Shown: positions 1-64,000 of the stretch, one piece after another
Position numbering within the stretch: position 1 is the stretch's first letter
Layout of the letters: each line of letters begins with the position of its first letter
NCBI GenBank assembly: GCA_026004775.1
Contig: BPJU01000016.1
Location: forward strand, 62,001 to 126,000
Length of the DNA stretch: 64,000 bases
From: Pirellulaceae bacterium
GTDB lineage: Bacteria; Planctomycetota; Planctomycetia; Pirellulales; Pirellulaceae
Direction of reading: 5' to 3'
Position numbers and translations under genes: made by a program
The notes under the pieces: model-generated
Database searches by the model: none
What the model was told of the DNA's origin: nothing
Seen by the model: the letters and a program-made list of their open reading frames with translations, nothing else

Positions 1-2
1 AC

Positions 3-293
3 GTGCGGGCGCCGCGCGCCGAAGATTTCATCATTAGGGTACCCCAACGTGATCGGATTTGGTGTGTGCGCAGTTCCTCGATACCCCCAGCTATTTCTGG
101 TTACCGCTCGTTCAATATTGCTGAAATGTCATCAGACGACTTCTCTGCGGAGTGCCAACAGACGCTGGCGGCGAAAGCTGCACCACCATCGAGCGGCTGG
201 TGGCCTTGGTTTGTTGCGTTGACGGTTGCAGCAACAGTTATGGCGTGGGGCCTGCTGCGATGGAGAAAGTTGTCCGTACGGCGGACAATATGA
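3..293 (+). CDS. C-terminal fragment of a large membrane-anchored array protein (cut by window edge)
   Basis: The reading frame enters from outside the window, so only about 96 residues are visible. They match the C-terminus of the large array proteins: an 'RVPQRDRIWCVRSSSIPP' stretch, a 'GYRSFNIAEMSSDDFSAEC' stretch, then one hydrophobic helix and a tail with WRK. This fragment is closest to type A (compare the gene at 470) but clearly diverged from it, so it is a further paralogue. Function unknown. The array therefore extends to the left of this window. Confidence 0.75.
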   Translation: MRAPRAEDFIIRVPQRDRIWCVRSSSIPPAISGYRSFNIAEMSSDDFSAECQQTLAAKAAPPSSGWWPWFVALTVAATVMAWGLLRWRKLSVRRTI

Positions 294-336
294 ACACCGT
301 TTTCGGTTTGGGCCTCCGCTCCCTCCGAACCGTACC

Positions 337-420
337 TTATGGACACGAATTGTGGGGGTTTTACTGTCTGTGAAGAGGCCCAGGAGGTAAACGAATGCGA
401 AACCGATCTTAGCGGTTGTT
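337..420 (+). pseudogene. 3' remnant of a type F small cysteine-rich gene
   Basis: The last 28 codons match the end of the intact small gene at 15781, from the residues MDTNCGG to the C-terminal LSGC and stop, with a GF for GA change. No signal peptide or start is present: the 5' part has been replaced by the sequence downstream of the preceding large gene. The remnant sits just upstream of the type A large gene, where the full small gene lies in the other copies. This looks like a recombination scar. Confidence 0.75.
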
Positions 421-469
421 GAGGGCCGTAACCGCAAAATTTCGCCATGCTTTGCGGGAGTTATTGATT

Positions 470-1684
470 ATGGGGCGTGCAGGGTGTCGGACCGCAGCGC
501 TTTTCTTGTGCGTTTGCTTCTCGGTTGTATCCTTGGCTCGGCAGGTGTGCGTTTATGCCCAATCACGAGATTCCACGATTCGGGAGGTGGATGCTTTGGC
601 TGCCGCCACCGACACCTGGCTGACGAGTATCGAGTTCTATTGCAGGTTTGAGCAATATTCGGGAACCGCAGCCTCCTGGGACGACGCACTGGCCGAGAAA
701 TACACAAAACCGTTGCAGTTACGCTGCACGGGCGAGTATGCCGTGAGCAAGGATTGTATTCGCCATGCCGTACGTGATCCCAATGCGCCAAGCCCGTCCG
801 GGTCACGAAACGCCGCTACCACCAGCGCTCCCCAAAAAACCAGCGGCGGTCTGAAAATCCACGATGCTGCCCGGAACAAAAAAAGCCGTGTCCGTCTGAT
901 TTGGCAACCCGGAAAGGCTCAATTCTTGCCCTGGATGCCCGACCAGCGGTCGGAACTTGCATTACCCGATGAGGCATTGGTGGCTGACGACGATGTTACC
1001 ATGTTCCTAGCTGCACCAACCTTTGTATGGGGATGGGCAAGGTTTTCTAACTTGCTGAGCCATTATCGTAATCGCGAGCGTCGCGGCCAGACAGTGCGTT
1101 GGGAGGTCATACGGCCAAATCCAGAGACGTGGGAGGTACACATCGGGGACCGCGATGAGCTCAGCCGAACCGTGGCGCTCTATCAGCTCGTTGGGCAATT
1201 TCCGATGCTGACGAAACTAGAAACTCTGCGAAGGCAAGATCCGAACGCTTCGTGGGAACGGAGCTCGATCGCGTTTTATGAAAAACCGGTTCTGGTGACT
1301 GGTGGGCCGATCGCCAGCCAGGTACGCAGTATGTATGTAACTTTAGAAGGAATTTCCGTCCGCCTATGGCGCGCCACGGATTTCCGGGCACCGCGGTCGC
1401 AAGATTTCATCGTACGCGTACCGGCGGATGACCGGATCTATTGTGTCCAGCGTTCTTCGATCCCTTCGGCCGCCGGCGGTTACCGACCGTTCGACATAGC
1501 TCGGATGTCAACCGCCGATCTCTCGTGGGAATGCCGCGTCCCGGGGATTCCTGGGATTCCTGAGGCGGAGTCTGCTAGCAACTACGGGTGGCTATGGCTA
1601 TTAGGAGTAGCCGCAGTGGCTACGCTGCTGCTGTGCGCGGTCTATCGATGGAGGAAAAAAGGACTGAGATGGCGCACTTCCTGA
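470..1684 (+). CDS. Type A large array protein, secreted and C-terminally membrane-anchored (copy 1)
   Basis: The protein has 404 residues and no family I recognise. The ATG start follows a CGGGAG ribosome binding site by 9 bases; an upstream TTG in frame is less likely. Residues 1-29 form a signal peptide ending near VYAQ. Then comes the region shared by all paralogues (VDALAAATDTWLTSIEFYC), a middle part rich in beta-strand-like alternation, the block RVPADDRIYCVQRSSIP, a GYRPFDIARMS block, and finally one transmembrane helix with a WRKKGLRWR tail. Type A diverges most from the other types in the middle. It differs from the copy at 28194 at a handful of residues (L/W in the signal peptide, D/Y, P/A and V/L). 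Its small partner upstream is only a remnant. Topology suggests that most of the protein lies outside the inner membrane. Confidence 0.85.
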   Translation: MGRAGCRTAALFLCVCFSVVSLARQVCVYAQSRDSTIREVDALAAATDTWLTSIEFYCRFEQYSGTAASWDDALAEKYTKPLQLRCTGEYAVSKDCIRHAVRDPNAPSPSGSRNAATTSAPQKTSGGLKIHDAARNKKSRVRLIWQPGKAQFLPWMPDQRSELALPDEALVADDDVTMFLAAPTFVWGWARFSNLLSHYRNRERRGQTVRWEVIRPNPETWEVHIGDRDELSRTVALYQLVGQFPMLTKLETLRRQDPNASWERSSIAFYEKPVLVTGGPIASQVRSMYVTLEGISVRLWRATDFRAPRSQDFIVRVPADDRIYCVQRSSIPSAAGGYRPFDIARMSTADLSWECRVPGIPGIPEAESASNYGWLWLLGVAAVATLLLCAVYRWRKKGLRWRTS

Positions 1685-1734
1685 TTTGGCGTGCAACACC
1701 GTTGTCCAGGCGCGGCCCACAGCGTGGCGGGATG

Positions 1735-1915
1735 GAACGCCAACTCCTCACGGGCGAGGACGCCCGTGCCACACGTGGCACGGCCGTCCCGGCCGTGTGG
1801 GTTACCCAAGTCGCTGGTTAACACCGGTGCATAACGACCGCTGCGCAGCTCTATCCGCGACGGGATGGAATGTCAACTCCTCACGGGCGAGACGCCCGTG
1901 CCACTTGCCGCCTGG
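1735..1915. repeat. REP-like palindromic elements
   Basis: Two kinds of palindrome alternate. The first has arms CACGGGCG / CGCCCGTG around a short loop (1749-1768 and 1882-1900). The second has arms CACGGCCG / CGGCCGTG (1779-1797). A conserved stretch starting TTACCCAAGTCGCTGG joins them. The same element recurs at 4040, 29455, 33360 and 44775, so it is a dispersed intergenic repeat and not part of one gene. Confidence 0.8.
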
Positions 1916-1928
1916 GCCACTTACCACA

Positions 1929-1987
1929 GGAAAATTTGCGAAAAATTTTTGCCCCCATCTTGACAATCAACGCCCAATCGTTACCTT
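1929..1987 (+). promoter_or_regulatory. Array promoter block: dyad plus TTGACA-16-TACCTT (module B, copy 1)
   Basis: An A/T-rich imperfect dyad (arms AAATTT, followed by a run of C) lies directly before a perfect -35 TTGACA at 1960. A weak -10 TACCTT starts at 1982 with 16-bp spacing. GATAAT at 1995 is an alternative -10-like hexamer but is too far from this -35. The block is conserved before several modules, which supports a shared promoter and perhaps an operator in the dyad. Confidence 0.5.
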
Positions 1988-2036
1988 ACTTGGTGATAAT
2001 CGGGCAGGTGAGTAGTGGTGGTGCGGGGTTGGTGGT

Positions 2037-2099
2037 GCTCACTGCTCACTGCTCACTGCTCACTGCTCACTGCTCACTGCTCACTGCTCACTGCTCACT
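2037..2099. repeat. Heptamer array, GCTCACT x 9
   Basis: Nine perfect direct 7-bp units lie between the promoter candidate and the ribosome binding site of the small B gene. The matching array at 31346 has ten units. Confidence 0.95.
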
Positions 2100-2158
2100 G
2101 CCACGTGGTCGGTTTGGCGTGTCGTGCATTTTTGCGTAACTGCGTAAGGAGGATACCC

Positions 2159-2531
2159 ATGCGTTCCTACCGCCGAATTGATCTGATCCTAGCCATCGCG
2201 TGCGTGTTACTTTCGTTGGCTGCGATTTGGCCGAATTCCGTATGTGTGACCCTTAACGCCGGCGACCCGGCTCGTAGTGCGGCATGTACGGCGCCAGCGG
2301 GTTGCGTTAATCAAACGAGCGAGTGTATCGAAGGACCCGCAACGGAATCGTTTTTCCAGGGTGAGCTCTCTTATCAAGCCTGTCTATCAAGACCTGTCAC
2401 TTCGAAAGTGCGAAGAATTACAAGAGACCGCCGTGTGCGTCGTCCGAGACTTTTACACCCTCCCTAATTGTCTTGGTCCTAAGGCATGCTCACGTGAAAT
2501 CAGACAACCCAACTGCCGGACAGTATTCTAG
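2159..2531 (+). pseudogene. Type B small cysteine-rich secreted protein, frameshifted (copy 1)
   Basis: The ATG follows TAAGGAGG by 6 bases. The first 82 residues match the intact copy at 31475: a signal peptide, then VCVTLNAGDPARSAACTAP and the GCVNQTSEC block. Near 2405 this copy reads CTTCGAAAG where the intact copy reads CTTCAAAG. The extra G shifts the frame, so translation ends at 2467 with an unrelated tail and the last five or so Cys are lost. The original frame resumes and ends at 2531. It could be a real mutation or a base-calling error. Confidence 0.75.
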
Positions 2532-2721
2532 CCTGCCATTTGGCAATTGACCGGATGGCCTTCGCCAGAACACAATATGAGGATGGCGTGATTCAGGCTG
2601 GTTTAGTTCTCCGGATGGGTAGTTGCGGGCAGCGGGTGACATCCAATTGCACTGGGGAGGCGTCGGCGGCGTGTGGTAATCCGAAGGCAGGCTGTGTCGG
2701 TTATCATCGAAAGGGTCGCAG

Positions 2722-3882
2722 ATGCGCTCAGTAGTGATGCACTGGCCGACGACAATGCTGTTTTTTCTAGTGTCCTTCGCCTATGGTCCCTTACGGATTG
2801 TTTCGGCGGATGAGCCCGAAACCACAGTTGATGCGTTAATCGCTGCCATTGACCAGTGGCAGCATGACGTCAGGTTTTTTTGCACAGCGCGGGTTTCCAC
2901 GGCCTTCGCCGACTCACCCGAAGATGCATTGGCGGGCAAGTTTACCGGCGGACCTCCTACCCTTGAGGCTCTTACCGAGCATGTAAAAGGGTCCGATGTG
3001 ATTCGCACACGGATCGACCGTCGCTCGAAATCCAGAAAGGTTGATGGGCTCTGGTCCGAACCGGCCGATGTGGAAGTTGCGCGTCATTTGCGTTCGCGCG
3101 TTTGCCTCACGTATCGCCATGATGACGCGCAAGCTGACCCTGGTGGCGTCCGCCTCGAGGAAACATCGGCGTTACCAATTACCGAGGACAGCCCCCTGGC
3201 GGGAGTTGGCGATGATTACAATCCAGTTCTTGTTTTTGGCGATGCGCGGCGCCCGAACTTTTTAAGGTATTTGCGGCAGCAACAGCGTGATGGAAAATCC
3301 GTATCGTTTGAGGTAAATCGTTCCCATGCGGATTCGATCGTCGTGACGGCTGTTTTGGAGGATGCCCAGTTGGGCACGCCGGTGCGCTTCACGTTTAACT
3401 TTTGGAATACGAAGCCGTTTCCGATGGTGCGACAGGTACAATCGAATACCAATTACCAGGGCAGGAATATTTTCGTATCACAAACATTTTTGGATTTTGT
3501 ACGTGTCGACGGGGGTATGCTCGCGAAAAAGGTTATCCTTGTGGCCAGTACCGGTAAGAAATCACCTGCATATGCGGTAACCATTTGGGAATCAAACGAC
3601 CTGGGACTTCGAGGCCCACAACAGCAGGACTATCTGGTACGTGTCTCCCCAAAAGCTTCCATCACGTGCGTGGCATTTAATGCAATACCGAAGGTAGTGG
3701 ACGGGTATTATACCTTCGACATTTCAAGGCTTTCAAGAGACGACATTGCTCCGGAGTGCCGCCAAGGTCCCATTCAGCCCGTTTCACCACGGCCCACCCG
3801 GTTGTGGTTGTGGTTTGTGGCGGCTGCCGCGTTGGTGGGCTTGGCTACGTGGGGTTTCTACCGGTGGCGTCGGCGGCGTTAA
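2722..3882 (+). CDS. Type B large array protein, secreted and C-terminally membrane-anchored (copy 1)
   Basis: This 386-residue protein has no family I recognise. The ATG is preceded by AAAGGG. Residues 1-29 are a signal peptide (hydrophobic core MLFFLVSFAYGP). Shared family blocks follow in order: VDALIAAIDQWQHDVRFFC, PEDALAGKF, VFGDARRPNFLRYLRQQQ, VRFTFNFWNTKPFPMVRQV, FLDFVRVDGG, ASTGKKSPAYAVTIWESNDL, QDYLVRVSP, GYYTFDISRLSRDDIAPEC, then one transmembrane helix and the tail YRWRRRR. The gap of about 190 bp to the small gene is longer than in the other modules. The alternating middle section could be a long-stranded beta fold, but this is only an impression. Confidence 0.87.
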   Translation: MRSVVMHWPTTMLFFLVSFAYGPLRIVSADEPETTVDALIAAIDQWQHDVRFFCTARVSTAFADSPEDALAGKFTGGPPTLEALTEHVKGSDVIRTRIDRRSKSRKVDGLWSEPADVEVARHLRSRVCLTYRHDDAQADPGGVRLEETSALPITEDSPLAGVGDDYNPVLVFGDARRPNFLRYLRQQQRDGKSVSFEVNRSHADSIVVTAVLEDAQLGTPVRFTFNFWNTKPFPMVRQVQSNTNYQGRNIFVSQTFLDFVRVDGGMLAKKVILVASTGKKSPAYAVTIWESNDLGLRGPQQQDYLVRVSPKASITCVAFNAIPKVVDGYYTFDISRLSRDDIAPECRQGPIQPVSPRPTRLWLWFVAAAALVGLATWGFYRWRRRR

Positions 3883-3890
3883 GAGTACGG

Positions 3891-3995
3891 TTGACACTGG
3901 TCGCCCTATGGGCGTTGTACCTGTTCATCAGCGGTATCAGTTCCGGATCCGGCAAGCTGTTCCATTTCGAACTTGATGCCGCTACGGAGGTTTAG
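3891..3995 (+). other. Possible 34-codon remnant after the type B large gene
   Basis: A TTG-initiated frame encodes a hydrophobic stretch resembling a signal peptide (LTLVALWALYLFISGISS) and stops after 34 codons. It is conserved in the second copy at 33206 with one visible change. It has no clear ribosome binding site and may be the 5' end of a lost gene. Nothing else is seen up to the REP block. Confidence 0.25.
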
Positions 3996-4039
3996 CTAGA
4001 CAGTTTGGAGTTCTGTGTGCCTTTGAGCACAATAGTGTG

Positions 4040-4565
4040 GCAGTGGCGCGTGTCACGGCCGTCCCGGCCGTGTGGATTACCCAAGTCGCTGGTTAACACC
4101 GGTGCATAACGACCGCTGCGCAGCTCTATCCGCGACGGGATGGAATGTCAACTCCTCACGGGCGAGACGCCCGTGCCACACGTGGCACGGCCGTCTCGGC
4201 CGTGTGGGTTGCCCAAGACGTTGGTTAAAACCGGTGCATAACGATCGCCGCGCAGCTCTGTCCGCGACGGGATGGAACGCCAACTCCTCACAGGCGAGAC
4301 GCCCGTGCCACGGCCCTGTGGGTCACCCAAGATGTTGCTCAAAGCCGGTGCATGACGCGGGCTGTGCGGCCCAGTCTGCCACGGGATGGAACGTCAACTC
4401 CTCACGGGCGAGGACGCCCGTGCCACACGTGGCCGGCCTCCCGGCCGTGGGGTCACCCAAGATGCTGGTTAACAGCCGGTGCATAACGCGGGCTGCGCGG
4501 CCCAGTCTGCCACGGGATGGCAGCGTCAACTCCTCACGGGCGAGGACGCCCGTGCCACTTGCCGC
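4040..4565. repeat. Tandem cluster of REP-like elements
   Basis: About four head-to-tail units of roughly 125 bp each contain the CACGGCCG palindrome, the segment around TTAACACCGGTGCATAACG, and the CACGGGCG palindrome. The units have drifted from one another: one palindrome is shortened and GCATGACGC replaces GCATAACGA. The open frames across this block are by-products of the repeat and are not taken as genes. Confidence 0.85.
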
Positions 4566-4582
4566 GTGGGCCACTCACCACA

Positions 4583-4641
4583 GGAAAATTTGCGAAAAAT
4601 TTTTGCCCCCCTCTTGACAATCAACGCCCAATCGTTACCTT
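4583..4641 (+). promoter_or_regulatory. Array promoter block (module C, copy 1)
   Basis: The conserved A/T-rich dyad, TTGACA at 4614 and TACCTT at 4636 (16-bp spacing) are present. This block is missing before the second copy of module C, where the duplication junction falls inside the heptamer array. Confidence 0.5.
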
Positions 4642-4695
4642 ACTTGGTGATAATCGGGGAGGTGAGTAGTGGTGGTGCGGGGTTGGCGTGCTCCT

Positions 4696-4800
4696 GCTCA
4701 CTGCTCACTGCTCACTGCTCACTGCTCACTGCTCACTGCTCACTGCTCACTGCTCACTGCTCACTGCTCACTGCTCACTGCTCACTGCTCACTGCTCACT
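4696..4800. repeat. Heptamer array, GCTCACT x 15
   Basis: Fifteen perfect units. The left edge of the 12 kb duplicated segment falls inside this array: the second copy has 14 full units plus a partial one. Confidence 0.95.
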
Positions 4801-4948
4801 TTTTGTACACGGCTGCTCGCGCAGCAGAAGCGAGGCCTCGGCTATGCGGCGTGCCGGGCAACGTTGGGCTGACGTGGTGGCCTGTTCCCTTTCAAACCGT
4901 TGGTGTCCTGCGTGTCACAAGTTTTCGTTTCGATAAAGGAGCTTGCTT

Positions 4949-5329
4949 ATGTATCGGTTTCGTCGCCTAGACCTTGCATTGTTGCTTATCTGCGGAGTGC
5001 TTGCTTTGGCTGCGGCGTTTGCCAACTCCTTCTGCGCTACACTTAAGCCCGGCGACCCGCGCCGCAGCGGCGCCTGTACCGCCCCAACCGGTTGCGTAAA
5101 TCAGACAAGCGACTGTAGCGGGGTGACGACCGCCTCTTTCTTTCAGGCGGAGTTTACTTACGAAACGTGCCGAACGCCGCCATATCAGGTTTGCTACAAG
5201 TGCTGCGTCTTGACGTCGACTCTCCGATGTGTTAACCGGGATTTTTACATGTTTGCGGGTTGCATCGGGTATGTTTGCACCCGCGAGATTATGATGCCGA
5301 GATGCCAAACCGACTTTTCCGGCTGCTAG
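4949..5329 (+). CDS. Type C small cysteine-rich secreted protein (copy 1)
   Basis: This 126-residue protein has no family I recognise. The ATG is preceded by AAAGGA at 8 bases; an in-frame TTG two codons upstream is less likely. The signal peptide runs to about AAAFANS. The mature part has 13 Cys, starting FCATLKPGDPRRSGACTAP, then GCVNQTSDC, TASFFQAEFTYETC, a CYKCC block, RDFYMFAGCIGYVC and a C-terminal FSGC. The many Cys in an exported protein suggest a disulfide-stabilised fold. It lies about 130 bp upstream of its large partner on the same strand, so co-transcription is likely. Confidence 0.85.
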   Translation: MYRFRRLDLALLLICGVLALAAAFANSFCATLKPGDPRRSGACTAPTGCVNQTSDCSGVTTASFFQAEFTYETCRTPPYQVCYKCCVLTSTLRCVNRDFYMFAGCIGYVCTREIMMPRCQTDFSGC

Positions 5330-5456
5330 AACGGACGTATCGCTGGACGCGTGTACTTGATTCATTATCATTATAAATGCTACATCATTATTGTGCCGAT
5401 GTGTTGTCCTCCGCCGGGACGGTCTGTTACCACTGCCATCGGGAGGAGACCCTATT

Positions 5457-6608
5457 GTGGCTATTCCTGCTCGCATTGACAGAAATTCGTTGTTGTGGCG
5501 ACTTTCGATCCTACTAACGGCTTCGCTGCTGACCTCATGCGTTGCTACTACTAAGGCACAGGAAGCGGAGCGGCTCGTTGATGCGCTCGCAGCCTCAATT
5601 ACGCAATGGCATCACGATTTGGAGTTTTACTGCACGTATGAGCTCCTGGAAGGCTACGCCGTGTCCTTGGAAGACGCCCTCGCCGAAAGATACTCAGCCG
5701 AGCCGCGTGTGGTGGCACGAGGGGAGTATGCCAAAGCGCGCGGTTTTATTAGGCAAAGGATTGATTTCGAAGAACCGTCTCGCGACTTCGGAAACGGTTG
5801 GAAATCTGAATCCGATTGGGAGCTTGTGCGTAATTTAAACACCGGCGTTTCTTTAATCTATGAGCGGGAAGGTGGGGGCGCGCTGTTCCAAGACACTCAA
5901 GAACTCCAAGGTCCCTTTCCACAGGAGACTCCGGCGGCTGGCTCGCTTTCTGCGTTCAGTCCCTGTTTGTTGTTCGGCGAGTCCAGGAGACCGAATTATC
6001 TGCTGTTTCTCCGGCAAGAACAATCAACCCGGGCGGATGTGCAATTTCGCATTCTTCGACAGGACTCCGATTCGATCATTGTCGAGGCATTGTATGCACC
6101 TAAGGGAGTGGCCGAACCCATCCGATTCACCTTTGACTTTTTGAATGCCAAGCCGTATCCGCTTATGCATACTGTGCGGGTCGAGTCGGTTAAAGACGGG
6201 AAGGAGGCAGTATTACTTTCCCGTTTTACGGACTTTGTTCAGGTAGTTGGATCACAACTGGCGAAGAAAGTTTTGGTCATCTACTCGACAGGCAAGCCGC
6301 CTTTTCCTTTTCTTGTGAGGATTTGGAGGTCAAGCGATTTGGGCCAGCGTCCGCCGCAACATGAGGATTGTCTTGTACGAGTAGCCAGCCGGTCGATTGG
6401 TTGTTTGGCGACCCGCTCTTTACCGCCGCTGGTTGATGGCTACAGAACGGTTGATATTACGAAACTCTCAAAAGAAGACCTTGCCGAGGAATGTCGCAAG
6501 TCGCCAGTTCGTAGCGGACGTTCGATTTGGTGGTTATGGGCGATTCTGGGCGTCACTGTTTTGAGCCTGGTCGCCTGGGGTGTCTACCGCTGGCGGAGTG
6601 GCCACTGA
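5457..6608 (+). CDS. Type C large array protein, secreted and C-terminally membrane-anchored (copy 1)
   Basis: This 383-residue protein has no family I recognise. I chose the GTG start because GGGAGGAG lies 8 bases upstream; longer starts lack a site. The signal sequence (LLWRLSILLTASLLTSC) could be a lipobox-type export signal, since LLTSC ends in Cys. Shared blocks are VDALAASITQWHHDLEFYC, LEDALAERY, LLFGESRRPNYLLFLRQEQ, IRFTFDFLNAKPYPLMHTV, FTDFVQVVG, IYSTGKPPFPFLVRIWRSS, HEDCLVRV, GYRTVDITKLSKEDLAEEC, one transmembrane helix and the tail YRWRSGH. Its twin at 17411 has the same translation. Confidence 0.87.
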   Translation: MAIPARIDRNSLLWRLSILLTASLLTSCVATTKAQEAERLVDALAASITQWHHDLEFYCTYELLEGYAVSLEDALAERYSAEPRVVARGEYAKARGFIRQRIDFEEPSRDFGNGWKSESDWELVRNLNTGVSLIYEREGGGALFQDTQELQGPFPQETPAAGSLSAFSPCLLFGESRRPNYLLFLRQEQSTRADVQFRILRQDSDSIIVEALYAPKGVAEPIRFTFDFLNAKPYPLMHTVRVESVKDGKEAVLLSRFTDFVQVVGSQLAKKVLVIYSTGKPPFPFLVRIWRSSDLGQRPPQHEDCLVRVASRSIGCLATRSLPPLVDGYRTVDITKLSKEDLAEECRKSPVRSGRSIWWLWAILGVTVLSLVAWGVYRWRSGH

Positions 6609-6685
6609 ACGGGGTTGTGAGCCTAATAAAAGGTCCCAAGCCACAGAGCATGCAAAAGGCCCAGAGGAATGAGGTTGTTGGCGGT

Positions 6686-6699
6686 GCTCACTGCTCACT
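6686..6699. repeat. Short heptamer tract, GCTCACT x 2
   Basis: Only two units are present, upstream of module D, without the dyad and TTGACA block. Module D may be transcribed by readthrough from module C. Confidence 0.8.
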
Positions 6700-6960
6700 G
6701 CTGGGGTTTTCAGGGAATGACTTGCTGGTGACTGAAGATTCGTGATGTTCTAGCAACCGTGTGACTCAAAGAGGGTAGCGATGGCTTACGTGGTGACGTT
6801 ACCGGCGCTCCGGTTCAGGCTGGGTTTGGCAGGTCGGTGCTGTTCTGGTTTGAGCCACCCGCGTCTTTTCGGGCTGTTACTCGATCAGCTTGGGTCGACC
6901 GGCCTCGCGACAGAGTCAGCGTGCACGCTTCCGGCTGGTTGTTCATGCGCACTTGCAGCA
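6700..6960 (+). promoter_or_regulatory. Conserved leader shared by modules D and E
   Basis: From the end of the heptamers this leader matches the one at 12782-13030, including GGAATGACTTGCTGGTGAC, CTCAAAGAGGGTAGC and ATGGCTTACGTGGTGACG. A short frame opens at 6781 after AGAGGG and begins MAYVVTLPA in both; it runs past the small gene's start in another frame. It could be a leader peptide or merely a conserved RNA leader. The two sequences diverge after about 35 codons. Confidence 0.35.
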
Positions 6961-7049
6961 GCAAATCAGCCAACGCCTGCCTCCATGAGTCCCAAAACGT
7001 TTTTTGTCGCTGATCTTGTACGTTCTTTGCTTCACTACGGAGGTTCTCG

Positions 7050-7430
7050 ATGTACCCGCTGCGTCGCATTGACAAGGCGCTTGTGGTTCTGTGTGCCGTG
7101 CTTGCTTTGGCTCCCGTGTTTGCCAATTCGTTCTGCGCTACTATTGACCCGGGAGATCCGCGCCGCAGTGCCGCCTGCACGGCCCCAATGGGCTGTGTTA
7201 ACCAGACGAGCGACTGTAACGGCGTAGCTACAGCTTCATTTTTTCAGGCTGAGCTAACTTATGAGGCCTGTCGCTTTCCGCCCTATCCGGTCTGCTATAA
7301 GTGCGTCACCACCACCTCATCCCTACCTTGTGTCGCACCGGATTAATATGTCTTTACCAATTGCCTTGCGATTCCTCTGTGCCGTCGTTCGATACTGCCA
7401 CCGCGCTACTATACCGAGTGCAGTCCCTAG
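7050..7430 (+). pseudogene. Type D small cysteine-rich secreted protein with an in-frame stop (copy 1)
   Basis: The ATG follows CGGAGG. The signal peptide (LVVLCAVLALAPVFANS) and the mature start FCATIDPGDPRRSAACTAP match type C. The in-frame TAA at 7344-7346 stands where the paralogues have the Phe of RDFY or VRRDF. After it the same frame continues for 28 codons with matching features (YVFTNC, further Cys) to TAG at 7430, and the full length of 127 codons equals that of type C. So a single nonsense change interrupts an otherwise intact gene. Both copies of the duplication share it. The shortened product would lose the last Cys residues. Confidence 0.8.
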
Positions 7431-7660
7431 TATAGGAAAAATAGCCGCACCGTTGCTTCCGAAATTACTCGCGTTTAGTGATTCCGGTCTGCGACAACCA
7501 CCATGCTTTACAAAGGCCTGTGCTTAAAACGTTGGTTGCGATTTACGCCGCCACATGGTTGTGCCTTTAGGGCGCGTTTTGTTCCGGAACATTGTGCCGT
7601 GAAAATATATTTGGTTCCTGGTGCTTCGCCCTACCGATAGAAGTTTGCGGGGAGTTCACT

Positions 7661-8869
7661 ATGCACAGGCCTCTTCCACGATCTCACATGTTTTCTATGT
7701 TATCGCCGCGCCTCGGCGATTGCAGACAGGTGTCCTTTTGCTTGGTAATGACTTACTGCCTCTGCGGTGCGCCATTTGTTCCGAATGCCGATGACACAGA
7801 CAAGACAGTTGATGCTCCAAGTGCCGCGATCGATCAACGGGCGCATCACGTATATTTTTACTGCAACGCCGAAATATATAGCGGTTTCGCGGACTCATTA
7901 GAAGATGCGCAACACGAGCAATTTATTTCACCTTCAGTGCTACAAGCCCGTGAGGAATATGTAAAAAACGCGACCATGCGCCGGTATAAGCGTGGGCGAC
8001 TTATAGCTCGCAAAAAGGTGGATGGCCACTGGGACGAGGCCCCAGACATTGTCTTTGTTCGGACTGTCCGGAATCAGGTATATATGGGTTACTATTATGA
8101 CGCTATGTCAAGAGAGGCGCCGGGCCTATCTTTTGGTGAAACGTCCAATTCATTGGCTCTTCCCGAAGAGGGGCCCGCAGCCGGCCCTTGCGAAACTTAC
8201 AAGCCATGTTTTGTTTTTGGCACCTGGCGGAGCCCGAATTTCTTGAAGCATTTGCGGCAGCTGCGAAAAGAGGGTAGGCACGTAACGTTCGCGGTATCTC
8301 GTCCTGGTCGTGATAGTATCCTTATCGAATCCGTTATCAAAGAGGCTGGCTCCGGAAGCACGAGGCGCGTATTAATGCGTTTTTGCGACGTTACTCACTT
8401 TCCTGTCGTCCGTGAGGTGACCGCTTTGCAAAACCATGAAGGTCGCGAAGTACTTCAGATGCAGCTTTTTACCAGCTTCGTGCGCGTCTCAGGTGGTAGG
8501 CTTCCTAACAAGGCTATCGTGATTAGTAGCACAGGCAAGACGTCACCCCGATATGCAGTTATCGTGTGGGTATCAAACGACTTAGGCCCAAGGGAACCAC
8601 AGCTAGACGATTCTTTTCTGCGGGTGCCGAAGGAGGTCAGAGCCAATTGTGTAGCGCCTCACGCGCTACCACCGGCCACCGGCGACTTCCGGACTTTTGA
8701 CGTCGCTAAGATGTGGAAGGCAGATATCTCGGTTGAATGCCGTAAACAAGAGGCCAAGGCCTTATCCAAGTCGACACGAGTGCGCCTCTGGCTCATTGTG
8801 GCGACCGCTATGGTAAGCCTTGCTCTCTGGGGCGTCTATCGTTGTAAGCAGTTTCGCAATACCAGTTGA
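7661..8869 (+). CDS. Type D large array protein, secreted and C-terminally membrane-anchored (copy 1)
   Basis: This 402-residue protein has no family I recognise. The ATG follows GGGGAG; an upstream in-frame start at 7592 lacks such a site. A long N-terminal region precedes the hydrophobic segment (VSFCLVMTYCLCGAPF). The shared blocks are more worn here: VDAPSAAIDQRAHHVYFYC, LEDAQHEQF, VFGTWRSPNFLKHLRQLR, FTSFVRVSGG, SSTGKTSPRYAVIVWVSNDL, FRTFDVAKMWKADISVEC, then one transmembrane helix and YRCKQFR in place of the usual YRWRR tail. Its small partner carries a stop, so this large gene may act alone or be on the way to decay. Confidence 0.85.
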   Translation: MHRPLPRSHMFSMLSPRLGDCRQVSFCLVMTYCLCGAPFVPNADDTDKTVDAPSAAIDQRAHHVYFYCNAEIYSGFADSLEDAQHEQFISPSVLQAREEYVKNATMRRYKRGRLIARKKVDGHWDEAPDIVFVRTVRNQVYMGYYYDAMSREAPGLSFGETSNSLALPEEGPAAGPCETYKPCFVFGTWRSPNFLKHLRQLRKEGRHVTFAVSRPGRDSILIESVIKEAGSGSTRRVLMRFCDVTHFPVVREVTALQNHEGREVLQMQLFTSFVRVSGGRLPNKAIVISSTGKTSPRYAVIVWVSNDLGPREPQLDDSFLRVPKEVRANCVAPHALPPATGDFRTFDVAKMWKADISVECRKQEAKALSKSTRVRLWLIVATAMVSLALWGVYRCKQFRNTS

Positions 8870-9002
8870 GTACAGTGGGGAATTCTCAATAGAGAACGCC
8901 CATTTGGCCAGTGAAATACGCACGATCAGCCATGGGCGGCACGCGGTTTTTCTGGTAATTCCAGCCGTTTCGGGTCGTGAACGCACCGAGGTTGACCAAA
9001 TC

Positions 9003-9839
9003 ATGTGCGCTTCCTCATCCACCGAAAAAATTCGCCAACCATCTGGCCGTGGCGTTACTTTTGCCTTGGCCGTCCTGGCCTGTCTTCTGGCCGTAATCAC
9101 CGTCGGTCCATCGATCGTGTGGCATATCCGGCAGCTGGGAAACCGCTTCCTGTCTTCCGGCCAAGTGCTGATCGTACACGATCTGGGACCGGTACTCGTA
9201 GAAACACCTACCGCCGCCGATGCCTCCCGCCCGCCCCCGCGGATCGCTCATCGCTTTACCATCGAAAATCCTTCGCCTCACCAGTCGTTGCGGCTGGCGT
9301 TAGAAAAACGCTCGTGTGGTTGCCTTTCGGTAACGGAACCCGAACCCATCCCGCCCAACGGCACCGGGCAGGTTGAGCTCGCTTTTGTCCCCACCGGCCA
9401 ATCGGAACTCCGCAGCGAATCGGCCAGCTGGTCGAACTGGACGACCACGCCGCCAATGCGCTCATTGCGACCGGAGCGCTTTTCCCGGAACTGGGTATGC
9501 AGATCGACGGAAACGCTTATCGTTTTGCCCTGGAAATAACCAGTAATCCCCCCTTTGCAGGTTACGCCCAGGGCTTTGTTCTTGACCGATACCACTCCGA
9601 CCACGATCGAAGTGGCTGCCGAGAAACCTTTTCGCGTTCAGCAGTTGCCCGATTCCCTTCACTTGCTCGAATGTCAGGTAGACGGTCACGATCCAAGTCG
9701 CCTCCCCACGTGGCAGGTGGCGCTGGTAAAGCCGCCGGACGAGAATGTCGTCGAGACGCTGTTGTATCTGGAGCTGGACGGGTTGGAGGTTCCCGGGGTG
9801 ACGCTACCGGTGTATGCTTTTGGGCACAGCGGCAAATGA
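9003..9839 (+). pseudogene. DUF1573-family protein, broken by internal deletion and frameshifts (copy 1)
   Basis: The N-terminal membrane segment and the DUF1573 part with LEKRSCGCLSV match the intact gene at 33525. After SELRSE about 100 codons are missing. The following piece (NALIATGALFPEL to EITSNPP) and the C-terminus (TPRALFLTD to VYAFGHSGK) lie in other frames. It sits about 130 bp behind the type D large gene, in the same relative place as the truncated DUF1573 gene after type E. The role of DUF1573 proteins is not known to me. Confidence 0.8.
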
Positions 9840-10193
9840 TACGATTTCCGGTTATGAGTAGGCCCACACCTTCTGCGGTTGGAACGTCGACTTTGCTCAA
9901 TGTCTCAATAGGGATCATTGCCGGCAACAAAGCGCCGCCACTCCACGTGTCAATTCAAATCGCTAGCCATCGCATGTCGCAAAGCGTTGCAGCGCTATGC
10001 TGTGCGGAATGGGTCTTGATGATTACCGGGTCTGCGCTGGGTATCGATAAAATCGGAGCCCGTCTGCTTCGCCCGGCTATCCTTTCCGCCTGATAATAGC
10101 TTGTGTGAGAAAGTGCACGGTTTATGCGACGTGGGTGGAAACCCTCCGTGGTCTGTGTGTACGCGGTCAAACCATGTTGTGGCAGCACATTTC
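9840..10193. other. Intergenic stretch without a recognised feature
   Basis: It lies between convergent genes. I see no ORF with family support, no repeat and no clear terminator hairpin. Confidence 0.5.
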
Positions 10194-11912
10194 TTATCGC
10201 GTTTCTTCAGGCAACCGAATCGTCATATCGCGCGGCACGTGGAAAACCCACGTCGTATACGCGATGCGGGCTTTGGGTTCCATGCCCCACAACACATGGA
10301 ACGGCGATTTCGGATGGAGCAGTTCTTCAGCCGATACCAGATACCAGCCCGCCCGCAAGACTCGCGCGTCCCGGTCCAGCGACCTGCCGATGCTGCTGTA
10401 ATTCCTATTGTGCGCAGCGGGCACCTCCGGATGTGTTCGCTGCCACTGGTCGATGTAGTAGGCGTCTTGCCCTCGATCCAGATTGCTTCCCAATAGGTAC
10501 TTATAACCGCGCCCCGGCCCGCCAATGGCTTCATTAAAGTAAGACATGCTGTGTGGATAGACGGCTAAGCTACTTACCACAGTAGCCGACAACAACGACG
10601 CAACGGCACCCATTCGCAGAGCTCCCCCAGTCCGTTTATACGCGTTTGGATACCGAGCCACGCGGCTGATACTGATATAGGCAAAGGGCGCGATCGGCAG
10701 CACATACCGGAAGTGACGGCTGATACGGTGTTGGCTGATCAAAAGCAGCAGCATGACCAGCGCCGGGATTAATAACCACAGTTCTTCCTTCCAGCCAGCC
10801 CTAAACCGTGAGGAGCAGAGAGCTAGAACGGCGGCCAGGGCAACCAGGCTCCAGATGCCCAACGGGAGTTTGACCAGCGCCGCAGCGAAATAATAATACC
10901 ACCAGCCCTCTTTATTCCACCCGCCAAAGAGATAATTATCCCTCCTTTGCTGTGCCGCTGCACTCTGTAAATCGATCCCAACGACGTACAACCTGGGAAG
11001 CGGCACTGGAACCCAGCCCAAGTGCCAATTGACAAAACGGTTACCCATGTCGAATTTGGAAACGGGCTCGCCTTCAGGCTGTTCGGCAATACTGATGCCA
11101 CTGAAGATCGGGCTGCGGAATTGATACTTCCCTAGGGGTTGCAACGTACCCTCAAATCCGTAGGTCGCGTTGATTAAAAACAGCGCTATAACGCACAGCC
11201 AGCACAGTTGGCTGAATTCATACACAAAACCCTTGAGGCCGCTCTTATACGAACGCGTCACCAGCCAAAAACAGGGCAATACAACCGGCAGGAAGAGCCA
11301 GGTGGCTTTTGCCAATAAGGTCCACCCCAGCGAAACGCCCGCCAGCATACTATTAGGCCAATTCGGTTCGCGCAGCCATTGGCGAAATCGATATGCCGCC
11401 CACACCCCCAAAGATGCGGCAAAGTTGTCGGGCATAATCAGCGCATTGTTGGCCAGCATTTCGGGGGAGAAACACCACAACAACAACGCCACGGCTCCGG
11501 CAGTCGGCCCGAACAGCTCCCTGGCCCAGCTATAGCAAATGGCGGCTCCCAAAAGACTAAACGGTATGCACGCCAGCCGCCCCGCGAAATACAACCAACG
11601 CATGCGATCATCATTATTTGTGACAAACTCCAAATACAGGGACTCAGAAGCTTTCGCGTCTGAATCCGTTATGGCCCATTCGGGCTGGAACTTATGCGGC
11701 AGCAACAGTACAGGCAGAGCCCCCACCAGCCTGGACAAGGGCGGGTTGCGACAACTGGGCTCGAAAATCCCGGTCTTCCAGTGACAGATACCGGCAGGAA
11801 GATACTCGCCTTCATTTTCCACAGGTGAGTGTGCCCATGCGATATAGAGTAACAACGCCAGATGCACCAGCAGAACTACCCACACCCAGCGTGGTAAACG
11901 GCCTTTGTGCAT
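10194..11912 (-). CDS. GT-C fold glycosyltransferase, GT39/PMT-like (copy 1)
   Basis: This 572-residue polytopic membrane protein probably transfers a sugar from a lipid-phosphate donor on the outer face of the inner membrane. The N-terminal loop after the first helix has the acidic motif VENEGEYLPAG and NPPLSRLVGALP, typical of ArnT/PMT-like enzymes. Roughly ten hydrophobic segments follow, with a HFRYVLPIAPFAYI stretch late. The ATG start follows GAGG; a GTG seven codons upstream is also possible. It is the only large gene of the array on the minus strand. Placement among secreted-protein genes suggests envelope or glycoprotein modification, but the acceptor is unknown. Confidence 0.8.
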   Translation of the reverse strand: MHKGRLPRWVWVVLLVHLALLLYIAWAHSPVENEGEYLPAGICHWKTGIFEPSCRNPPLSRLVGALPVLLLPHKFQPEWAITDSDAKASESLYLEFVTNNDDRMRWLYFAGRLACIPFSLLGAAICYSWARELFGPTAGAVALLLWCFSPEMLANNALIMPDNFAASLGVWAAYRFRQWLREPNWPNSMLAGVSLGWTLLAKATWLFLPVVLPCFWLVTRSYKSGLKGFVYEFSQLCWLCVIALFLINATYGFEGTLQPLGKYQFRSPIFSGISIAEQPEGEPVSKFDMGNRFVNWHLGWVPVPLPRLYVVGIDLQSAAAQQRRDNYLFGGWNKEGWWYYYFAAALVKLPLGIWSLVALAAVLALCSSRFRAGWKEELWLLIPALVMLLLLISQHRISRHFRYVLPIAPFAYISISRVARYPNAYKRTGGALRMGAVASLLSATVVSSLAVYPHSMSYFNEAIGGPGRGYKYLLGSNLDRGQDAYYIDQWQRTHPEVPAAHNRNYSSIGRSLDRDARVLRAGWYLVSAEELLHPKSPFHVLWGMEPKARIAYTTWVFHVPRDMTIRLPEETR

Positions 11913-12572
11913 AGTGCACCTCGCGCCTGCCACTTTACCAGCCCTCGCGACCAGGGATCCTCATACTTTTGTCGAGAGTCCGTTTCACACTGTGTCTTCT
12001 GTCAAACTGCACTTTCTGACAAAAAGCTAACAAATGTTGCGCCAACCTATTCCCACGGCAAGGCGGCTACGCAGGCATGTGTTGCGATCACCCTGAATTA
12101 CACGGACCCGATCGATGGAGAATTGCTGTAGTCATGGTTGGTATGTGCTCACGGTTATCGTATGGTCTCCCCGTGCCTTCGAGCCGCCGCCATCATCCCT
12201 TTTTTATAGGCAAAGTCAGGACGGGAGGGCAAGCGGGCTTGTAAATAGCTTTGCACAATTCGGTGATAGACGAAAGCGACGGAAACTCGCTCTACGGGTC
12301 CATCAGCTGCTAAAGCTCTTCTACGGGGCTAAGCGGCGCCAGCTCGTTCTGGAGAACTTCAAAATCCACAATGCCGCACCCTTGACGAACCGGTGCAGAA
12401 CGCGTTTCGACACATCGAGGATCGTCACGGCCGCGGGCTACACGGATTAACCTGCCTTGCCGCCCGGCATGGAAATTGTTGCCGGATCATGCAAAGCCAT
12501 TTGAGCGTTCCACCCCCAAGCCCTCGGTGCGATCGGAGGCGCACCTGGCAGGGCCGTGCGGTTCGTCTACCA
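11913..12572. other. Intergenic stretch without a recognised feature
   Basis: It lies between divergent transcription units: upstream of the glycosyltransferase and of module E. Open frames here overlap on both strands and show no family pattern. The GAGG and start region of the glycosyltransferase is at its left edge. Confidence 0.5.
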
Positions 12573-12633
12573 GGGGGAAATTTGCGAAAAATTTCTGCCC
12601 CCCTCTTGACAAAGGGCGGGCAATCGTTAAATT
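12573..12633 (+). promoter_or_regulatory. Array promoter block (module E, copy 1)
   Basis: The dyad (AAATTTGCGAAAAATTT core with flanking G and C runs), TTGACA at 12606 and TAAATT at 12628 with 16-bp spacing are present. This has the best -10 hexamer of the series. Confidence 0.55.
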
Positions 12634-12682
12634 GGGCTCCGGAAATAGGGAGGGTGTGTAGTGGGGCTGCGGGGTTCGTGGT

Positions 12683-12781
12683 GCTCACTGCTGCACTGCT
12701 CACTGCTCACTGCTCACTGCTCACTGCTCACTGCTCACTGCTCACTGCTCACTGCTCACTGCTCACTGCTCACTGCTCACT
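12683..12781. repeat. Heptamer array, 14 units, one imperfect
   Basis: One GCTCACT, one 8-bp variant GCTGCACT, then twelve perfect units. The matching array in the second copy has fifteen perfect units. Confidence 0.95.
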
Positions 12782-13030
12782 GCTGGGGGTTTTCGGGGAA
12801 TGACTTGCTGGTGACCGACGATTCGTGCTGATCTGCACAACCGTACGACTCAAAGAGGGTAGCAATGGCTTACGTGGTGACGTTACCGGCGTTCCGCATC
12901 AGGCTGGGTTTGGCAGGCCTGTGCCATTCTGGTTTGCTCCGCCACTATCTTTTCGGGGTGTTGGTTGATCAGATTGCGCGCCCGAACGTGGCGGCGGCGC
13001 CGCCTAGTACGCTTCCGGCTTGCCGTTCAT
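12782..13030 (+). promoter_or_regulatory. Conserved leader shared with module D
   Basis: It matches the leader at 6700, including the possible short frame MAYVVTLPA at 12865 that overruns the small gene start. Function unknown. Confidence 0.35.
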
Positions 13031-13133
13031 TCCCCGTTCCGCGCACTCGGCAGCAGGGGCGCTGGCGGAATGCGTACCAAGCGTTTTTTCTGCCCGGTTC
13101 TGTAGGCTTTCTTTGTACCACAGGAGATGGTTT

Positions 13134-13505
13134 ATGTACCGGCTTACTCATTGTGACAAGGCGTTATTATGCCTGTGCGCTGCGACTGCCATGGCGCTTG
13201 TGATTCCGAGTGCGGTTTGTGTGGTTATTAACCCTGGGGACCCCCGCCGCACTTTGGCTTGTACAGCGCCCAATGGCTGTGTCAACCAACAAAGTGTTTG
13301 CACGGGCGGTCCTGATACCGAATCTTTCTTCCAGGGCGAATTATCTTACAATCAATGCTTCCAGCCATCGGCGCCTGTAACTACGAAATGCGAGGTACTG
13401 GACGCCAGTCTTCCTTGCGTGCGACGAGACTTTTACCTTTTTCCAAACTGCATTGGTTGGCAGTGTTTCCGTTTCATTACGGCTCCCGATTGCCGCACCA
13501 GGTAA
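13134..13505 (+). CDS. Type E small cysteine-rich secreted protein (copy 1)
   Basis: This 123-residue protein has no family I recognise. The ATG follows AGGAG by 7 bases; a longer in-frame start at 13020 has no site. The signal peptide (LLCLCAATAMALVIPSA) is followed by a mature part with 10 Cys: CVVINPGDPRRTLACTAP, GCVNQQSVC, ESFFQGELSYNQC, TKCEVLDASLPC, RRDFYLFPNCIGWQC and PDC. It is the tidiest intact member outside types C, B and F. The gap to its large partner is 63 bp, consistent with one transcript. Confidence 0.85.
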   Translation: MYRLTHCDKALLCLCAATAMALVIPSAVCVVINPGDPRRTLACTAPNGCVNQQSVCTGGPDTESFFQGELSYNQCFQPSAPVTTKCEVLDASLPCVRRDFYLFPNCIGWQCFRFITAPDCRTR

Positions 13506-13568
13506 TGCCTCTATCCCACATCACACCCCGCTTGCCCCGAACCGAACTCACAGAGAGGAGTGACCGGC

Positions 13569-14747
13569 ATGATTTTCACCTGGCCTCATTTCAAGCAATG
13601 GTTAGGCCCATTGCTACTTGTTTTTCTCGCCGATACCGCTGTGTCGTCTGTTATATGGGGCAATCCACCCAATGATACCGATCCCTTGATAGGTGCGCTT
13701 GCGGCCGCCATTACCCAATGGCATCGGGATTTGCAGTTTTATTGTACGTATCAACTGTTCGAGGGCTCCGCCAGGTCTGTACAGGATGCACTCGCCGAGA
13801 AGTATATCCGTCCGCCGGAATTGGTCGCCCGTGGCCTGTATGTAAAGACTCGGGACTACATCCGGCAACAGATCGACTACATCAAGGAAGACCCGGGCCG
13901 TGTTCCGGTAGGGGCAACTGAGTCCGAGCAAGGCGTAATGGACTGGGAAGCAGTACGGAGTCTTAAAACCGGCGTTGCTTTATTTTACTATCCTAGCCTT
14001 GGTGATGCATTGTTCGGTGAAACGATGGCCATTCAGAGGCCGTTTCCTGTAGACAGTCCTTCCGCCAGCTATTTTCCCGTTTACAGTCCCTGTGTGTTGT
14101 TCGGGGAATCAAGTCGGCCCAATTACCTTTTATTTTTGCGCGAACAACAACAAAGTGCCAAGGATGTGACGTTCGAAGTTATGCGCCACGATGGTGAGTC
14201 GATATTAGTTGGGGCCCGTTACGCAGCACCCGGGCTCGCCGGGCCTATGCGATTTTCCTTTGATTTTTTGAACACACGGCCATACCCGATCTTACGGGAA
14301 GCCCGTATCGAAGCAATGTCCGACGGCCGGGAGAAAGTTCTCGTGTCACAATTCTCTGATTTTGTCGAGGTTATCGGTGGACTCCTAGCTCGAAAAGTGG
14401 TAATAGTTCTGGCAGGGGGTAAGGCACCAACGGCGTCGGTGACCCTGTGGCAGTCAACTGATTTGGGGAGCCGTCCGCCGCGACACGAGGATTGTCTTGT
14501 TCGGATCGCCCAAGGCCATGTTATTCGTTGCCTGAGGGAGACATCTTACCCGCCGCTGGTAGGCGGATACAAAACTATAGATATTACCAAATTGTCGCCC
14601 AATGACATCGCTGAGGCATGCCGCAAACCGCAGTCACGGACGCGCTCTTTCACCCGCATGGCAGTGTGGGGCTTTTTTGGTGTCACTGTGTTGAGTCTGG
14701 CTTGCTGGGGTCTGTACCGCTGGAGGCAGCGCCATAAAAACGGTTGA
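13569..14747 (+). CDS. Type E large array protein, secreted and C-terminally membrane-anchored (copy 1)
   Basis: This 392-residue protein has no family I recognise. The ATG follows AGAGAGGAG by 8 bases. The signal sequence (WLGPLLLVFLADTAVSSV) is followed by the shared blocks IGALAAAITQWHRDLQFYC, VQDALAEKYI, LFGESSRPNYLLFLREQQ, MRFSFDFLNTRPYPILREA, FSDFVEVIGG, HEDCLVRIAQ, GYKTIDITKLSPNDIAEAC, one transmembrane helix and YRWRQRHKNG. The closest relative in the window is type C, with nearly the same block order and spacing. Confidence 0.87.
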   Translation: MIFTWPHFKQWLGPLLLVFLADTAVSSVIWGNPPNDTDPLIGALAAAITQWHRDLQFYCTYQLFEGSARSVQDALAEKYIRPPELVARGLYVKTRDYIRQQIDYIKEDPGRVPVGATESEQGVMDWEAVRSLKTGVALFYYPSLGDALFGETMAIQRPFPVDSPSASYFPVYSPCVLFGESSRPNYLLFLREQQQSAKDVTFEVMRHDGESILVGARYAAPGLAGPMRFSFDFLNTRPYPILREARIEAMSDGREKVLVSQFSDFVEVIGGLLARKVVIVLAGGKAPTASVTLWQSTDLGSRPPRHEDCLVRIAQGHVIRCLRETSYPPLVGGYKTIDITKLSPNDIAEACRKPQSRTRSFTRMAVWGFFGVTVLSLACWGLYRWRQRHKNG

Positions 14748-14881
14748 CTGCTCTGGAGATTTGTCAATCGAAAACTTCTGCCTGGATTTTTCGACTACGC
14801 AAGATCAGCCATACGTACCGAACGGTTTTTCTGGTAATTCCAGCCGTTTCGGGTCGTGAACGCACCGAGGTTGACCAAATC

Positions 14882-15592
14882 ATGTGCGCTTCCTCATCCA
14901 CCGAAAAAATTCGCCAACCATCTGGCCGTGGCGTTACTTTTGCCTTGGCCGTCCTGGCCTGTCTTCTGGCCGTAATCGCCGTCGGTCCATCGATCGTGCG
15001 GCATATCCGGCAGCTGGGAAACCGCTTCCTGTCTTCCGGCCAAGTGCTGATCGTACACGATCTGGGACCGGTACTCGTAGAAACACCTACCGCCGCCGAT
15101 GCCTCCCGCCCGCCCCCGCGGATCGCTCATCGCTTTACCATCGAAAATCCTTCGCCTCACCAGTCGTTGCGGCTGGCGTTAGAAAAACGCTCGTGTGGTT
15201 GCCTTTCGGTAACGGAACCCGAACCCATCCCGCCCAACGGTACCGGGCAGGTTGAGCTCGCTTTTGTCCCCGCCGGTCAATTGGAACTCCGCAGCGAATT
15301 GGCCAGCTTCACGACGAATCTCCAGCAGCCTCGCTCGGTCACGCTCCTGTGGAAGGCTCATCTGCTTCCCCGCGTGGAGTTGCTGGGGGCTCGCCGGCGC
15401 TACATCCCCTATGGCGGGCCGTATCGCCTCCAAACGGCTATCCGCTATCACAGTCCTGCCTATTGGCACAGGCCAATCCGCGTTGGGATGGGACGTCAAC
15501 TCGCCACGGGGGTAATACTTTACTATTTGGCTTCGCACCCTCTGCTGCACGCCCAGGGGGAAATTTGCGAAAAATTTTTGCCCCCCTCTTGA
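14882..15592 (+). pseudogene. DUF1573-family protein, 3' truncated (copy 1)
   Basis: The start and the SCGCLSV region match the degenerate gene at 9003 almost residue for residue, and continue further, through RVELLGARRRYIPYGGPYR. Similarity to the intact gene at 33525 ends near 15455-15465. The frame then runs through REP-like sequence and the promoter block of module F before stopping. About half of the protein is lost, so it is probably not functional. Confidence 0.8.
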
Positions 15593-15616
15593 CAAACAAC
15601 GCGGAATCGTTAGCTT
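15556..15616 (+). promoter_or_regulatory. Array promoter block (module F, copy 1)
   Basis: The clearest dyad: GGGGG, AAATTT, AAATTT and CCCCC in order. TTGACA at 15589 and TAGCTT at 15611 follow with a 16-bp spacer. CATAAT occurs further downstream. Confidence 0.5.
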
Positions 15617-15665
15617 AGGGGGTCATAATCGGGGAGGTGAGTAGTGGTGGTGCGGGGTTGGCGGT

Positions 15666-15728
15666 GCTCACTGCTCACTGCTCACTGCTCACTGCTCACT
15701 GCTCACTGCTCACTGCTCACTGCTCACT
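15666..15728. repeat. Heptamer array, GCTCACT x 9
   Basis: Nine perfect units. The counterpart at 27626 has ten, although the surrounding sequence is the same. Confidence 0.95.
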
Positions 15729-15780
15729 GCTCCGGGTCTTGCGATTGGTAGTGTATGACATCTTGGCAGGAGGAACGGTT

Positions 15781-16179
15781 ATGGTCCGGTTGCGTTCTGT
15801 TGACATGGTCCTTCTCGTTCTGTGTGTAGTTTTTGGGGCAGCCGCTGTCTACGACCAGTCATTCTGTGCGTTGATTCCCATAGGTGCACCGAATCGTGCC
15901 CCTGAATGCGTCGTGACTGACTCTAGTTGCCACAACCAGTCGGGCCTCTGTCAGAACAGCGAAGGTGAAACGGTCCAGTATGCGTCGTGGAAGTTCGTCG
16001 AACTGGCGTATAACACATGTCGGCCCGCCCCCGGAAGTTGTTACAAGTGCATAGTCTTGAATTCAAAGCTCCCATGTAAGGTTAAGGTCTATTTTATGGA
16101 CACGAATTGTGGGGGTGCTACTGTCTGTGAAGAGGCCCAGGAGGTAAACGAATGCGAAACCGACCTTAGCGGTTGTTGA
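15781..16179 (+). CDS. Type F small cysteine-rich secreted protein (copy 1)
   Basis: This 132-residue protein has no family I recognise. The ATG follows AGGAGG. A longer frame through the heptamers is open but lacks a start site of this quality. A signal peptide (LVLCVVFGAAAVYDQ) precedes a mature part with 12 Cys. Order and spacing resemble the other small proteins, but the sequence is the most divergent: SFCALIPIGAPNRAPEC, SGLCQNSEGETVQYASWKF, AYNTC, GSCYKC, LPCKVKVYFMDTNC, ETDLSGC. It is the partner of the type A large gene, which starts 47 bases after its stop. Confidence 0.83.
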   Translation: MVRLRSVDMVLLVLCVVFGAAAVYDQSFCALIPIGAPNRAPECVVTDSSCHNQSGLCQNSEGETVQYASWKFVELAYNTCRPAPGSCYKCIVLNSKLPCKVKVYFMDTNCGGATVCEEAQEVNECETDLSGC

Positions 16180-16226
16180 GGGCCGTAACCGCAAAATTTC
16201 GCCATGCTTTGCGGGAGTTATTGATT

Positions 16227-16653
16227 ATGGGGCGTGCAGGGTGTCGGACCGCAGCGCTTTTCTGGTGCGTTTGCTTCTCGGTTGTATCCTTGGCTCGGCA
16301 GGTGTGCGTTTATGCCCAATCACGAGATTCCACGATTCGGGAGGTGGATGCTTTGGCTGCCGCCACCGACACCTGGCTGACGAGTATCGAGTTCTATTGC
16401 AGGTTTGAGCAATATTCGGGAACCGCAGCCTCCTGGGACGACGCACTGGCCGAGAAATACACAAAACCGTTGCAGTTACGCTGCACGGGCGAGTATGCCG
16501 TGAGCAAGGATTGTATTCGCCATGCCGTACGTGATCCCAATGCGCCAAGCCCGTCCGGGTCACGAAACGCCGCTACCACCAGCGCTCCCCAAAAAACCAG
16601 CGGCGGTCTGAAAATCCACGATGCTGCCCGGAACAAAAAAAGCCGTGTCCGTC
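16227..16653 (+). pseudogene. Type A large array gene, truncated at the duplication junction
   Basis: The first 142 codons match the intact type A gene at 28194. At GTCCGTC the coding sequence runs into the heptamer array of module C and the frame ends at 16826 after repeat-derived residues. The C-terminal two thirds, including the membrane anchor, is lost. The join shares only two or three bases with the array. Confidence 0.85.
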
Positions 16654-16656
16654 ACT

Positions 16657-16754
16657 GCTCACTGCTCACTGCTCACTGCTCACTGCTCACTGCTCACTGC
16701 TCACTGCTCACTGCTCACTGCTCACTGCTCACTGCTCACTGCTCACTGCTCACT
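16657..16754. repeat. Heptamer array, GCTCACT x 14 plus a partial unit
   Basis: The array is joined directly to the truncated type A gene. No promoter block lies in front of it, so the second module C lacks its own promoter. Confidence 0.95.
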
Positions 16755-16902
16755 TTTTGTACACGGCTGCTCGCGCAGCAGAAGCGAGGCCTCGGCTATG
16801 CGGCGTGCCGGGCAACGTTGGGCTGACGTGGTGGCCTGTTCCCTTTCAAACCGTTGGTGTCCTGCGTGTCACAAGTTTTCGTTTCGATAAAGGAGCTTGC
16901 TT

Positions 16903-17283
16903 ATGTATCGGTTTCGTCGCCTAGACCTTGCATTGTTGCTTATCTGCGGAGTGCTTGCTTTGGCTGCGGCGTTTGCCAACTCCTTCTGCGCTACACTTAA
17001 GCCCGGCGACCCGCGCCGCAGCGGCGCCTGTACCGCCCCAACCGGTTGCGTAAATCAGACAAGCGACTGTAGCGGGGTGACGACCGCCTCTTTCTTTCAG
17101 GCGGAGTTTACTTACGAAACGTGCCGAACGCCGCCATATCAGGTTTGCTACAAGTGCTGCGTCTTGACGTCGACTCTCCGATGTGTTAACCGGGATTTTT
17201 ACATGTTTGCGGGTTGCATCGGGTATGTTTGCACCCGCGAGATTATGATGCCGAGATGCCAAACCGACTTTTCCGGCTGCTAG
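16903..17283 (+). CDS. Type C small cysteine-rich secreted protein (copy 2)
   Basis: Same translation as the gene at 4949: signal peptide and 13 Cys in the mature part, with AAAGGA before the ATG. Unlike copy 1 it follows a truncated gene and a heptamer array rather than the promoter block. Its expression would depend on transcription from module F. Confidence 0.83.
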   Translation: MYRFRRLDLALLLICGVLALAAAFANSFCATLKPGDPRRSGACTAPTGCVNQTSDCSGVTTASFFQAEFTYETCRTPPYQVCYKCCVLTSTLRCVNRDFYMFAGCIGYVCTREIMMPRCQTDFSGC

Positions 17284-17410
17284 AACGGACGTATCGCTGG
17301 ACGCGTGTACTTGATTCATTATCATTATAAATGCTACATCATTATTGTGCCGATGTGTTGTCCTCCGCCGGGACGGTCTGTTACCACTGCCATCGGGAGG
17401 AGACCCTATT

Positions 17411-18562
17411 GTGGCTATTCCTGCTCGCATTGACAGAAATTCGTTGTTGTGGCGACTTTCGATCCTACTAACGGCTTCGCTGCTGACCTCATGCGTTGCT
17501 ACTACTAAGGCACAGGAAGCGGAGCGGCTCGTTGATGCGCTCGCAGCCTCAATTACGCAATGGCATCACGATTTGGAGTTTTACTGCACGTATGAGCTCC
17601 TGGAAGGCTACGCCGTGTCCTTGGAAGACGCCCTCGCCGAAAGATACTCAGCCGAGCCGCGTGTGGTGGCACGAGGGGAGTATGCCAAAGCGCGCGGTTT
17701 TATTAGGCAAAGGATTGATTTCGAAGAACCGTCTCGCGACTTCGGAAACGGTTGGAAATCTGAATCCGATTGGGAGCTTGTGCGTAATTTAAACACCGGC
17801 GTTTCTTTAATCTATGAGCGGGAAGGTGGGGGCGCGCTGTTCCAAGACACTCAAGAACTCCAAGGTCCCTTTCCACAGGAGACTCCGGCGGCTGGCTCGC
17901 TTTCTGCGTTCAGTCCCTGTTTGTTGTTCGGCGAGTCCAGGAGACCGAATTATCTGCTGTTTCTCCGGCAAGAACAATCAACCCGGGCGGATGTGCAATT
18001 TCGCATTCTTCGACAGGACTCCGATTCGATCATTGTCGAGGCATTGTATGCACCTAAGGGAGTGGCCGAACCCATCCGATTCACCTTTGACTTTTTGAAT
18101 GCCAAGCCGTATCCGCTTATGCATACTGTGCGGGTCGAGTCGGTTAAAGACGGGAAGGAGGCAGTATTACTTTCCCGTTTTACGGACTTTGTTCAGGTAG
18201 TTGGATCACAACTGGCGAAGAAAGTTTTGGTCATCTACTCGACAGGCAAGCCGCCTTTTCCTTTTCTTGTGAGGATTTGGAGGTCAAGCGATTTGGGCCA
18301 GCGTCCGCCGCAACATGAGGATTGTCTTGTACGAGTAGCCAGCCGGTCGATTGGTTGTTTGGCGACCCGCTCTTTACCGCCGCTGGTTGATGGCTACAGA
18401 ACGGTTGATATTACGAAACTCTCAAAAGAAGACCTTGCCGAGGAATGTCGCAAGTCGCCAGTTCGTAGCGGACGTTCGATTTGGTGGTTATGGGCGATTC
18501 TGGGCGTCACTGTTTTGAGCCTGGTCGCCTGGGGTGTCTACCGCTGGCGGAGTGGCCACTGA
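17411..18562 (+). CDS. Type C large array protein (copy 2)
   Basis: Same translation as the gene at 5457, with a GTG start behind GGGAGGAG, signal sequence, shared family blocks, C-terminal membrane helix and Arg-rich tail. It lies downstream of the second small C gene, about 130 bp away. Confidence 0.85.
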   Translation: MAIPARIDRNSLLWRLSILLTASLLTSCVATTKAQEAERLVDALAASITQWHHDLEFYCTYELLEGYAVSLEDALAERYSAEPRVVARGEYAKARGFIRQRIDFEEPSRDFGNGWKSESDWELVRNLNTGVSLIYEREGGGALFQDTQELQGPFPQETPAAGSLSAFSPCLLFGESRRPNYLLFLRQEQSTRADVQFRILRQDSDSIIVEALYAPKGVAEPIRFTFDFLNAKPYPLMHTVRVESVKDGKEAVLLSRFTDFVQVVGSQLAKKVLVIYSTGKPPFPFLVRIWRSSDLGQRPPQHEDCLVRVASRSIGCLATRSLPPLVDGYRTVDITKLSKEDLAEECRKSPVRSGRSIWWLWAILGVTVLSLVAWGVYRWRSGH

Positions 18563-18639
18563 ACGGGGTTGTGAGCCTAATAAAAGGTCCCAAGCCACAG
18601 AGCATGCAAAAGGCCCAGAGGAATGAGGTTGTTGGCGGT

Positions 18640-18653
18640 GCTCACTGCTCACT
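18640..18653. repeat. Short heptamer tract, GCTCACT x 2
   Basis: Two units, as in the first copy at 6686, again without a promoter block. Confidence 0.8.
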
Positions 18654-18914
18654 GCTGGGGTTTTCAGGGAATGACTTGCTGGTGACTGAAGATTCGTGAT
18701 GTTCTAGCAACCGTGTGACTCAAAGAGGGTAGCGATGGCTTACGTGGTGACGTTACCGGCGCTCCGGTTCAGGCTGGGTTTGGCAGGTCGGTGCTGTTCT
18801 GGTTTGAGCCACCCGCGTCTTTTCGGGCTGTTACTCGATCAGCTTGGGTCGACCGGCCTCGCGACAGAGTCAGCGTGCACGCTTCCGGCTGGTTGTTCAT
18901 GCGCACTTGCAGCA
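18654..18914 (+). promoter_or_regulatory. Conserved leader before module D (copy 2)
   Basis: Second copy of the leader at 6700, including the possible short frame MAYVVTLPA at 18735. Confidence 0.33.
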
Positions 18915-19003
18915 GCAAATCAGCCAACGCCTGCCTCCATGAGTCCCAAAACGTTTTTTGTCGCTGATCTTGTACGTTCTTTGCTTCACTACGGAGGTTC
19001 TCG

Positions 19004-19384
19004 ATGTACCCGCTGCGTCGCATTGACAAGGCGCTTGTGGTTCTGTGTGCCGTGCTTGCTTTGGCTCCCGTGTTTGCCAATTCGTTCTGCGCTACTATTG
19101 ACCCGGGAGATCCGCGCCGCAGTGCCGCCTGCACGGCCCCAATGGGCTGTGTTAACCAGACGAGCGACTGTAACGGCGTAGCTACAGCTTCATTTTTTCA
19201 GGCTGAGCTAACTTATGAGGCCTGTCGCTTTCCGCCCTATCCGGTCTGCTATAAGTGCGTCACCACCACCTCATCCCTACCTTGTGTCGCACCGGATTAA
19301 TATGTCTTTACCAATTGCCTTGCGATTCCTCTGTGCCGTCGTTCGATACTGCCACCGCGCTACTATACCGAGTGCAGTCCCTAG
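19004..19384 (+). pseudogene. Type D small cysteine-rich protein with an in-frame stop (copy 2)
   Basis: It carries the same in-frame TAA as the gene at 7050, here at 19298-19300, followed by 28 open codons. The nonsense change therefore predates the duplication. Confidence 0.8.
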
Positions 19385-19614
19385 TATAGGAAAAATAGCC
19401 GCACCGTTGCTTCCGAAATTACTCGCGTTTAGTGATTCCGGTCTGCGACAACCACCATGCTTTACAAAGGCCTGTGCTTAAAACGTTGGTTGCGATTTAC
19501 GCCGCCACATGGTTGTGCCTTTAGGGCGCGTTTTGTTCCGGAACATTGTGCCGTGAAAATATATTTGGTTCCTGGTGCTTCGCCCTACCGATAGAAGTTT
19601 GCGGGGAGTTCACT

Positions 19615-20823
19615 ATGCACAGGCCTCTTCCACGATCTCACATGTTTTCTATGTTATCGCCGCGCCTCGGCGATTGCAGACAGGTGTCCTTTTGCTTGGT
19701 AATGACTTACTGCCTCTGCGGTGCGCCATTTGTTCCGAATGCCGATGACACAGACAAGACAGTTGATGCTCCAAGTGCCGCGATCGATCAACGGGCGCAT
19801 CACGTATATTTTTACTGCAACGCCGAAATATATAGCGGTTTCGCGGACTCATTAGAAGATGCGCAACACGAGCAATTTATTTCACCTTCAGTGCTACAAG
19901 CCCGTGAGGAATATGTAAAAAACGCGACCATGCGCCGGTATAAGCGTGGGCGACTTATAGCTCGCAAAAAGGTGGATGGCCACTGGGACGAGGCCCCAGA
20001 CATTGTCTTTGTTCGGACTGTCCGGAATCAGGTATATATGGGTTACTATTATGACGCTATGTCAAGAGAGGCGCCGGGCCTATCTTTTGGTGAAACGTCC
20101 AATTCATTGGCTCTTCCCGAAGAGGGGCCCGCAGCCGGCCCTTGCGAAACTTACAAGCCATGTTTTGTTTTTGGCACCTGGCGGAGCCCGAATTTCTTGA
20201 AGCATTTGCGGCAGCTGCGAAAAGAGGGTAGGCACGTAACGTTCGCGGTATCTCGTCCTGGTCGTGATAGTATCCTTATCGAATCCGTTATCAAAGAGGC
20301 TGGCTCCGGAAGCACGAGGCGCGTATTAATGCGTTTTTGCGACGTTACTCACTTTCCTGTCGTCCGTGAGGTGACCGCTTTGCAAAACCATGAAGGTCGC
20401 GAAGTACTTCAGATGCAGCTTTTTACCAGCTTCGTGCGCGTCTCAGGTGGTAGGCTTCCTAACAAGGCTATCGTGATTAGTAGCACAGGCAAGACGTCAC
20501 CCCGATATGCAGTTATCGTGTGGGTATCAAACGACTTAGGCCCAAGGGAACCACAGCTAGACGATTCTTTTCTGCGGGTGCCGAAGGAGGTCAGAGCCAA
20601 TTGTGTAGCGCCTCACGCGCTACCACCGGCCACCGGCGACTTCCGGACTTTTGACGTCGCTAAGATGTGGAAGGCAGATATCTCGGTTGAATGCCGTAAA
20701 CAAGAGGCCAAGGCCTTATCCAAGTCGACACGAGTGCGCCTCTGGCTCATTGTGGCGACCGCTATGGTAAGCCTTGCTCTCTGGGGCGTCTATCGTTGTA
20801 AGCAGTTTCGCAATACCAGTTGA
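19615..20823 (+). CDS. Type D large array protein (copy 2)
   Basis: Same translation as the gene at 7661, with GGGGAG before the ATG, a late hydrophobic export segment, the worn family blocks, and a C-terminal helix with the unusual YRCKQFR tail. Confidence 0.85.
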   Translation: MHRPLPRSHMFSMLSPRLGDCRQVSFCLVMTYCLCGAPFVPNADDTDKTVDAPSAAIDQRAHHVYFYCNAEIYSGFADSLEDAQHEQFISPSVLQAREEYVKNATMRRYKRGRLIARKKVDGHWDEAPDIVFVRTVRNQVYMGYYYDAMSREAPGLSFGETSNSLALPEEGPAAGPCETYKPCFVFGTWRSPNFLKHLRQLRKEGRHVTFAVSRPGRDSILIESVIKEAGSGSTRRVLMRFCDVTHFPVVREVTALQNHEGREVLQMQLFTSFVRVSGGRLPNKAIVISSTGKTSPRYAVIVWVSNDLGPREPQLDDSFLRVPKEVRANCVAPHALPPATGDFRTFDVAKMWKADISVECRKQEAKALSKSTRVRLWLIVATAMVSLALWGVYRCKQFRNTS

Positions 20824-20956
20824 GTACAGTGGGGAATTCTCAATAGAGAACGCCCATTTGGCCAGTGAAATACGCACGATCAGCCATGGGCGGCACGCGG
20901 TTTTTCTGGTAATTCCAGCCGTTTCGGGTCGTGAACGCACCGAGGTTGACCAAATC

Positions 20957-21793
20957 ATGTGCGCTTCCTCATCCACCGAAAAAATTCGCCAACCATCTGG
21001 CCGTGGCGTTACTTTTGCCTTGGCCGTCCTGGCCTGTCTTCTGGCCGTAATCACCGTCGGTCCATCGATCGTGTGGCATATCCGGCAGCTGGGAAACCGC
21101 TTCCTGTCTTCCGGCCAAGTGCTGATCGTACACGATCTGGGACCGGTACTCGTAGAAACACCTACCGCCGCCGATGCCTCCCGCCCGCCCCCGCGGATCG
21201 CTCATCGCTTTACCATCGAAAATCCTTCGCCTCACCAGTCGTTGCGGCTGGCGTTAGAAAAACGCTCGTGTGGTTGCCTTTCGGTAACGGAACCCGAACC
21301 CATCCCGCCCAACGGCACCGGGCAGGTTGAGCTCGCTTTTGTCCCCACCGGCCAATCGGAACTCCGCAGCGAATCGGCCAGCTGGTCGAACTGGACGACC
21401 ACGCCGCCAATGCGCTCATTGCGACCGGAGCGCTTTTCCCGGAACTGGGTATGCAGATCGACGGAAACGCTTATCGTTTTGCCCTGGAAATAACCAGTAA
21501 TCCCCCCTTTGCAGGTTACGCCCAGGGCTTTGTTCTTGACCGATACCACTCCGACCACGATCGAAGTGGCTGCCGAGAAACCTTTTCGCGTTCAGCAGTT
21601 GCCCGATTCCCTTCACTTGCTCGAATGTCAGGTAGACGGTCACGATCCAAGTCGCCTCCCCACGTGGCAGGTGGCGCTGGTAAAGCCGCCGGACGAGAAT
21701 GTCGTCGAGACGCTGTTGTATCTGGAGCTGGACGGGTTGGAGGTTCCCGGGGTGACGCTACCGGTGTATGCTTTTGGGCACAGCGGCAAATGA
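20957..21793 (+). pseudogene. DUF1573-family protein, internally deleted and frameshifted (copy 2)
   Basis: Same defects as the gene at 9003: the SCGC region is intact, about 100 codons are missing after SELRSE, and the C-terminus lies in another frame. Confidence 0.8.
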
Positions 21794-22147
21794 TACGATT
21801 TCCGGTTATGAGTAGGCCCACACCTTCTGCGGTTGGAACGTCGACTTTGCTCAATGTCTCAATAGGGATCATTGCCGGCAACAAAGCGCCGCCACTCCAC
21901 GTGTCAATTCAAATCGCTAGCCATCGCATGTCGCAAAGCGTTGCAGCGCTATGCTGTGCGGAATGGGTCTTGATGATTACCGGGTCTGCGCTGGGTATCG
22001 ATAAAATCGGAGCCCGTCTGCTTCGCCCGGCTATCCTTTCCGCCTGATAATAGCTTGTGTGAGAAAGTGCACGGTTTATGCGACGTGGGTGGAAACCCTC
22101 CGTGGTCTGTGTGTACGCGGTCAAACCATGTTGTGGCAGCACATTTC
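21794..22147. other. Intergenic stretch without a recognised feature (copy 2)
   Basis: Repeat of 9840-10193, with nothing recognised. Confidence 0.5.
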
Positions 22148-23866
22148 TTATCGCGTTTCTTCAGGCAACCGAATCGTCATATCGCGCGGCACGTGGAAAA
22201 CCCACGTCGTATACGCGATGCGGGCTTTGGGTTCCATGCCCCACAACACATGGAACGGCGATTTCGGATGGAGCAGTTCTTCAGCCGATACCAGATACCA
22301 GCCCGCCCGCAAGACTCGCGCGTCCCGGTCCAGCGACCTGCCGATGCTGCTGTAATTCCTATTGTGCGCAGCGGGCACCTCCGGATGTGTTCGCTGCCAC
22401 TGGTCGATGTAGTAGGCGTCTTGCCCTCGATCCAGATTGCTTCCCAATAGGTACTTATAACCGCGCCCCGGCCCGCCAATGGCTTCATTAAAGTAAGACA
22501 TGCTGTGTGGATAGACGGCTAAGCTACTTACCACAGTAGCCGACAACAACGACGCAACGGCACCCATTCGCAGAGCTCCCCCAGTCCGTTTATACGCGTT
22601 TGGATACCGAGCCACGCGGCTGATACTGATATAGGCAAAGGGCGCGATCGGCAGCACATACCGGAAGTGACGGCTGATACGGTGTTGGCTGATCAAAAGC
22701 AGCAGCATGACCAGCGCCGGGATTAATAACCACAGTTCTTCCTTCCAGCCAGCCCTAAACCGTGAGGAGCAGAGAGCTAGAACGGCGGCCAGGGCAACCA
22801 GGCTCCAGATGCCCAACGGGAGTTTGACCAGCGCCGCAGCGAAATAATAATACCACCAGCCCTCTTTATTCCACCCGCCAAAGAGATAATTATCCCTCCT
22901 TTGCTGTGCCGCTGCACTCTGTAAATCGATCCCAACGACGTACAACCTGGGAAGCGGCACTGGAACCCAGCCCAAGTGCCAATTGACAAAACGGTTACCC
23001 ATGTCGAATTTGGAAACGGGCTCGCCTTCAGGCTGTTCGGCAATACTGATGCCACTGAAGATCGGGCTGCGGAATTGATACTTCCCTAGGGGTTGCAACG
23101 TACCCTCAAATCCGTAGGTCGCGTTGATTAAAAACAGCGCTATAACGCACAGCCAGCACAGTTGGCTGAATTCATACACAAAACCCTTGAGGCCGCTCTT
23201 ATACGAACGCGTCACCAGCCAAAAACAGGGCAATACAACCGGCAGGAAGAGCCAGGTGGCTTTTGCCAATAAGGTCCACCCCAGCGAAACGCCCGCCAGC
23301 ATACTATTAGGCCAATTCGGTTCGCGCAGCCATTGGCGAAATCGATATGCCGCCCACACCCCCAAAGATGCGGCAAAGTTGTCGGGCATAATCAGCGCAT
23401 TGTTGGCCAGCATTTCGGGGGAGAAACACCACAACAACAACGCCACGGCTCCGGCAGTCGGCCCGAACAGCTCCCTGGCCCAGCTATAGCAAATGGCGGC
23501 TCCCAAAAGACTAAACGGTATGCACGCCAGCCGCCCCGCGAAATACAACCAACGCATGCGATCATCATTATTTGTGACAAACTCCAAATACAGGGACTCA
23601 GAAGCTTTCGCGTCTGAATCCGTTATGGCCCATTCGGGCTGGAACTTATGCGGCAGCAACAGTACAGGCAGAGCCCCCACCAGCCTGGACAAGGGCGGGT
23701 TGCGACAACTGGGCTCGAAAATCCCGGTCTTCCAGTGACAGATACCGGCAGGAAGATACTCGCCTTCATTTTCCACAGGTGAGTGTGCCCATGCGATATA
23801 GAGTAACAACGCCAGATGCACCAGCAGAACTACCCACACCCAGCGTGGTAAACGGCCTTTGTGCAT
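22148..23866 (-). CDS. GT-C fold glycosyltransferase, GT39/PMT-like (copy 2)
   Basis: Same translation as the gene at 10194: the periplasmic acidic VENEGEY motif, NPPLSRLVG and roughly ten hydrophobic segments. It is on the opposite strand to the array modules that flank it. Confidence 0.8.
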   Translation of the reverse strand: MHKGRLPRWVWVVLLVHLALLLYIAWAHSPVENEGEYLPAGICHWKTGIFEPSCRNPPLSRLVGALPVLLLPHKFQPEWAITDSDAKASESLYLEFVTNNDDRMRWLYFAGRLACIPFSLLGAAICYSWARELFGPTAGAVALLLWCFSPEMLANNALIMPDNFAASLGVWAAYRFRQWLREPNWPNSMLAGVSLGWTLLAKATWLFLPVVLPCFWLVTRSYKSGLKGFVYEFSQLCWLCVIALFLINATYGFEGTLQPLGKYQFRSPIFSGISIAEQPEGEPVSKFDMGNRFVNWHLGWVPVPLPRLYVVGIDLQSAAAQQRRDNYLFGGWNKEGWWYYYFAAALVKLPLGIWSLVALAAVLALCSSRFRAGWKEELWLLIPALVMLLLLISQHRISRHFRYVLPIAPFAYISISRVARYPNAYKRTGGALRMGAVASLLSATVVSSLAVYPHSMSYFNEAIGGPGRGYKYLLGSNLDRGQDAYYIDQWQRTHPEVPAAHNRNYSSIGRSLDRDARVLRAGWYLVSAEELLHPKSPFHVLWGMEPKARIAYTTWVFHVPRDMTIRLPEETR

Positions 23867-24526
23867 AGTGCACCTCGCGCCTGCCACTTTACCAGCCCTC
23901 GCGACCAGGGATCCTCATACTTTTGTCGAGAGTCCGTTTCACACTGTGTCTTCTGTCAAACTGCACTTTCTGACAAAAAGCTAACAAATGTTGCGCCAAC
24001 CTATTCCCACGGCAAGGCGGCTACGCAGGCATGTGTTGCGATCACCCTGAATTACACGGACCCGATCGATGGAGAATTGCTGTAGTCATGGTTGGTATGT
24101 GCTCACGGTTATCGTATGGTCTCCCCGTGCCTTCGAGCCGCCGCCATCATCCCTTTTTTATAGGCAAAGTCAGGACGGGAGGGCAAGCGGGCTTGTAAAT
24201 AGCTTTGCACAATTCGGTGATAGACGAAAGCGACGGAAACTCGCTCTACGGGTCCATCAGCTGCTAAAGCTCTTCTACGGGGCTAAGCGGCGCCAGCTCG
24301 TTCTGGAGAACTTCAAAATCCACAATGCCGCACCCTTGACGAACCGGTGCAGAACGCGTTTCGACACATCGAGGATCGTCACGGCCGCGGGCTACACGGA
24401 TTAACCTGCCTTGCCGCCCGGCATGGAAATTGTTGCCGGATCATGCAAAGCCATTTGAGCGTTCCACCCCCAAGCCCTCGGTGCGATCGGAGGCGCACCT
24501 GGCAGGGCCGTGCGGTTCGTCTACCA
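23867..24526. other. Intergenic stretch without a recognised feature (copy 2)
   Basis: Repeat of 11913-12572, with nothing recognised. Confidence 0.5.
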
Positions 24527-24587
24527 GGGGGAAATTTGCGAAAAATTTCTGCCCCCCTCTTGACAAAGGGCGGGCAATCGTTAAATT
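24527..24587 (+). promoter_or_regulatory. Array promoter block (module E, copy 2)
   Basis: Dyad, TTGACA at 24560 and TAAATT at 24582, as in copy 1. Confidence 0.55.
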
Positions 24588-24636
24588 GGGCTCCGGAAAT
24601 AGGGAGGGTGTGTAGTGGGGCTGCGGGGTTCGTGGT

Positions 24637-24741
24637 GCTCACTGCTCACTGCTCACTGCTCACTGCTCACTGCTCACTGCTCACTGCTCACTGCTCACTG
24701 CTCACTGCTCACTGCTCACTGCTCACTGCTCACTGCTCACT
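24637..24741. repeat. Heptamer array, GCTCACT x 15
   Basis: Fifteen perfect units, against fourteen with one imperfect in the first copy. The net difference is 6 bp. Confidence 0.95.
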
Positions 24742-24990
24742 GCTGGGGGTTTTCGGGGAATGACTTGCTGGTGACCGACGATTCGTGCTGATCTGCACAA
24801 CCGTACGACTCAAAGAGGGTAGCAATGGCTTACGTGGTGACGTTACCGGCGTTCCGCATCAGGCTGGGTTTGGCAGGCCTGTGCCATTCTGGTTTGCTCC
24901 GCCACTATCTTTTCGGGGTGTTGGTTGATCAGATTGCGCGCCCGAACGTGGCGGCGGCGCCGCCTAGTACGCTTCCGGCTTGCCGTTCAT
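24742..24990 (+). promoter_or_regulatory. Conserved leader before module E (copy 2)
   Basis: Repeat of the leader at 12782, with a possible short frame at 24825. Confidence 0.33.
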
Positions 24991-25093
24991 TCCCCGTTCC
25001 GCGCACTCGGCAGCAGGGGCGCTGGCGGAATGCGTACCAAGCGTTTTTTCTGCCCGGTTCTGTAGGCTTTCTTTGTACCACAGGAGATGGTTT

Positions 25094-25465
25094 ATGTACC
25101 GGCTTACTCATTGTGACAAGGCGTTATTATGCCTGTGCGCTGCGACTGCCATGGCGCTTGTGATTCCGAGTGCGGTTTGTGTGGTTATTAACCCTGGGGA
25201 CCCCCGCCGCACTTTGGCTTGTACAGCGCCCAATGGCTGTGTCAACCAACAAAGTGTTTGCACGGGCGGTCCTGATACCGAATCTTTCTTCCAGGGCGAA
25301 TTATCTTACAATCAATGCTTCCAGCCATCGGCGCCTGTAACTACGAAATGCGAGGTACTGGACGCCAGTCTTCCTTGCGTGCGACGAGACTTTTACCTTT
25401 TTCCAAACTGCATTGGTTGGCAGTGTTTCCGTTTCATTACGGCTCCCGATTGCCGCACCAGGTAA
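25094..25465 (+). CDS. Type E small cysteine-rich secreted protein (copy 2)
   Basis: Same translation as the gene at 13134: 123 residues, signal peptide, 10 Cys in the mature part, and AGGAG before the ATG. Confidence 0.85.
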   Translation: MYRLTHCDKALLCLCAATAMALVIPSAVCVVINPGDPRRTLACTAPNGCVNQQSVCTGGPDTESFFQGELSYNQCFQPSAPVTTKCEVLDASLPCVRRDFYLFPNCIGWQCFRFITAPDCRTR

Positions 25466-25528
25466 TGCCTCTATCCCACATCACACCCCGCTTGCCCCGA
25501 ACCGAACTCACAGAGAGGAGTGACCGGC

Positions 25529-26707
25529 ATGATTTTCACCTGGCCTCATTTCAAGCAATGGTTAGGCCCATTGCTACTTGTTTTTCTCGCCGATACCGCT
25601 GTGTCGTCTGTTATATGGGGCAATCCACCCAATGATACCGATCCCTTGATAGGTGCGCTTGCGGCCGCCATTACCCAATGGCATCGGGATTTGCAGTTTT
25701 ATTGTACGTATCAACTGTTCGAGGGCTCCGCCAGGTCTGTACAGGATGCACTCGCCGAGAAGTATATCCGTCCGCCGGAATTGGTCGCCCGTGGCCTGTA
25801 TGTAAAGACTCGGGACTACATCCGGCAACAGATCGACTACATCAAGGAAGACCCGGGCCGTGTTCCGGTAGGGGCAACTGAGTCCGAGCAAGGCGTAATG
25901 GACTGGGAAGCAGTACGGAGTCTTAAAACCGGCGTTGCTTTATTTTACTATCCTAGCCTTGGTGATGCATTGTTCGGTGAAACGATGGCCATTCAGAGGC
26001 CGTTTCCTGTAGACAGTCCTTCCGCCAGCTATTTTCCCGTTTACAGTCCCTGTGTGTTGTTCGGGGAATCAAGTCGGCCCAATTACCTTTTATTTTTGCG
26101 CGAACAACAACAAAGTGCCAAGGATGTGACGTTCGAAGTTATGCGCCACGATGGTGAGTCGATATTAGTTGGGGCCCGTTACGCAGCACCCGGGCTCGCC
26201 GGGCCTATGCGATTTTCCTTTGATTTTTTGAACACACGGCCATACCCGATCTTACGGGAAGCCCGTATCGAAGCAATGTCCGACGGCCGGGAGAAAGTTC
26301 TCGTGTCACAATTCTCTGATTTTGTCGAGGTTATCGGTGGACTCCTAGCTCGAAAAGTGGTAATAGTTCTGGCAGGGGGTAAGGCACCAACGGCGTCGGT
26401 GACCCTGTGGCAGTCAACTGATTTGGGGAGCCGTCCGCCGCGACACGAGGATTGTCTTGTTCGGATCGCCCAAGGCCATGTTATTCGTTGCCTGAGGGAG
26501 ACATCTTACCCGCCGCTGGTAGGCGGATACAAAACTATAGATATTACCAAATTGTCGCCCAATGACATCGCTGAGGCATGCCGCAAACCGCAGTCACGGA
26601 CGCGCTCTTTCACCCGCATGGCAGTGTGGGGCTTTTTTGGTGTCACTGTGTTGAGTCTGGCTTGCTGGGGTCTGTACCGCTGGAGGCAGCGCCATAAAAA
26701 CGGTTGA
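25529..26707 (+). CDS. Type E large array protein (copy 2)
   Basis: Same translation as the gene at 13569: signal sequence, all shared family blocks, C-terminal helix and YRWRQRHKNG tail. Confidence 0.87.
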   Translation: MIFTWPHFKQWLGPLLLVFLADTAVSSVIWGNPPNDTDPLIGALAAAITQWHRDLQFYCTYQLFEGSARSVQDALAEKYIRPPELVARGLYVKTRDYIRQQIDYIKEDPGRVPVGATESEQGVMDWEAVRSLKTGVALFYYPSLGDALFGETMAIQRPFPVDSPSASYFPVYSPCVLFGESSRPNYLLFLREQQQSAKDVTFEVMRHDGESILVGARYAAPGLAGPMRFSFDFLNTRPYPILREARIEAMSDGREKVLVSQFSDFVEVIGGLLARKVVIVLAGGKAPTASVTLWQSTDLGSRPPRHEDCLVRIAQGHVIRCLRETSYPPLVGGYKTIDITKLSPNDIAEACRKPQSRTRSFTRMAVWGFFGVTVLSLACWGLYRWRQRHKNG

Positions 26708-26841
26708 CTGCTCTGGAGATTTGTCAATCGAAAACTTCTGCCTGGATTTTTCGACTACGCAAGATCAGCCATACGTACCGAACGGTTTTTCTGGTAATTC
26801 CAGCCGTTTCGGGTCGTGAACGCACCGAGGTTGACCAAATC

Positions 26842-27552
26842 ATGTGCGCTTCCTCATCCACCGAAAAAATTCGCCAACCATCTGGCCGTGGCGTTACTTT
26901 TGCCTTGGCCGTCCTGGCCTGTCTTCTGGCCGTAATCGCCGTCGGTCCATCGATCGTGCGGCATATCCGGCAGCTGGGAAACCGCTTCCTGTCTTCCGGC
27001 CAAGTGCTGATCGTACACGATCTGGGACCGGTACTCGTAGAAACACCTACCGCCGCCGATGCCTCCCGCCCGCCCCCGCGGATCGCTCATCGCTTTACCA
27101 TCGAAAATCCTTCGCCTCACCAGTCGTTGCGGCTGGCGTTAGAAAAACGCTCGTGTGGTTGCCTTTCGGTAACGGAACCCGAACCCATCCCGCCCAACGG
27201 TACCGGGCAGGTTGAGCTCGCTTTTGTCCCCGCCGGTCAATTGGAACTCCGCAGCGAATTGGCCAGCTTCACGACGAATCTCCAGCAGCCTCGCTCGGTC
27301 ACGCTCCTGTGGAAGGCTCATCTGCTTCCCCGCGTGGAGTTGCTGGGGGCTCGCCGGCGCTACATCCCCTATGGCGGGCCGTATCGCCTCCAAACGGCTA
27401 TCCGCTATCACAGTCCTGCCTATTGGCACAGGCCAATCCGCGTTGGGATGGGACGTCAACTCGCCACGGGGGTAATACTTTACTATTTGGCTTCGCACCC
27501 TCTGCTGCACGCCCAGGGGGAAATTTGCGAAAAATTTTTGCCCCCCTCTTGA
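26842..27552 (+). pseudogene. DUF1573-family protein, 3' truncated (copy 2)
   Basis: Repeat of the truncated gene at 14882. Homology to the intact DUF1573 gene ends near 27415-27425, before the module F promoter block. Confidence 0.8.
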
Positions 27553-27576
27553 CAAACAACGCGGAATCGTTAGCTT
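27516..27576 (+). promoter_or_regulatory. Array promoter block (module F, copy 2)
   Basis: Dyad, TTGACA at 27549 and TAGCTT at 27571, as in copy 1. Confidence 0.5.
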
Positions 27577-27625
27577 AGGGGGTCATAATCGGGGAGGTGA
27601 GTAGTGGTGGTGCGGGGTTGGCGGT

Positions 27626-27695
27626 GCTCACTGCTCACTGCTCACTGCTCACTGCTCACTGCTCACTGCTCACTGCTCACTGCTCACTGCTCACT
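27626..27695. repeat. Heptamer array, GCTCACT x 10
   Basis: Ten perfect units, one more than its counterpart at 15666. Confidence 0.95.
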
Positions 27696-27747
27696 GCTCC
27701 GGGTCTTGCGATTGGTAGTGTATGACATCTTGGCAGGAGGAACGGTT

Positions 27748-28146
27748 ATGGTCCGGTTGCGTTCTGTTGACATGGTCCTTCTCGTTCTGTGTGTAGTTTT
27801 TGGGGCAGCCGCTGTCTACGACCAGTCATTCTGTGCGTTGATTCCCATAGGTGCACCGAATCGTGCCCCTGAATGCGTCGTGACTGACTCTAGTTGCCAC
27901 AACCAGTCGGGCCTCTGTCAGAACAGCGAAGGTGAAACGGTCCAGTATGCGTCGTGGAAGTTCGTCGAACTGGCGTATAACACATGTCGGCCCGCCCCCG
28001 GAAGTTGTTACAAGTGCATAGTCTTGAATTCAAAGCTCCCATGTAAGGTTAAGGTCTATTTTATGGACACGAATTGTGGGGGTGCTACTGTCTGTGAAGA
28101 GGCCCAGGAGGTAAACGAATGCGAAACCGACCTTAGCGGTTGTTGA
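27748..28146 (+). CDS. Type F small cysteine-rich secreted protein (copy 2)
   Basis: Same translation from the ATG as the gene at 15781, with AGGAGG upstream. Here its partner, the type A large gene, is complete, so this is the only intact F-A module in the window. Confidence 0.85.
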   Translation: MVRLRSVDMVLLVLCVVFGAAAVYDQSFCALIPIGAPNRAPECVVTDSSCHNQSGLCQNSEGETVQYASWKFVELAYNTCRPAPGSCYKCIVLNSKLPCKVKVYFMDTNCGGATVCEEAQEVNECETDLSGC

Positions 28147-28193
28147 GGGCCGTAACCGCAAAATTTCGCCATGCTTTGCGGGAGTTATTGATT

Positions 28194-29408
28194 ATGGGGC
28201 GTGCAGGGTGTCGGACCGCAGCGCTTTTCTGGTGCGTTTGCTTCTCGGTTGTATCCTTGGCTCGGCAGGTGTGCGTTTATGCCCAATCACGAGATTCCAC
28301 GATTCGGGAGGTGGATGCTTTGGCTGCCGCCACCGACACCTGGCTGACGAGTATCGAGTTCTATTGCAGGTTTGAGCAATATTCGGGAACCGCAGCCTCC
28401 TGGGACGACGCACTGGCCGAGAAATACACAAAACCGTTGCAGTTACGCTGCACGGGCGAGTATGCCGTGAGCAAGGATTGTATTCGCCATGCCGTACGTG
28501 ATCCCAATGCGCCAAGCCCGTCCGGGTCACGAAACGCCGCTACCACCAGCGCTCCCCAAAAAACCAGCGGCGGTCTGAAAATCCACGATGCTGCCCGGAA
28601 CAAAAAAAGCCGTGTCCGTCTGATTTGGCAACCCGGAAAGGCTCAATTCTTGCCCTGGATGCCCGACCAGCGGTCGGAACTTGCATTACCCGATGAGGCA
28701 TTGGTGGCTGATGACTATGTTACCATGTTCCTAGCTGCACCAACCTTTGTATGGGGATGGGCAAGGTTTTCTAACTTGCTGAGCCATTATCGTAATCGCG
28801 AGCGTCGCGGCCAGACAGTGCGTTGGGAGGTCATACGGCCAAATCCAGAGACGTGGGAGGTACACATCGGGGACCGCGATGAGCTCAGCCGAACCGTGGC
28901 GCTCTATCAGCTCGTTGGGCAATTTCCGATGCTGACGAAACTAGAAACTCTGCGAAGGCAAGATCCCAACGCTTCGTGGGAACGCAGCTCGATCGCGTTT
29001 TATGAAAAACCGGTTCTGGTGACTGGTGGGCCGATCGCCAGCCAGGTACGCAGTATGTATGTAACTTTAGAAGGAATTTCCGTCCGCCTATGGCGCGCCA
29101 CGGATTTCCGGGCACCGCGGTCGCAAGATTTCATCGTACGCGTACCGGCGGATGACCGGATCTATTGTGTCCAGCGTTCTTCGATCCCTTCGGCCGCCGG
29201 CGGTTACCGACCGTTCGACATAGCTCGGATGTCAACCGCCGATCTCTCGTGGGAATGCCGCGTCCCGGGGATTGCTGGGATTCCTGAGGCGGAGTCTGCT
29301 AGCAACTACGGGTGGCTATGGCTATTAGGAGTAGCCGCACTGGCTACGCTGCTGCTGTGCGCGGTCTATCGATGGAGGAAAAAAGGACTGAGATGGCGCA
29401 CTTCCTGA
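28194..29408 (+). CDS. Type A large array protein, secreted and C-terminally membrane-anchored (copy 2)
   Basis: This 404-residue protein follows CGGGAG. Layout is the same as in the copy at 470: signal peptide, VDALAAATDTWLTSIEFYC, the less conserved middle (FVWGWARFSNLLSHYRNRE takes the place of the FGESRRPNYLLFLR block), RVPADDRIYCVQ, GYRPFDIARMS, a C-terminal helix and the tail WRKKGLRWR. Its intact small partner lies 47 bp upstream. The first 142 codons are the source or product of the truncated gene at 16227. Confidence 0.87.
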   Translation: MGRAGCRTAALFWCVCFSVVSLARQVCVYAQSRDSTIREVDALAAATDTWLTSIEFYCRFEQYSGTAASWDDALAEKYTKPLQLRCTGEYAVSKDCIRHAVRDPNAPSPSGSRNAATTSAPQKTSGGLKIHDAARNKKSRVRLIWQPGKAQFLPWMPDQRSELALPDEALVADDYVTMFLAAPTFVWGWARFSNLLSHYRNRERRGQTVRWEVIRPNPETWEVHIGDRDELSRTVALYQLVGQFPMLTKLETLRRQDPNASWERSSIAFYEKPVLVTGGPIASQVRSMYVTLEGISVRLWRATDFRAPRSQDFIVRVPADDRIYCVQRSSIPSAAGGYRPFDIARMSTADLSWECRVPGIAGIPEAESASNYGWLWLLGVAALATLLLCAVYRWRKKGLRWRTS

Positions 29409-29454
29409 TTTGGCGTGCAACACCGTTGTCCAGGCGCGGCCCACAGCGTGGCGG

Positions 29455-29620
29455 GATGGAACGCCAACTCCTCACGGGCGAGGACGCCCGTGCCACACGT
29501 GGCACGGCCGTCCCGGCCGTGTGGGTTACCCAAGTCGCTGGTTACCACCGGTGCATAACGCGTGCTGCGCAGCCCGACTTCCTTCGTGATGGAAACTCAA
29601 CTCCCCACGGGCGAGGACGC
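29455..29620. repeat. REP-like palindromic elements interrupted by the insertion sequence
   Basis: The CACGGGCG and CACGGCCG palindromes are followed by the start of another CACGGGCGAGGACGCC palindrome. The insertion sequence landed in the loop and right arm of this last palindrome, which resumes at 31195. Confidence 0.8.
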
Positions 29621-31194
29621 CTCGTTGTACCCGATAAGTCAAAATTGCTATTGTCTGAAAGCAGGCGATTCTGGTAATCATTGGGACCTGCGGAAGGTAT
29701 GGAAGATTAGTCGACTAGTCAAGGAGGTTCCCAATGGTCGTTGCATGGGTAGCGGAGGAATTTAAGGAGTTGAAGTTGGGAGATAAGCGGTTAGACAAGC
29801 GATTCTTACGTGTTATGTCAGGTTTGGCGGGAGGTCCCAATAGGAGCATTCCGGAAACGTGTCGTGGCAAAAGGGAAGTAGATGCTGCGTATGAGTTATT
29901 TAAAAACCCAAAGGTTACACCAGAAAAGGTTCTGGAAGCGCACTTGCAAGCCACAAAGCAGCGCATTTCTCAAGAAAAGAGGGTGGTCGTGGCGCAGGAT
30001 ACCACAGAGCTGGACCTGACAAGGCCCGAGCAACAGGTGGCGGGAGTTGGTTACTTGGATAATCCTGCGCGGCGAGGGCTATATGCGCACATAGCACACG
30101 CGTTCACATGCGAGGGTGTGCCGCTGGGAACGACCTTCATCAAGACGTGGACCAGATCCGGAGAGGAGTGGTCGGTTAGCAGTGAAGAGAGGCGCAAGAA
30201 GCGGAAGGCGGCGTCGATTGAAACGAAGGAGAGTTACCGGTGGATTGAGGGGTTTCGAGCTGTGGCGGCTCTTGCCCAAGAATGCCCGAACACGGAATTC
30301 GTGTGTGTTGCTGACAGCGAGGCGGATATTTACCAGCTGTTTTTAGAGCACGAAAAAGCTCCCGGAGTGCTGCTGCTTGTACGCGCTTGTCATAATCGAG
30401 TAGCCAAAGACGATTCGGGTAATATCGCGTTCCTGAAGGATTTCCTGAATGAGGCACCGGTTTGTTTGCAATACGAGGTTGTCGTTCGCGAGCGTGAGGC
30501 GAAAACCACGTGTGAAAAGCGACCGCGCCGGCAGTCTCGTCTACAACGGAAGGCGGTCTTGGAAGTGTGCGCAGCGTCGGTGACGCTGCAACCGCCGAAG
30601 CAACACAGTCGTGATTGCCCGGCGATTCGCATCAACGCGGTTTTGGTATGCGAGCGTGATGCACCAGCAGGCGAAGAACCAGTCGAATGGATCTTGTTGA
30701 CCAATTTCCCCATTGACACGGCGCAGCAAGTGGCAGAGGTGGTCGACCTGTACTGTTTGCGTTGGCAGATCGAAGTTTACTTCAGGACGTTGAAGGAAGG
30801 TTGTCGCGTAGAGAAGCGGCGGTTCGAGTACCTGGACCGATACAGGAATTTTCTTGCGGTGGCGATGGTGTTGGCATGGCGGGTGCTGTATCTATCTCGC
30901 ATGGGGGACACCTGTCCGGATATTAGTTGTGAGGCGATATTTGAGCCGTCGGAGTGGAAAGCCGTTTGGACAGTACTGAAGGGAGAACCTCCGCCGGCCG
31001 AGCCACCGAAGGTTAACGAAATGGTGAGGATGGTGGCGCGGCTTGGCGGCTACGTTGATTACAAGAACCGTCAGGACCGACCAGGCCCTCAAACTCTTTG
31101 GCGAGGGCTTCAGCGCATGTCTGATCTGAGCTGGGGTTGGGACGTATTCGGCCCGGAGGCACGATCAGGCTGACGATTTATCGGGTACAACGAG
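29621..31194 (+). mobile_element. Complete IS4-family insertion sequence
   Basis: The ends form inverted repeats: CTCGTTGTACCCGATAA at the left and its complement at the right (17 perfect pairs, with partial pairing beyond). A direct repeat GCGAGGACGC flanks the element at 29611-29620 and 31195-31204. The uninterrupted site is visible in the older copy near 1883-1900. It holds one transposase gene. Confidence 0.93.
29734..31173 (+). CDS. IS4-family (Tn5-like) transposase
   Basis: This 479-residue DDE transposase cuts and moves its element. The ATG follows AAGGAGG. Near the N-terminus, EFKELKLGDKRLDKRF fits the DNA-binding domain of Tn5-like transposases. The catalytic residues are visible: Asp in AQDTTELD (about residue 89), Asp in CVADSEADIY (about 190-195), and Glu in the YREK signature (Y, R, E and K at positions 1, 4, 8 and 15 of YCLRWQIEVYFRTLK, near residue 340). 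The length is normal for the family and the frame is intact, so it may be active. Confidence 0.93.
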   Translation: MVVAWVAEEFKELKLGDKRLDKRFLRVMSGLAGGPNRSIPETCRGKREVDAAYELFKNPKVTPEKVLEAHLQATKQRISQEKRVVVAQDTTELDLTRPEQQVAGVGYLDNPARRGLYAHIAHAFTCEGVPLGTTFIKTWTRSGEEWSVSSEERRKKRKAASIETKESYRWIEGFRAVAALAQECPNTEFVCVADSEADIYQLFLEHEKAPGVLLLVRACHNRVAKDDSGNIAFLKDFLNEAPVCLQYEVVVREREAKTTCEKRPRRQSRLQRKAVLEVCAASVTLQPPKQHSRDCPAIRINAVLVCERDAPAGEEPVEWILLTNFPIDTAQQVAEVVDLYCLRWQIEVYFRTLKEGCRVEKRRFEYLDRYRNFLAVAMVLAWRVLYLSRMGDTCPDISCEAIFEPSEWKAVWTVLKGEPPPAEPPKVNEMVRMVARLGGYVDYKNRQDRPGPQTLWRGLQRMSDLSWGWDVFGPEARSG

Positions 31195-31237
31195 GCGAGG
31201 ACGCCCGTGCCACTTGCCGAGTGGGCCACCCACCGCA

Positions 31238-31296
31238 GGAAAATTTGCGAAAAATTTTTGCCCCCCTCTTGACAGACACCGCGGAATGGTTAAGTT
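31238..31296 (+). promoter_or_regulatory. Array promoter block (module B, copy 2)
   Basis: Dyad, TTGACA at 31269 and TAAGTT at 31291 with a 16-bp spacer. It lies just downstream of the insertion sequence. Confidence 0.5.
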
Positions 31297-31345
31297 ACGG
31301 GGTGATAATCGGACAGCTGAGTAGTGGTGGTGCGGGGTTGGCGGT

Positions 31346-31415
31346 GCTCACTGCTCACTGCTCACTGCTCACTGCTCACTGCTCACTGCTCACTGCTCAC
31401 TGCTCACTGCTCACT
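31346..31415. repeat. Heptamer array, GCTCACT x 10
   Basis: Ten perfect units, against nine in the matching array at 2037. Confidence 0.95.
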
Positions 31416-31474
31416 GCCACGTGGTCGGTTTGGCGTGTCGTGCATTTTTGCGTAACTGCGTAAGGAGGATACCC

Positions 31475-31846
31475 ATGCGTTCCTACCGCCGAATTGATCT
31501 GATCCTAGCCGTCGCGTGCGTGTTACTTTCGTTGGCTGCGATTTGGCCGAATTCCGTATGTGTGACCCTTAACGCCGGCGACCCGGCGCGTAGTGCGGCA
31601 TGTACGGCGCCAGCGGGTTGCGTTAATCAAACGAGCGAGTGTATCGAAGGACCCGCAACGGAATCGTTTTTCCAGGGTGAGCTCTCTTATCAAGCCTGTC
31701 TATCAAGACCTGTCACTTCAAAGTGCGAAGAATTACAAGAGACCGCCGTGTGCGTCGTCCGAGACTTTTACACCCTCCCTAATTGTCTTGGTCCTAAGGC
31801 ATGCTCACGTGAAATCAGACAACCCAACTGCCGGACAGTATTCTAG
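31475..31846 (+). CDS. Type B small cysteine-rich secreted protein (copy 2, intact)
   Basis: This 123-residue protein has TAAGGAGG before the ATG. The signal peptide (ILAVACVLLSLAAIWPNS) is followed by a mature part with 10 Cys: VCVTLNAGDPARSAACTAP, GCVNQTSEC, ESFFQGELSYQAC, SKCEELQETAVC, VRDFYTLPNC, KACSREI and NC. The pattern lines up with types C, D and E. It shows what the frameshifted copy at 2159 should encode. Confidence 0.85.
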   Translation: MRSYRRIDLILAVACVLLSLAAIWPNSVCVTLNAGDPARSAACTAPAGCVNQTSECIEGPATESFFQGELSYQACLSRPVTSKCEELQETAVCVVRDFYTLPNCLGPKACSREIRQPNCRTVF

Positions 31847-32036
31847 CCTGCCATTTGGCAATTGACCGGATGGCCTTCGCCAGAACACAATATGAGGATG
31901 GCGTGATTCAGGCTGGTTTAGTTCTCTGGATGGGTAGTTGCGGGCAGCGGGTGACATCCAATTGCACTGGGGAGGCGTCGGCGGCGTGTGGTAATCCGAA
32001 GGTAGGCTGTGTCGGTTATCATCGAAAGGGTCGCAG

Positions 32037-33197
32037 ATGCGCTCAGTAGTGATGCACTGGCCGACGACAATGCTGTTTTTTCTAGTGTCCTTCGCCTATG
32101 GTCCCTTACGGATTGTTTCGGCGGATGAGCCCGAAACCACAGTTGATGCGTTAATCGCTGCCATTGACCAGTGGCAGCATGACGTCAGGTTTTTTTGCAC
32201 AGCGCGGGTTTCCACGGCCTTCGCCGACTCACCCGAAGATGCATTGGCGGGCAAGTTTACCGGCGGACCTCCTACCCTTGAGGCTCTTACCGAGCATGTA
32301 AAAGGGTCCGATGTGATTCGCACACGGATCGACCGTCGCTCGAAATCCAGAAAGGTTGATGGGCTCTGGTCCGAACCGGCCGATGTGGAAGTTGCGCGTC
32401 ATTTGCGTTCGCGCGTTTGCCTCACGTATCGCCATGATGACGCGCAAGCTGACCCTGGTGGCGTCCGCCTCGAGGAAACATCGGCGTTACCAATTACCGA
32501 GGACAGCCCCCTGGCGGGAGTTGGCGATGATTACAATCCAGTTCTTGTTTTTGGCGATGCGCGGCGCCCGAACTTTTTAAGGTATTTGCGGCAGCAACAG
32601 CGTGATGGAAAATCCGTATCGTTTGAGGTAAATCGTTCCCATGCGGATTCGATCGTCGTGACGGCTGTTTTGGAGGATGCCCAGTTGGACACGCCGGTGC
32701 GCTTCACGTTTAACTTTTGGAATACGAAGCCGTTTCCGATGGTGCGACAGGTACAATCGAATACCAATTACCAGGGCAGGAATATTTTCGTATCACAAAC
32801 ATTTTTGGATTTTGTACGTGTCGACGGGGGTATGCTCGCGAAAAAGGTTATCCTTGTGGCCAGTACCGGTAAGAAATCACCTGCATATGCGGTAACCATT
32901 TGGGAATCAAACGACCTGGGACTTCGAGGCCCACAACAGCAGGACTATCTGGTACGTGTCTCCCCAAAAGCTTCCATCACGTGCGTGGCATTTAATGCAA
33001 TACCGAAGGTAGTGGACGGGTATTATACCTTCGACATTTCAAGGCTTTCAAGAGACGACATTGCTTCGGAGTGCCGCCAAGGTCCCATTCAGCCCGTTTC
33101 ACCACGGCCCACCCGGTTGTGGTTGTGGTTTGTGGCGGCTGCCGCGTTGGTGGGCTTGGCTACGTGGGGTTTCTACCGGTGGCGTCGGCGGCGTTAA
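32037..33197 (+). CDS. Type B large array protein, secreted and C-terminally membrane-anchored (copy 2)
   Basis: This 386-residue protein differs from the gene at 2722 at very few residues (QLDTP for QLGTP, DIASEC for DIAPEC). It has the same start, signal peptide, family blocks, C-terminal membrane helix and YRWRRRR tail. It closes the array on the right. Confidence 0.87.
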   Translation: MRSVVMHWPTTMLFFLVSFAYGPLRIVSADEPETTVDALIAAIDQWQHDVRFFCTARVSTAFADSPEDALAGKFTGGPPTLEALTEHVKGSDVIRTRIDRRSKSRKVDGLWSEPADVEVARHLRSRVCLTYRHDDAQADPGGVRLEETSALPITEDSPLAGVGDDYNPVLVFGDARRPNFLRYLRQQQRDGKSVSFEVNRSHADSIVVTAVLEDAQLDTPVRFTFNFWNTKPFPMVRQVQSNTNYQGRNIFVSQTFLDFVRVDGGMLAKKVILVASTGKKSPAYAVTIWESNDLGLRGPQQQDYLVRVSPKASITCVAFNAIPKVVDGYYTFDISRLSRDDIASECRQGPIQPVSPRPTRLWLWFVAAAALVGLATWGFYRWRRRR

Positions 33198-33205
33198 GAG
33201 TACGG

Positions 33206-33524
33206 TTGACACTGGTCGCCCTATTGGCGTTGTACCTGTTCATCAGCGGTATCAGTTCCGGATCCGGCAAGCTGTTCCATTTCGAACTTGATGCCGCTAC
33301 GGAGGTTTAGCTAGACAGTTTGGAGTTCTGTGTGCCTTTGAGCACGATAGTGTGGCTGTGGCGCGTGGCACGGCCGTCTCGGCCGTGTGGGTTACCCAAG
33401 TCGCTGGTTAACACCGGTGCATAACGACCGCTGCGCAGCTCTATCCGCGACGGGATGGAATGTCAACTCCCCACGGGCGAGGACGCCCGTGCCACGTGCG
33501 CTATCGCAAAAAGGTGAACCGAAC
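33206..33524. other. Possible short remnant (33206-33310) and a REP-like element (33360-33500)
   Basis: The short frame repeats the one at 3891. The REP part has both palindromes and the TTACCCAAGTCGCTGG linker. The DUF1573 gene starts directly after it. Confidence 0.5.
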
Positions 33525-34634
33525 ATGTCCTTGGCCATCCCTGTAACCAAACCGCCGCGGCGAACCAGCCGTTGGATTACCTGGTCGCTGGCGCTGGTGG
33601 CCTGCCTTCTGGCAGCCGTCGTAGGCGGCCCCTGGATCAAGCACTACGCACTACAGCTTTGGCAGCACTTCGTGCCCTCCGATCAAATCACCATCGTTCA
33701 AGACCTTGGATTCCTTCTCATCGAATCTCCCAACGACGCCCGGGGAACGAGCGAACCACCCCGCATCGCTCATTCTTTTACCGTCGAAAATCCATCGGCT
33801 GACCAACCACTGGTGTTGGTGCTCGAGAAACGCTCTTGCGGTTGCCTCTCGGTAAAACAACCCGATCCGATCCCACCCAGAGGCACCGCACGCATTGAGC
33901 TGGCCTTTTCGCCGAGTGGGCAATCCGAAGTGCGAAGCGAACTGGTGAGCTTCAAGACCAATCGGGACCGGCCGAGACTGATTACGCTGGTTCTCAAGGC
34001 GCACACGCTGCCCCGCGTGGAATTCGTGGGGCCGCGACGCTGCTATATCCCGTATGGCGGCCCATATCGCGTGGAGGCGGTCCTTCGCTATCACAGTGCG
34101 ACCCGACAGGCGCCGGCCGCCACACAACTGTTTTGCGACCCGCCGCAGGGCACCCCGCAATGGACCGGTCCATGGCAGACCGAAAAACTGGCTAACAACC
34201 TGTATCGCCATTCGCGCCGGTTTGCACTGAACCTCGAGGAAAGCGCCGTAAATACTCTCATTACGGGTGGTGCACTTTTTCCGGAATTGCTCGTCAAGTT
34301 TCCCGACCGAAACTACCGGTTTCCCATAGAAATCAGCAGCAATCCGCCGCTCCGCGTTTCGCCTCGAGCGCTCTTTTTGACCGATGCGACTCCTACTCCC
34401 ATCGAAATCGCCGCCGACCATCCGTTTCGCATCCGGCACGTCAGCGATTCACTTCAACTGCTGGAATGCAACGTGGATAACGACGAGCCGAACCAGGTTC
34501 ACACGCTACATGTAGCATTGGCGAAGCCGCCGGAGGATAATGTTGCAGAGACGCTGCTGTCGGTGGAACTCGATGGATTAGACGTCCCGAAAGTAACGTT
34601 ACCGGTCTATGCTTTTGGTCCCAGTGGCAAGTGA
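33525..34634 (+). CDS. DUF1573-family membrane-anchored protein (intact)
   Basis: This 369-residue protein has an ATG start; AAAAAGGTG lies about ten bases upstream. A single membrane segment (WSLALVACLLAAVVGGPWI) near the N-terminus is followed by the extracytoplasmic part. The DUF1573 signature is VLEKRSCGCLSVKQPDPIPPRGTA, and an Ig-like beta region follows. The C-terminal half, with PRALFLTDATP and LPVYAFGPSGK, is shared with the broken copies. Its stop overlaps the start of the glycosyltransferase gene, so the two are probably co-transcribed. The biochemical role of this family is not established, to my knowledge. Confidence 0.85.
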   Translation: MSLAIPVTKPPRRTSRWITWSLALVACLLAAVVGGPWIKHYALQLWQHFVPSDQITIVQDLGFLLIESPNDARGTSEPPRIAHSFTVENPSADQPLVLVLEKRSCGCLSVKQPDPIPPRGTARIELAFSPSGQSEVRSELVSFKTNRDRPRLITLVLKAHTLPRVEFVGPRRCYIPYGGPYRVEAVLRYHSATRQAPAATQLFCDPPQGTPQWTGPWQTEKLANNLYRHSRRFALNLEESAVNTLITGGALFPELLVKFPDRNYRFPIEISSNPPLRVSPRALFLTDATPTPIEIAADHPFRIRHVSDSLQLLECNVDNDEPNQVHTLHVALAKPPEDNVAETLLSVELDGLDVPKVTLPVYAFGPSGK

Positions 34635-35596
34635 ATACCGTCCTCCTTATGACTGCTCCCAGTTCTGCTCCGGCGGGTTCGCCCGAAGTGTTGGACGTGT
34701 CGATACTGATACCGGCCTACAACGAAGCGGAGGGAATTGCGCGCGTCATAGGTGAGGTGCACGCGGCAGTAAGTCGGTGGGCGGGGACGAGCGAAGTAAT
34801 CGTGGTCGACGACGGGTCGAGTGATCGGACGCGCGAGCTTGCCGCAGCGCTGCCGTGCCGCGTGCTTGTTCAGCCGGTGCGCCGCGGCTATGGCGCGGCG
34901 ATCAAGTTGGGGTTGCTCCATGGTTGCGGGCGCTACGTGGCTATTCTGGATGCCGACGGCAGTTACTCGGCAGATGACCTGGCCAAATTACTGCAACACA
35001 TTCCCCGGTGGGATATGGTAAGCGGGGTGCGTGATCGAGAATGGGGAAGCTGGGCGCCGGCGCGGCGGCTGGTCAAGTGGTTACTCGGCTTCATTGCCCA
35101 GTGGGGCACCGGCCGCCCTATCCGCGACCCGAATAGCGGGTTGAAAGTTTTTCGTCGCGACGTGGCTTCTGCTCTTGCTTCGTGGCTGCCGGACGGCTTT
35201 TCGTGCTCGACCAGTCTTCTGATGGGATTCCTCGCCTGCGGCTACTCGGTGCATTACGAACCGATTCACTACCGGCCGCGGGTGGGCAGGTCGAAATTCC
35301 GGCCGCTGCGGGATTCCTGGAACTATCTTCGGGTAGTGATGCGGTTTATCCATGCCTTCCGCCCGTGGAGGCTCTACCTGCCGCTGGCTAGCGCTGCATG
35401 TGTCGTGGCACTCGCCGTGGAAATGCTCCCGGCTGACCTTTGGCTGTTGCGGCGAATGGCACGTCTGGCGCTACTCGGCTTGGCCGTTGCAGCGTTAGTC
35501 GTGGGGGCCTGGCAACAGCGGCACGCCCGCCGGAATCTGCAACGGATCCGGTTGGCGGTAGAAGCCGCCGAGAAGAGCCATGCCCACGAAGGGTAA
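34631..35596 (+). CDS. Family 2 glycosyltransferase (dolichol-phosphate mannosyltransferase-like)
   Basis: This 321-residue enzyme transfers a sugar from a nucleotide donor, probably to a polyprenyl-phosphate carrier. The GT-A features are visible: VSILIPAYNEAEGI at the N-terminus, VIVVDDGSSDRT, and the metal-binding AILDADGSYSADDL near residues 105-115. RDPNSGLKVFRRDV and HYRPRVGRSKF are typical of the DPM1/ArnC group. Two hydrophobic segments near the C-terminus may anchor it. The GTG start overlaps the DUF1573 stop; an ATG six codons later is also possible. Such an enzyme could charge the lipid donor used by the GT39-like enzyme encoded in the array, but this is inference. Confidence 0.85.
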   Translation: MNTVLLMTAPSSAPAGSPEVLDVSILIPAYNEAEGIARVIGEVHAAVSRWAGTSEVIVVDDGSSDRTRELAAALPCRVLVQPVRRGYGAAIKLGLLHGCGRYVAILDADGSYSADDLAKLLQHIPRWDMVSGVRDREWGSWAPARRLVKWLLGFIAQWGTGRPIRDPNSGLKVFRRDVASALASWLPDGFSCSTSLLMGFLACGYSVHYEPIHYRPRVGRSKFRPLRDSWNYLRVVMRFIHAFRPWRLYLPLASAACVVALAVEMLPADLWLLRRMARLALLGLAVAALVVGAWQQRHARRNLQRIRLAVEAAEKSHAHEG

Positions 35597-35815
35597 GATA
35601 GCGGCAGCAGGGACTGGTGCCGACCCGGTGCTGCCACCACGCTGACTCGCTGAATGGGTCATCTCGATCGGGAAGTATACGGACCTCCACCGATGGCCAG
35701 CAGGAACTTTTTTTTGCGGGACGGAATGTGATAGACTAGCGACAGTGTCGCCGCGGCGACAACGGCTTTCTCCTTTTTGCTGTTTGTAGATGGTCGTTAA
35801 CACAGGGGTGGTTCT

Positions 35816-36811
35816 ATGTCATGCCAGACGAGCTTTTCAGGCGGTGTGATGAAAAGGCTGCGAGGTGGTTTTACTTTGGTGGAGATGTTGGTAGTTATTT
35901 CGATCATTGGGTTGTTGATCGCTTTGAGTTTACCAGCCATTCAGGCGGTGCGCGAGAATGCTCGGGCCACTCAGTGCAAGAACCATTTGAAGCAACTGGG
36001 TTTGGCGGCTCAGATTCATGTGGAACAGCGGCGCGTATTTCCGACGAATGGGTGGGGATTTCGCTGGGTAGGCGATCCGGACCGCGGTGCGGGACTGGAT
36101 CAGCCGGGCGGGTGGGTGTTCAACATTTTGCCGTATATCGAGCAGGAAAACCTTCATCAACTGGCTTTTCGGCAACCACCCAGCCAAAAGATGGCAGCCA
36201 TGCAGCAGATGATGGAAACTCCCGTGCCGCTGCTTTACTGTCCCAGTCGCCGGTCGCCCAGTTTGGGGACTTATCTGGGGCAGTTTCCGTTGCACAATGC
36301 GCCCATGCTTCCTCAGACCGCCAAGTGTGATTACGCGGGCAACGGCGGCGATGAAGCGATGCAGAACATTCCTGGGCCGGACAGCACCGATCCGGCCGTA
36401 GTGCGTTCCTATGCTTGGCCGAATCCGTTATCTTATACGGGCATTTTTTACCCGCGGAGCATCACTTCGCCGGCAGACGTGCGGGACGGCATGAGTAATA
36501 CGTACTTGATTGGGGAAAAGAACGTCAGAATGGACGTCGCGTCAATCACCGACCCGCGGGAGCGGGATATAGGGGATGACCAAGTGGCTTATGTAGGCGA
36601 TGACACGGATATTCGCCGGTTTACGCATTCTCCGCCGCTTCCGGATCAGTTCGGTCAGGAGGCTGCGTTGGTCTTTGGGAGTTCGCACCGGCGCGCCTGC
36701 CACTTCGTCTTTTGCGACGGCGCAGTGCACGCGATTTCGTTCGACATCGACCCTGAGGTCCACAAGCGGTTGGGCAATCGCCGGGACGGAAAGCCGGTCG
36801 GGGAGTTTTGA
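35816..36811 (+). CDS. DUF1559 prepilin-like protein
   Basis: This 331-residue protein belongs to a family greatly expanded in planctomycetes. The N-terminus is a type IV prepilin-like signal ([25 protein letters not shown]), cut after the Gly, with Glu at position +5. The DUF1559 part follows ([15 protein letters not shown]; later [22 protein letters not shown]) and near the end [16 protein letters not shown], the usual H-X-DG type ending. An AGGGG lies before the ATG at 35816; an ATG 33 bases downstream gives a shorter leader (MKRLRGG). Probably exported through a type II/IV pilus-like system. Confidence 0.92.
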
Positions 36812-37155
36812 TCCAGCAAGCTGTTGCGTCTTGGAATACGGCACGGGAAAAATTTTAGCAGGGGTTTGCCCACAATCGGTCCCAATTGAGGAGTTCGTGA
36901 GGCTCGGCGTTTCCGGCCGAATGACGCTTGGGCTCTGCTTTGGTACTGATCGTCCCGCCGGGTCCTGCTGGCTCGCTTTGAGTAACCGCGAGTTTTTGGC
37001 TGTTGCCGAGCCAGAGGGTGTTGTTTAAAATCTGAGTTTTTGGTGTATTTTGGGATGCTGCTTTTTTGGGAAGCAGCGTGTGGCTGAAATTGTTTCGTCT
37101 TGGCGGCGACATGGTACCCGCAGGCGATGGGTGTTATTCAAGACAGGAGTACCGG
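36812..37155. promoter_or_regulatory. Leader region of ilvB with a weak promoter candidate
   Basis: TTGTTT at 37021 and TGTATT at 37044 are 17 bp apart. An inverted repeat GCTGCTT / GAAGCAGC at 37057-37077 lies downstream but has no T run after it. No leader peptide rich in branched-chain codons was recognised, so attenuation is not supported. Confidence 0.25.
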
Positions 37156-38922
37156 ATGACCTCGGCTCGGACGGCAACCCCGACAGGCGTGATGAGTGGG
37201 GCGGACATTGTGGTCCAATCGCTCGTCAATCACGGGGTGGAGGTCGTCTTTGCGTATCCGGGCGGGGCGAGCATGCCGCTGCACCAGTCGCTGGTTCGGT
37301 ATGCGGACAGGATTCGCACTGTGCTGCCCCGGCACGAGCAAGGCGGCGGCTTCGCCGCTCAAGGCTATGCACGCTCTACCGGCAGGCCTGGAGTCTGTAT
37401 GGCCACCAGCGGTCCGGGAGCTACCAACCTGGTGACGGCCATCGCCGATGCCAAGATGGACAGCATTCCCCTGATTGCGATCACTGGCCAGGTGCCGACC
37501 AAGAACATAGGGACCGATGCGTTTCAGGAGACGCCGATTGTCGAGGTTTGTCGGGGGATCACCAAGCATCATTATTTGGTGACGAACATCCACGATTTGC
37601 CTCGCGTGATGCGGGAAGCCTTCTATATTGCGACCACGGGGCGTCCCGGCCCGGTATTGATCGATCTGCCGAAGGACGTGCAATTGGACACGGCAGCAGT
37701 CGATTGGGACGTTCCCATGGATCTTCCCGGTTACGACGTGGAATCTCGCAAGGCCGCTCCCGAGCAGATCAAACAGATCGCCGCGGCGATCAAGCTGTCG
37801 CGCCGGCCGGTGATCTACGCGGGAGGTGGGATCATCTCGGCGGGGGCCAGTGAGGAGTTGCGGCGTTTCGCCCACAAGACCGGCATTCCCGTTGCGCTGA
37901 CTGTGATGGGACTGGGGGCTTTTCCCAGCGACGACCCGCTCTGCCTGGATATGCTCGGCATGCACGGCAGCGTCTATGCCAACTGGGCGGTGCGGGACTG
38001 TGACCTGCTGCTGGCTCTGGGTGTTCGCTTCGATGACCGTGTCACCGGTAAAGTGGAAGCGTTCGCTCGGCACGCGAAAATCGTGCATATCGATATCGAC
38101 CCGTCGGAGCTGAACAAGAACAAAGAGGCCCACATTCCGGTCTGTAGTGATGTAAAGTACGCGTTGACGGAACTGAACCGCATTGTGGAGCCGAAACCGG
38201 AAATCGAGCCATGGGTACGGCAATGCCAAGAGTGGAAAGCCCAGTATCCATTCCGCTATGACGAGCAGTTTGACGGGATTCTCCAGCAGCACGCGATTGC
38301 CGAACTGTCTCGGCTGACGGCCGACCGCAAGACGATCATTACGGTGGGCGTGGGCCAGCACCAGATGTGGGCGGCTCAGTTCTACAAGTTCCGCCATCCG
38401 CGCCGCTGGCTTTCCAGCAGCGGCCTTGGGTCGATGGGGTTCGGCTTACCGGCTGCATTGGGCGCCCAAGTGGCGCATCCGGACGCGTTGGTGGTGGATA
38501 TCGACGGCGATGGCAGCTTCTTGATGAATATCCAGGAATTGGCCACCTGCTACTGCGAATCGTTGCCGGTCAAAGTGTTGCTGTTGAACAACCAGCATTT
38601 GGGCATGGTGGTTCAGTGGGAAGACCGCTTCATGCAGGGCGTGCGCGCCCATACCTATTTGGGGCCGGTACATCATGCTGAAGCCCGCGGGCAAGGTCGG
38701 GGACCGTACGTCGAGGAGCGGTATCCGGATTTCGTCACCATCGCCAAAGGATTCGGATGTGGTGCGGCTTCGATCCGCCGCAAGGCCGACCTGGTTCCGG
38801 CTCTGGAAGAGATGATCCGCTATCAGGGGCCATACGTACTGGACGTGGAGGTACCGTATCAGGAGCACGTTCTGCCGATGATTCCGTCCGGCAAGACGGT
38901 CGACGACATGATTTTGGAGTAG
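37156..38922 (+). CDS. ilvB: Acetolactate synthase, large (catalytic) subunit
   Basis: This 588-residue thiamine diphosphate enzyme joins two pyruvate, or pyruvate and 2-oxobutyrate, in valine, leucine and isoleucine synthesis. CAGGAG precedes the ATG. The N-terminal domain has [14 protein letters not shown] and the catalytic Glu region [16 protein letters not shown], then [11 protein letters not shown]. The middle domain carries [10 protein letters not shown]. The C-terminal domain has the diphosphate motif [16 protein letters not shown] ending in [15 protein letters not shown]. No regulatory subunit gene (ilvN/ilvH) follows: the next gene is dnaA. Confidence 0.93.
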
Positions 38923-38972
38923 TCGACCGGCAGGCTCCCGCTTGGTAGAGTTTTTCGGTAAAATCTGGCAGT

Positions 38973-40173
38973 TTGGCGGTACTCCCTGTGGCCGTGGCGG
39001 AGCAGTTGCGAGAGATCGGCCTGGGAGTGGCGAGCCGACAGGAATTTGCCGGAGAGGATGGCGCGGGCGTGATCACGGTGGGCGTGGGGGAGTTTCTGAT
39101 CGAGTTTCCGGGAGCAGCTCCAGCCGATCTGCTGCCTGACCATACGGGTCTGGTGCGGCCCGAACCATGGGGGTATATCGGCGACGATCAAACGGCACTG
39201 GTTCGGGTGGCTGCTCGGCGAGTGGGCTGAGCGCGAACCGGCGTTCCGACTGCTGGTGGTGACCGGTCCGCCAGGAAACGGCCGATCGTTATTGGCTCAT
39301 GGGGCGGCCCGGTTGATGTCGGCAGCGGCCAGGCGGCGGGTTCCGGTGCTTTCCGGAGCTGGTTTCTCGCGGGCGTGTGGTTTAGCGGTCGAGACCAATT
39401 CGCTGGCGGAGTTTCGGCGGCGGTTGCGGAACCAACCGGCGCTGGTAATCGATGACGTGCACCGTGCCGGCCGTTCGCGGTTGGCTCAGGAAGAGCTGCT
39501 GTTTTTGTTGGACAGTTTCGAGGCCCGCGGGCTACCGGTCGTAGTTACTCGGCCTGCCGACCAGTTCTTTCAAGGTTCTGTGGCAGCGGCGTTGGAGAGC
39601 CGCCTGGCGGGTGGTTTATCGATTCGGTTGTTCCGTCCCGCCTCGGCCGGCCTTGCGTTGTTAGCCCGGTGGACGGCCATGCGAGCCGGCTGCGACTTGC
39701 CTGAGGAGGTGTCGCGTTCGCTGGTGCAAGCCTTCCTGAATGGGCGGCGAGGCCCACTGGAGCGGGTCAGTTCCACCGCTGAGTTTCTCGAGTTCTTGGT
39801 GGGGTATTTGCGGCGGCTGCTGGTCGAGCGTCTTCCGCCGGCAGAAGTACTCAACCGGTACCAGCAGTTTGGCCGACCGGCTCGTCCCACGATCCGAGCG
39901 GTCGCCGAGCGAGTGGCTCGCATTTTCCAGGTGGGCGTTTCCGAGCTGCGGGGCCCAAGCCGCCGCAGGCAACTGGCAACGGCTCGCCGTATCGCGATGT
40001 ACCTGGCACACCAACTTTGCGGCAAAACACTCCAGCAGGTAGGGGCCTATTTCGACGGCAGAGACCATACAACGGTGTTGTATGCGTGCCGGCAAGTGGA
40101 AAAGCTGCTCGGTTCCGACACACAGCTTGAAGAGCTTGTGTGCCGGATAACGCGGGAGTTATTGGAGTCGTGA
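38973..40173 (+). CDS. dnaA: Chromosome replication initiator DnaA, divergent, apparently frameshifted near 39205
   Basis: The protein opens the replication origin. The C-terminal DNA-binding domain is clear: ARRIAMYLAHQLCGKTLQQV and FDGRDHTTVLYACRQVEKLL. The AAA+ part has a Walker A-like GPPGNGRS, with Arg in place of the usual Lys, and a Walker B ALVIDDVHRA, followed by LESRLAGGLSIRLF. The frame holding these parts opens only at 39256, in the middle of the first AAA+ strand. The preceding frame (from about 38973-38994) joins it if one G is removed from the GGG run at 39205-39207, giving ALVRWLLGEWAEREPAFRLLVVTG. The start is uncertain and the N-terminal domain is unusual. dnaN follows after 363 bp. 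Confidence 0.8.
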
Positions 40174-40536
40174 ACTGGATGGGAAGGTGTGGATCGTCAC
40201 AACGGGTTGCGATTGCGGAAAAACTGTCGATTACACGTCGACACCATGGCGATAACCGGTCATTCCTCGGGGAACTAGCCGGCAGCCAAAACAGGAGATG
40301 TTGGCGGATTCGGAATTGCTCAACCGACGCGCGCCAGCCAATCGACAAGTTTTTCCAGAACGGTTTGTAGATGGCCATTCACTACAACACGTTGTCATCG
40401 AATAGGTTAGGTCCAATTTGATCGGATTCGGCATCGGTCGGTCGCCGCAGACGAATTACTACGAGAATAAATGACGGGACTGATATACAGAGTCGAAGCA
40501 ACAGGTTGTACTGGTGCGCAATGAAGGAATTGATCA
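40174..40536. other. Intergenic region between dnaA and dnaN
   Basis: A likely place for an origin, but I see only one partial DnaA-box match (TGTGGATCG near 40196) and no cluster. No ORF is supported. Confidence 0.4.
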
Positions 40537-41724
40537 ATGGAAGTAGTTTTTGATCGGCAGCAACTGTCGGAGGCTCTCGGGGCGGCCAGCGCAATTGCAT
40601 CGCTTGTAGGTCGGGAAAACAAGCTGCTCCAGAATTTTGTAAAACTTTTCGTGCGACCGGACCGTTCGTATTTGTGGGCCACCAGCGTGATCCATTCGAT
40701 CCGCATCGCGGTTCCAACCGTTGAAGTTGTACGTCCCGGGGTCGCCTTGCTGCCGATTGGTGAGGTTGGTGCAATTGTGCGCGAGAACCCGGACGAGCGG
40801 CTGAAACTGGAGGTTTCGGGCAGCATACTGCACATATCCGGGCAGAATACTTATCAATTCCCGTTTCCCGATCCGGATGAGTACCCGAATCCGCCCGGCC
40901 TGGAGAAGGGTGCCGGTGTGGGCGACGATTCTGGTGGCGATCTGGAAGGGCTGGCGGCGGCCGAAGTGCCGGCGGTTCCGGAAACGACACATGAGACGAA
41001 TGCGAGGTTGTTGTCCGAGCTGATCCGGCGGACGTGCTACGCGGCGGACGTCGAAAGCAGCCGCTATGCGTTGGGCGGCGTGTTTTTCGAATTCCACCCA
41101 AACCGGTTGGTGGCGGTAGCCACAGATGCGCGGCGATTGGCGAAGATGGAGGTGCCGTGTGAAGCAGTGGCGGCGGACGCCGAACAGGTGAAAACGGCTC
41201 TGGTTCCGAGTAAGGCACTGGAGGTGCTTCAGCGAGTGCTCGCCACGTACGATGGTCCGATTCGCATTGGGACAGGTGAACGCAATGTGGCGTTTACCAG
41301 TGACAAGTTCGAAGTGGCGCTAATGCAGTTGGAGGGGCGGTTTCCCAAGTGGCGGGAGGTTTTGGAGCGATTGCAGCCGGGTCAGGCGTTGGAGTTGGTT
41401 GCGGGTAGTTTCCTGGCGGCGGTCCGGCAGGCGGCGATCGTTTGCACGGCTGAGAGCAAAGGGCTCTCGTTTAATCTCTCGGAGGGTGAACTGAGGATCC
41501 AGGCCACGTCGGAAGCGGGTGCTACATCGCACGTACGTATGCCGGTCAGCTACAGTGGGCCGAATGTGGAAGTGACGTTGGACGCGAAGTTTGTCACTGA
41601 TTTCCTGCGGTTGTTGGATCCGATGGCGGTGGTGACATTCGAAGTGGTCAGCCGCGACAGTCCTACGGTTTTTCGGACGTCGGATGAGTACCTGTATCTG
41701 GTGATGCCGATGTCGCGCAGGTGA
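40537..41724 (+). CDS. dnaN: DNA polymerase III beta sliding clamp
   Basis: This 395-residue protein forms the ring that holds the polymerase on DNA. AAGGA precedes the ATG by 8 bases. The three-domain layout is recognisable. LLSELIRRTCYAADVESSRYALGGVFFEF opens the second domain; LVAVATDARRLAKMEV, FTSDKFEVALMQLEGRFPKWREVL and the C-terminal VFRTSDEYLYLVMPMSRR (the conserved YxxMPM(R) type ending) are clear. An acidic, Ala/Pro-rich insert of about 30 residues lies between domains 1 and 2 (around residues 125-155). Confidence 0.93.
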   Translation: MEVVFDRQQLSEALGAASAIASLVGRENKLLQNFVKLFVRPDRSYLWATSVIHSIRIAVPTVEVVRPGVALLPIGEVGAIVRENPDERLKLEVSGSILHISGQNTYQFPFPDPDEYPNPPGLEKGAGVGDDSGGDLEGLAAAEVPAVPETTHETNARLLSELIRRTCYAADVESSRYALGGVFFEFHPNRLVAVATDARRLAKMEVPCEAVAADAEQVKTALVPSKALEVLQRVLATYDGPIRIGTGERNVAFTSDKFEVALMQLEGRFPKWREVLERLQPGQALELVAGSFLAAVRQAAIVCTAESKGLSFNLSEGELRIQATSEAGATSHVRMPVSYSGPNVEVTLDAKFVTDFLRLLDPMAVVTFEVVSRDSPTVFRTSDEYLYLVMPMSRR

Positions 41725-41791
41725 TGCGGCGTTGTCGCAGGGCGGTATCCTGCGGCGGACATGCCGATGGCGCGGGGCATGGAGGGGAGCA

Positions 41792-42169
41792 ATGAGCGTT
41801 GAGCGCTACTTGCAGGAGCGATACCGGCAGTTGCTCAAACAGCAAGCGTATCGTCCGGCCAGACCGCTTTCGCAGGTCCTCCAGCAGCTTCTGGCGCGGC
41901 GGAGTTACGGCAGGCTCTTGTCGCGGCAGCAGTTGGAGCACATTTGGCGGAGTGTGGTGGATGGCCGTTTGGCGGCTGCTTGTCGTCCAGGTGAACTGCG
42001 CCGCAGCGTACTGACCGTATGGGTAACCGACAGTGCCGTACTCCAGGAACTGACCTTCCAAAAACGGCAAATTCTGGCGAAAATAAAAGCTTTGGCACCG
42101 GATCTGACGCTTCGGGATCTGATGTTCCGAGTCGATCCGTCGGCTGTCGGTGACGGTAAAGAAGGTTAG
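41792..42169 (+). CDS. dciA: DciA-like protein (DUF721)
   Basis: This 125-residue protein is of the DUF721 family; DciA is known in several bacteria as a loader of the DnaB helicase. GGAGGGG precedes the ATG. The pattern is visible: [12 protein letters not shown], then [51 protein letters not shown], the compact region shared by the family. The neighbourhood (dnaA, dnaN, gyrB) is the usual one. The assignment rests on family pattern and context, and helicase loading is not shown here. Confidence 0.8.
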
Positions 42170-42210
42170 CTCCGAAAAGGAGTTATGTAGCTAATATTGG
42201 CGAGTACGGA

Positions 42211-44768
<2,558 letters not shown>

Positions 44769-44774
44769 TGCCTA

Positions 44775-44915
44775 AGCCTGTGGCACGGCCGTGTCGGCCG
44801 TGTGGGTCACCCAAGACGCTGGGCAACACCGGTGTGCAACGACCGCCGCCCGCCTAGACCTCCTTTTGATGGAAGGTTGTCTCACCACAGGCAGGGGACG
44901 CCCGTGCCATTGCCA
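44775..44915. repeat. REP-like element downstream of gyrB
   Basis: GGCACGGCCGTGTCGGCCGT, the linker GGGTCACCCAAGACGCTGGG, and a worn GGGGACGCCCGTGCC end. The same family as the array REP elements, here outside the array. Confidence 0.75.
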
Positions 44916-45030
44916 CCAGCCCTTGCCCTTTTGGTGCTGCCGTGATCAGCACTTTCGCGTACAATGCCTCAAGGGCTCGGGTGGAAGAGCGTCGGGTGGG
45001 CTCGCATCGTTTCTGTGAAGGGAAAATACC

Positions 45031-47883
45031 GTGAAACTCTTGTGGAATAACCGGGCATGCTGTGCCCAAACGGCTGCTGTAGTAATGTGCCTGTTGAGTG
45101 TGTGTGGGTGTCAGGAGAAGAATACTGTTGTCACATCAGCCACCAGCAAGTACGAGGCGGCGGATGTTTCAACCGGTGCAGGCGCCGGTTCCGTTTCCGA
45201 GCCCAGCCCGATACCGGCAGCACCGGCGATATCAGCCGGCGGCCGGCCCTCGTCTTCCGCCGGGCCTTCCTCCGACCTTGTCGCAGTGGATCGCCAATCG
45301 CAAGGTATTTCGTCCGGGTCGGTGAGTGGTGCATCGGCTACCAGCACGGCTGGTTCGCCGAGTACTTCGGCCCCGGCAACGAGCGTTCCTGCCCAGCAAG
45401 GTTCCGCACCGGCGGGCACAGCCCCGATCAAACCACCGGTGATTTCTCGCGAGCAGATCGAAAATCTTCAGCCCCCGGACGGGTCGCCGGAGGTATTGCT
45501 GGCGTATTTGGAAGCACTGGAACGCCGGATGCCTCGGGGGCGCACGCAGCGAGAATTATTCGACGACATACAACGAGCGATCCAGGCTCGGGTCACCGTG
45601 GCCGAAAGGTTGTTTGACCATCCTGAGGCGACTCCCGAGATGCGCCGTGAGGCGATGGATCTGGTACTGGCTTCGTTGCAGGACCTGAGCAACATCGGTG
45701 CTCCGAATGTATTGGCGTCGGTTCGGACTTTTTGTAATAAACTGGCTCAGGATCGTGATTCGCAAATCGCCGCCACCGGCCGATTGATGCTCTTTTCGCT
45801 GGACGTAGGCGACCTGGTGGATGGCAAGACCAGCGACCCTCAGGGCGTGCTGCAAGCCGCGCGAAAGTTGATGGCCGAAGAGCAGAAAGACGGGGCGCTT
45901 TTCGCCCATGTGCGGACGGCGGCTTTGAGCATGATCGAGGTGGGGCATCGCCAGGAGGGGTTACAACTGGTCCGCGAGTTGGCAGAGACGTTTGCCGGCA
46001 CGACCGATCCGGCTCTGGCGCGGCAGCGGGATCTGATGCTGGAAGAAGCTCGTTTCTTGGAGCTTGACTTGCCGTCGAAGATCCTGGCGTTCGCGAAAAA
46101 CGAACCCGATTCGCTGCAGCCGCTGCTGGACGGCACGGCCCAGTTGCTCAGTATCGACCAGCCGGGTTTGGGAACGCTCCAACAGTCGGCCTTTATTGCC
46201 GATGCCCTGGAGAGAAACGGGCAAATACCGGCCGCTCAAAAGGTCTATCAGTTGATTAAAGACGCTTACAAGGCAACCGCGGATTCCGAGCTACGCAAGC
46301 TCGTGGACGAAACGGTCCAGTATGCGGAACGACGGTTCGCGCTGCTGGCCAAACCGTTTGTGCCGGCGGGCAAGACCTTCGACGGGCGCGAATTCCGGTG
46401 GGATAACTATCAAGGGAAAGTCGTACTGATCACTTTCTGGTCGGCCGAAAACATCCAGTATCTTGCCGCGGAACTACCGGAGCTCAAACGGCTGCATGAC
46501 GTATACAAGGAGCGAGGGTTCGCCGTCGTCGGCATCAACATCGACGGCAATCGCCGCCTGGTAGAACAATTTTTTGCTTTCCAGCCGATGCCTTGGGAAA
46601 CCATCATGGACGGAAGCGATGGCCAGGGCAAATTGATGCAACAATGCGGAGTTCGTTCCGTACCGTTCACTTTTTTGGTGGACAGCCAGGGGGTGGTTAC
46701 GGATTTGCACGTCAATGTGAAGAATCTGCCGGAGAAGCTGGTGAAGTTGCTGAACGCTCCTGGTGGCCAACAGGCTCCCAAGAGCCAGGACCAGGGGGCG
46801 GTTTTGGGCGGTGGAGTTCAGCACTACGTGGCTTTCCGCACGCCGGTGGTGGATGAACCGCAGGGCGATCCCGTTGGCGCGGACAATCCGTATCGAGCGC
46901 CGGACGGGCTATCGCGAGAGGAACTGGTTCGATTCCTGGAAAAGATGGCGGAAAAACCAGCCTCCATTCAGGCTCGTCCCGGCTTTGCCGAAGCGGTGAT
47001 CGAGGCAGCGGAACGCATTTTGGCTGACGGCAGCCAAGACCAGGCAGGCCGGATCGCTATTGAGCATCTTTTGCGCACGTGGCAGCGGCTGGCTGCTGAT
47101 GGGCGAGCGGGTGCGGACGAGCAGTTGGAGAAGCTGGTGGCGCGCTTCGCCGGCGACGGCAGGCCGGCGGTGAGCCGACTCGTGGAATGGCTGGAACTGG
47201 AACTCGCTGCGGTCCGCGCCGACCAGTTGCCGATCGAGCAGGTACCGGAGTTGCTGGGTCGGATCGAGAAATTCTTCGAGAAAACGCAACCTGGGCGCGA
47301 GCATCTGCGGCTGGCGTCAGCCACCGTGCATGCCGTCAATCGGCTGGAAGTGGCCGATCGCGCTGCCTATTTCGATCGGTTCGGAAAGGTGTGGTCCACC
47401 AGCACCGACCGTCAATTGGCGGCGTATGGGCGGCGTGTGGCTGCCGGGCCGGACGGCGAGGCCTCGTCCATCGTGGGACAACGGCTGGAGCTCAGTGGTC
47501 TGACGGCGGCCGGCACGTTGTTCGATTGGCGCCGGTACGAAGGCAAAGTGGTGCTGGTCGATTTTTGGGCCACGTGGTGTGGACCGTGTGTCAGAGAAAT
47601 GCCGAAAGTAAAGGCTCTCTACGAAAAATGGAAGGCAAAGGGGTTTGAGGTTGTGGGAGTCAACTTGGACCGCAGTTCCGAGAGCTTGGCTGAGTTTTTG
47701 GAAAAGAACCATATCAGTTGGCCGCAACTTATTGGCGACGATGCGCGTCAAGCAGCCGAGCGTTACCAGGCGAGAGCTATTCCGTGGCTTTTGCTGGTGG
47801 ATCGCCAGGGGCGTATCGTTCATGCCACTCATCATGTCGACGACTTGCAAGAGCGGGTAGCAGCGTTGCTGGAGCGGCCGTGA
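45031..47883 (+). CDS. Lipoprotein with two thioredoxin-like (TlpA/ResA-type) domains
   Basis: This 950-residue exported protein has a GTG start behind AAGGGA. The N-terminal export signal ends LLSVCGC, a possible lipobox. A Ser/Ala/Pro/Thr-rich linker follows, then a helical region. The first thioredoxin-like domain (around residues 445-590: FDGREFRWDNYQGKVVLITFW, then VVGINIDG and CGVRSVPFTFLVDSQG) has AENIQY where the CxxC belongs, so it is probably not a redox enzyme. The second (around 830-950) has FWATWCGPCVREMPK, GVNLDRSS and ARAIPWLLLVDRQG, a complete active site. A second helical part lies between them. It could act in disulfide handling in the periplasm, but no partner gene is next to it. 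Confidence 0.85.
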   Translation: MKLLWNNRACCAQTAAVVMCLLSVCGCQEKNTVVTSATSKYEAADVSTGAGAGSVSEPSPIPAAPAISAGGRPSSSAGPSSDLVAVDRQSQGISSGSVSGASATSTAGSPSTSAPATSVPAQQGSAPAGTAPIKPPVISREQIENLQPPDGSPEVLLAYLEALERRMPRGRTQRELFDDIQRAIQARVTVAERLFDHPEATPEMRREAMDLVLASLQDLSNIGAPNVLASVRTFCNKLAQDRDSQIAATGRLMLFSLDVGDLVDGKTSDPQGVLQAARKLMAEEQKDGALFAHVRTAALSMIEVGHRQEGLQLVRELAETFAGTTDPALARQRDLMLEEARFLELDLPSKILAFAKNEPDSLQPLLDGTAQLLSIDQPGLGTLQQSAFIADALERNGQIPAAQKVYQLIKDAYKATADSELRKLVDETVQYAERRFALLAKPFVPAGKTFDGREFRWDNYQGKVVLITFWSAENIQYLAAELPELKRLHDVYKERGFAVVGINIDGNRRLVEQFFAFQPMPWETIMDGSDGQGKLMQQCGVRSVPFTFLVDSQGVVTDLHVNVKNLPEKLVKLLNAPGGQQAPKSQDQGAVLGGGVQHYVAFRTPVVDEPQGDPVGADNPYRAPDGLSREELVRFLEKMAEKPASIQARPGFAEAVIEAAERILADGSQDQAGRIAIEHLLRTWQRLAADGRAGADEQLEKLVARFAGDGRPAVSRLVEWLELELAAVRADQLPIEQVPELLGRIEKFFEKTQPGREHLRLASATVHAVNRLEVADRAAYFDRFGKVWSTSTDRQLAAYGRRVAAGPDGEASSIVGQRLELSGLTAAGTLFDWRRYEGKVVLVDFWATWCGPCVREMPKVKALYEKWKAKGFEVVGVNLDRSSESLAEFLEKNHISWPQLIGDDARQAAERYQARAIPWLLLVDRQGRIVHATHHVDDLQERVAALLERP

Positions 47884-47989
47884 AGGCGGGGCAGCCGGCG
47901 CGGCACGCTGCTGTGTAAGGCCCTCCGCTACTGCGCCGATCGTGTGTTGTACTGCGTTTCGGCGGACTGTTTCGCTGGAACGGCATTAT

Positions 47990-48502
47990 CTAGAGGTCAG
48001 GCGACACACGGTGCCAGCTCTTCTGAGCGGCAGCCCTTACAACGTCGGCCGGCCATGGTGGGCCGTGCCATAGTTCCAGCAGGTAGCCGCCGTGCTCCAG
48101 CCAGCCGACGGCGCTTTTTCGGCACCAGCGCAAATCAACTCGAACCGGGATAAGGGACTGGGGTGCGGTCTGGAGCCAGACCAGGGTAGATCGCGAGTTG
48201 ATCGGGTGGCGGGTGAAAAATCCGATCCCGCGATGGCCGATGTTTTTTCCAATGGCGGGAATGCTGTTTTCCACGTCGAATTGGCCGTTGCTGTCGGCCG
48301 GTGTGGCGATGAGAGGTACGGCGAGCGTACGACGCGCTTCGGCTCGACGTTCCCACGCCAGTGGCCCGCCACTGGCATAGGAGAGGGCTTGGTCGACTAC
48401 CCGCTGCACCAAAAACCTCGGATCGGCAACCGCTGCCAAGTGGGACTGTGATCCCGTGACGTTCATGGAATCGGCAGACCGTGTCGTAAAAAAGTCGTGC
48501 AT
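47990..48502 (-). CDS. PilZ-like domain protein
   Basis: This protein has about 170 residues. The pattern RRAEARRTLAVPL (RxxxR) followed by GKNIGHRGIGFF resembles PilZ, a cyclic di-GMP-binding domain, but the usual D/NxSxxG has Gly in place of Ser (NIGHRG), so ligand binding is uncertain. The ATG chosen (MHDFF) has GGGAG about ten bases upstream; a start at 48607 and one at 48466 are also in frame. It stands alone on this strand between the lipoprotein and the transglutaminase-like gene. Confidence 0.55.
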   Translation of the reverse strand: MHDFFTTRSADSMNVTGSQSHLAAVADPRFLVQRVVDQALSYASGGPLAWERRAEARRTLAVPLIATPADSNGQFDVENSIPAIGKNIGHRGIGFFTRHPINSRSTLVWLQTAPQSLIPVRVDLRWCRKSAVGWLEHGGYLLELWHGPPWPADVVRAAAQKSWHRVSPDL

Positions 48503-48829
48503 GGTAGCTACTACTCCCGTCGAAGAGAGAAACGCAGCGCCGGCAAACTGGTTCGCCGCCGATACAAGAAGCAGCGTGCACGAGTTCGGCAGTCGGCTTT
48601 CCGACAAGTCATCACCGGGCGGCTGTCTCGCATTAGATATCTACGTTGCAAACGACCGAGAGTCAAATTCAGGCGGCTGGCGGGAAAGGGAAAGCTTTTT
48701 TCGAAACGCAGCTCACTGTGGCTTCGACGGCTCGTTTGGGTGGCCAGGTACGAAACGGTGGCCGGCGCACGCGCGCTGGGTGGTGCCGCGGACAGTAAGG
48801 GTTTCTGGCAACAGGTAGAATTCAGAAAC
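48503..48829. other. Intergenic stretch without a supported gene
   Basis: Short frames on both strands here have no family pattern. It could hold the extended 5' end of the PilZ-like gene. Confidence 0.4.
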
Positions 48830-49999
48830 TCACCGGCTGGACGGCGTCGAAATCCGCAAGGCATCCGACCGGAACAGGGTCGAATGGGGATAGCGCCGCA
48901 GCGCCTCGTTCAAGACTTGCTCGGCTTCGGCTGGCCGGCCGTGCTGTTCAAGCCACTCGATCCACAAGCGGTAGACGATCGGAGGCCCGTCGATAAAAAG
49001 CGGCGCTTGTGGATCCGAATCTTTGCGTGATTCCAACAGGGTGAGGGCTTCCGGATGGCGTCCCAGCCGGCAGAGGGATTGCGCCCATTGCTGGGTGACG
49101 TGTACCAGGTTTGCGCGCAGGGGCGGATAGTTCGGATCGACCTGCCGCGCCTGGTCGAGCCGTCTCATCGCTTCGGCGTACAGGCCCTGCTGGGCCAGAG
49201 CCAACGCCCAGTTGTTCCAGGTTGCCAGGAGGTTCTCGCGAGCCGATGCGTCTTGCGGATCCAGAAGCAGGCTCATCCGAAAAGCTCGCTCTGCCTGCTG
49301 ATAGCGATCGTGTTCCAGGTGTTGGACGCCAAAGTTGTAATAGAGCTTACCCACCAGCGCTGCATCGGTTATGGGGAGTGCCGAGTGGGCGCCGTCGGGG
49401 GTTGCGGCCGCACGCTGCTCGTCACTGAGGTCAAACCATCGAGGACTCGTCGTTTGTACGTCGATCGGTCGGCCCGGCCCTTCCACCCGACAGAAAACAT
49501 GCGTGGCGCTTGCCATCGGTGTGGTCCGGATGCCTTGCCGGCGGCAGAGTTCGACGAACAGGATAGTGGAACTGACGCAGTTGTAATGGCCTTTTTGTAA
49601 TGCAAGGGTAACCGAGGTGGCGTCCGGACGGTACTGTCCTACCAGTATCTGTTGGTGAAGCAGCCTGAGCGTGGTCGCCAGCCGCTGTTCCAACCGCTGA
49701 AAGTCGTGCGACTCGGCGGACGGGAGATCAGGCAAGGCCTGGAGTTTTCGGGCGAGTTTTTCGAAGCGATCACGGGCTTCGACATCCGGTGTGTCGTTCT
49801 CGGCCAAGAGGGCCGCATCGAGCAAAGGGAAAACATCCAGATGACCGTCAGCGGCGTCTTGCAAAAGGGACTGTTCCTCAGGTGTCATTGTCTGCGGGGG
49901 GGCCGGCAGCCACCGGTCGCTGCCCGGCAGCGGCGCGCAGAGCAACCCATGCAGCAAGCAAACCGAGCAGAAGTGGCGAACCAACTTTGCTGTAACCAT
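48830..49999 (-). CDS. Transglutaminase-like domain protein with C-terminal TPR repeats
   Basis: This 389-residue exported protein has a signal peptide (VRHFCSVCLLHGLLCAPL). The middle has GHYNCVSSTILFVELCRRQGI (Cys candidate nucleophile), followed about 30 residues later by ATHVFCRV (His) and PIDVQTT (Asp), as in transglutaminase-like folds of the SirB1/DUF1570 kind. From YYNFGVQHLEHDRYQQAERAFRMSLLLDPQ onward, four TPR-like units can be read (NNWALALAQQGLYAEAMRRLDQARQVDPNYPP and later ones). The role is unknown. Its start lies about 360 bp from the end of ribBA, which reads toward it on the same strand. Confidence 0.7.
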   Translation of the reverse strand: MVTAKLVRHFCSVCLLHGLLCAPLPGSDRWLPAPPQTMTPEEQSLLQDAADGHLDVFPLLDAALLAENDTPDVEARDRFEKLARKLQALPDLPSAESHDFQRLEQRLATTLRLLHQQILVGQYRPDATSVTLALQKGHYNCVSSTILFVELCRRQGIRTTPMASATHVFCRVEGPGRPIDVQTTSPRWFDLSDEQRAAATPDGAHSALPITDAALVGKLYYNFGVQHLEHDRYQQAERAFRMSLLLDPQDASARENLLATWNNWALALAQQGLYAEAMRRLDQARQVDPNYPPLRANLVHVTQQWAQSLCRLGRHPEALTLLESRKDSDPQAPLFIDGPPIVYRLWIEWLEQHGRPAEAEQVLNEALRRYPHSTLFRSDALRISTPSSR

Positions 50000-50361
50000 A
50001 GCGGGACTGGTGGGAGTCCTGGGGCAAGCGCCTTAGCGGGCTCCCTCCCAGCTACCGCAGCCGTGGCTCGAGCAACGGTTCTAACTGCCCATCCGAAAAC
50101 CGCCCTTGGTCCGCTTATCGATAGGCCCTCGAACCGGTTTTCAGATAGGCTCTAAAACCTCCGTGGGGCAGAGTCACCAGCCAAGTGTAGCTTACACATT
50201 TGCGTTGAGACGGAGGAAAGAGACGTTTTCAAAGGCGACGTGCGGGCATGACCCAACACGACCCCTACAGCCGGCACCAAACGTACGCCGTGACGAGGCA
50301 AGTGTGGCAGCGACGATTCGGACATTCGGGTCTGGGCCCCAGCAGCCCGAAAGCCAGCCGG
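50000..50361. other. Intergenic stretch between ribBA and the transglutaminase-like gene
   Basis: Downstream of ribBA and upstream of the next minus-strand gene. I see no ORF with support and no clear promoter or terminator. Confidence 0.4.
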
Positions 50362-51585
50362 CTACGTCTCAAACGATTCGGGTAGTAGGTGCCCGAGTTT
50401 GTTTCGTTTGGTGGCCAGATAGTGAGCGTTGTACGGGTTGGCCGGGGAAACGATCGGGATCTGGTCGACGACTTCCAGGCCGAAGCCGCGGGCGTTGAAC
50501 AAGGCCTCGACTTTCTTGCGGTTGTTGGTCAACAGACGCACCTTGGAAAGTCCCAGGTCCTTGAGGATCTGGATACCGATTCCGTAGTCGCGCATATCGG
50601 CCTGGTAGCCGAGGGCGTAATTGGCTTCGACGGTATCGAGTCCCTGGTCTTGGAGCGAGTAGGCGCGGATCTTGTCGATCAGGCCGATGCCTCGCCCTTC
50701 TTGCGGGAGGTAGACCAGCACGCCCCGGCCTTCGTGGCTGATCATGTCCAGGGCCATGTGGAGCTGGTCACCGCAGTCGCAGCGCAACGAGGCGATCAGG
50801 TCACCGGTAAAGCAGCTTGAGTGCATCCGCACCAGTGGTGCATCGGTTGCATCGGAAATATCCCCCATCACCAGCACGAGCGGCTGCTGGGTTTCGTACT
50901 TGACGCCGTAAGCGATGATGCGGAATTTGCCGAACCGCGTCGGCAGGTCGGCTTCCGCGATCCGATAGACCAGCTTTTCGCTCAAACGCCGGTGGGCGAT
51001 CAGTTCTTCGATGGAGATGATGGCCAGTCGGTGGCGGGAGGCGATTTCGAGCAGTTCTTCGCGAGAGGCCCGATCGCCTTGTTCGTTGAGGATTTCGCAC
51101 AGAACGCCGGCCGGAGTAAGGCCAGCCATGCGGGCCAGGTCGACGGCGGCTTCGGTATGGCCGGCGCGGCGCAGCACGCCGCCTTCTTTGGCGATCAGCG
51201 GTTGGACGTGGCCGGGCCGAACGAAATCCTCGGCTCGGCTGTTGGGCTGGATGGCTTCCCGGATCGTTTTTGCCCGTTCGGCGGCGGTGACGCCGGTCTT
51301 GCACGTATAGTGGTCGATTGGGGTAACGAAGGCGGTACCCAGTCGAGTGGTATTCACATCGGAGACGGGAACCAGTTTCAGCCTTTCGGCCACGTCCGGC
51401 AGGACAGCCAGGCAGGTGATACCGCGGCCCGAGAGCAGAAAGTTGATGGTTTCGGGCGTCGCCTTTTCGGCCGCGCAGATAAAGTCCCCCTCGTTTTCGC
51501 GGTCTTCGGCGTCGACAACGATCACCACTTCGCCGCGGGCGATCGCTTCCACAGCGGCCTGAACGCTCGAAAAATGTTTACCCAT
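50362..51585 (-). CDS. ribBA: Bifunctional DHBP synthase / GTP cyclohydrolase II
   Basis: This 407-residue enzyme makes both starting compounds of riboflavin. The N-terminal half (about 1-200) turns ribulose 5-phosphate into dihydroxybutanone phosphate: VVDAEDRENEGDFICAAE, SVNTTR-type VSDVNTTRLGTAF, FVRPGHVQPL and RRAGHTEAAVDLARMAG. The C-terminal half (about 205-407) opens GTP: VRMHSSCFTGDLIASLRCDCG holds the zinc cysteines, then LPQEGRGIGLIDKI, DYGIGIQILKDLG and LTNNRKK. The length is normal. No FMN riboswitch was recognised in the short upstream region, which is shared with the divergent esterase gene. Confidence 0.96.
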   Translation of the reverse strand: MGKHFSSVQAAVEAIARGEVVIVVDAEDRENEGDFICAAEKATPETINFLLSGRGITCLAVLPDVAERLKLVPVSDVNTTRLGTAFVTPIDHYTCKTGVTAAERAKTIREAIQPNSRAEDFVRPGHVQPLIAKEGGVLRRAGHTEAAVDLARMAGLTPAGVLCEILNEQGDRASREELLEIASRHRLAIISIEELIAHRRLSEKLVYRIAEADLPTRFGKFRIIAYGVKYETQQPLVLVMGDISDATDAPLVRMHSSCFTGDLIASLRCDCGDQLHMALDMISHEGRGVLVYLPQEGRGIGLIDKIRAYSLQDQGLDTVEANYALGYQADMRDYGIGIQILKDLGLSKVRLLTNNRKKVEALFNARGFGLEVVDQIPIVSPANPYNAHYLATKRNKLGHLLPESFET

Positions 51586-51810
51586 CGCCTTGCACTCTCA
51601 CCCCCTATCGGGCGTGTGATCGTCGCCCGGCACGTGCCCGGGCATCCGGTTCACAGGGTGCCCTTCTACTAAAATGATAGCTTCTGGCTGTTCCGGCGTA
51701 TACGATAGGCTTGATGAGTTAAGCGGGAGTGGGCGGTGTGGTTGGACCTTGGCGGCCCAGCCGCCGTAGCCGAGCTGCGCCCGAAAAAAGACGGCCGGGA
51801 GGTACCTGGG

Positions 51811-52746
51811 GTGAAACAGCCACGGGTTTTGTGTGTGGCGTGCTGGCTGGTGCTGGCGAATGTTTCTGCGCTCTTGGCCCAGCCCAGCGGTGGTGGTTCT
51901 TCGGCAGGAGGTTGGCCGAAGGTGGCTCAAGAGAGCCGCGAGGTCGATCGGATTACGATCGGAGGACGATCGGTCCGGCGGTATCTGGGCGTCGAATATG
52001 GGCGAGTAGGTGACGTGGTGTTGCGGGCGGATGTATTTGTGCCTGAGCGGCCGGAGCGTATGCCGGCGGTGATGTTGATCCATGGCGGGGCGTGGGCTGT
52101 GGGAACCCGCTGGCAGATGTGGCTGCATGCTCAACCGCTGGTTCAGGCCGGATGGGCGGCCGTGAGCATCGACTACCGTTTGGCGCCGCAGGCGGTGTTT
52201 CCGGCTCAACGGGACGACTGCCGCTTGGCATGGCGATGGATGGCGGAGCAGGGGGATCGTTTCGGTTGGGATCCCCAGCGGATGGCGGTTTACGGGTATT
52301 CGGCCGGAGCGCATCTGGCGTTGTTGCTGGCACTGGATCCGGACCCGGGGCAACCTCCGGTGCCGCGTCCTCGAGCGGTGGTGGCGGGCGGAGCGCCGTG
52401 CAGTTTCGATTGGCTGCCGCCGGACAGCCGCACGCTCGCCTATTTCCTGGGTGGCAGCCGCCGGCAGGTGCCGGATCGTTACCGGCAGGCCTCGCCACTG
52501 GCTTATGTGTCCCAGGACGATCCGCCGGTGCTGCTGTTCCACGGCCGCGACGATATGTTAGTACCGCTGGCCAGTGTGCAGCGGTTCCAGCAGCGGATGG
52601 AGGAGGTTGGGGGGGTGTGCCGGCTGGAGGTTTACCCGGGGTGGGGCCATTTGGCCACGTTTTTGGCGGAGGCACCGCGCAAGGAGGCGGTCACCTTTTT
52701 GCGGCGCTATTTGGAACCGCAAGCGGGCCCGGCCGAACTGCCGTAA
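51811..52746 (+). CDS. Secreted alpha/beta-hydrolase (esterase/lipase type)
   Basis: This 311-residue protein has a GTG start behind GGGAGG at 8 bases. The signal peptide runs MKQPRVLCVACWLVLANVSA. The hydrolase part has the oxyanion motif MLIHGGAWAVG, the nucleophile GYSAGAHLALLLA, the Asp in LLFHGRDDMLVPL and the His in GWGHLATF, so the catalytic triad is complete. HGG with GYSAG fits the hormone-sensitive lipase/carboxylesterase side of the family, common in planctomycetes. The substrate is not predictable. Confidence 0.88.
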   Translation: MKQPRVLCVACWLVLANVSALLAQPSGGGSSAGGWPKVAQESREVDRITIGGRSVRRYLGVEYGRVGDVVLRADVFVPERPERMPAVMLIHGGAWAVGTRWQMWLHAQPLVQAGWAAVSIDYRLAPQAVFPAQRDDCRLAWRWMAEQGDRFGWDPQRMAVYGYSAGAHLALLLALDPDPGQPPVPRPRAVVAGGAPCSFDWLPPDSRTLAYFLGGSRRQVPDRYRQASPLAYVSQDDPPVLLFHGRDDMLVPLASVQRFQQRMEEVGGVCRLEVYPGWGHLATFLAEAPRKEAVTFLRRYLEPQAGPAELP

Positions 52747-52794
52747 CCGGGTTGCCGGCGGCACAGGGTGGCTCGGAGCCGACGAGGAAGAGGG

Positions 52795-53658
52795 ATGCTG
52801 GAACGCGAAGAGTACATTGAGCAGGCTTATTTTTTCAATCTGCTGCATGAGCGGATTCCGCAGAGTGTGCCCCTTCAGGACGTGCTCCAACAGGCCAAAC
52901 AGGAGTTGCTGGCATCGACACGCTTGCCGCTGGCCGTGGACTATTTGTTGACGGAGTTGAATCACAGCGGGGCGATGTCGCCCGCGATGCGGCGGTTGGG
53001 CCACTATTTCACGGCGTTCCAGACGTTCATCATCGAGTCGGCCGAGGATGAGCGGGGGCGGTTCGACATGCGCATCGCTGTACAGGTACTGAAAGCCGAG
53101 GCCGAGTATCGGGCCGGCAATCCGACACCGCAGGGCTCATTCGTCTTCCAGTTTGAAACACTGGCCCGCAACCGGCTCAGCTACGATCGGGGGTTGGCGG
53201 CGATGGCCGAAGACCCGATTTATTCGCCGGAGTGGCGAGAATGGATTTTGACGGTGCGAAGGCAAATAGGTCTCATCGATTTTGCCGATCTATTGTATGT
53301 TCGAAGTGCCTACTATTGGATGCGGCAGTCGGTTGGGGGCCAGCCGGTCACACCTACCAAACCCGTGTTGTTCGGCGAAAAGGAGGGCAAGATTGCGTGG
53401 GCCAACCGGCGCAAAGACCCGCTGTACTTGTTTGCAGCGTTACAACGGCAGCTCGGCTATCCGAAGGTGCCGCGTCCTACGCCGCCCGACTCGCCGGCGG
53501 ACCTGGTGCCGCAGTTACTGCGGCGACTGGAACGGTTGGAGTTACGGCTACGGATGCTGGAAGAAGAACAGCGCCACGGAGCGATCGATTTCCAGAAGCT
53601 CCAGCAGTATTATCAGGAGGGGAAAGTTCCTCCGCCCATGGATGACCCAAGCGACTGA
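52795..53658 (+). CDS. Conserved-looking protein of unknown function
   Basis: This 287-residue soluble protein has no family I recognise. GAGGAAGAGGG precedes the ATG; a longer start 27 bases upstream is weaker. No signal peptide is seen (MLEREEYIEQAYFFNLLHERI). Charged helices dominate, with a coiled-coil-like stretch near 240-265 (LRRLERLELRLRMLEEEQR). It follows the esterase gene by about 50 bp on the same strand, so co-transcription is possible. Confidence 0.75.
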   Translation: MLEREEYIEQAYFFNLLHERIPQSVPLQDVLQQAKQELLASTRLPLAVDYLLTELNHSGAMSPAMRRLGHYFTAFQTFIIESAEDERGRFDMRIAVQVLKAEAEYRAGNPTPQGSFVFQFETLARNRLSYDRGLAAMAEDPIYSPEWREWILTVRRQIGLIDFADLLYVRSAYYWMRQSVGGQPVTPTKPVLFGEKEGKIAWANRRKDPLYLFAALQRQLGYPKVPRPTPPDSPADLVPQLLRRLERLELRLRMLEEEQRHGAIDFQKLQQYYQEGKVPPPMDDPSD

Positions 53659-53847
53659 CGAGCGGACGTTGTCGTAAACGCCGATTCTTCGCAGGAATCG
53701 AAGATGTACCGTTGCCGTCCTGCCGCGTACTGGGTATAAGAAACCAAGAAGAGGATGTCGGCTCCAGCTCGGCGGACCGTTGCCCGGCGGACGACGTCTA
53801 CCTGGAATTGGAGATGGCGGAATACCGCCCTCCTGGAGAAGCATGCG

Positions 53848-54357
53848 ATGCCCAGTGACCTGGATGAGGGCGCTGCTGCCAAGTTCCATCTGAAGCTCGA
53901 TTCTGAGACTGTTGCTGAAGTGATTTCGGCCGACCCGGTTTGTGTTTCCGAGCAGGCGACACTTCGCGAAGTTCTCAGTTTGCTGCGCAGGCTCGGACGG
54001 GGCTGCGCTCTGGTTTGTCAGGAGCAGAAGCTGGTCGGCATTTTTACGGAACGGGATGCACTCCGATTGCTGGCTCTGCTAGGCGCGGGAAACGTCCAGT
54101 TGCTGGATCAGCCGATCCGATCGTTGATGGTTCCCAATCCGGTGACCATTCGTAAAGATGCCACGGTGGCCGAGGCGATCCGCAGGATGTCCCAAGGAGG
54201 CTACCGGCGGTTACCCGTGGTAGACGGCAATGGAACGCCGGTGGGAGTGATGAAAGTGTCCGGGATTTTGCATTACTTTGCCGAGCATTTTCCCAAGTAT
54301 GTGTACACGTTGCCGCCGGAACCGCACTACGCGCCGCGTGAGCGGGACGGGGCGTAG
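53848..54357 (+). CDS. Protein with two CBS domains (upstream of korAB)
   Basis: This 169-residue protein consists almost wholly of a CBS pair, a module that senses adenosine nucleotides. The first is VCVSEQATLREVLSLLRRLG, then LVGIFTERDALRLL; the second is VTIRKDATVAEAIRRMSQGGYRRLPVVDGNGTPVGVMKVSGIL. The ATG has TGGAGAA upstream. korA follows about 100 bp downstream and a second CBS gene lies behind korB, which suggests that this locus is tuned to energy state. Direct binding to the oxidoreductase is not shown. Confidence 0.87.
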   Translation: MPSDLDEGAAAKFHLKLDSETVAEVISADPVCVSEQATLREVLSLLRRLGRGCALVCQEQKLVGIFTERDALRLLALLGAGNVQLLDQPIRSLMVPNPVTIRKDATVAEAIRRMSQGGYRRLPVVDGNGTPVGVMKVSGILHYFAEHFPKYVYTLPPEPHYAPRERDGA

Positions 54358-54455
54358 AGCTAGGGCGGCAGAGCGACAGTCAGAGGGGACGTCCGAGTGG
54401 ACTTCCCGCACCACCAACTCCCTATGGGGTAGTTTCCAGCAGGCGTATAGCGACG

Positions 54456-56381
54456 ATGTCAACCACCATTGACTCTCCTTCTCGTACTCGACCGATGCAG
54501 ATCATCGAATCGGCCACCGTGCGGCTGGCCGGCGACTCCGGCGACGGCATGCAGTTGGTCGGCAATCAATTGACCAACACCTCCGCTCTGGCCGGCAACG
54601 ACGTGGCGACGTTTCCGGATTATCCGGCCGAAATCCGTGCGCCACGCGGTACGCGGGCCGGTGTGAGTGGCTTTCAGGTGCAGTTTGCCGCCGAAGACAT
54701 TTTCACCCCGGGTGACGAAGTGGATGCCCTGGTGGCGATGAATCCGGCGGCGCTGGTCACGAACATCGGTGACCTGAAACGCGGCGGGTTGCTGATCGTC
54801 AACAGCGATTCGTTCGACGAAAAGGATCTTCGGCTGGCGGAGCTCAAGAGCAATCCGCTGGATGATCCGCAAATCACCCAGAACTACCGCGTCATCCGGG
54901 TGCCGATGACCAGCTTGACGCGCAAGGCGGTCGAATCGACCGGTTTGTCGGTGAAGCTGGCCGACCGGTGCAAGAACTTCTTCGCCATGGGGCTGATCTT
55001 CTGGCTGTATGACCGCAGTTTAGAGCCGACGTTACGCTTCATCCGGGAGAAATTCGGCAGTAAGCCGGAGATTGCCGAGGCGAACGAATTGGCGTTGAAG
55101 GCCGGATGGAATTACGGCGAGACAACCGAGATTTTCGCCAGTCGTTTTCACGTCGATCCGGCTCGATTGGCCCCGGGCGTTTACAAGAACGTCATGGGCA
55201 ATCAGGCGCTGGCCTGGGGGTTGATGACCGCCGCGGCTCGGTCCAACGTCGACCTGTTCTACGGTTCGTATCCGATCACGCCGGCCAGTGACATCTTGCA
55301 TGAGTTGGCCAAATTCAAAAATTTTCGCGTCAAGACGTTTCAGGCCGAGGATGAAATTGCGGCTATCTGTGCGGCGATCGGGGCGGCGTTCGGCGGGGCG
55401 ATGGCCGTTACAGCCTCCAGCGGCCCGGGCATCGCCTTGAAAGCCGAAGCGATGGGTTTGGGGGTGATGCTGGAATTGCCGCTGCTGATTATCGACGTGC
55501 AGCGCGGCGGGCCCAGTACCGGCCTTCCCACCAAAACCGAGCAGGCAGACCTGCTCCAGGTGCTTTATGGCCGTAACGGCGAATGTCCATTGCCGGTCTT
55601 GGCGGCGCGCAGTCCGGCCGACTGTTTCGACGTAGTGCAGGAGGCCTGGCGGATTGCCGTCCGCTATATGACACCCGTCGTCGTGCTCTCGGACGGATAT
55701 ATCGCCAACGGGGCCGAACCGTGGCGCGTGCCGCGTCTGGCCGATTTCGACCCGATTCCGATCCACCATCCCACCGAACCGAACGACGGCGATCGGTTTC
55801 TGCCGTATCTGCGCGACGAAAAACTGGCTCGCCCGTGGGCCATCCCCGGAACGCCGGGTCTGGAACACCGCATCGGGGGCCTGGAAAAACAGGACGGCAC
55901 GGGGAATGTCAGTTATGACCCGCAGAACCACGAAAAAATGGTACATCTGCGGGCTCGGAAAGTCGCGCAGATTGCCCAGGATATCCCCGAACAGGCCGTA
56001 TTCGGCCCATCCGAAGGCGATCTGTTGTTGGTTTCCTGGGGAGGCACCTATGGAGCATGCATCACGGCTGTGCAGGAATGCTTGCAGCAGGGGTTGTCGG
56101 TGGCTCATGTGCATCTGCGCTACTTGAACCCATTTCCGCGGAACTTGGGTAGTCTGCTTGGCAACTACCGCCGGGTGCTGGTGGCCGAATTGAACCTGGG
56201 ACAACTTCGGATGCTGCTACGGGCACAGTTCCTGGTAGATGCTCGAGGATACAATAAGGTGCAAGGCAGGCCGTTCACCGTCGGCGAACTGGTGGAAGCC
56301 ATCCACCAGCACGTGGACGAACTAAATGGGCAAGGTGCGTTCGCCTCGCCCGCCAAGGAAAAAGAAAAAGTGCGAACCTGA
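54456..56381 (+). CDS. korA: 2-oxoglutarate (2-oxoacid):ferredoxin oxidoreductase, fused gamma-alpha subunit
   Basis: With the product of the next gene it oxidises a 2-oxoacid to the CoA ester and reduces ferredoxin. The N-terminal part (about 18-200) is the gamma domain (RLAGDSGDGMQLVGNQLTN, DVATFPDYPAEIRAPRGT). The alpha domain starts near 235 (GNQALAWGLMTAAARSNVDLFYGSYPITPASDILHEL), with QAEDEIAAICAAIGAAFGG and the ASSGPGIALKAEAMGLG region. The fused form is typical of the two-subunit Kor/Por enzymes. Substrate choice (2-oxoglutarate or pyruvate) cannot be settled from sequence alone. Confidence 0.9.
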   Translation: MSTTIDSPSRTRPMQIIESATVRLAGDSGDGMQLVGNQLTNTSALAGNDVATFPDYPAEIRAPRGTRAGVSGFQVQFAAEDIFTPGDEVDALVAMNPAALVTNIGDLKRGGLLIVNSDSFDEKDLRLAELKSNPLDDPQITQNYRVIRVPMTSLTRKAVESTGLSVKLADRCKNFFAMGLIFWLYDRSLEPTLRFIREKFGSKPEIAEANELALKAGWNYGETTEIFASRFHVDPARLAPGVYKNVMGNQALAWGLMTAAARSNVDLFYGSYPITPASDILHELAKFKNFRVKTFQAEDEIAAICAAIGAAFGGAMAVTASSGPGIALKAEAMGLGVMLELPLLIIDVQRGGPSTGLPTKTEQADLLQVLYGRNGECPLPVLAARSPADCFDVVQEAWRIAVRYMTPVVVLSDGYIANGAEPWRVPRLADFDPIPIHHPTEPNDGDRFLPYLRDEKLARPWAIPGTPGLEHRIGGLEKQDGTGNVSYDPQNHEKMVHLRARKVAQIAQDIPEQAVFGPSEGDLLLVSWGGTYGACITAVQECLQQGLSVAHVHLRYLNPFPRNLGSLLGNYRRVLVAELNLGQLRMLLRAQFLVDARGYNKVQGRPFTVGELVEAIHQHVDELNGQGAFASPAKEKEKVRT

Positions 56382-56465
56382 TAATAAAGTTTTGCCGTGT
56401 GACAGAGGCTGCGGAATAGTGGGCTGCCTTGAGGCAGTACGATGTCCGAGGGGACAGGAAAAGCG

Positions 56466-57482
56466 ATGAGTACCACCTTACCGGTTTTGACACCCAATGA
56501 TTTTGCCAGTGACCAGGACGTGCGCTGGTGCCCGGGATGCGGCGATTATTCGATCCTGGCACAGATGAAAAAAGTGCTGCCGCAACTGGGGATTCCGCGC
56601 GAGAAGATGGTTTTTATCTCGGGAATCGGATGCTCCAGTCGTTTCCCCTACTACGTCAACACCTATGGTATTCATGGCATCCACGGGCGGGCCCCGGCTA
56701 TCGCCACCGGTTTAAAATGCGTGCGGCCCGATCTGCACGTGTGGGTTATTACCGGGGATGGTGACGCGTTGAGTATCGGCGGCAATCATCTGCTGCATGC
56801 GATCCGCCGCAACGTGGACATCAACATCGTCCTTTTCAACAATCGCATCTATGGCCTTACCAAGGGACAGTATTCGCCCACGTCCGAATTCGGCAAGATC
56901 ACCAAGAGCACTCCCATGGGAGCCATCGACAACCCGCTGAATCCCCTGTCGGTGGCGATCGGCTGTGAGGCGACGTTCGTGGCCCGCTCGATCGATGTAC
57001 ATATCAAGCATCTGGGTGAGATTCTGCGCCGGGCAGCCGAACACAAGGGCACCTCGTTTGTCGAAGTATATCAGAACTGCAACGTTTTTAATGACAGGGC
57101 GTGGGATTACGCCACCGACAGGCAGACCAAGGCCGATACGATTCTGGAGCTGGAACACGGCAAGCCGATGATTTTTGGCAAGAATCGAGACAAAGGCATA
57201 CGCCTCAATGGTACACAGCCCGAAGTGGTTACCTTAGGAAACGGCATCACCGAAGACGATCTGCTTTTCCACGACGAAAAAGCACCGGAGCCGACACTGG
57301 CTTATCTATTGAGCCGCATGCGGTATCCCGAGTTCCCGGAACCGATCGGCGTGCTGCGGGATATCGAGCGCCCGGTGTATGAGGAGCTGATGGACGAGCA
57401 GGTAGAACAGGCGATTCGCACCAGGGGCCGGGGCGATCTGGACAAGTTGTTTATGTCGGGCGACACATGGACCGTCAAATGA
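56466..57482 (+). CDS. korB: 2-oxoglutarate (2-oxoacid):ferredoxin oxidoreductase, beta subunit
   Basis: This 338-residue catalytic subunit binds thiamine diphosphate. VRWCPGCGDYSIL starts the domain; FISGIGCSSRF and the motif GDGDALSIGGNHLLHAIRRNVDINIVLFNN end with the Asn-Asn. YGLTKGQYSPTSE fits the Kor group, and the CPGC near the start plus the later Cys supply the 4Fe-4S ligands of this family. I chose the ATG that lies behind AGGGGACAGGA; an ATG eight codons upstream is also in frame. About 85 bp separates it from korA. Confidence 0.93.
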   Translation: MSTTLPVLTPNDFASDQDVRWCPGCGDYSILAQMKKVLPQLGIPREKMVFISGIGCSSRFPYYVNTYGIHGIHGRAPAIATGLKCVRPDLHVWVITGDGDALSIGGNHLLHAIRRNVDINIVLFNNRIYGLTKGQYSPTSEFGKITKSTPMGAIDNPLNPLSVAIGCEATFVARSIDVHIKHLGEILRRAAEHKGTSFVEVYQNCNVFNDRAWDYATDRQTKADTILELEHGKPMIFGKNRDKGIRLNGTQPEVVTLGNGITEDDLLFHDEKAPEPTLAYLLSRMRYPEFPEPIGVLRDIERPVYEELMDEQVEQAIRTRGRGDLDKLFMSGDTWTVK

Positions 57483-58000
57483 TCTGCTGCCCCTTTTGTG
57501 GGGCGGAAAACATCCCGGGTGACGATCTTTGTGAGGTGTGCCACGAGCCGTTGAGCACCTTGCACCTTCCGGAACCGGCCACCGAGGTGGAACGGGGGTT
57601 GATCAAAGACCGCCTGGAGTCGCTCAATCCGCGAGCGCCGGTGGTGGTCGAGCCGGAGATGCCGGTTTTGCCGGTGCTCCGTATGATGCTCGACCACAAG
57701 ATCGGCTGCGTGCTGGTTGTGAAAGAAGCCCGGGTAGTCGGCATTTTCACCGAGCGCGACGCGTTGTTGCGATTGAGTGACGACCCGCAAGAATGGAAAG
57801 ACCGGCCGGTCTCCGAGTTTATGACGCCCAACCCCCAAACGCTGGACCTGAAAGCCAAAGTGGCTTTCGCTGTCCAGCGCATGGATCAAGGTGGCTACCG
57901 GCACGTGCCGGTGGTCGATGATCAGCAGCGGCCGATCGGAGTCATTTCCGTTCGAGACATTCTGCGCTATCTTACGGAACGGCTCGGCGCACCGGTGTGA
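57467..58000 (+). CDS. Zinc-ribbon protein with two CBS domains (downstream of korB)
   Basis: This 177-residue protein overlaps the end of korB, so translation is probably coupled. A zinc ribbon with two Cys pairs (CCPFCGAE and CEVCHEP) is followed by a CBS pair: VLPVLRMMLDHKIGCVLVV, then GIFTERDALLRL, and FMTPNPQTLDLKAKVAFAVQRM, then GGYRHVPVVDDQQRPIGVIS. The CBS part resembles the gene at 53848. An ATG at 57479 inside the ATGA overlap is an alternative start. Confidence 0.88.
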   Translation: MDRQMICCPFCGAENIPGDDLCEVCHEPLSTLHLPEPATEVERGLIKDRLESLNPRAPVVVEPEMPVLPVLRMMLDHKIGCVLVVKEARVVGIFTERDALLRLSDDPQEWKDRPVSEFMTPNPQTLDLKAKVAFAVQRMDQGGYRHVPVVDDQQRPIGVISVRDILRYLTERLGAPV

Positions 58001-58088
58001 ATCAAGAAACAGCGAGGCGCCCGTCAGGAATGCAACTGGTTCGTTGCAGCTTTCTGCCGCGATCCTTTCCCGTCATTCCCGATAATTC

Positions 58089-58823
58089 TCAGGCATAGTT
58101 CTGTCCCAGCGGTTTGATGATCACTTCCGGCACGTGGGCCTTGGCGGGCAGCAAGGCGATAGCCAACACGAGTTGCGCCACATCTTCAGGCTGCAAAATT
58201 GCTCGACGATGCTCGTCAGACACCGGTTCGGGCCGGTGATCCAGAATCGGCGTGTCGACTTCTCCCGGATAGACATTGGTGACACGAATGCCGTGCCGGT
58301 TGTCTTCGTTAGCGACGCAAAGCCCCAAGGCGGTCATGGCAAACTTCGATGCGCTGTAGGCCACGCCGCCCAGTTGCGAAGCGCGTTTGCCGGCGATCGA
58401 TGAGATGTTGATCACCAGGCCCTCGCCCCGGGAACGCATCACAGGTAAAGCATAGTACATGCAGTTGTAGGCTCCGGTGACGTTCACTGCCAGCACAGCG
58501 TCCCATTGTTCCGGCGTCATCTGGGCCATCGTGCGGTTGCGGATGTTGATACCGGCTGCGTTGACCAGGATGTTGGGCAAGGCATTCTGCTGGCCGAGCC
58601 ACTCGAATAACTGCTGCACCGCACGGCGGTCGGCCACGTCGACCGAGCGCCATTGTAGGGGTGGATTACACGGGTAGGCTTCGGCCGCCTTACGGAGCTG
58701 TTGCTCACGGCGCCCGCAGATCACCACTCGGCACTGTTCGGAAGCCAGCGCGCGTGCGATCGCCAGTCCGATTCCCGAACCACCGCCGGTTACCAGAGCC
58801 GTCTTGCCTTCCAGTTTGCCCAT
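58089..58823 (-). CDS. Short-chain dehydrogenase/reductase
   Basis: This 244-residue NAD(P)-dependent oxidoreductase has an ATG behind AGGAGA. The cofactor motif TGGGSGIGLAIA is near the N-terminus, NAAGIN follows around residue 85, and the active site has Ser (ISSIAG) and YSASK. The length is normal for classical SDRs. The substrate is unknown. It is transcribed toward the end of the CBS gene, with divergent transcription to the membrane operon. Confidence 0.9.
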   Translation of the reverse strand: MGKLEGKTALVTGGGSGIGLAIARALASEQCRVVICGRREQQLRKAAEAYPCNPPLQWRSVDVADRRAVQQLFEWLGQQNALPNILVNAAGINIRNRTMAQMTPEQWDAVLAVNVTGAYNCMYYALPVMRSRGEGLVINISSIAGKRASQLGGVAYSASKFAMTALGLCVANEDNRHGIRVTNVYPGEVDTPILDHRPEPVSDEHRRAILQPEDVAQLVLAIALLPAKAHVPEVIIKPLGQNYA

Positions 58824-58981
58824 CAATGATTCTCCTGTCCGCAGGGTGCCCAGTCTCCGACAGCCGTCGCACCAGTGATAGCACGTAGCTCGAAACCTGC
58901 CAATAATGGGATGGTCGGGGTAACGAAGAATCGGTTGGGTCGAGCACCGCGAGGCCAACTGCGCGGGTTGGGGAGCCGCGG

Positions 58982-59803
58982 ATGATCAGGCGGGTTACCG
59001 GTGAAGTATTGGATGCCGCCGCCCAGGTGGTGGCTCCGGAGCACGTGGCGTTCCGTTTTCGACTGGCCGGGCCGTTCCAGCGTGCCAGGGCCTATGTGTT
59101 GGATCTGCTGATGCGGGCGATGATTCTCGTGGCGATGCCCTTCCTGTTGATCCCTCTGGGCTGGCAGGGGGGGACCGGGCTATGGGTCGCCAGTCTCCTG
59201 ATCGCCGGTTTCTTGTTGGACTGGTTTTATGGTGCGGTGCTGGAAACCTATATGAACGGGCAGACGCTGGGTAAACGTTTCTGCCGCCTCCGCGTCGTCT
59301 CGGTCGACGGTACCGCGATCACCGGAGCTCAGGCCGTGTTACGGAACCTGGTGCGGGCGGCGGACTTCTTGCCGGTATGGGGGATCGCTGCTAACGACTG
59401 GCAAACCGGTTGGTACCTGCCGCTGGGAACGGTAGGACTGCTGGTGATGCTCTCCAACAGGCGATTCCAGCGGTTAGGCGATTTGGTGAGCGGAACGATG
59501 GTGGTGTACGAAGAAGAGCAACGGTTGCCCGTGCTGGACCAGTCTCAGTTGGGAGAGTGGGCGAAGTATATTGACACGATACCAGACGATTTTGTGCCGA
59601 GCCACACGTTGCTACGGGCTGTGTCGGCCTATTTGCAGAAACGCTCTATAATGAATCCCGGCCGGCGGCGTGAGATGGCGGAACATTTGGCGAAAGCCAT
59701 GGCGCGCAAGTGGCAACTTGCGGTGCCGGAGGATCCCGATGCGTTTCTCTGTGCCGTCTACGTTCGCTGGCTCAGGCAGGAAAAATTAGCAACGGGGCTG
59801 TGA
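58982..59803 (+). CDS. RDD-family membrane protein
   Basis: This 273-residue protein is the first gene of the packed operon. Two or three hydrophobic helices (ILVAMPFLLIPLGW, LWVASLLIAGFLLDWFYG) precede the RDD hallmark NGQTLGKRFCRLRVVSVDG and AVLRNLVRAAD. The rest (from GEWAKYIDT) is soluble and unusual for short RDD proteins. The family role is unclear. In planctomycetes and actinobacteria RDD genes commonly sit next to SpoIIM-like and DUF4129 genes, as here. Confidence 0.85.
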   Translation: MIRRVTGEVLDAAAQVVAPEHVAFRFRLAGPFQRARAYVLDLLMRAMILVAMPFLLIPLGWQGGTGLWVASLLIAGFLLDWFYGAVLETYMNGQTLGKRFCRLRVVSVDGTAITGAQAVLRNLVRAADFLPVWGIAANDWQTGWYLPLGTVGLLVMLSNRRFQRLGDLVSGTMVVYEEEQRLPVLDQSQLGEWAKYIDTIPDDFVPSHTLLRAVSAYLQKRSIMNPGRRREMAEHLAKAMARKWQLAVPEDPDAFLCAVYVRWLRQEKLATGL

Positions 59804-59804
59804 G

Positions 59805-60788
59805 GTGCAACGCTACGGTTATTGGCAAGAGCGTTTACCGGATTGGCGGCGGCTGGAGGAGTTGTGTAACCGGGCCGAGCGGCGGCGATGGCGGCTGTGG
59901 AAAGGACCGGAACTGGTCGAGCTTGCCGCTGGCTACCGCGCCGCCTGCGCCGACCTGGCTCTGGCTGAACAAGGTGACAGCCCGCCGGCCGTCGTTGACT
60001 ATCTTCACGGCCTCGTAGCTCGAGCTCACAACCTCCTTTACCGCACCCGCCCTTTCCGAGTCGGCCGGTGGTGGCATGCCCTGTTTGTCATCGCGCCGCG
60101 ACAGATATTCGCGTCTCGTTTGGTTCAGTTGGCCGCACTTCTGTTTTGGATTCCGTTTCTGGTCTCTTTTTACCTGGCTGGCTCGTCAAGCCCCTGGCCG
60201 GATTACGTGGATCGGGTAGTGGGTCCGGAGGCGCGGGCCGGATTGGAAAAAAGTTTTTCGCCGGGAGCTTTCGGGAAAAGCTGGGACGACTCGTTGGCTA
60301 TGGCCGGTTTTTATATTTGGCACAATATCGATATTGGCTTGCGCTGTTTTGCCGGAGGCTTGCTGCTGATTCCGGGGATTTTCTTGCTGGTGAGCAATGC
60401 GGTTTTCCTGGGAGCGGTTTTTGGTTGGATGAGTCGGCCCGAAGTGGCAGCCGGCTCGGCGTTCTATGAATTCGTCATAGCGCACGCCCCGTGGGAATTG
60501 ACGGCGATCGTGCTGTCGGGGGCTGCCGGCTTGAGGCTGGGCGCGGGCTGGATCATACCACGTGGGTACAGCCGCGCGACAGCATTGCAAATCGCTGGCC
60601 GTGAAGTGCTGCCGGTGGTAGCCGCCGCGATCGTGCTGTTTGCCGGGGCAGCCGTCGTCGAATCGCTCATCTCGCCGTCGCCAATGACGTACCCCGGTAA
60701 AGCCCTGGTGGCCGTCGGTTGTAGTATGTCATTGATGGTGTATTTAATCCTGCTTGGCGGGAAAACAAAGGGTCACCGTGGAACTTGA
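59805..60788 (+). CDS. SpoIIM-like (stage II sporulation protein M family) membrane protein
   Basis: This 327-residue protein starts with GTG two bases after the RDD stop. The N-terminal cytoplasmic part contains LVELAAGYRAACADLALAE, typical of SpoIIM-like proteins. Several transmembrane helices follow (LAALLFWIPFLVSFYLAG, GGLLLIPGIFLLVSNAVFLGAVFG, and a C-terminal group). APWELTAIVLSGAAGLRLG is characteristic of the family. Planctomycetes do not sporulate, so the function is not the Bacillus one; a role in envelope protein handling is possible. Confidence 0.85.
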   Translation: MQRYGYWQERLPDWRRLEELCNRAERRRWRLWKGPELVELAAGYRAACADLALAEQGDSPPAVVDYLHGLVARAHNLLYRTRPFRVGRWWHALFVIAPRQIFASRLVQLAALLFWIPFLVSFYLAGSSSPWPDYVDRVVGPEARAGLEKSFSPGAFGKSWDDSLAMAGFYIWHNIDIGLRCFAGGLLLIPGIFLLVSNAVFLGAVFGWMSRPEVAAGSAFYEFVIAHAPWELTAIVLSGAAGLRLGAGWIIPRGYSRATALQIAGREVLPVVAAAIVLFAGAAVVESLISPSPMTYPGKALVAVGCSMSLMVYLILLGGKTKGHRGT

Positions 60789-61689
60789 TCGTACGTTTGT
60801 AGCTATCCGCGAGCGTTCCGGGAGCGAACTGCTCGACCTGGCACTGCTGGTGTGCCGGCGCCATGGGCTCGGTTTGCTGGCAATCGCAGCGCCAGCCGTC
60901 GCTTGTTTCATGGCGGTCAATACTGTGACCTACCTGTTATGGTTTCCAGAGCAGCTCCAGCCAACGCCCGGTGATTCGGGCGATTGGCGCTTCTTGTGCG
61001 AGCTGACATCGCTTACCATGCTGATCTTGGTGGAAGCCCCTCTGGCCCTAGCGGGCGTCACGGCTTTTCTGGGGAAAGCCGTATTTATGGAACGCCCCCT
61101 GGTTCGTCTGGTCACCAAAGAACTCTGGGAAACCGCCACAAGTTTGCTTTATTTTCAAGGAATTCGGCGGTTCTCCCTGTTGATGCCGGTCTTGGCGGTG
61201 TTCACGGTTCTGCGGGTCGACGAAACCGAGCGGGAAAGCTGGTGGTGGCTCGGGTGGGTGATTCTGGTGGTGGTACTTTTTGTTCGATCCATGCGTCCCT
61301 TTCTCATCGAACTGATCGTTCTGGAGCGAGCTCCTCGCAAGGCACGTCGAAGCGCGGATGTGCCACTGGCCCAGCGATCGCAACAGTTGCATCGGGCACA
61401 AGAGGACTGGCTGGGCCGGGCCGTCAGCAATGGGGTGGTAGCTGTTGTGTTGGCGATGATGGGCGTGGGCACGATGCAATTCCTCATCGGGCCTCTGGTT
61501 CATTTACTCCCCGCCGCAGTCGGGCAACTGGTGGAGTTGATCGGAATACAGACTGCCCTTTGGACTGTGGCGGTTTATATGACGGCACACCGGTTTCTTA
61601 CCTATCTGGATTTGCGGATTCGGCATGAAGGGTGGGAGGTGGAGCTTTTGTTGCGAGCCGAAGCGGCTCGCTGGGAGGCCGCCGAATGA
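60778..61689 (+). CDS. Multi-pass membrane protein of unknown function
   Basis: This 303-residue protein has AAAGGG before its GTG and overlaps the previous gene by 11 bases, so it is part of the operon. Four or more hydrophobic stretches are visible (LGLLAIAAPAVACFMAVN, LTMLILVEAPLALAGV, VILVVVLFVR, LAMMGVGTMQFLIGPLV). No family was recognised, but a hydrophobic gene at this place is expected in the RDD/SpoIIM/DUF4129 type of operon. Confidence 0.75.
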   Translation: MELDRTFVAIRERSGSELLDLALLVCRRHGLGLLAIAAPAVACFMAVNTVTYLLWFPEQLQPTPGDSGDWRFLCELTSLTMLILVEAPLALAGVTAFLGKAVFMERPLVRLVTKELWETATSLLYFQGIRRFSLLMPVLAVFTVLRVDETERESWWWLGWVILVVVLFVRSMRPFLIELIVLERAPRKARRSADVPLAQRSQQLHRAQEDWLGRAVSNGVVAVVLAMMGVGTMQFLIGPLVHLLPAAVGQLVELIGIQTALWTVAVYMTAHRFLTYLDLRIRHEGWEVELLLRAEAARWEAAE

Positions 61690-62528
61690 ACCTGCGTATG
61701 TTCTGGCGTGCCGTCGCCGCATGGCTGTCGGGCGTGCTGCCTGTGGCAGTCGCCGTCGAAACAAGTCGTGCTGAAGCATTGTACCGGGAACTGCCGGTGC
61801 CGTTCGTCGACCAAAACAGCGGACGTCCTGTGCCGCTGGAACTCCCGAGCGGATTTCAGGAAGGCGATCGGTTGTTTCGGCACCGGCAGAGTTCCTGGGA
61901 ACCGAGTCCGCCCCGGAATTGGCCTGCCTGGAATTGGACATGGTTGCGTGCGGTTCGGCAGTTTTTGAGAAGCTGGTGGGATCTGTTGCAGACAATCGGT
62001 ATCGCGTTGCTGCTTGCCCTGTTGGCAGTCGTATTGTGGCGTGCATGGCGGTTGGGGCGGTGGTCGGGGATGCGGGCGAAAGGGGTCAAGCCAGGTGCCC
62101 CAGACGTCTCGGTGTTGCGGGAACTTTTGCCCGAAAGAAGGACAGCTCAGGAAGTGGATCTCTGGGAAACAGCATGGCAGAGGTTTCGCAGTGGTGATCT
62201 GCGAGCGGCGGTGATATTTCTTTACTGTTGTCTGCTGGTGGCGCTGAATGATCGCAAGATTATCCGCGTTCGGCGTGGAAAAACGTGCCGCGATTATTTG
62301 AAAGAGCTTCAAGCTTGGCCGAAGCTGCGCGAGCCGTTTCAACAAGTGGTGCAACTGTACGAAAGCGTTTTTTTCGGGCAGATCACCGTGCCCCAGGCGC
62401 GTGCCGAGGAAGCGTTTGCAGCGGCGGAATCGCTTCGATCGCGTCTGGCTGCCCTTTCGGTGGATGTTCCGGAAACTGTTCCACCAGTGCCGGCTGACAG
62501 GATCCACTTAGGCAACGAAGCACCATGA
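61686..62528 (+). CDS. DUF4129-domain membrane protein
   Basis: This 280-residue protein overlaps its neighbour by ATGA. A signal-like segment, a short exported part, then one helix (IGIALLLALLAVVLWRAW) lead into a cytoplasmic C-terminus. That part has the DUF4129 pattern (AWQRFRSGDLRAAVIFLYCCLLVALNDRKIIRVRRGKTCRDYLKEL, later QLYESVFFG). DUF4129 proteins are often found beside transglutaminase or MoxR/DUF58 genes. Confidence 0.8.
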   Translation: MNLRMFWRAVAAWLSGVLPVAVAVETSRAEALYRELPVPFVDQNSGRPVPLELPSGFQEGDRLFRHRQSSWEPSPPRNWPAWNWTWLRAVRQFLRSWWDLLQTIGIALLLALLAVVLWRAWRLGRWSGMRAKGVKPGAPDVSVLRELLPERRTAQEVDLWETAWQRFRSGDLRAAVIFLYCCLLVALNDRKIIRVRRGKTCRDYLKELQAWPKLREPFQQVVQLYESVFFGQITVPQARAEEAFAAAESLRSRLAALSVDVPETVPPVPADRIHLGNEAP

Positions 62529-63823
62529 AGCGGACTGAGTGGTATGTACGGCGGTCGATACTTCGCTGCGGCGGACTGCCAGCGTCCAGCTTCGTTGTCA
62601 TGGCGGCTCTGGTGGCAGGTTGTGCACCGCGCGAGATCCGCACGGACTATGCCGCAAGTACCGGCCGAGTCGGGGTGGCCAGTCTCCACGGCACCGGGTT
62701 ACTGGCCGAAGCGTTTCGCCGCGCCGGGCATGAAGTGACGTTTACCAACCGGTTGTCGTCCGGATTGGACAAAGCCGATATCGTCGTCTGGTTTCCGGAT
62801 GATTACGGATGCCTTTCGGACCAGGAAGCGCGCTATGTGCGCGACTGGCTGCGAAACCACCCCGCCGGTACCTGGATATATGTCCGCCGCGACTATCAGG
62901 CCGTCACTGAATACGTCGAGCAGATCCTCACACAGACAAACAATCCGCGCCAATATTGGCATTTTCGAGCCTGGCATCTGCTCGAGCACCAGCGGCGCCG
63001 TTCGGCACACATCTCTTGCACCAACCTGGGAAATACCTGGTTTGACGTCGATCGGCTTCCGGTTGCCGAAAAAGTGGTTCGCTTGTCCGGGGATCCTCGC
63101 TGGCTGCGCGGTGTGCAGGTCGACAAGACCGACCTGTGGCTAGGTGAAAAAATCCATGTCAAATACCCGCTGGATTCGGCATCCGCCGGCGAACTCCCAT
63201 CCGAGCAAGGTTTACGAGCGGGTGCCTCCCGGAAGCCAAGCGATCGGGAAAACAACGCCTCCGGTGGTGGCCCGCAGTCGAATCGCGTAGCGCGGGTGCT
63301 TCTGGGGACCGAGTATGGTCCGTTTGTAGTGCGGTTTGATTCCATTTTACCTACAACCGGCAAACTCATATTGGTGGCAAACGGTTCGTTCCTGCTCAAT
63401 TATGGTTTGACCAACCCCGAAAACGAAAAACTGGCGATGGCGCTGATCGACGAGTGCCAAACAGGTCACAAAGTGGTTATTGTTCGCACGGATCCGCCGG
63501 AGGCAAAACTTCGCTCCGGCGAACAGGAGGCGGGCGACGACACACCCTGGTATCTGACGTGGCCGCTTGTCTTGATCTTGGCCCATGCCGGGTGGTGGGG
63601 AAGTGCCCTGCTGTTGGGCCGGTTTCCGATTTTCGGCCAGCCGGCTCGCGACGCGGGCAACGTCCAGCCGAATATCGGCCAGCACGTCGATGCACTCGGT
63701 GAATTGCTGGCACAGGCTCGTGACGATCAGTATTGTCGGACAATACTGGAGGAATATCAACAGCCAAAAGCTAGTGTGTCTGGCCTTGCACGAGTAATGC
63801 GGCGGAACATCAAGCGTATTTAG
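62525..63823 (+). CDS. DUF4350-like lipoprotein
   Basis: This 432-residue protein overlaps the DUF4129 gene by ATGA. The N-terminus is a lipoprotein signal (VVMAALVAGCAPREI). A DUF4350-like region follows (GTGLLAEAFRRAGHEV to VVWFPDD). A Ser/Gly-rich stretch occurs around 220-245. One membrane helix lies near residue 345 (WPLVLILAHAGWWGSALLLG) before a short C-terminal domain. DUF4350 genes usually precede a MoxR ATPase and a DUF58 gene, which would lie beyond the window. The remaining 177 bases hold no complete gene. Confidence 0.8.
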   Translation: MKRTEWYVRRSILRCGGLPASSFVVMAALVAGCAPREIRTDYAASTGRVGVASLHGTGLLAEAFRRAGHEVTFTNRLSSGLDKADIVVWFPDDYGCLSDQEARYVRDWLRNHPAGTWIYVRRDYQAVTEYVEQILTQTNNPRQYWHFRAWHLLEHQRRRSAHISCTNLGNTWFDVDRLPVAEKVVRLSGDPRWLRGVQVDKTDLWLGEKIHVKYPLDSASAGELPSEQGLRAGASRKPSDRENNASGGGPQSNRVARVLLGTEYGPFVVRFDSILPTTGKLILVANGSFLLNYGLTNPENEKLAMALIDECQTGHKVVIVRTDPPEAKLRSGEQEAGDDTPWYLTWPLVLILAHAGWWGSALLLGRFPIFGQPARDAGNVQPNIGQHVDALGELLAQARDDQYCRTILEEYQQPKASVSGLARVMRRNIKRI

Positions 63824-64000
63824 CAGGTGTTAGACAGATGATAGTACATGTGTTAGATGCTATGATAATATTTCAGTGGTAGGCAATGATGTGATGTATG
63901 TATAATGGTAACCGTTCACGGTTAGAAAATGAAGAACACGATATTGGTTTATGGGGTAGCGGAAGTCGCAAGGCGGACGCGGTAGCGGCGGCCGCAAGAC

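Follow-up and report, generated by a model that had tools for sequence, protein, structure and literature searches.

An 11.95-kb segment stands twice, head to tail, in the window (the whole 64,000-nucleotide stretch of contig C16 analyzed here), and the reading adopted below, at a probability of about 0.7, is a real and very young direct tandem duplication. The duplication is ordinary in kind; its interest lies in a cluster of young duplications in the same genome and in the cassettes, led by arrays of the heptamer TGCTCAC, that it exposes as a lineage-restricted family. If it is real, this one genome shows several duplications before point mutations have built up, giving direct access to the sequences of their joints, the clock rates of their arrays, and what first becomes of duplicated operons. 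If it is an artefact, gene counts from such assemblies should not be used until the reads bear out any near-perfect tandem duplication.

Extent and Identity of the Two Copies

The first-pass annotation described a near-perfect 12-kb head-to-tail duplication, and the alignment bears this out: self-comparison of 4687-16653 with 16644-28620 gives 0 mismatches and 6 gap openings over 11,980 columns, and the copies are adjacent and in direct orientation (Table 1). Exact string comparison with the arrays left out covers 11,682 bases, identical throughout (4801-12681 = 16755-24635; 12785-15664 = 24745-27624; 15733-16653 = 27700-28620). The modules and the glycosyltransferase are doubled, as claimed; the pseudogene lesions said to be shared should also be the same, being entailed by the 0 mismatches between copies. 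What did not stand is the view of a lone event: this duplication is one of four such pairs of at least 4 kb in 1,688,376 surveyed bases.

Where, then, do the copies differ? The module E array is 6 bases shorter in copy 1 (12682) than in copy 2 (24636), and the type A module array is one heptamer shorter in copy 1 (15665) than in copy 2 (27625). Array length thus outpaces its surroundings: 2/2 internal (TGCTCAC)n arrays differ vs 0/11,682 other bases, in one genome and one copy pair. Because the changes since duplication are confined to arrays, these are the fastest-changing sites. The array at the joint carries TCAC plus 14 of the 15 units of its parent; therefore, no length change is needed there.

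Table 1. Features at the duplicated locus (window coordinates).
Feature	Position	Strand	Basis or remark
Tandem duplication, copy 1	4695..16653	+	self-comparison, exact strings
Tandem duplication, copy 2	16652..28620	+	self-comparison, exact strings
Novel joint, type A gene ...GTCCGTC fused to ACTGCTCAC array	16644..16664	.	sequence comparison; TC common
Truncated array at joint	16652..16754	+	TCAC + 14 units; lacks promoter-like box and leader
Truncated type A gene	16173..16826	+	sequence comparison; 160 shared residues, then 57 via array and onward
Intact type A gene spanning right end of copy 2	28140..29408	+	sequence comparison
Promoter-like TTGACA / TACCTT and leader (GGAGG followed by GTG codons) ahead of first array	4614..4688	+	by eye
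Array of first duplicated module	4689..4800	+	15 units after irregular first unit; left parent of joint
Module E array, copy 1	12682..12784	+	irregular
Module E array, copy 2	24636..24744	+	
Type A module array, copy 1	15665..15732	+	9 full units
Type A module array, copy 2	27625..27699	+	10 full units
Small Cys-rich protein, first module	4949..5329	+	signal-like start
Large protein, first module	5391..6608	+	C-terminal membrane segment; paralogue of modelled LolA-like protein
Large paralogue	7592..8869	+	
DUF1573-like protein	8820..9539	+	weak sub-cut-off Pfam match, 23.3 vs 26.1 bits
PMT_2/Alg9-like membrane glycosyltransferase	10194..11933	-	Pfam
Small Cys-rich protein, module E	13134..13505	+	
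Large protein, module E	13560..14747	+	modelled LolA/LolB-like fold
DUF1573-like protein	14744..15592	+	weak sub-cut-off Pfam match, 24.4 vs 26.1 bits
Small Cys-rich protein, type A module	15781..16179	+	
Older repeat X1, type A plus next module	337..4179	+	self-comparison; ~98% like X2
Older repeat X2	28061..33495	+	self-comparison; split by IS4-family element
IS4-family transposase gene	29734..31173	+	within X2, not in X1

The Novel Joint and the Broken Type A Gene

The right parent of the joint reads GTGTCCGTC and then TGATTTGG, with the break between them (28620); the left parent is the heptamer array that begins at 4689; and the joint itself reads GTGTCCGTCACTGCTCAC (16653). The two parents have only 2 bases, TC, in common, in keeping with the overlap of 2-3 bp reported at first. 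The type A gene is indeed broken and fused to an array: it is cut at GTCCGTC, after codon 160, where neither an array nor an IS is present, and enters the array of the first module, whose promoter-like box and leader are missing at the joint.

In copy 1, the type A gene would be deprived of its last 262 of 422 residues, including the membrane segment. Because the joint deletes the box and leader, the first module in copy 2 is predicted to be read from the last promoter of copy 1, joining the operon that starts ahead of the array at 15.6 kb. The promoter role of TTGACA / TACCTT is itself suggested by eye, from conservation ahead of other arrays. A consensus promoter scan of 15000-18000 lists no + strand promoter from the type A start to the joint; it decides nothing, because the box ahead of the 15665 array is likewise unlisted. 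The dose of the small Cys-rich genes, the LolA-like and DUF1573-like proteins, and the glycosyltransferase would be doubled.

Other Near-Perfect Tandem Duplications

The survey covered 1,688,376 bases (27% of the genome), non-randomly, array-bearing contigs being chosen first. It contains three further near-perfect head-to-tail duplications of 4.5-9.0 kb, with 1-3 exact shared bases per joint: one on the same contig beyond the window (8.95 kb) and two elsewhere (C2, 8.88 kb; C5, 4.49 kb). Their joints lie at C16:32.0 kb, C2:200.76 kb, and C5:45.1 kb, respectively. Interior differences number 0 in each of the 12-kb, 8.95-kb, and 8.88-kb pairs and 5 in the C5 pair; older tandem pairs in the survey show 97-99% identity, some with a short spacer. 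The four joints share 2, 2, 1, and 3 bases (read by eye); a sum of at least 8 over four random joints has P = 0.017, assuming equal base use and independent joints. Right after the sister 8.95-kb joint come 2 substitutions and a deletion for which neither parent accounts. The rate control, 400,000 bases of one relative, is too small to show a rate difference. Among the literature matches listed, as far as their accessible text goes, no paper deals with near-perfect tandem duplications in planctomycetes; one describes a single tandem sulfatase pair with 76% amino-acid identity (PMC4807772).

Probable Origin of the Duplication

With so little shared at the joint, we infer that long homology played no part in the 12-kb duplication and that template switching is its probable source. 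During replication, by a template switch or slippage, a 3' end made on the type A gene as template would have re-primed ~12 kb upstream on the array of the first module, which would offer many equivalent landing sites; recombination between the copies could later expand or collapse the duplication. A close parallel is amplification of E. coli lac, in which 40/40 sequenced junctions had microhomology, 16/40 of them in REP repeats (PMC3161906). Shared features are the direct repeat unit, the few common bases, and joints that sometimes fall in short repeats (REP there); here, however, there is no known selection, the unit is present twice rather than amplified, the joint lies in a 7-base tandem array, and several separate loci in this one genome are affected.

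Duplication between end repeats, by unequal homologous recombination or an IS, is highly improbable. Arrays and paralogous genes do occur throughout the locus, and an IS4-family element lies ~1 kb past the right end, but outside the duplicated unit; the joint sequence disfavors this route, since the right breakpoint has neither array nor IS and shares 2 bases only, and later editing of the joint would have to be assumed.

Could the assembly have made the duplication instead? A single-copy locus might have been entered twice, through a chimeric read or an unmerged contig-end overlap, with the array and joint differences as consensus errors; this has a lower but appreciable probability. Unmerged near-identical end-to-start overlaps are present in this assembly (C25 end/C28 start, 7.5 kb; C10 end/C18 start, 3.2 kb; C5 end/C11 start, 297 bases), three unexplained differences stand just past the sister 8.95-kb joint, and the 12-kb copies differ solely within arrays, the hardest places for consensus. 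Repeats of similar size lie at contig ends (C4/C15, 10,958 bases, identical; C6, both ends, 11.7 kb, inverted) and seem to have broken the assembly; that an exact 12-kb repeat was nevertheless resolved is therefore unexpected. But the three overlapping pairs stayed separate, which speaks against blind end-joining there, and such overlaps between separate contigs suggest that long reads were assembled; any overlap-free joint would then have to be crossed by a read. Identity among the tandem pairs is graded rather than all-or-none, the C5 pair carrying its 5 substitutions in the interior, and the bases shared at joints exceed the random-joining prediction. Furthermore, two separate array changes beside no other difference in 11,682 bases argue against a single stretch pasted twice, and 4/4 joints connect neighbors head to tail, which is not expected of chance ligation. 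A real duplication is also favored by the earlier history of the locus, duplicated before as X1/X2 (98%) and as paralogous modules.

C4, C15, and C29 have ends in common, which might have marked a tandem repeat that the assembly failed to resolve. This was rejected: pairs with a minimum of 1,800 bases and 97.5% identity included no fitting match, with C29 covered up to 20,000. They look like a dispersed repeat.

Heptamer Arrays and Their Possible Roles

Of 146 genomes in the order, only the present one was found to have the (TGCTCAC)n arrays that precede the cassettes, and no paper among the literature matches listed has this heptamer in its accessible text. As in phase-variable loci, a simple repeat array lies within the promoter, leader, or gene start. 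In Haemophilus influenzae, heptanucleotide number varies at hmw1A/hmw2A and expression falls with more repeats (PMC8262952). In that system, as in the present one, the promoter regions of surface-protein genes contain tandem arrays of a 7-base unit; the array there is flanked by promoters P2 and P1, whereas here it follows the promoter-like box and belongs to the leader that precedes the first gene. TAACTGA repeats of Beggiatoaceae and others are similar in having one dominant heptamer, many sets per genome, frequent positions upstream of start codons, and a scattered phylogeny (PMC4679880). They differ in heptamer, in their shorter arrays, and in standing at genes of many functions, whereas the arrays here go with a single type of cassette.

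A change of one heptamer in the type A module alters which leader frame enters the small gene, although that gene is provided with an SD and ATG of its own. A possible RNA switch, in which the leader would pair with the array, gives mixed results: in 4 of 8 leaders the pairing is matched by at most 8 of 300 shuffles (of our own scheme); for the remaining four, 32, 36, 64, and 147 of 300 shuffles are equally strong. Loss of mismatch repair as the source of repeat instability is unsupported, because MutS_I is present in the genome. It is a speculative and rather doubtful proposal that (TGCTCAC)n marks dispersed promoter-led cassettes (Cys-rich secreted, LolA-like anchored, DUF1573, sometimes MauE), and that the arrays both tune or switch these cassettes and act as template-switch landing sites that copy and fuse them, so that new copies would differ only in array state.

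Genes of the Duplicated Cassettes

The doubled genes form a lineage-restricted family of cassettes that encode Cys-rich secreted, LolA/LolB-like anchored, and DUF1573-like proteins behind arrays. The large protein has no Pfam family match; a single model of the module E protein (pLDDT 74) matches 3buu in Foldseek (E 1.1e-5, TM 0.32/0.50) and 9tpm in VIA (Z 13.4, rmsd 6.3, 221 aligned). By structure comparison, the modelled protein has the half-barrel antiparallel sheet with helix of LolA/LolB. The likeness to this superfamily (3buu, 9tpm, and others) is one of predicted fold, over residues ~38-327; unlike its members, the large protein adds a C-terminal membrane segment, and its identity to the best matches is ~10%. 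The predicted fold by itself shows no lipoprotein-carrier function. The small Cys-rich protein model (pLDDT 40) is too poor for use. A Shiga toxin model is weakly matched at 13.7 bits (cut-off 715), and a herpesvirus model is weakly matched by 1/8 members at E 0.0052; both are taken as chance. PF07596 has 52 matches in the present genome vs 0/14 controls, an abundance that we take to be a planctomycete sign.

Structure of the 12-kb duplication and its joint

The window (G000:C16:62001-126000 in a host genome of 6.14 Mb and 30 contigs) holds two head-to-tail copies that are identical at all 11,682 bases compared, heptamer arrays left out. These arrays are the sole sites changed between the copies so far: the module E array differs in length between 12682 (copy 1) and 24636 (copy 2), and the type A array between 15665 and 27625. 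At the novel joint, the right parent, a large module gene (type A, in its intact form, at 28620), meets the left parent, the array at 4689; TC is common to both (2 bases). The array at the joint is TCAC plus 14 of its parent's 15 units, making a length change unnecessary. In its truncated form, the type A frame retains 160 residues and runs on for another 57 (217 in total); gain or loss of one or two heptamers would put its end at 236-252 residues.

At the joint, the first module has lost its promoter-like box and its leader (such boxes were picked by eye, from conservation ahead of arrays). What, then, would drive this module in copy 2? We infer that the promoter ahead of the 15665 array probably serves it. 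A consensus promoter scan listed no plus-strand promoter at 16094-16652, and it did not list the box preceding that array either.

The duplication is bordered by an older repeat pair, X1/X2; within X2, and not in X1, lies an IS4-family element with a 10-base direct repeat, read by eye as GCGAGGACGC, on either side of it. A near-identical copy of this element starts ~300 bases past the C5 tandem duplication.

Tandem duplications and associated repeats in the host genome
Feature	Location	Remarks
Copy 1	window 4695-16653	head to tail with copy 2
Copy 2	window 16652-28620	head to tail with copy 1
X1/X2	window 337-4179 and 28061-33495	older flanking repeat, ~98% identical
IS4-family element	window 29609-31206	
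Near-perfect, window's own	C16 66.7-90.6 kb	interior differences 0
Near-perfect, 8.95 kb	C16 23.06-40.97 kb (23055-40976)	interior differences 0
Near-perfect, 8.88 kb	C2 191.88-209.64 kb (191880-209641)	interior differences 0
Near-perfect, 4.49 kb	C5 40.62-49.60 kb (40619-49595)	interior differences 5
Older pair	C5 200.97 kb	98.6%, spacer 311
Older pair	C5 1-8207	98.9%, spacer 125
Older pair, shorter (1.8 kb), with spacer	C1 115.3-119.6 kb	99.45%
Young, contig end	C27	3.1 kb, 1 difference
Young, contig end	C20	1.96 kb, 3 differences

Probable origin of the joint, and evidence for and against a real duplication

The parents have two bases in common and the right breakpoint has no repeat, which speaks against homologous exchange and IS action as origins. 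A template switch or slippage that landed in the heptamer array would explain the joint; the copies would then be able to recombine, and the arrays to drift. Joints of E. coli lac amplifications behave alike (PMC3161906).

The near-perfect entries come from a survey for adjacent direct duplications of at least 4 kb in 1,688,376 bases of the host genome. The 8.95-kb pair carries what we take, by eye, to be LarC-like and DUF1080-like genes. At its joint, BLAST places 4 mismatches and a gap inside ~30 bases; the right parent's sequence accounts for two of these mismatches, and 2 substitutions and 1 deletion stay unexplained. The single mismatch of the C2 pair is located at its joint. Exact bases in common, counted by eye, are 2 (window), 2 (8.95 kb, adjoining another 7-base match), 1 (C2), and 3 (C5); a sum of at least 8 has P = 0.017 under random joints. 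In 400,000 bases of a relative, no direct repeat of at least 500 bases with a spacer below 3 kb exceeds 95.9% identity, a weak control since ~1 near-perfect duplication would be expected there at the host's rate.

Could the 12-kb duplication be an assembly artefact? In favour of this, end-to-start overlaps were left unmerged in three contig pairs (C5/C11, 0.3 kb; C10/C18, 3.2 kb; C25/C28, 7.5 kb; 51 ends examined), 11-kb repeats are common to other contig ends (C4/C15; C6 with itself, inverted), and the unexplained differences at the sister 8.95-kb joint point the same way; however, that contigs with overlapping ends stayed separate makes blind concatenation less likely. The starts of C4 and C15 are exactly identical over 10,958 bases, and the compared part of C29 has 7.4-7.6 kb in common with each; the first and last 11.7 kb of C6 are inverted copies (99.84% identical), with most differences in the last 2 kb. 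A real duplication is favoured by the graded ages of the duplications, by the array differences between copies, by head-to-tail neighbours at 4/4 joints, by common bases in excess of chance and by the earlier duplications at this locus; we assign it a probability of roughly 70%.

Gene content of the modules

Modules run from a TTGACA-type box through leader and array to genes for two proteins: one is small and Cys-rich and has a signal-like start, the other is large and carries a C-terminal membrane segment. Some modules also encode a DUF1573-like protein, with Pfam scores here just under cut-off. No array of at least 3 units was found upstream of the large gene at 7592-8869. For one protein, the module E large protein, a model (pLDDT 74, built with 8 sequences) matches LolA/LolB-like folds: the best Foldseek match is 3buu (E 1.1e-5) and the best VIA match 9tpm (Z 13.4, rmsd 6.3, 221 aligned). 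Type A protein occurs in 2/146 genomes of the order, with 15 matches here and 1 weak match (E 5.1e-5) elsewhere. The minus-strand glycosyltransferase matches PMT_2. In otherwise divergent modules, the DUF1573-like genes agree at 96.9% identity over 513 bases (8917-9429 and 14796-15308), as expected after gene conversion.

Heptamer arrays and other repeats

All 18 perfect 7-base arrays of at least 4 units in 1,688,376 bases, a sample favouring array-bearing contigs, repeat the same heptamer; this sample has four perfect 8- or 9-base arrays and none with a 5-, 6-, 10- or 11-base unit. A 28-base heptamer pattern is found in 1/146 genomes of the order, the host (192 overlapping matches); a shorter version, of 25 bases, turns up in at least 114 stretches from named genomes of many phyla, and the heptamer is thus not unique in itself. 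At nine array loci outside the window inspected by eye (one with just 3 units), a frame of 370-570 codons lies downstream in 9/9 and a short Cys-rich protein in 8/9, the C10 locus being the exception. Among 8 proteins from four outside loci, Pfam places DUF1573 above cut-off in 3, MauE above it in 1 and below it in 1; 3 have no match.

Two SBP_bac_10 genes with equal scores, 5.4 kb apart (C7:17590-18462 and 22995-23867), are a possible further tandem duplication. C1:264076-273815 comprises ~10 kb of internal tandem repeats (~77% identity), perhaps one giant repeat protein. Tandem repeats with a 114-132-base unit occupy window 4049-4426 and C16:41656-43683, and several contig ends carry other short tandem repeats.
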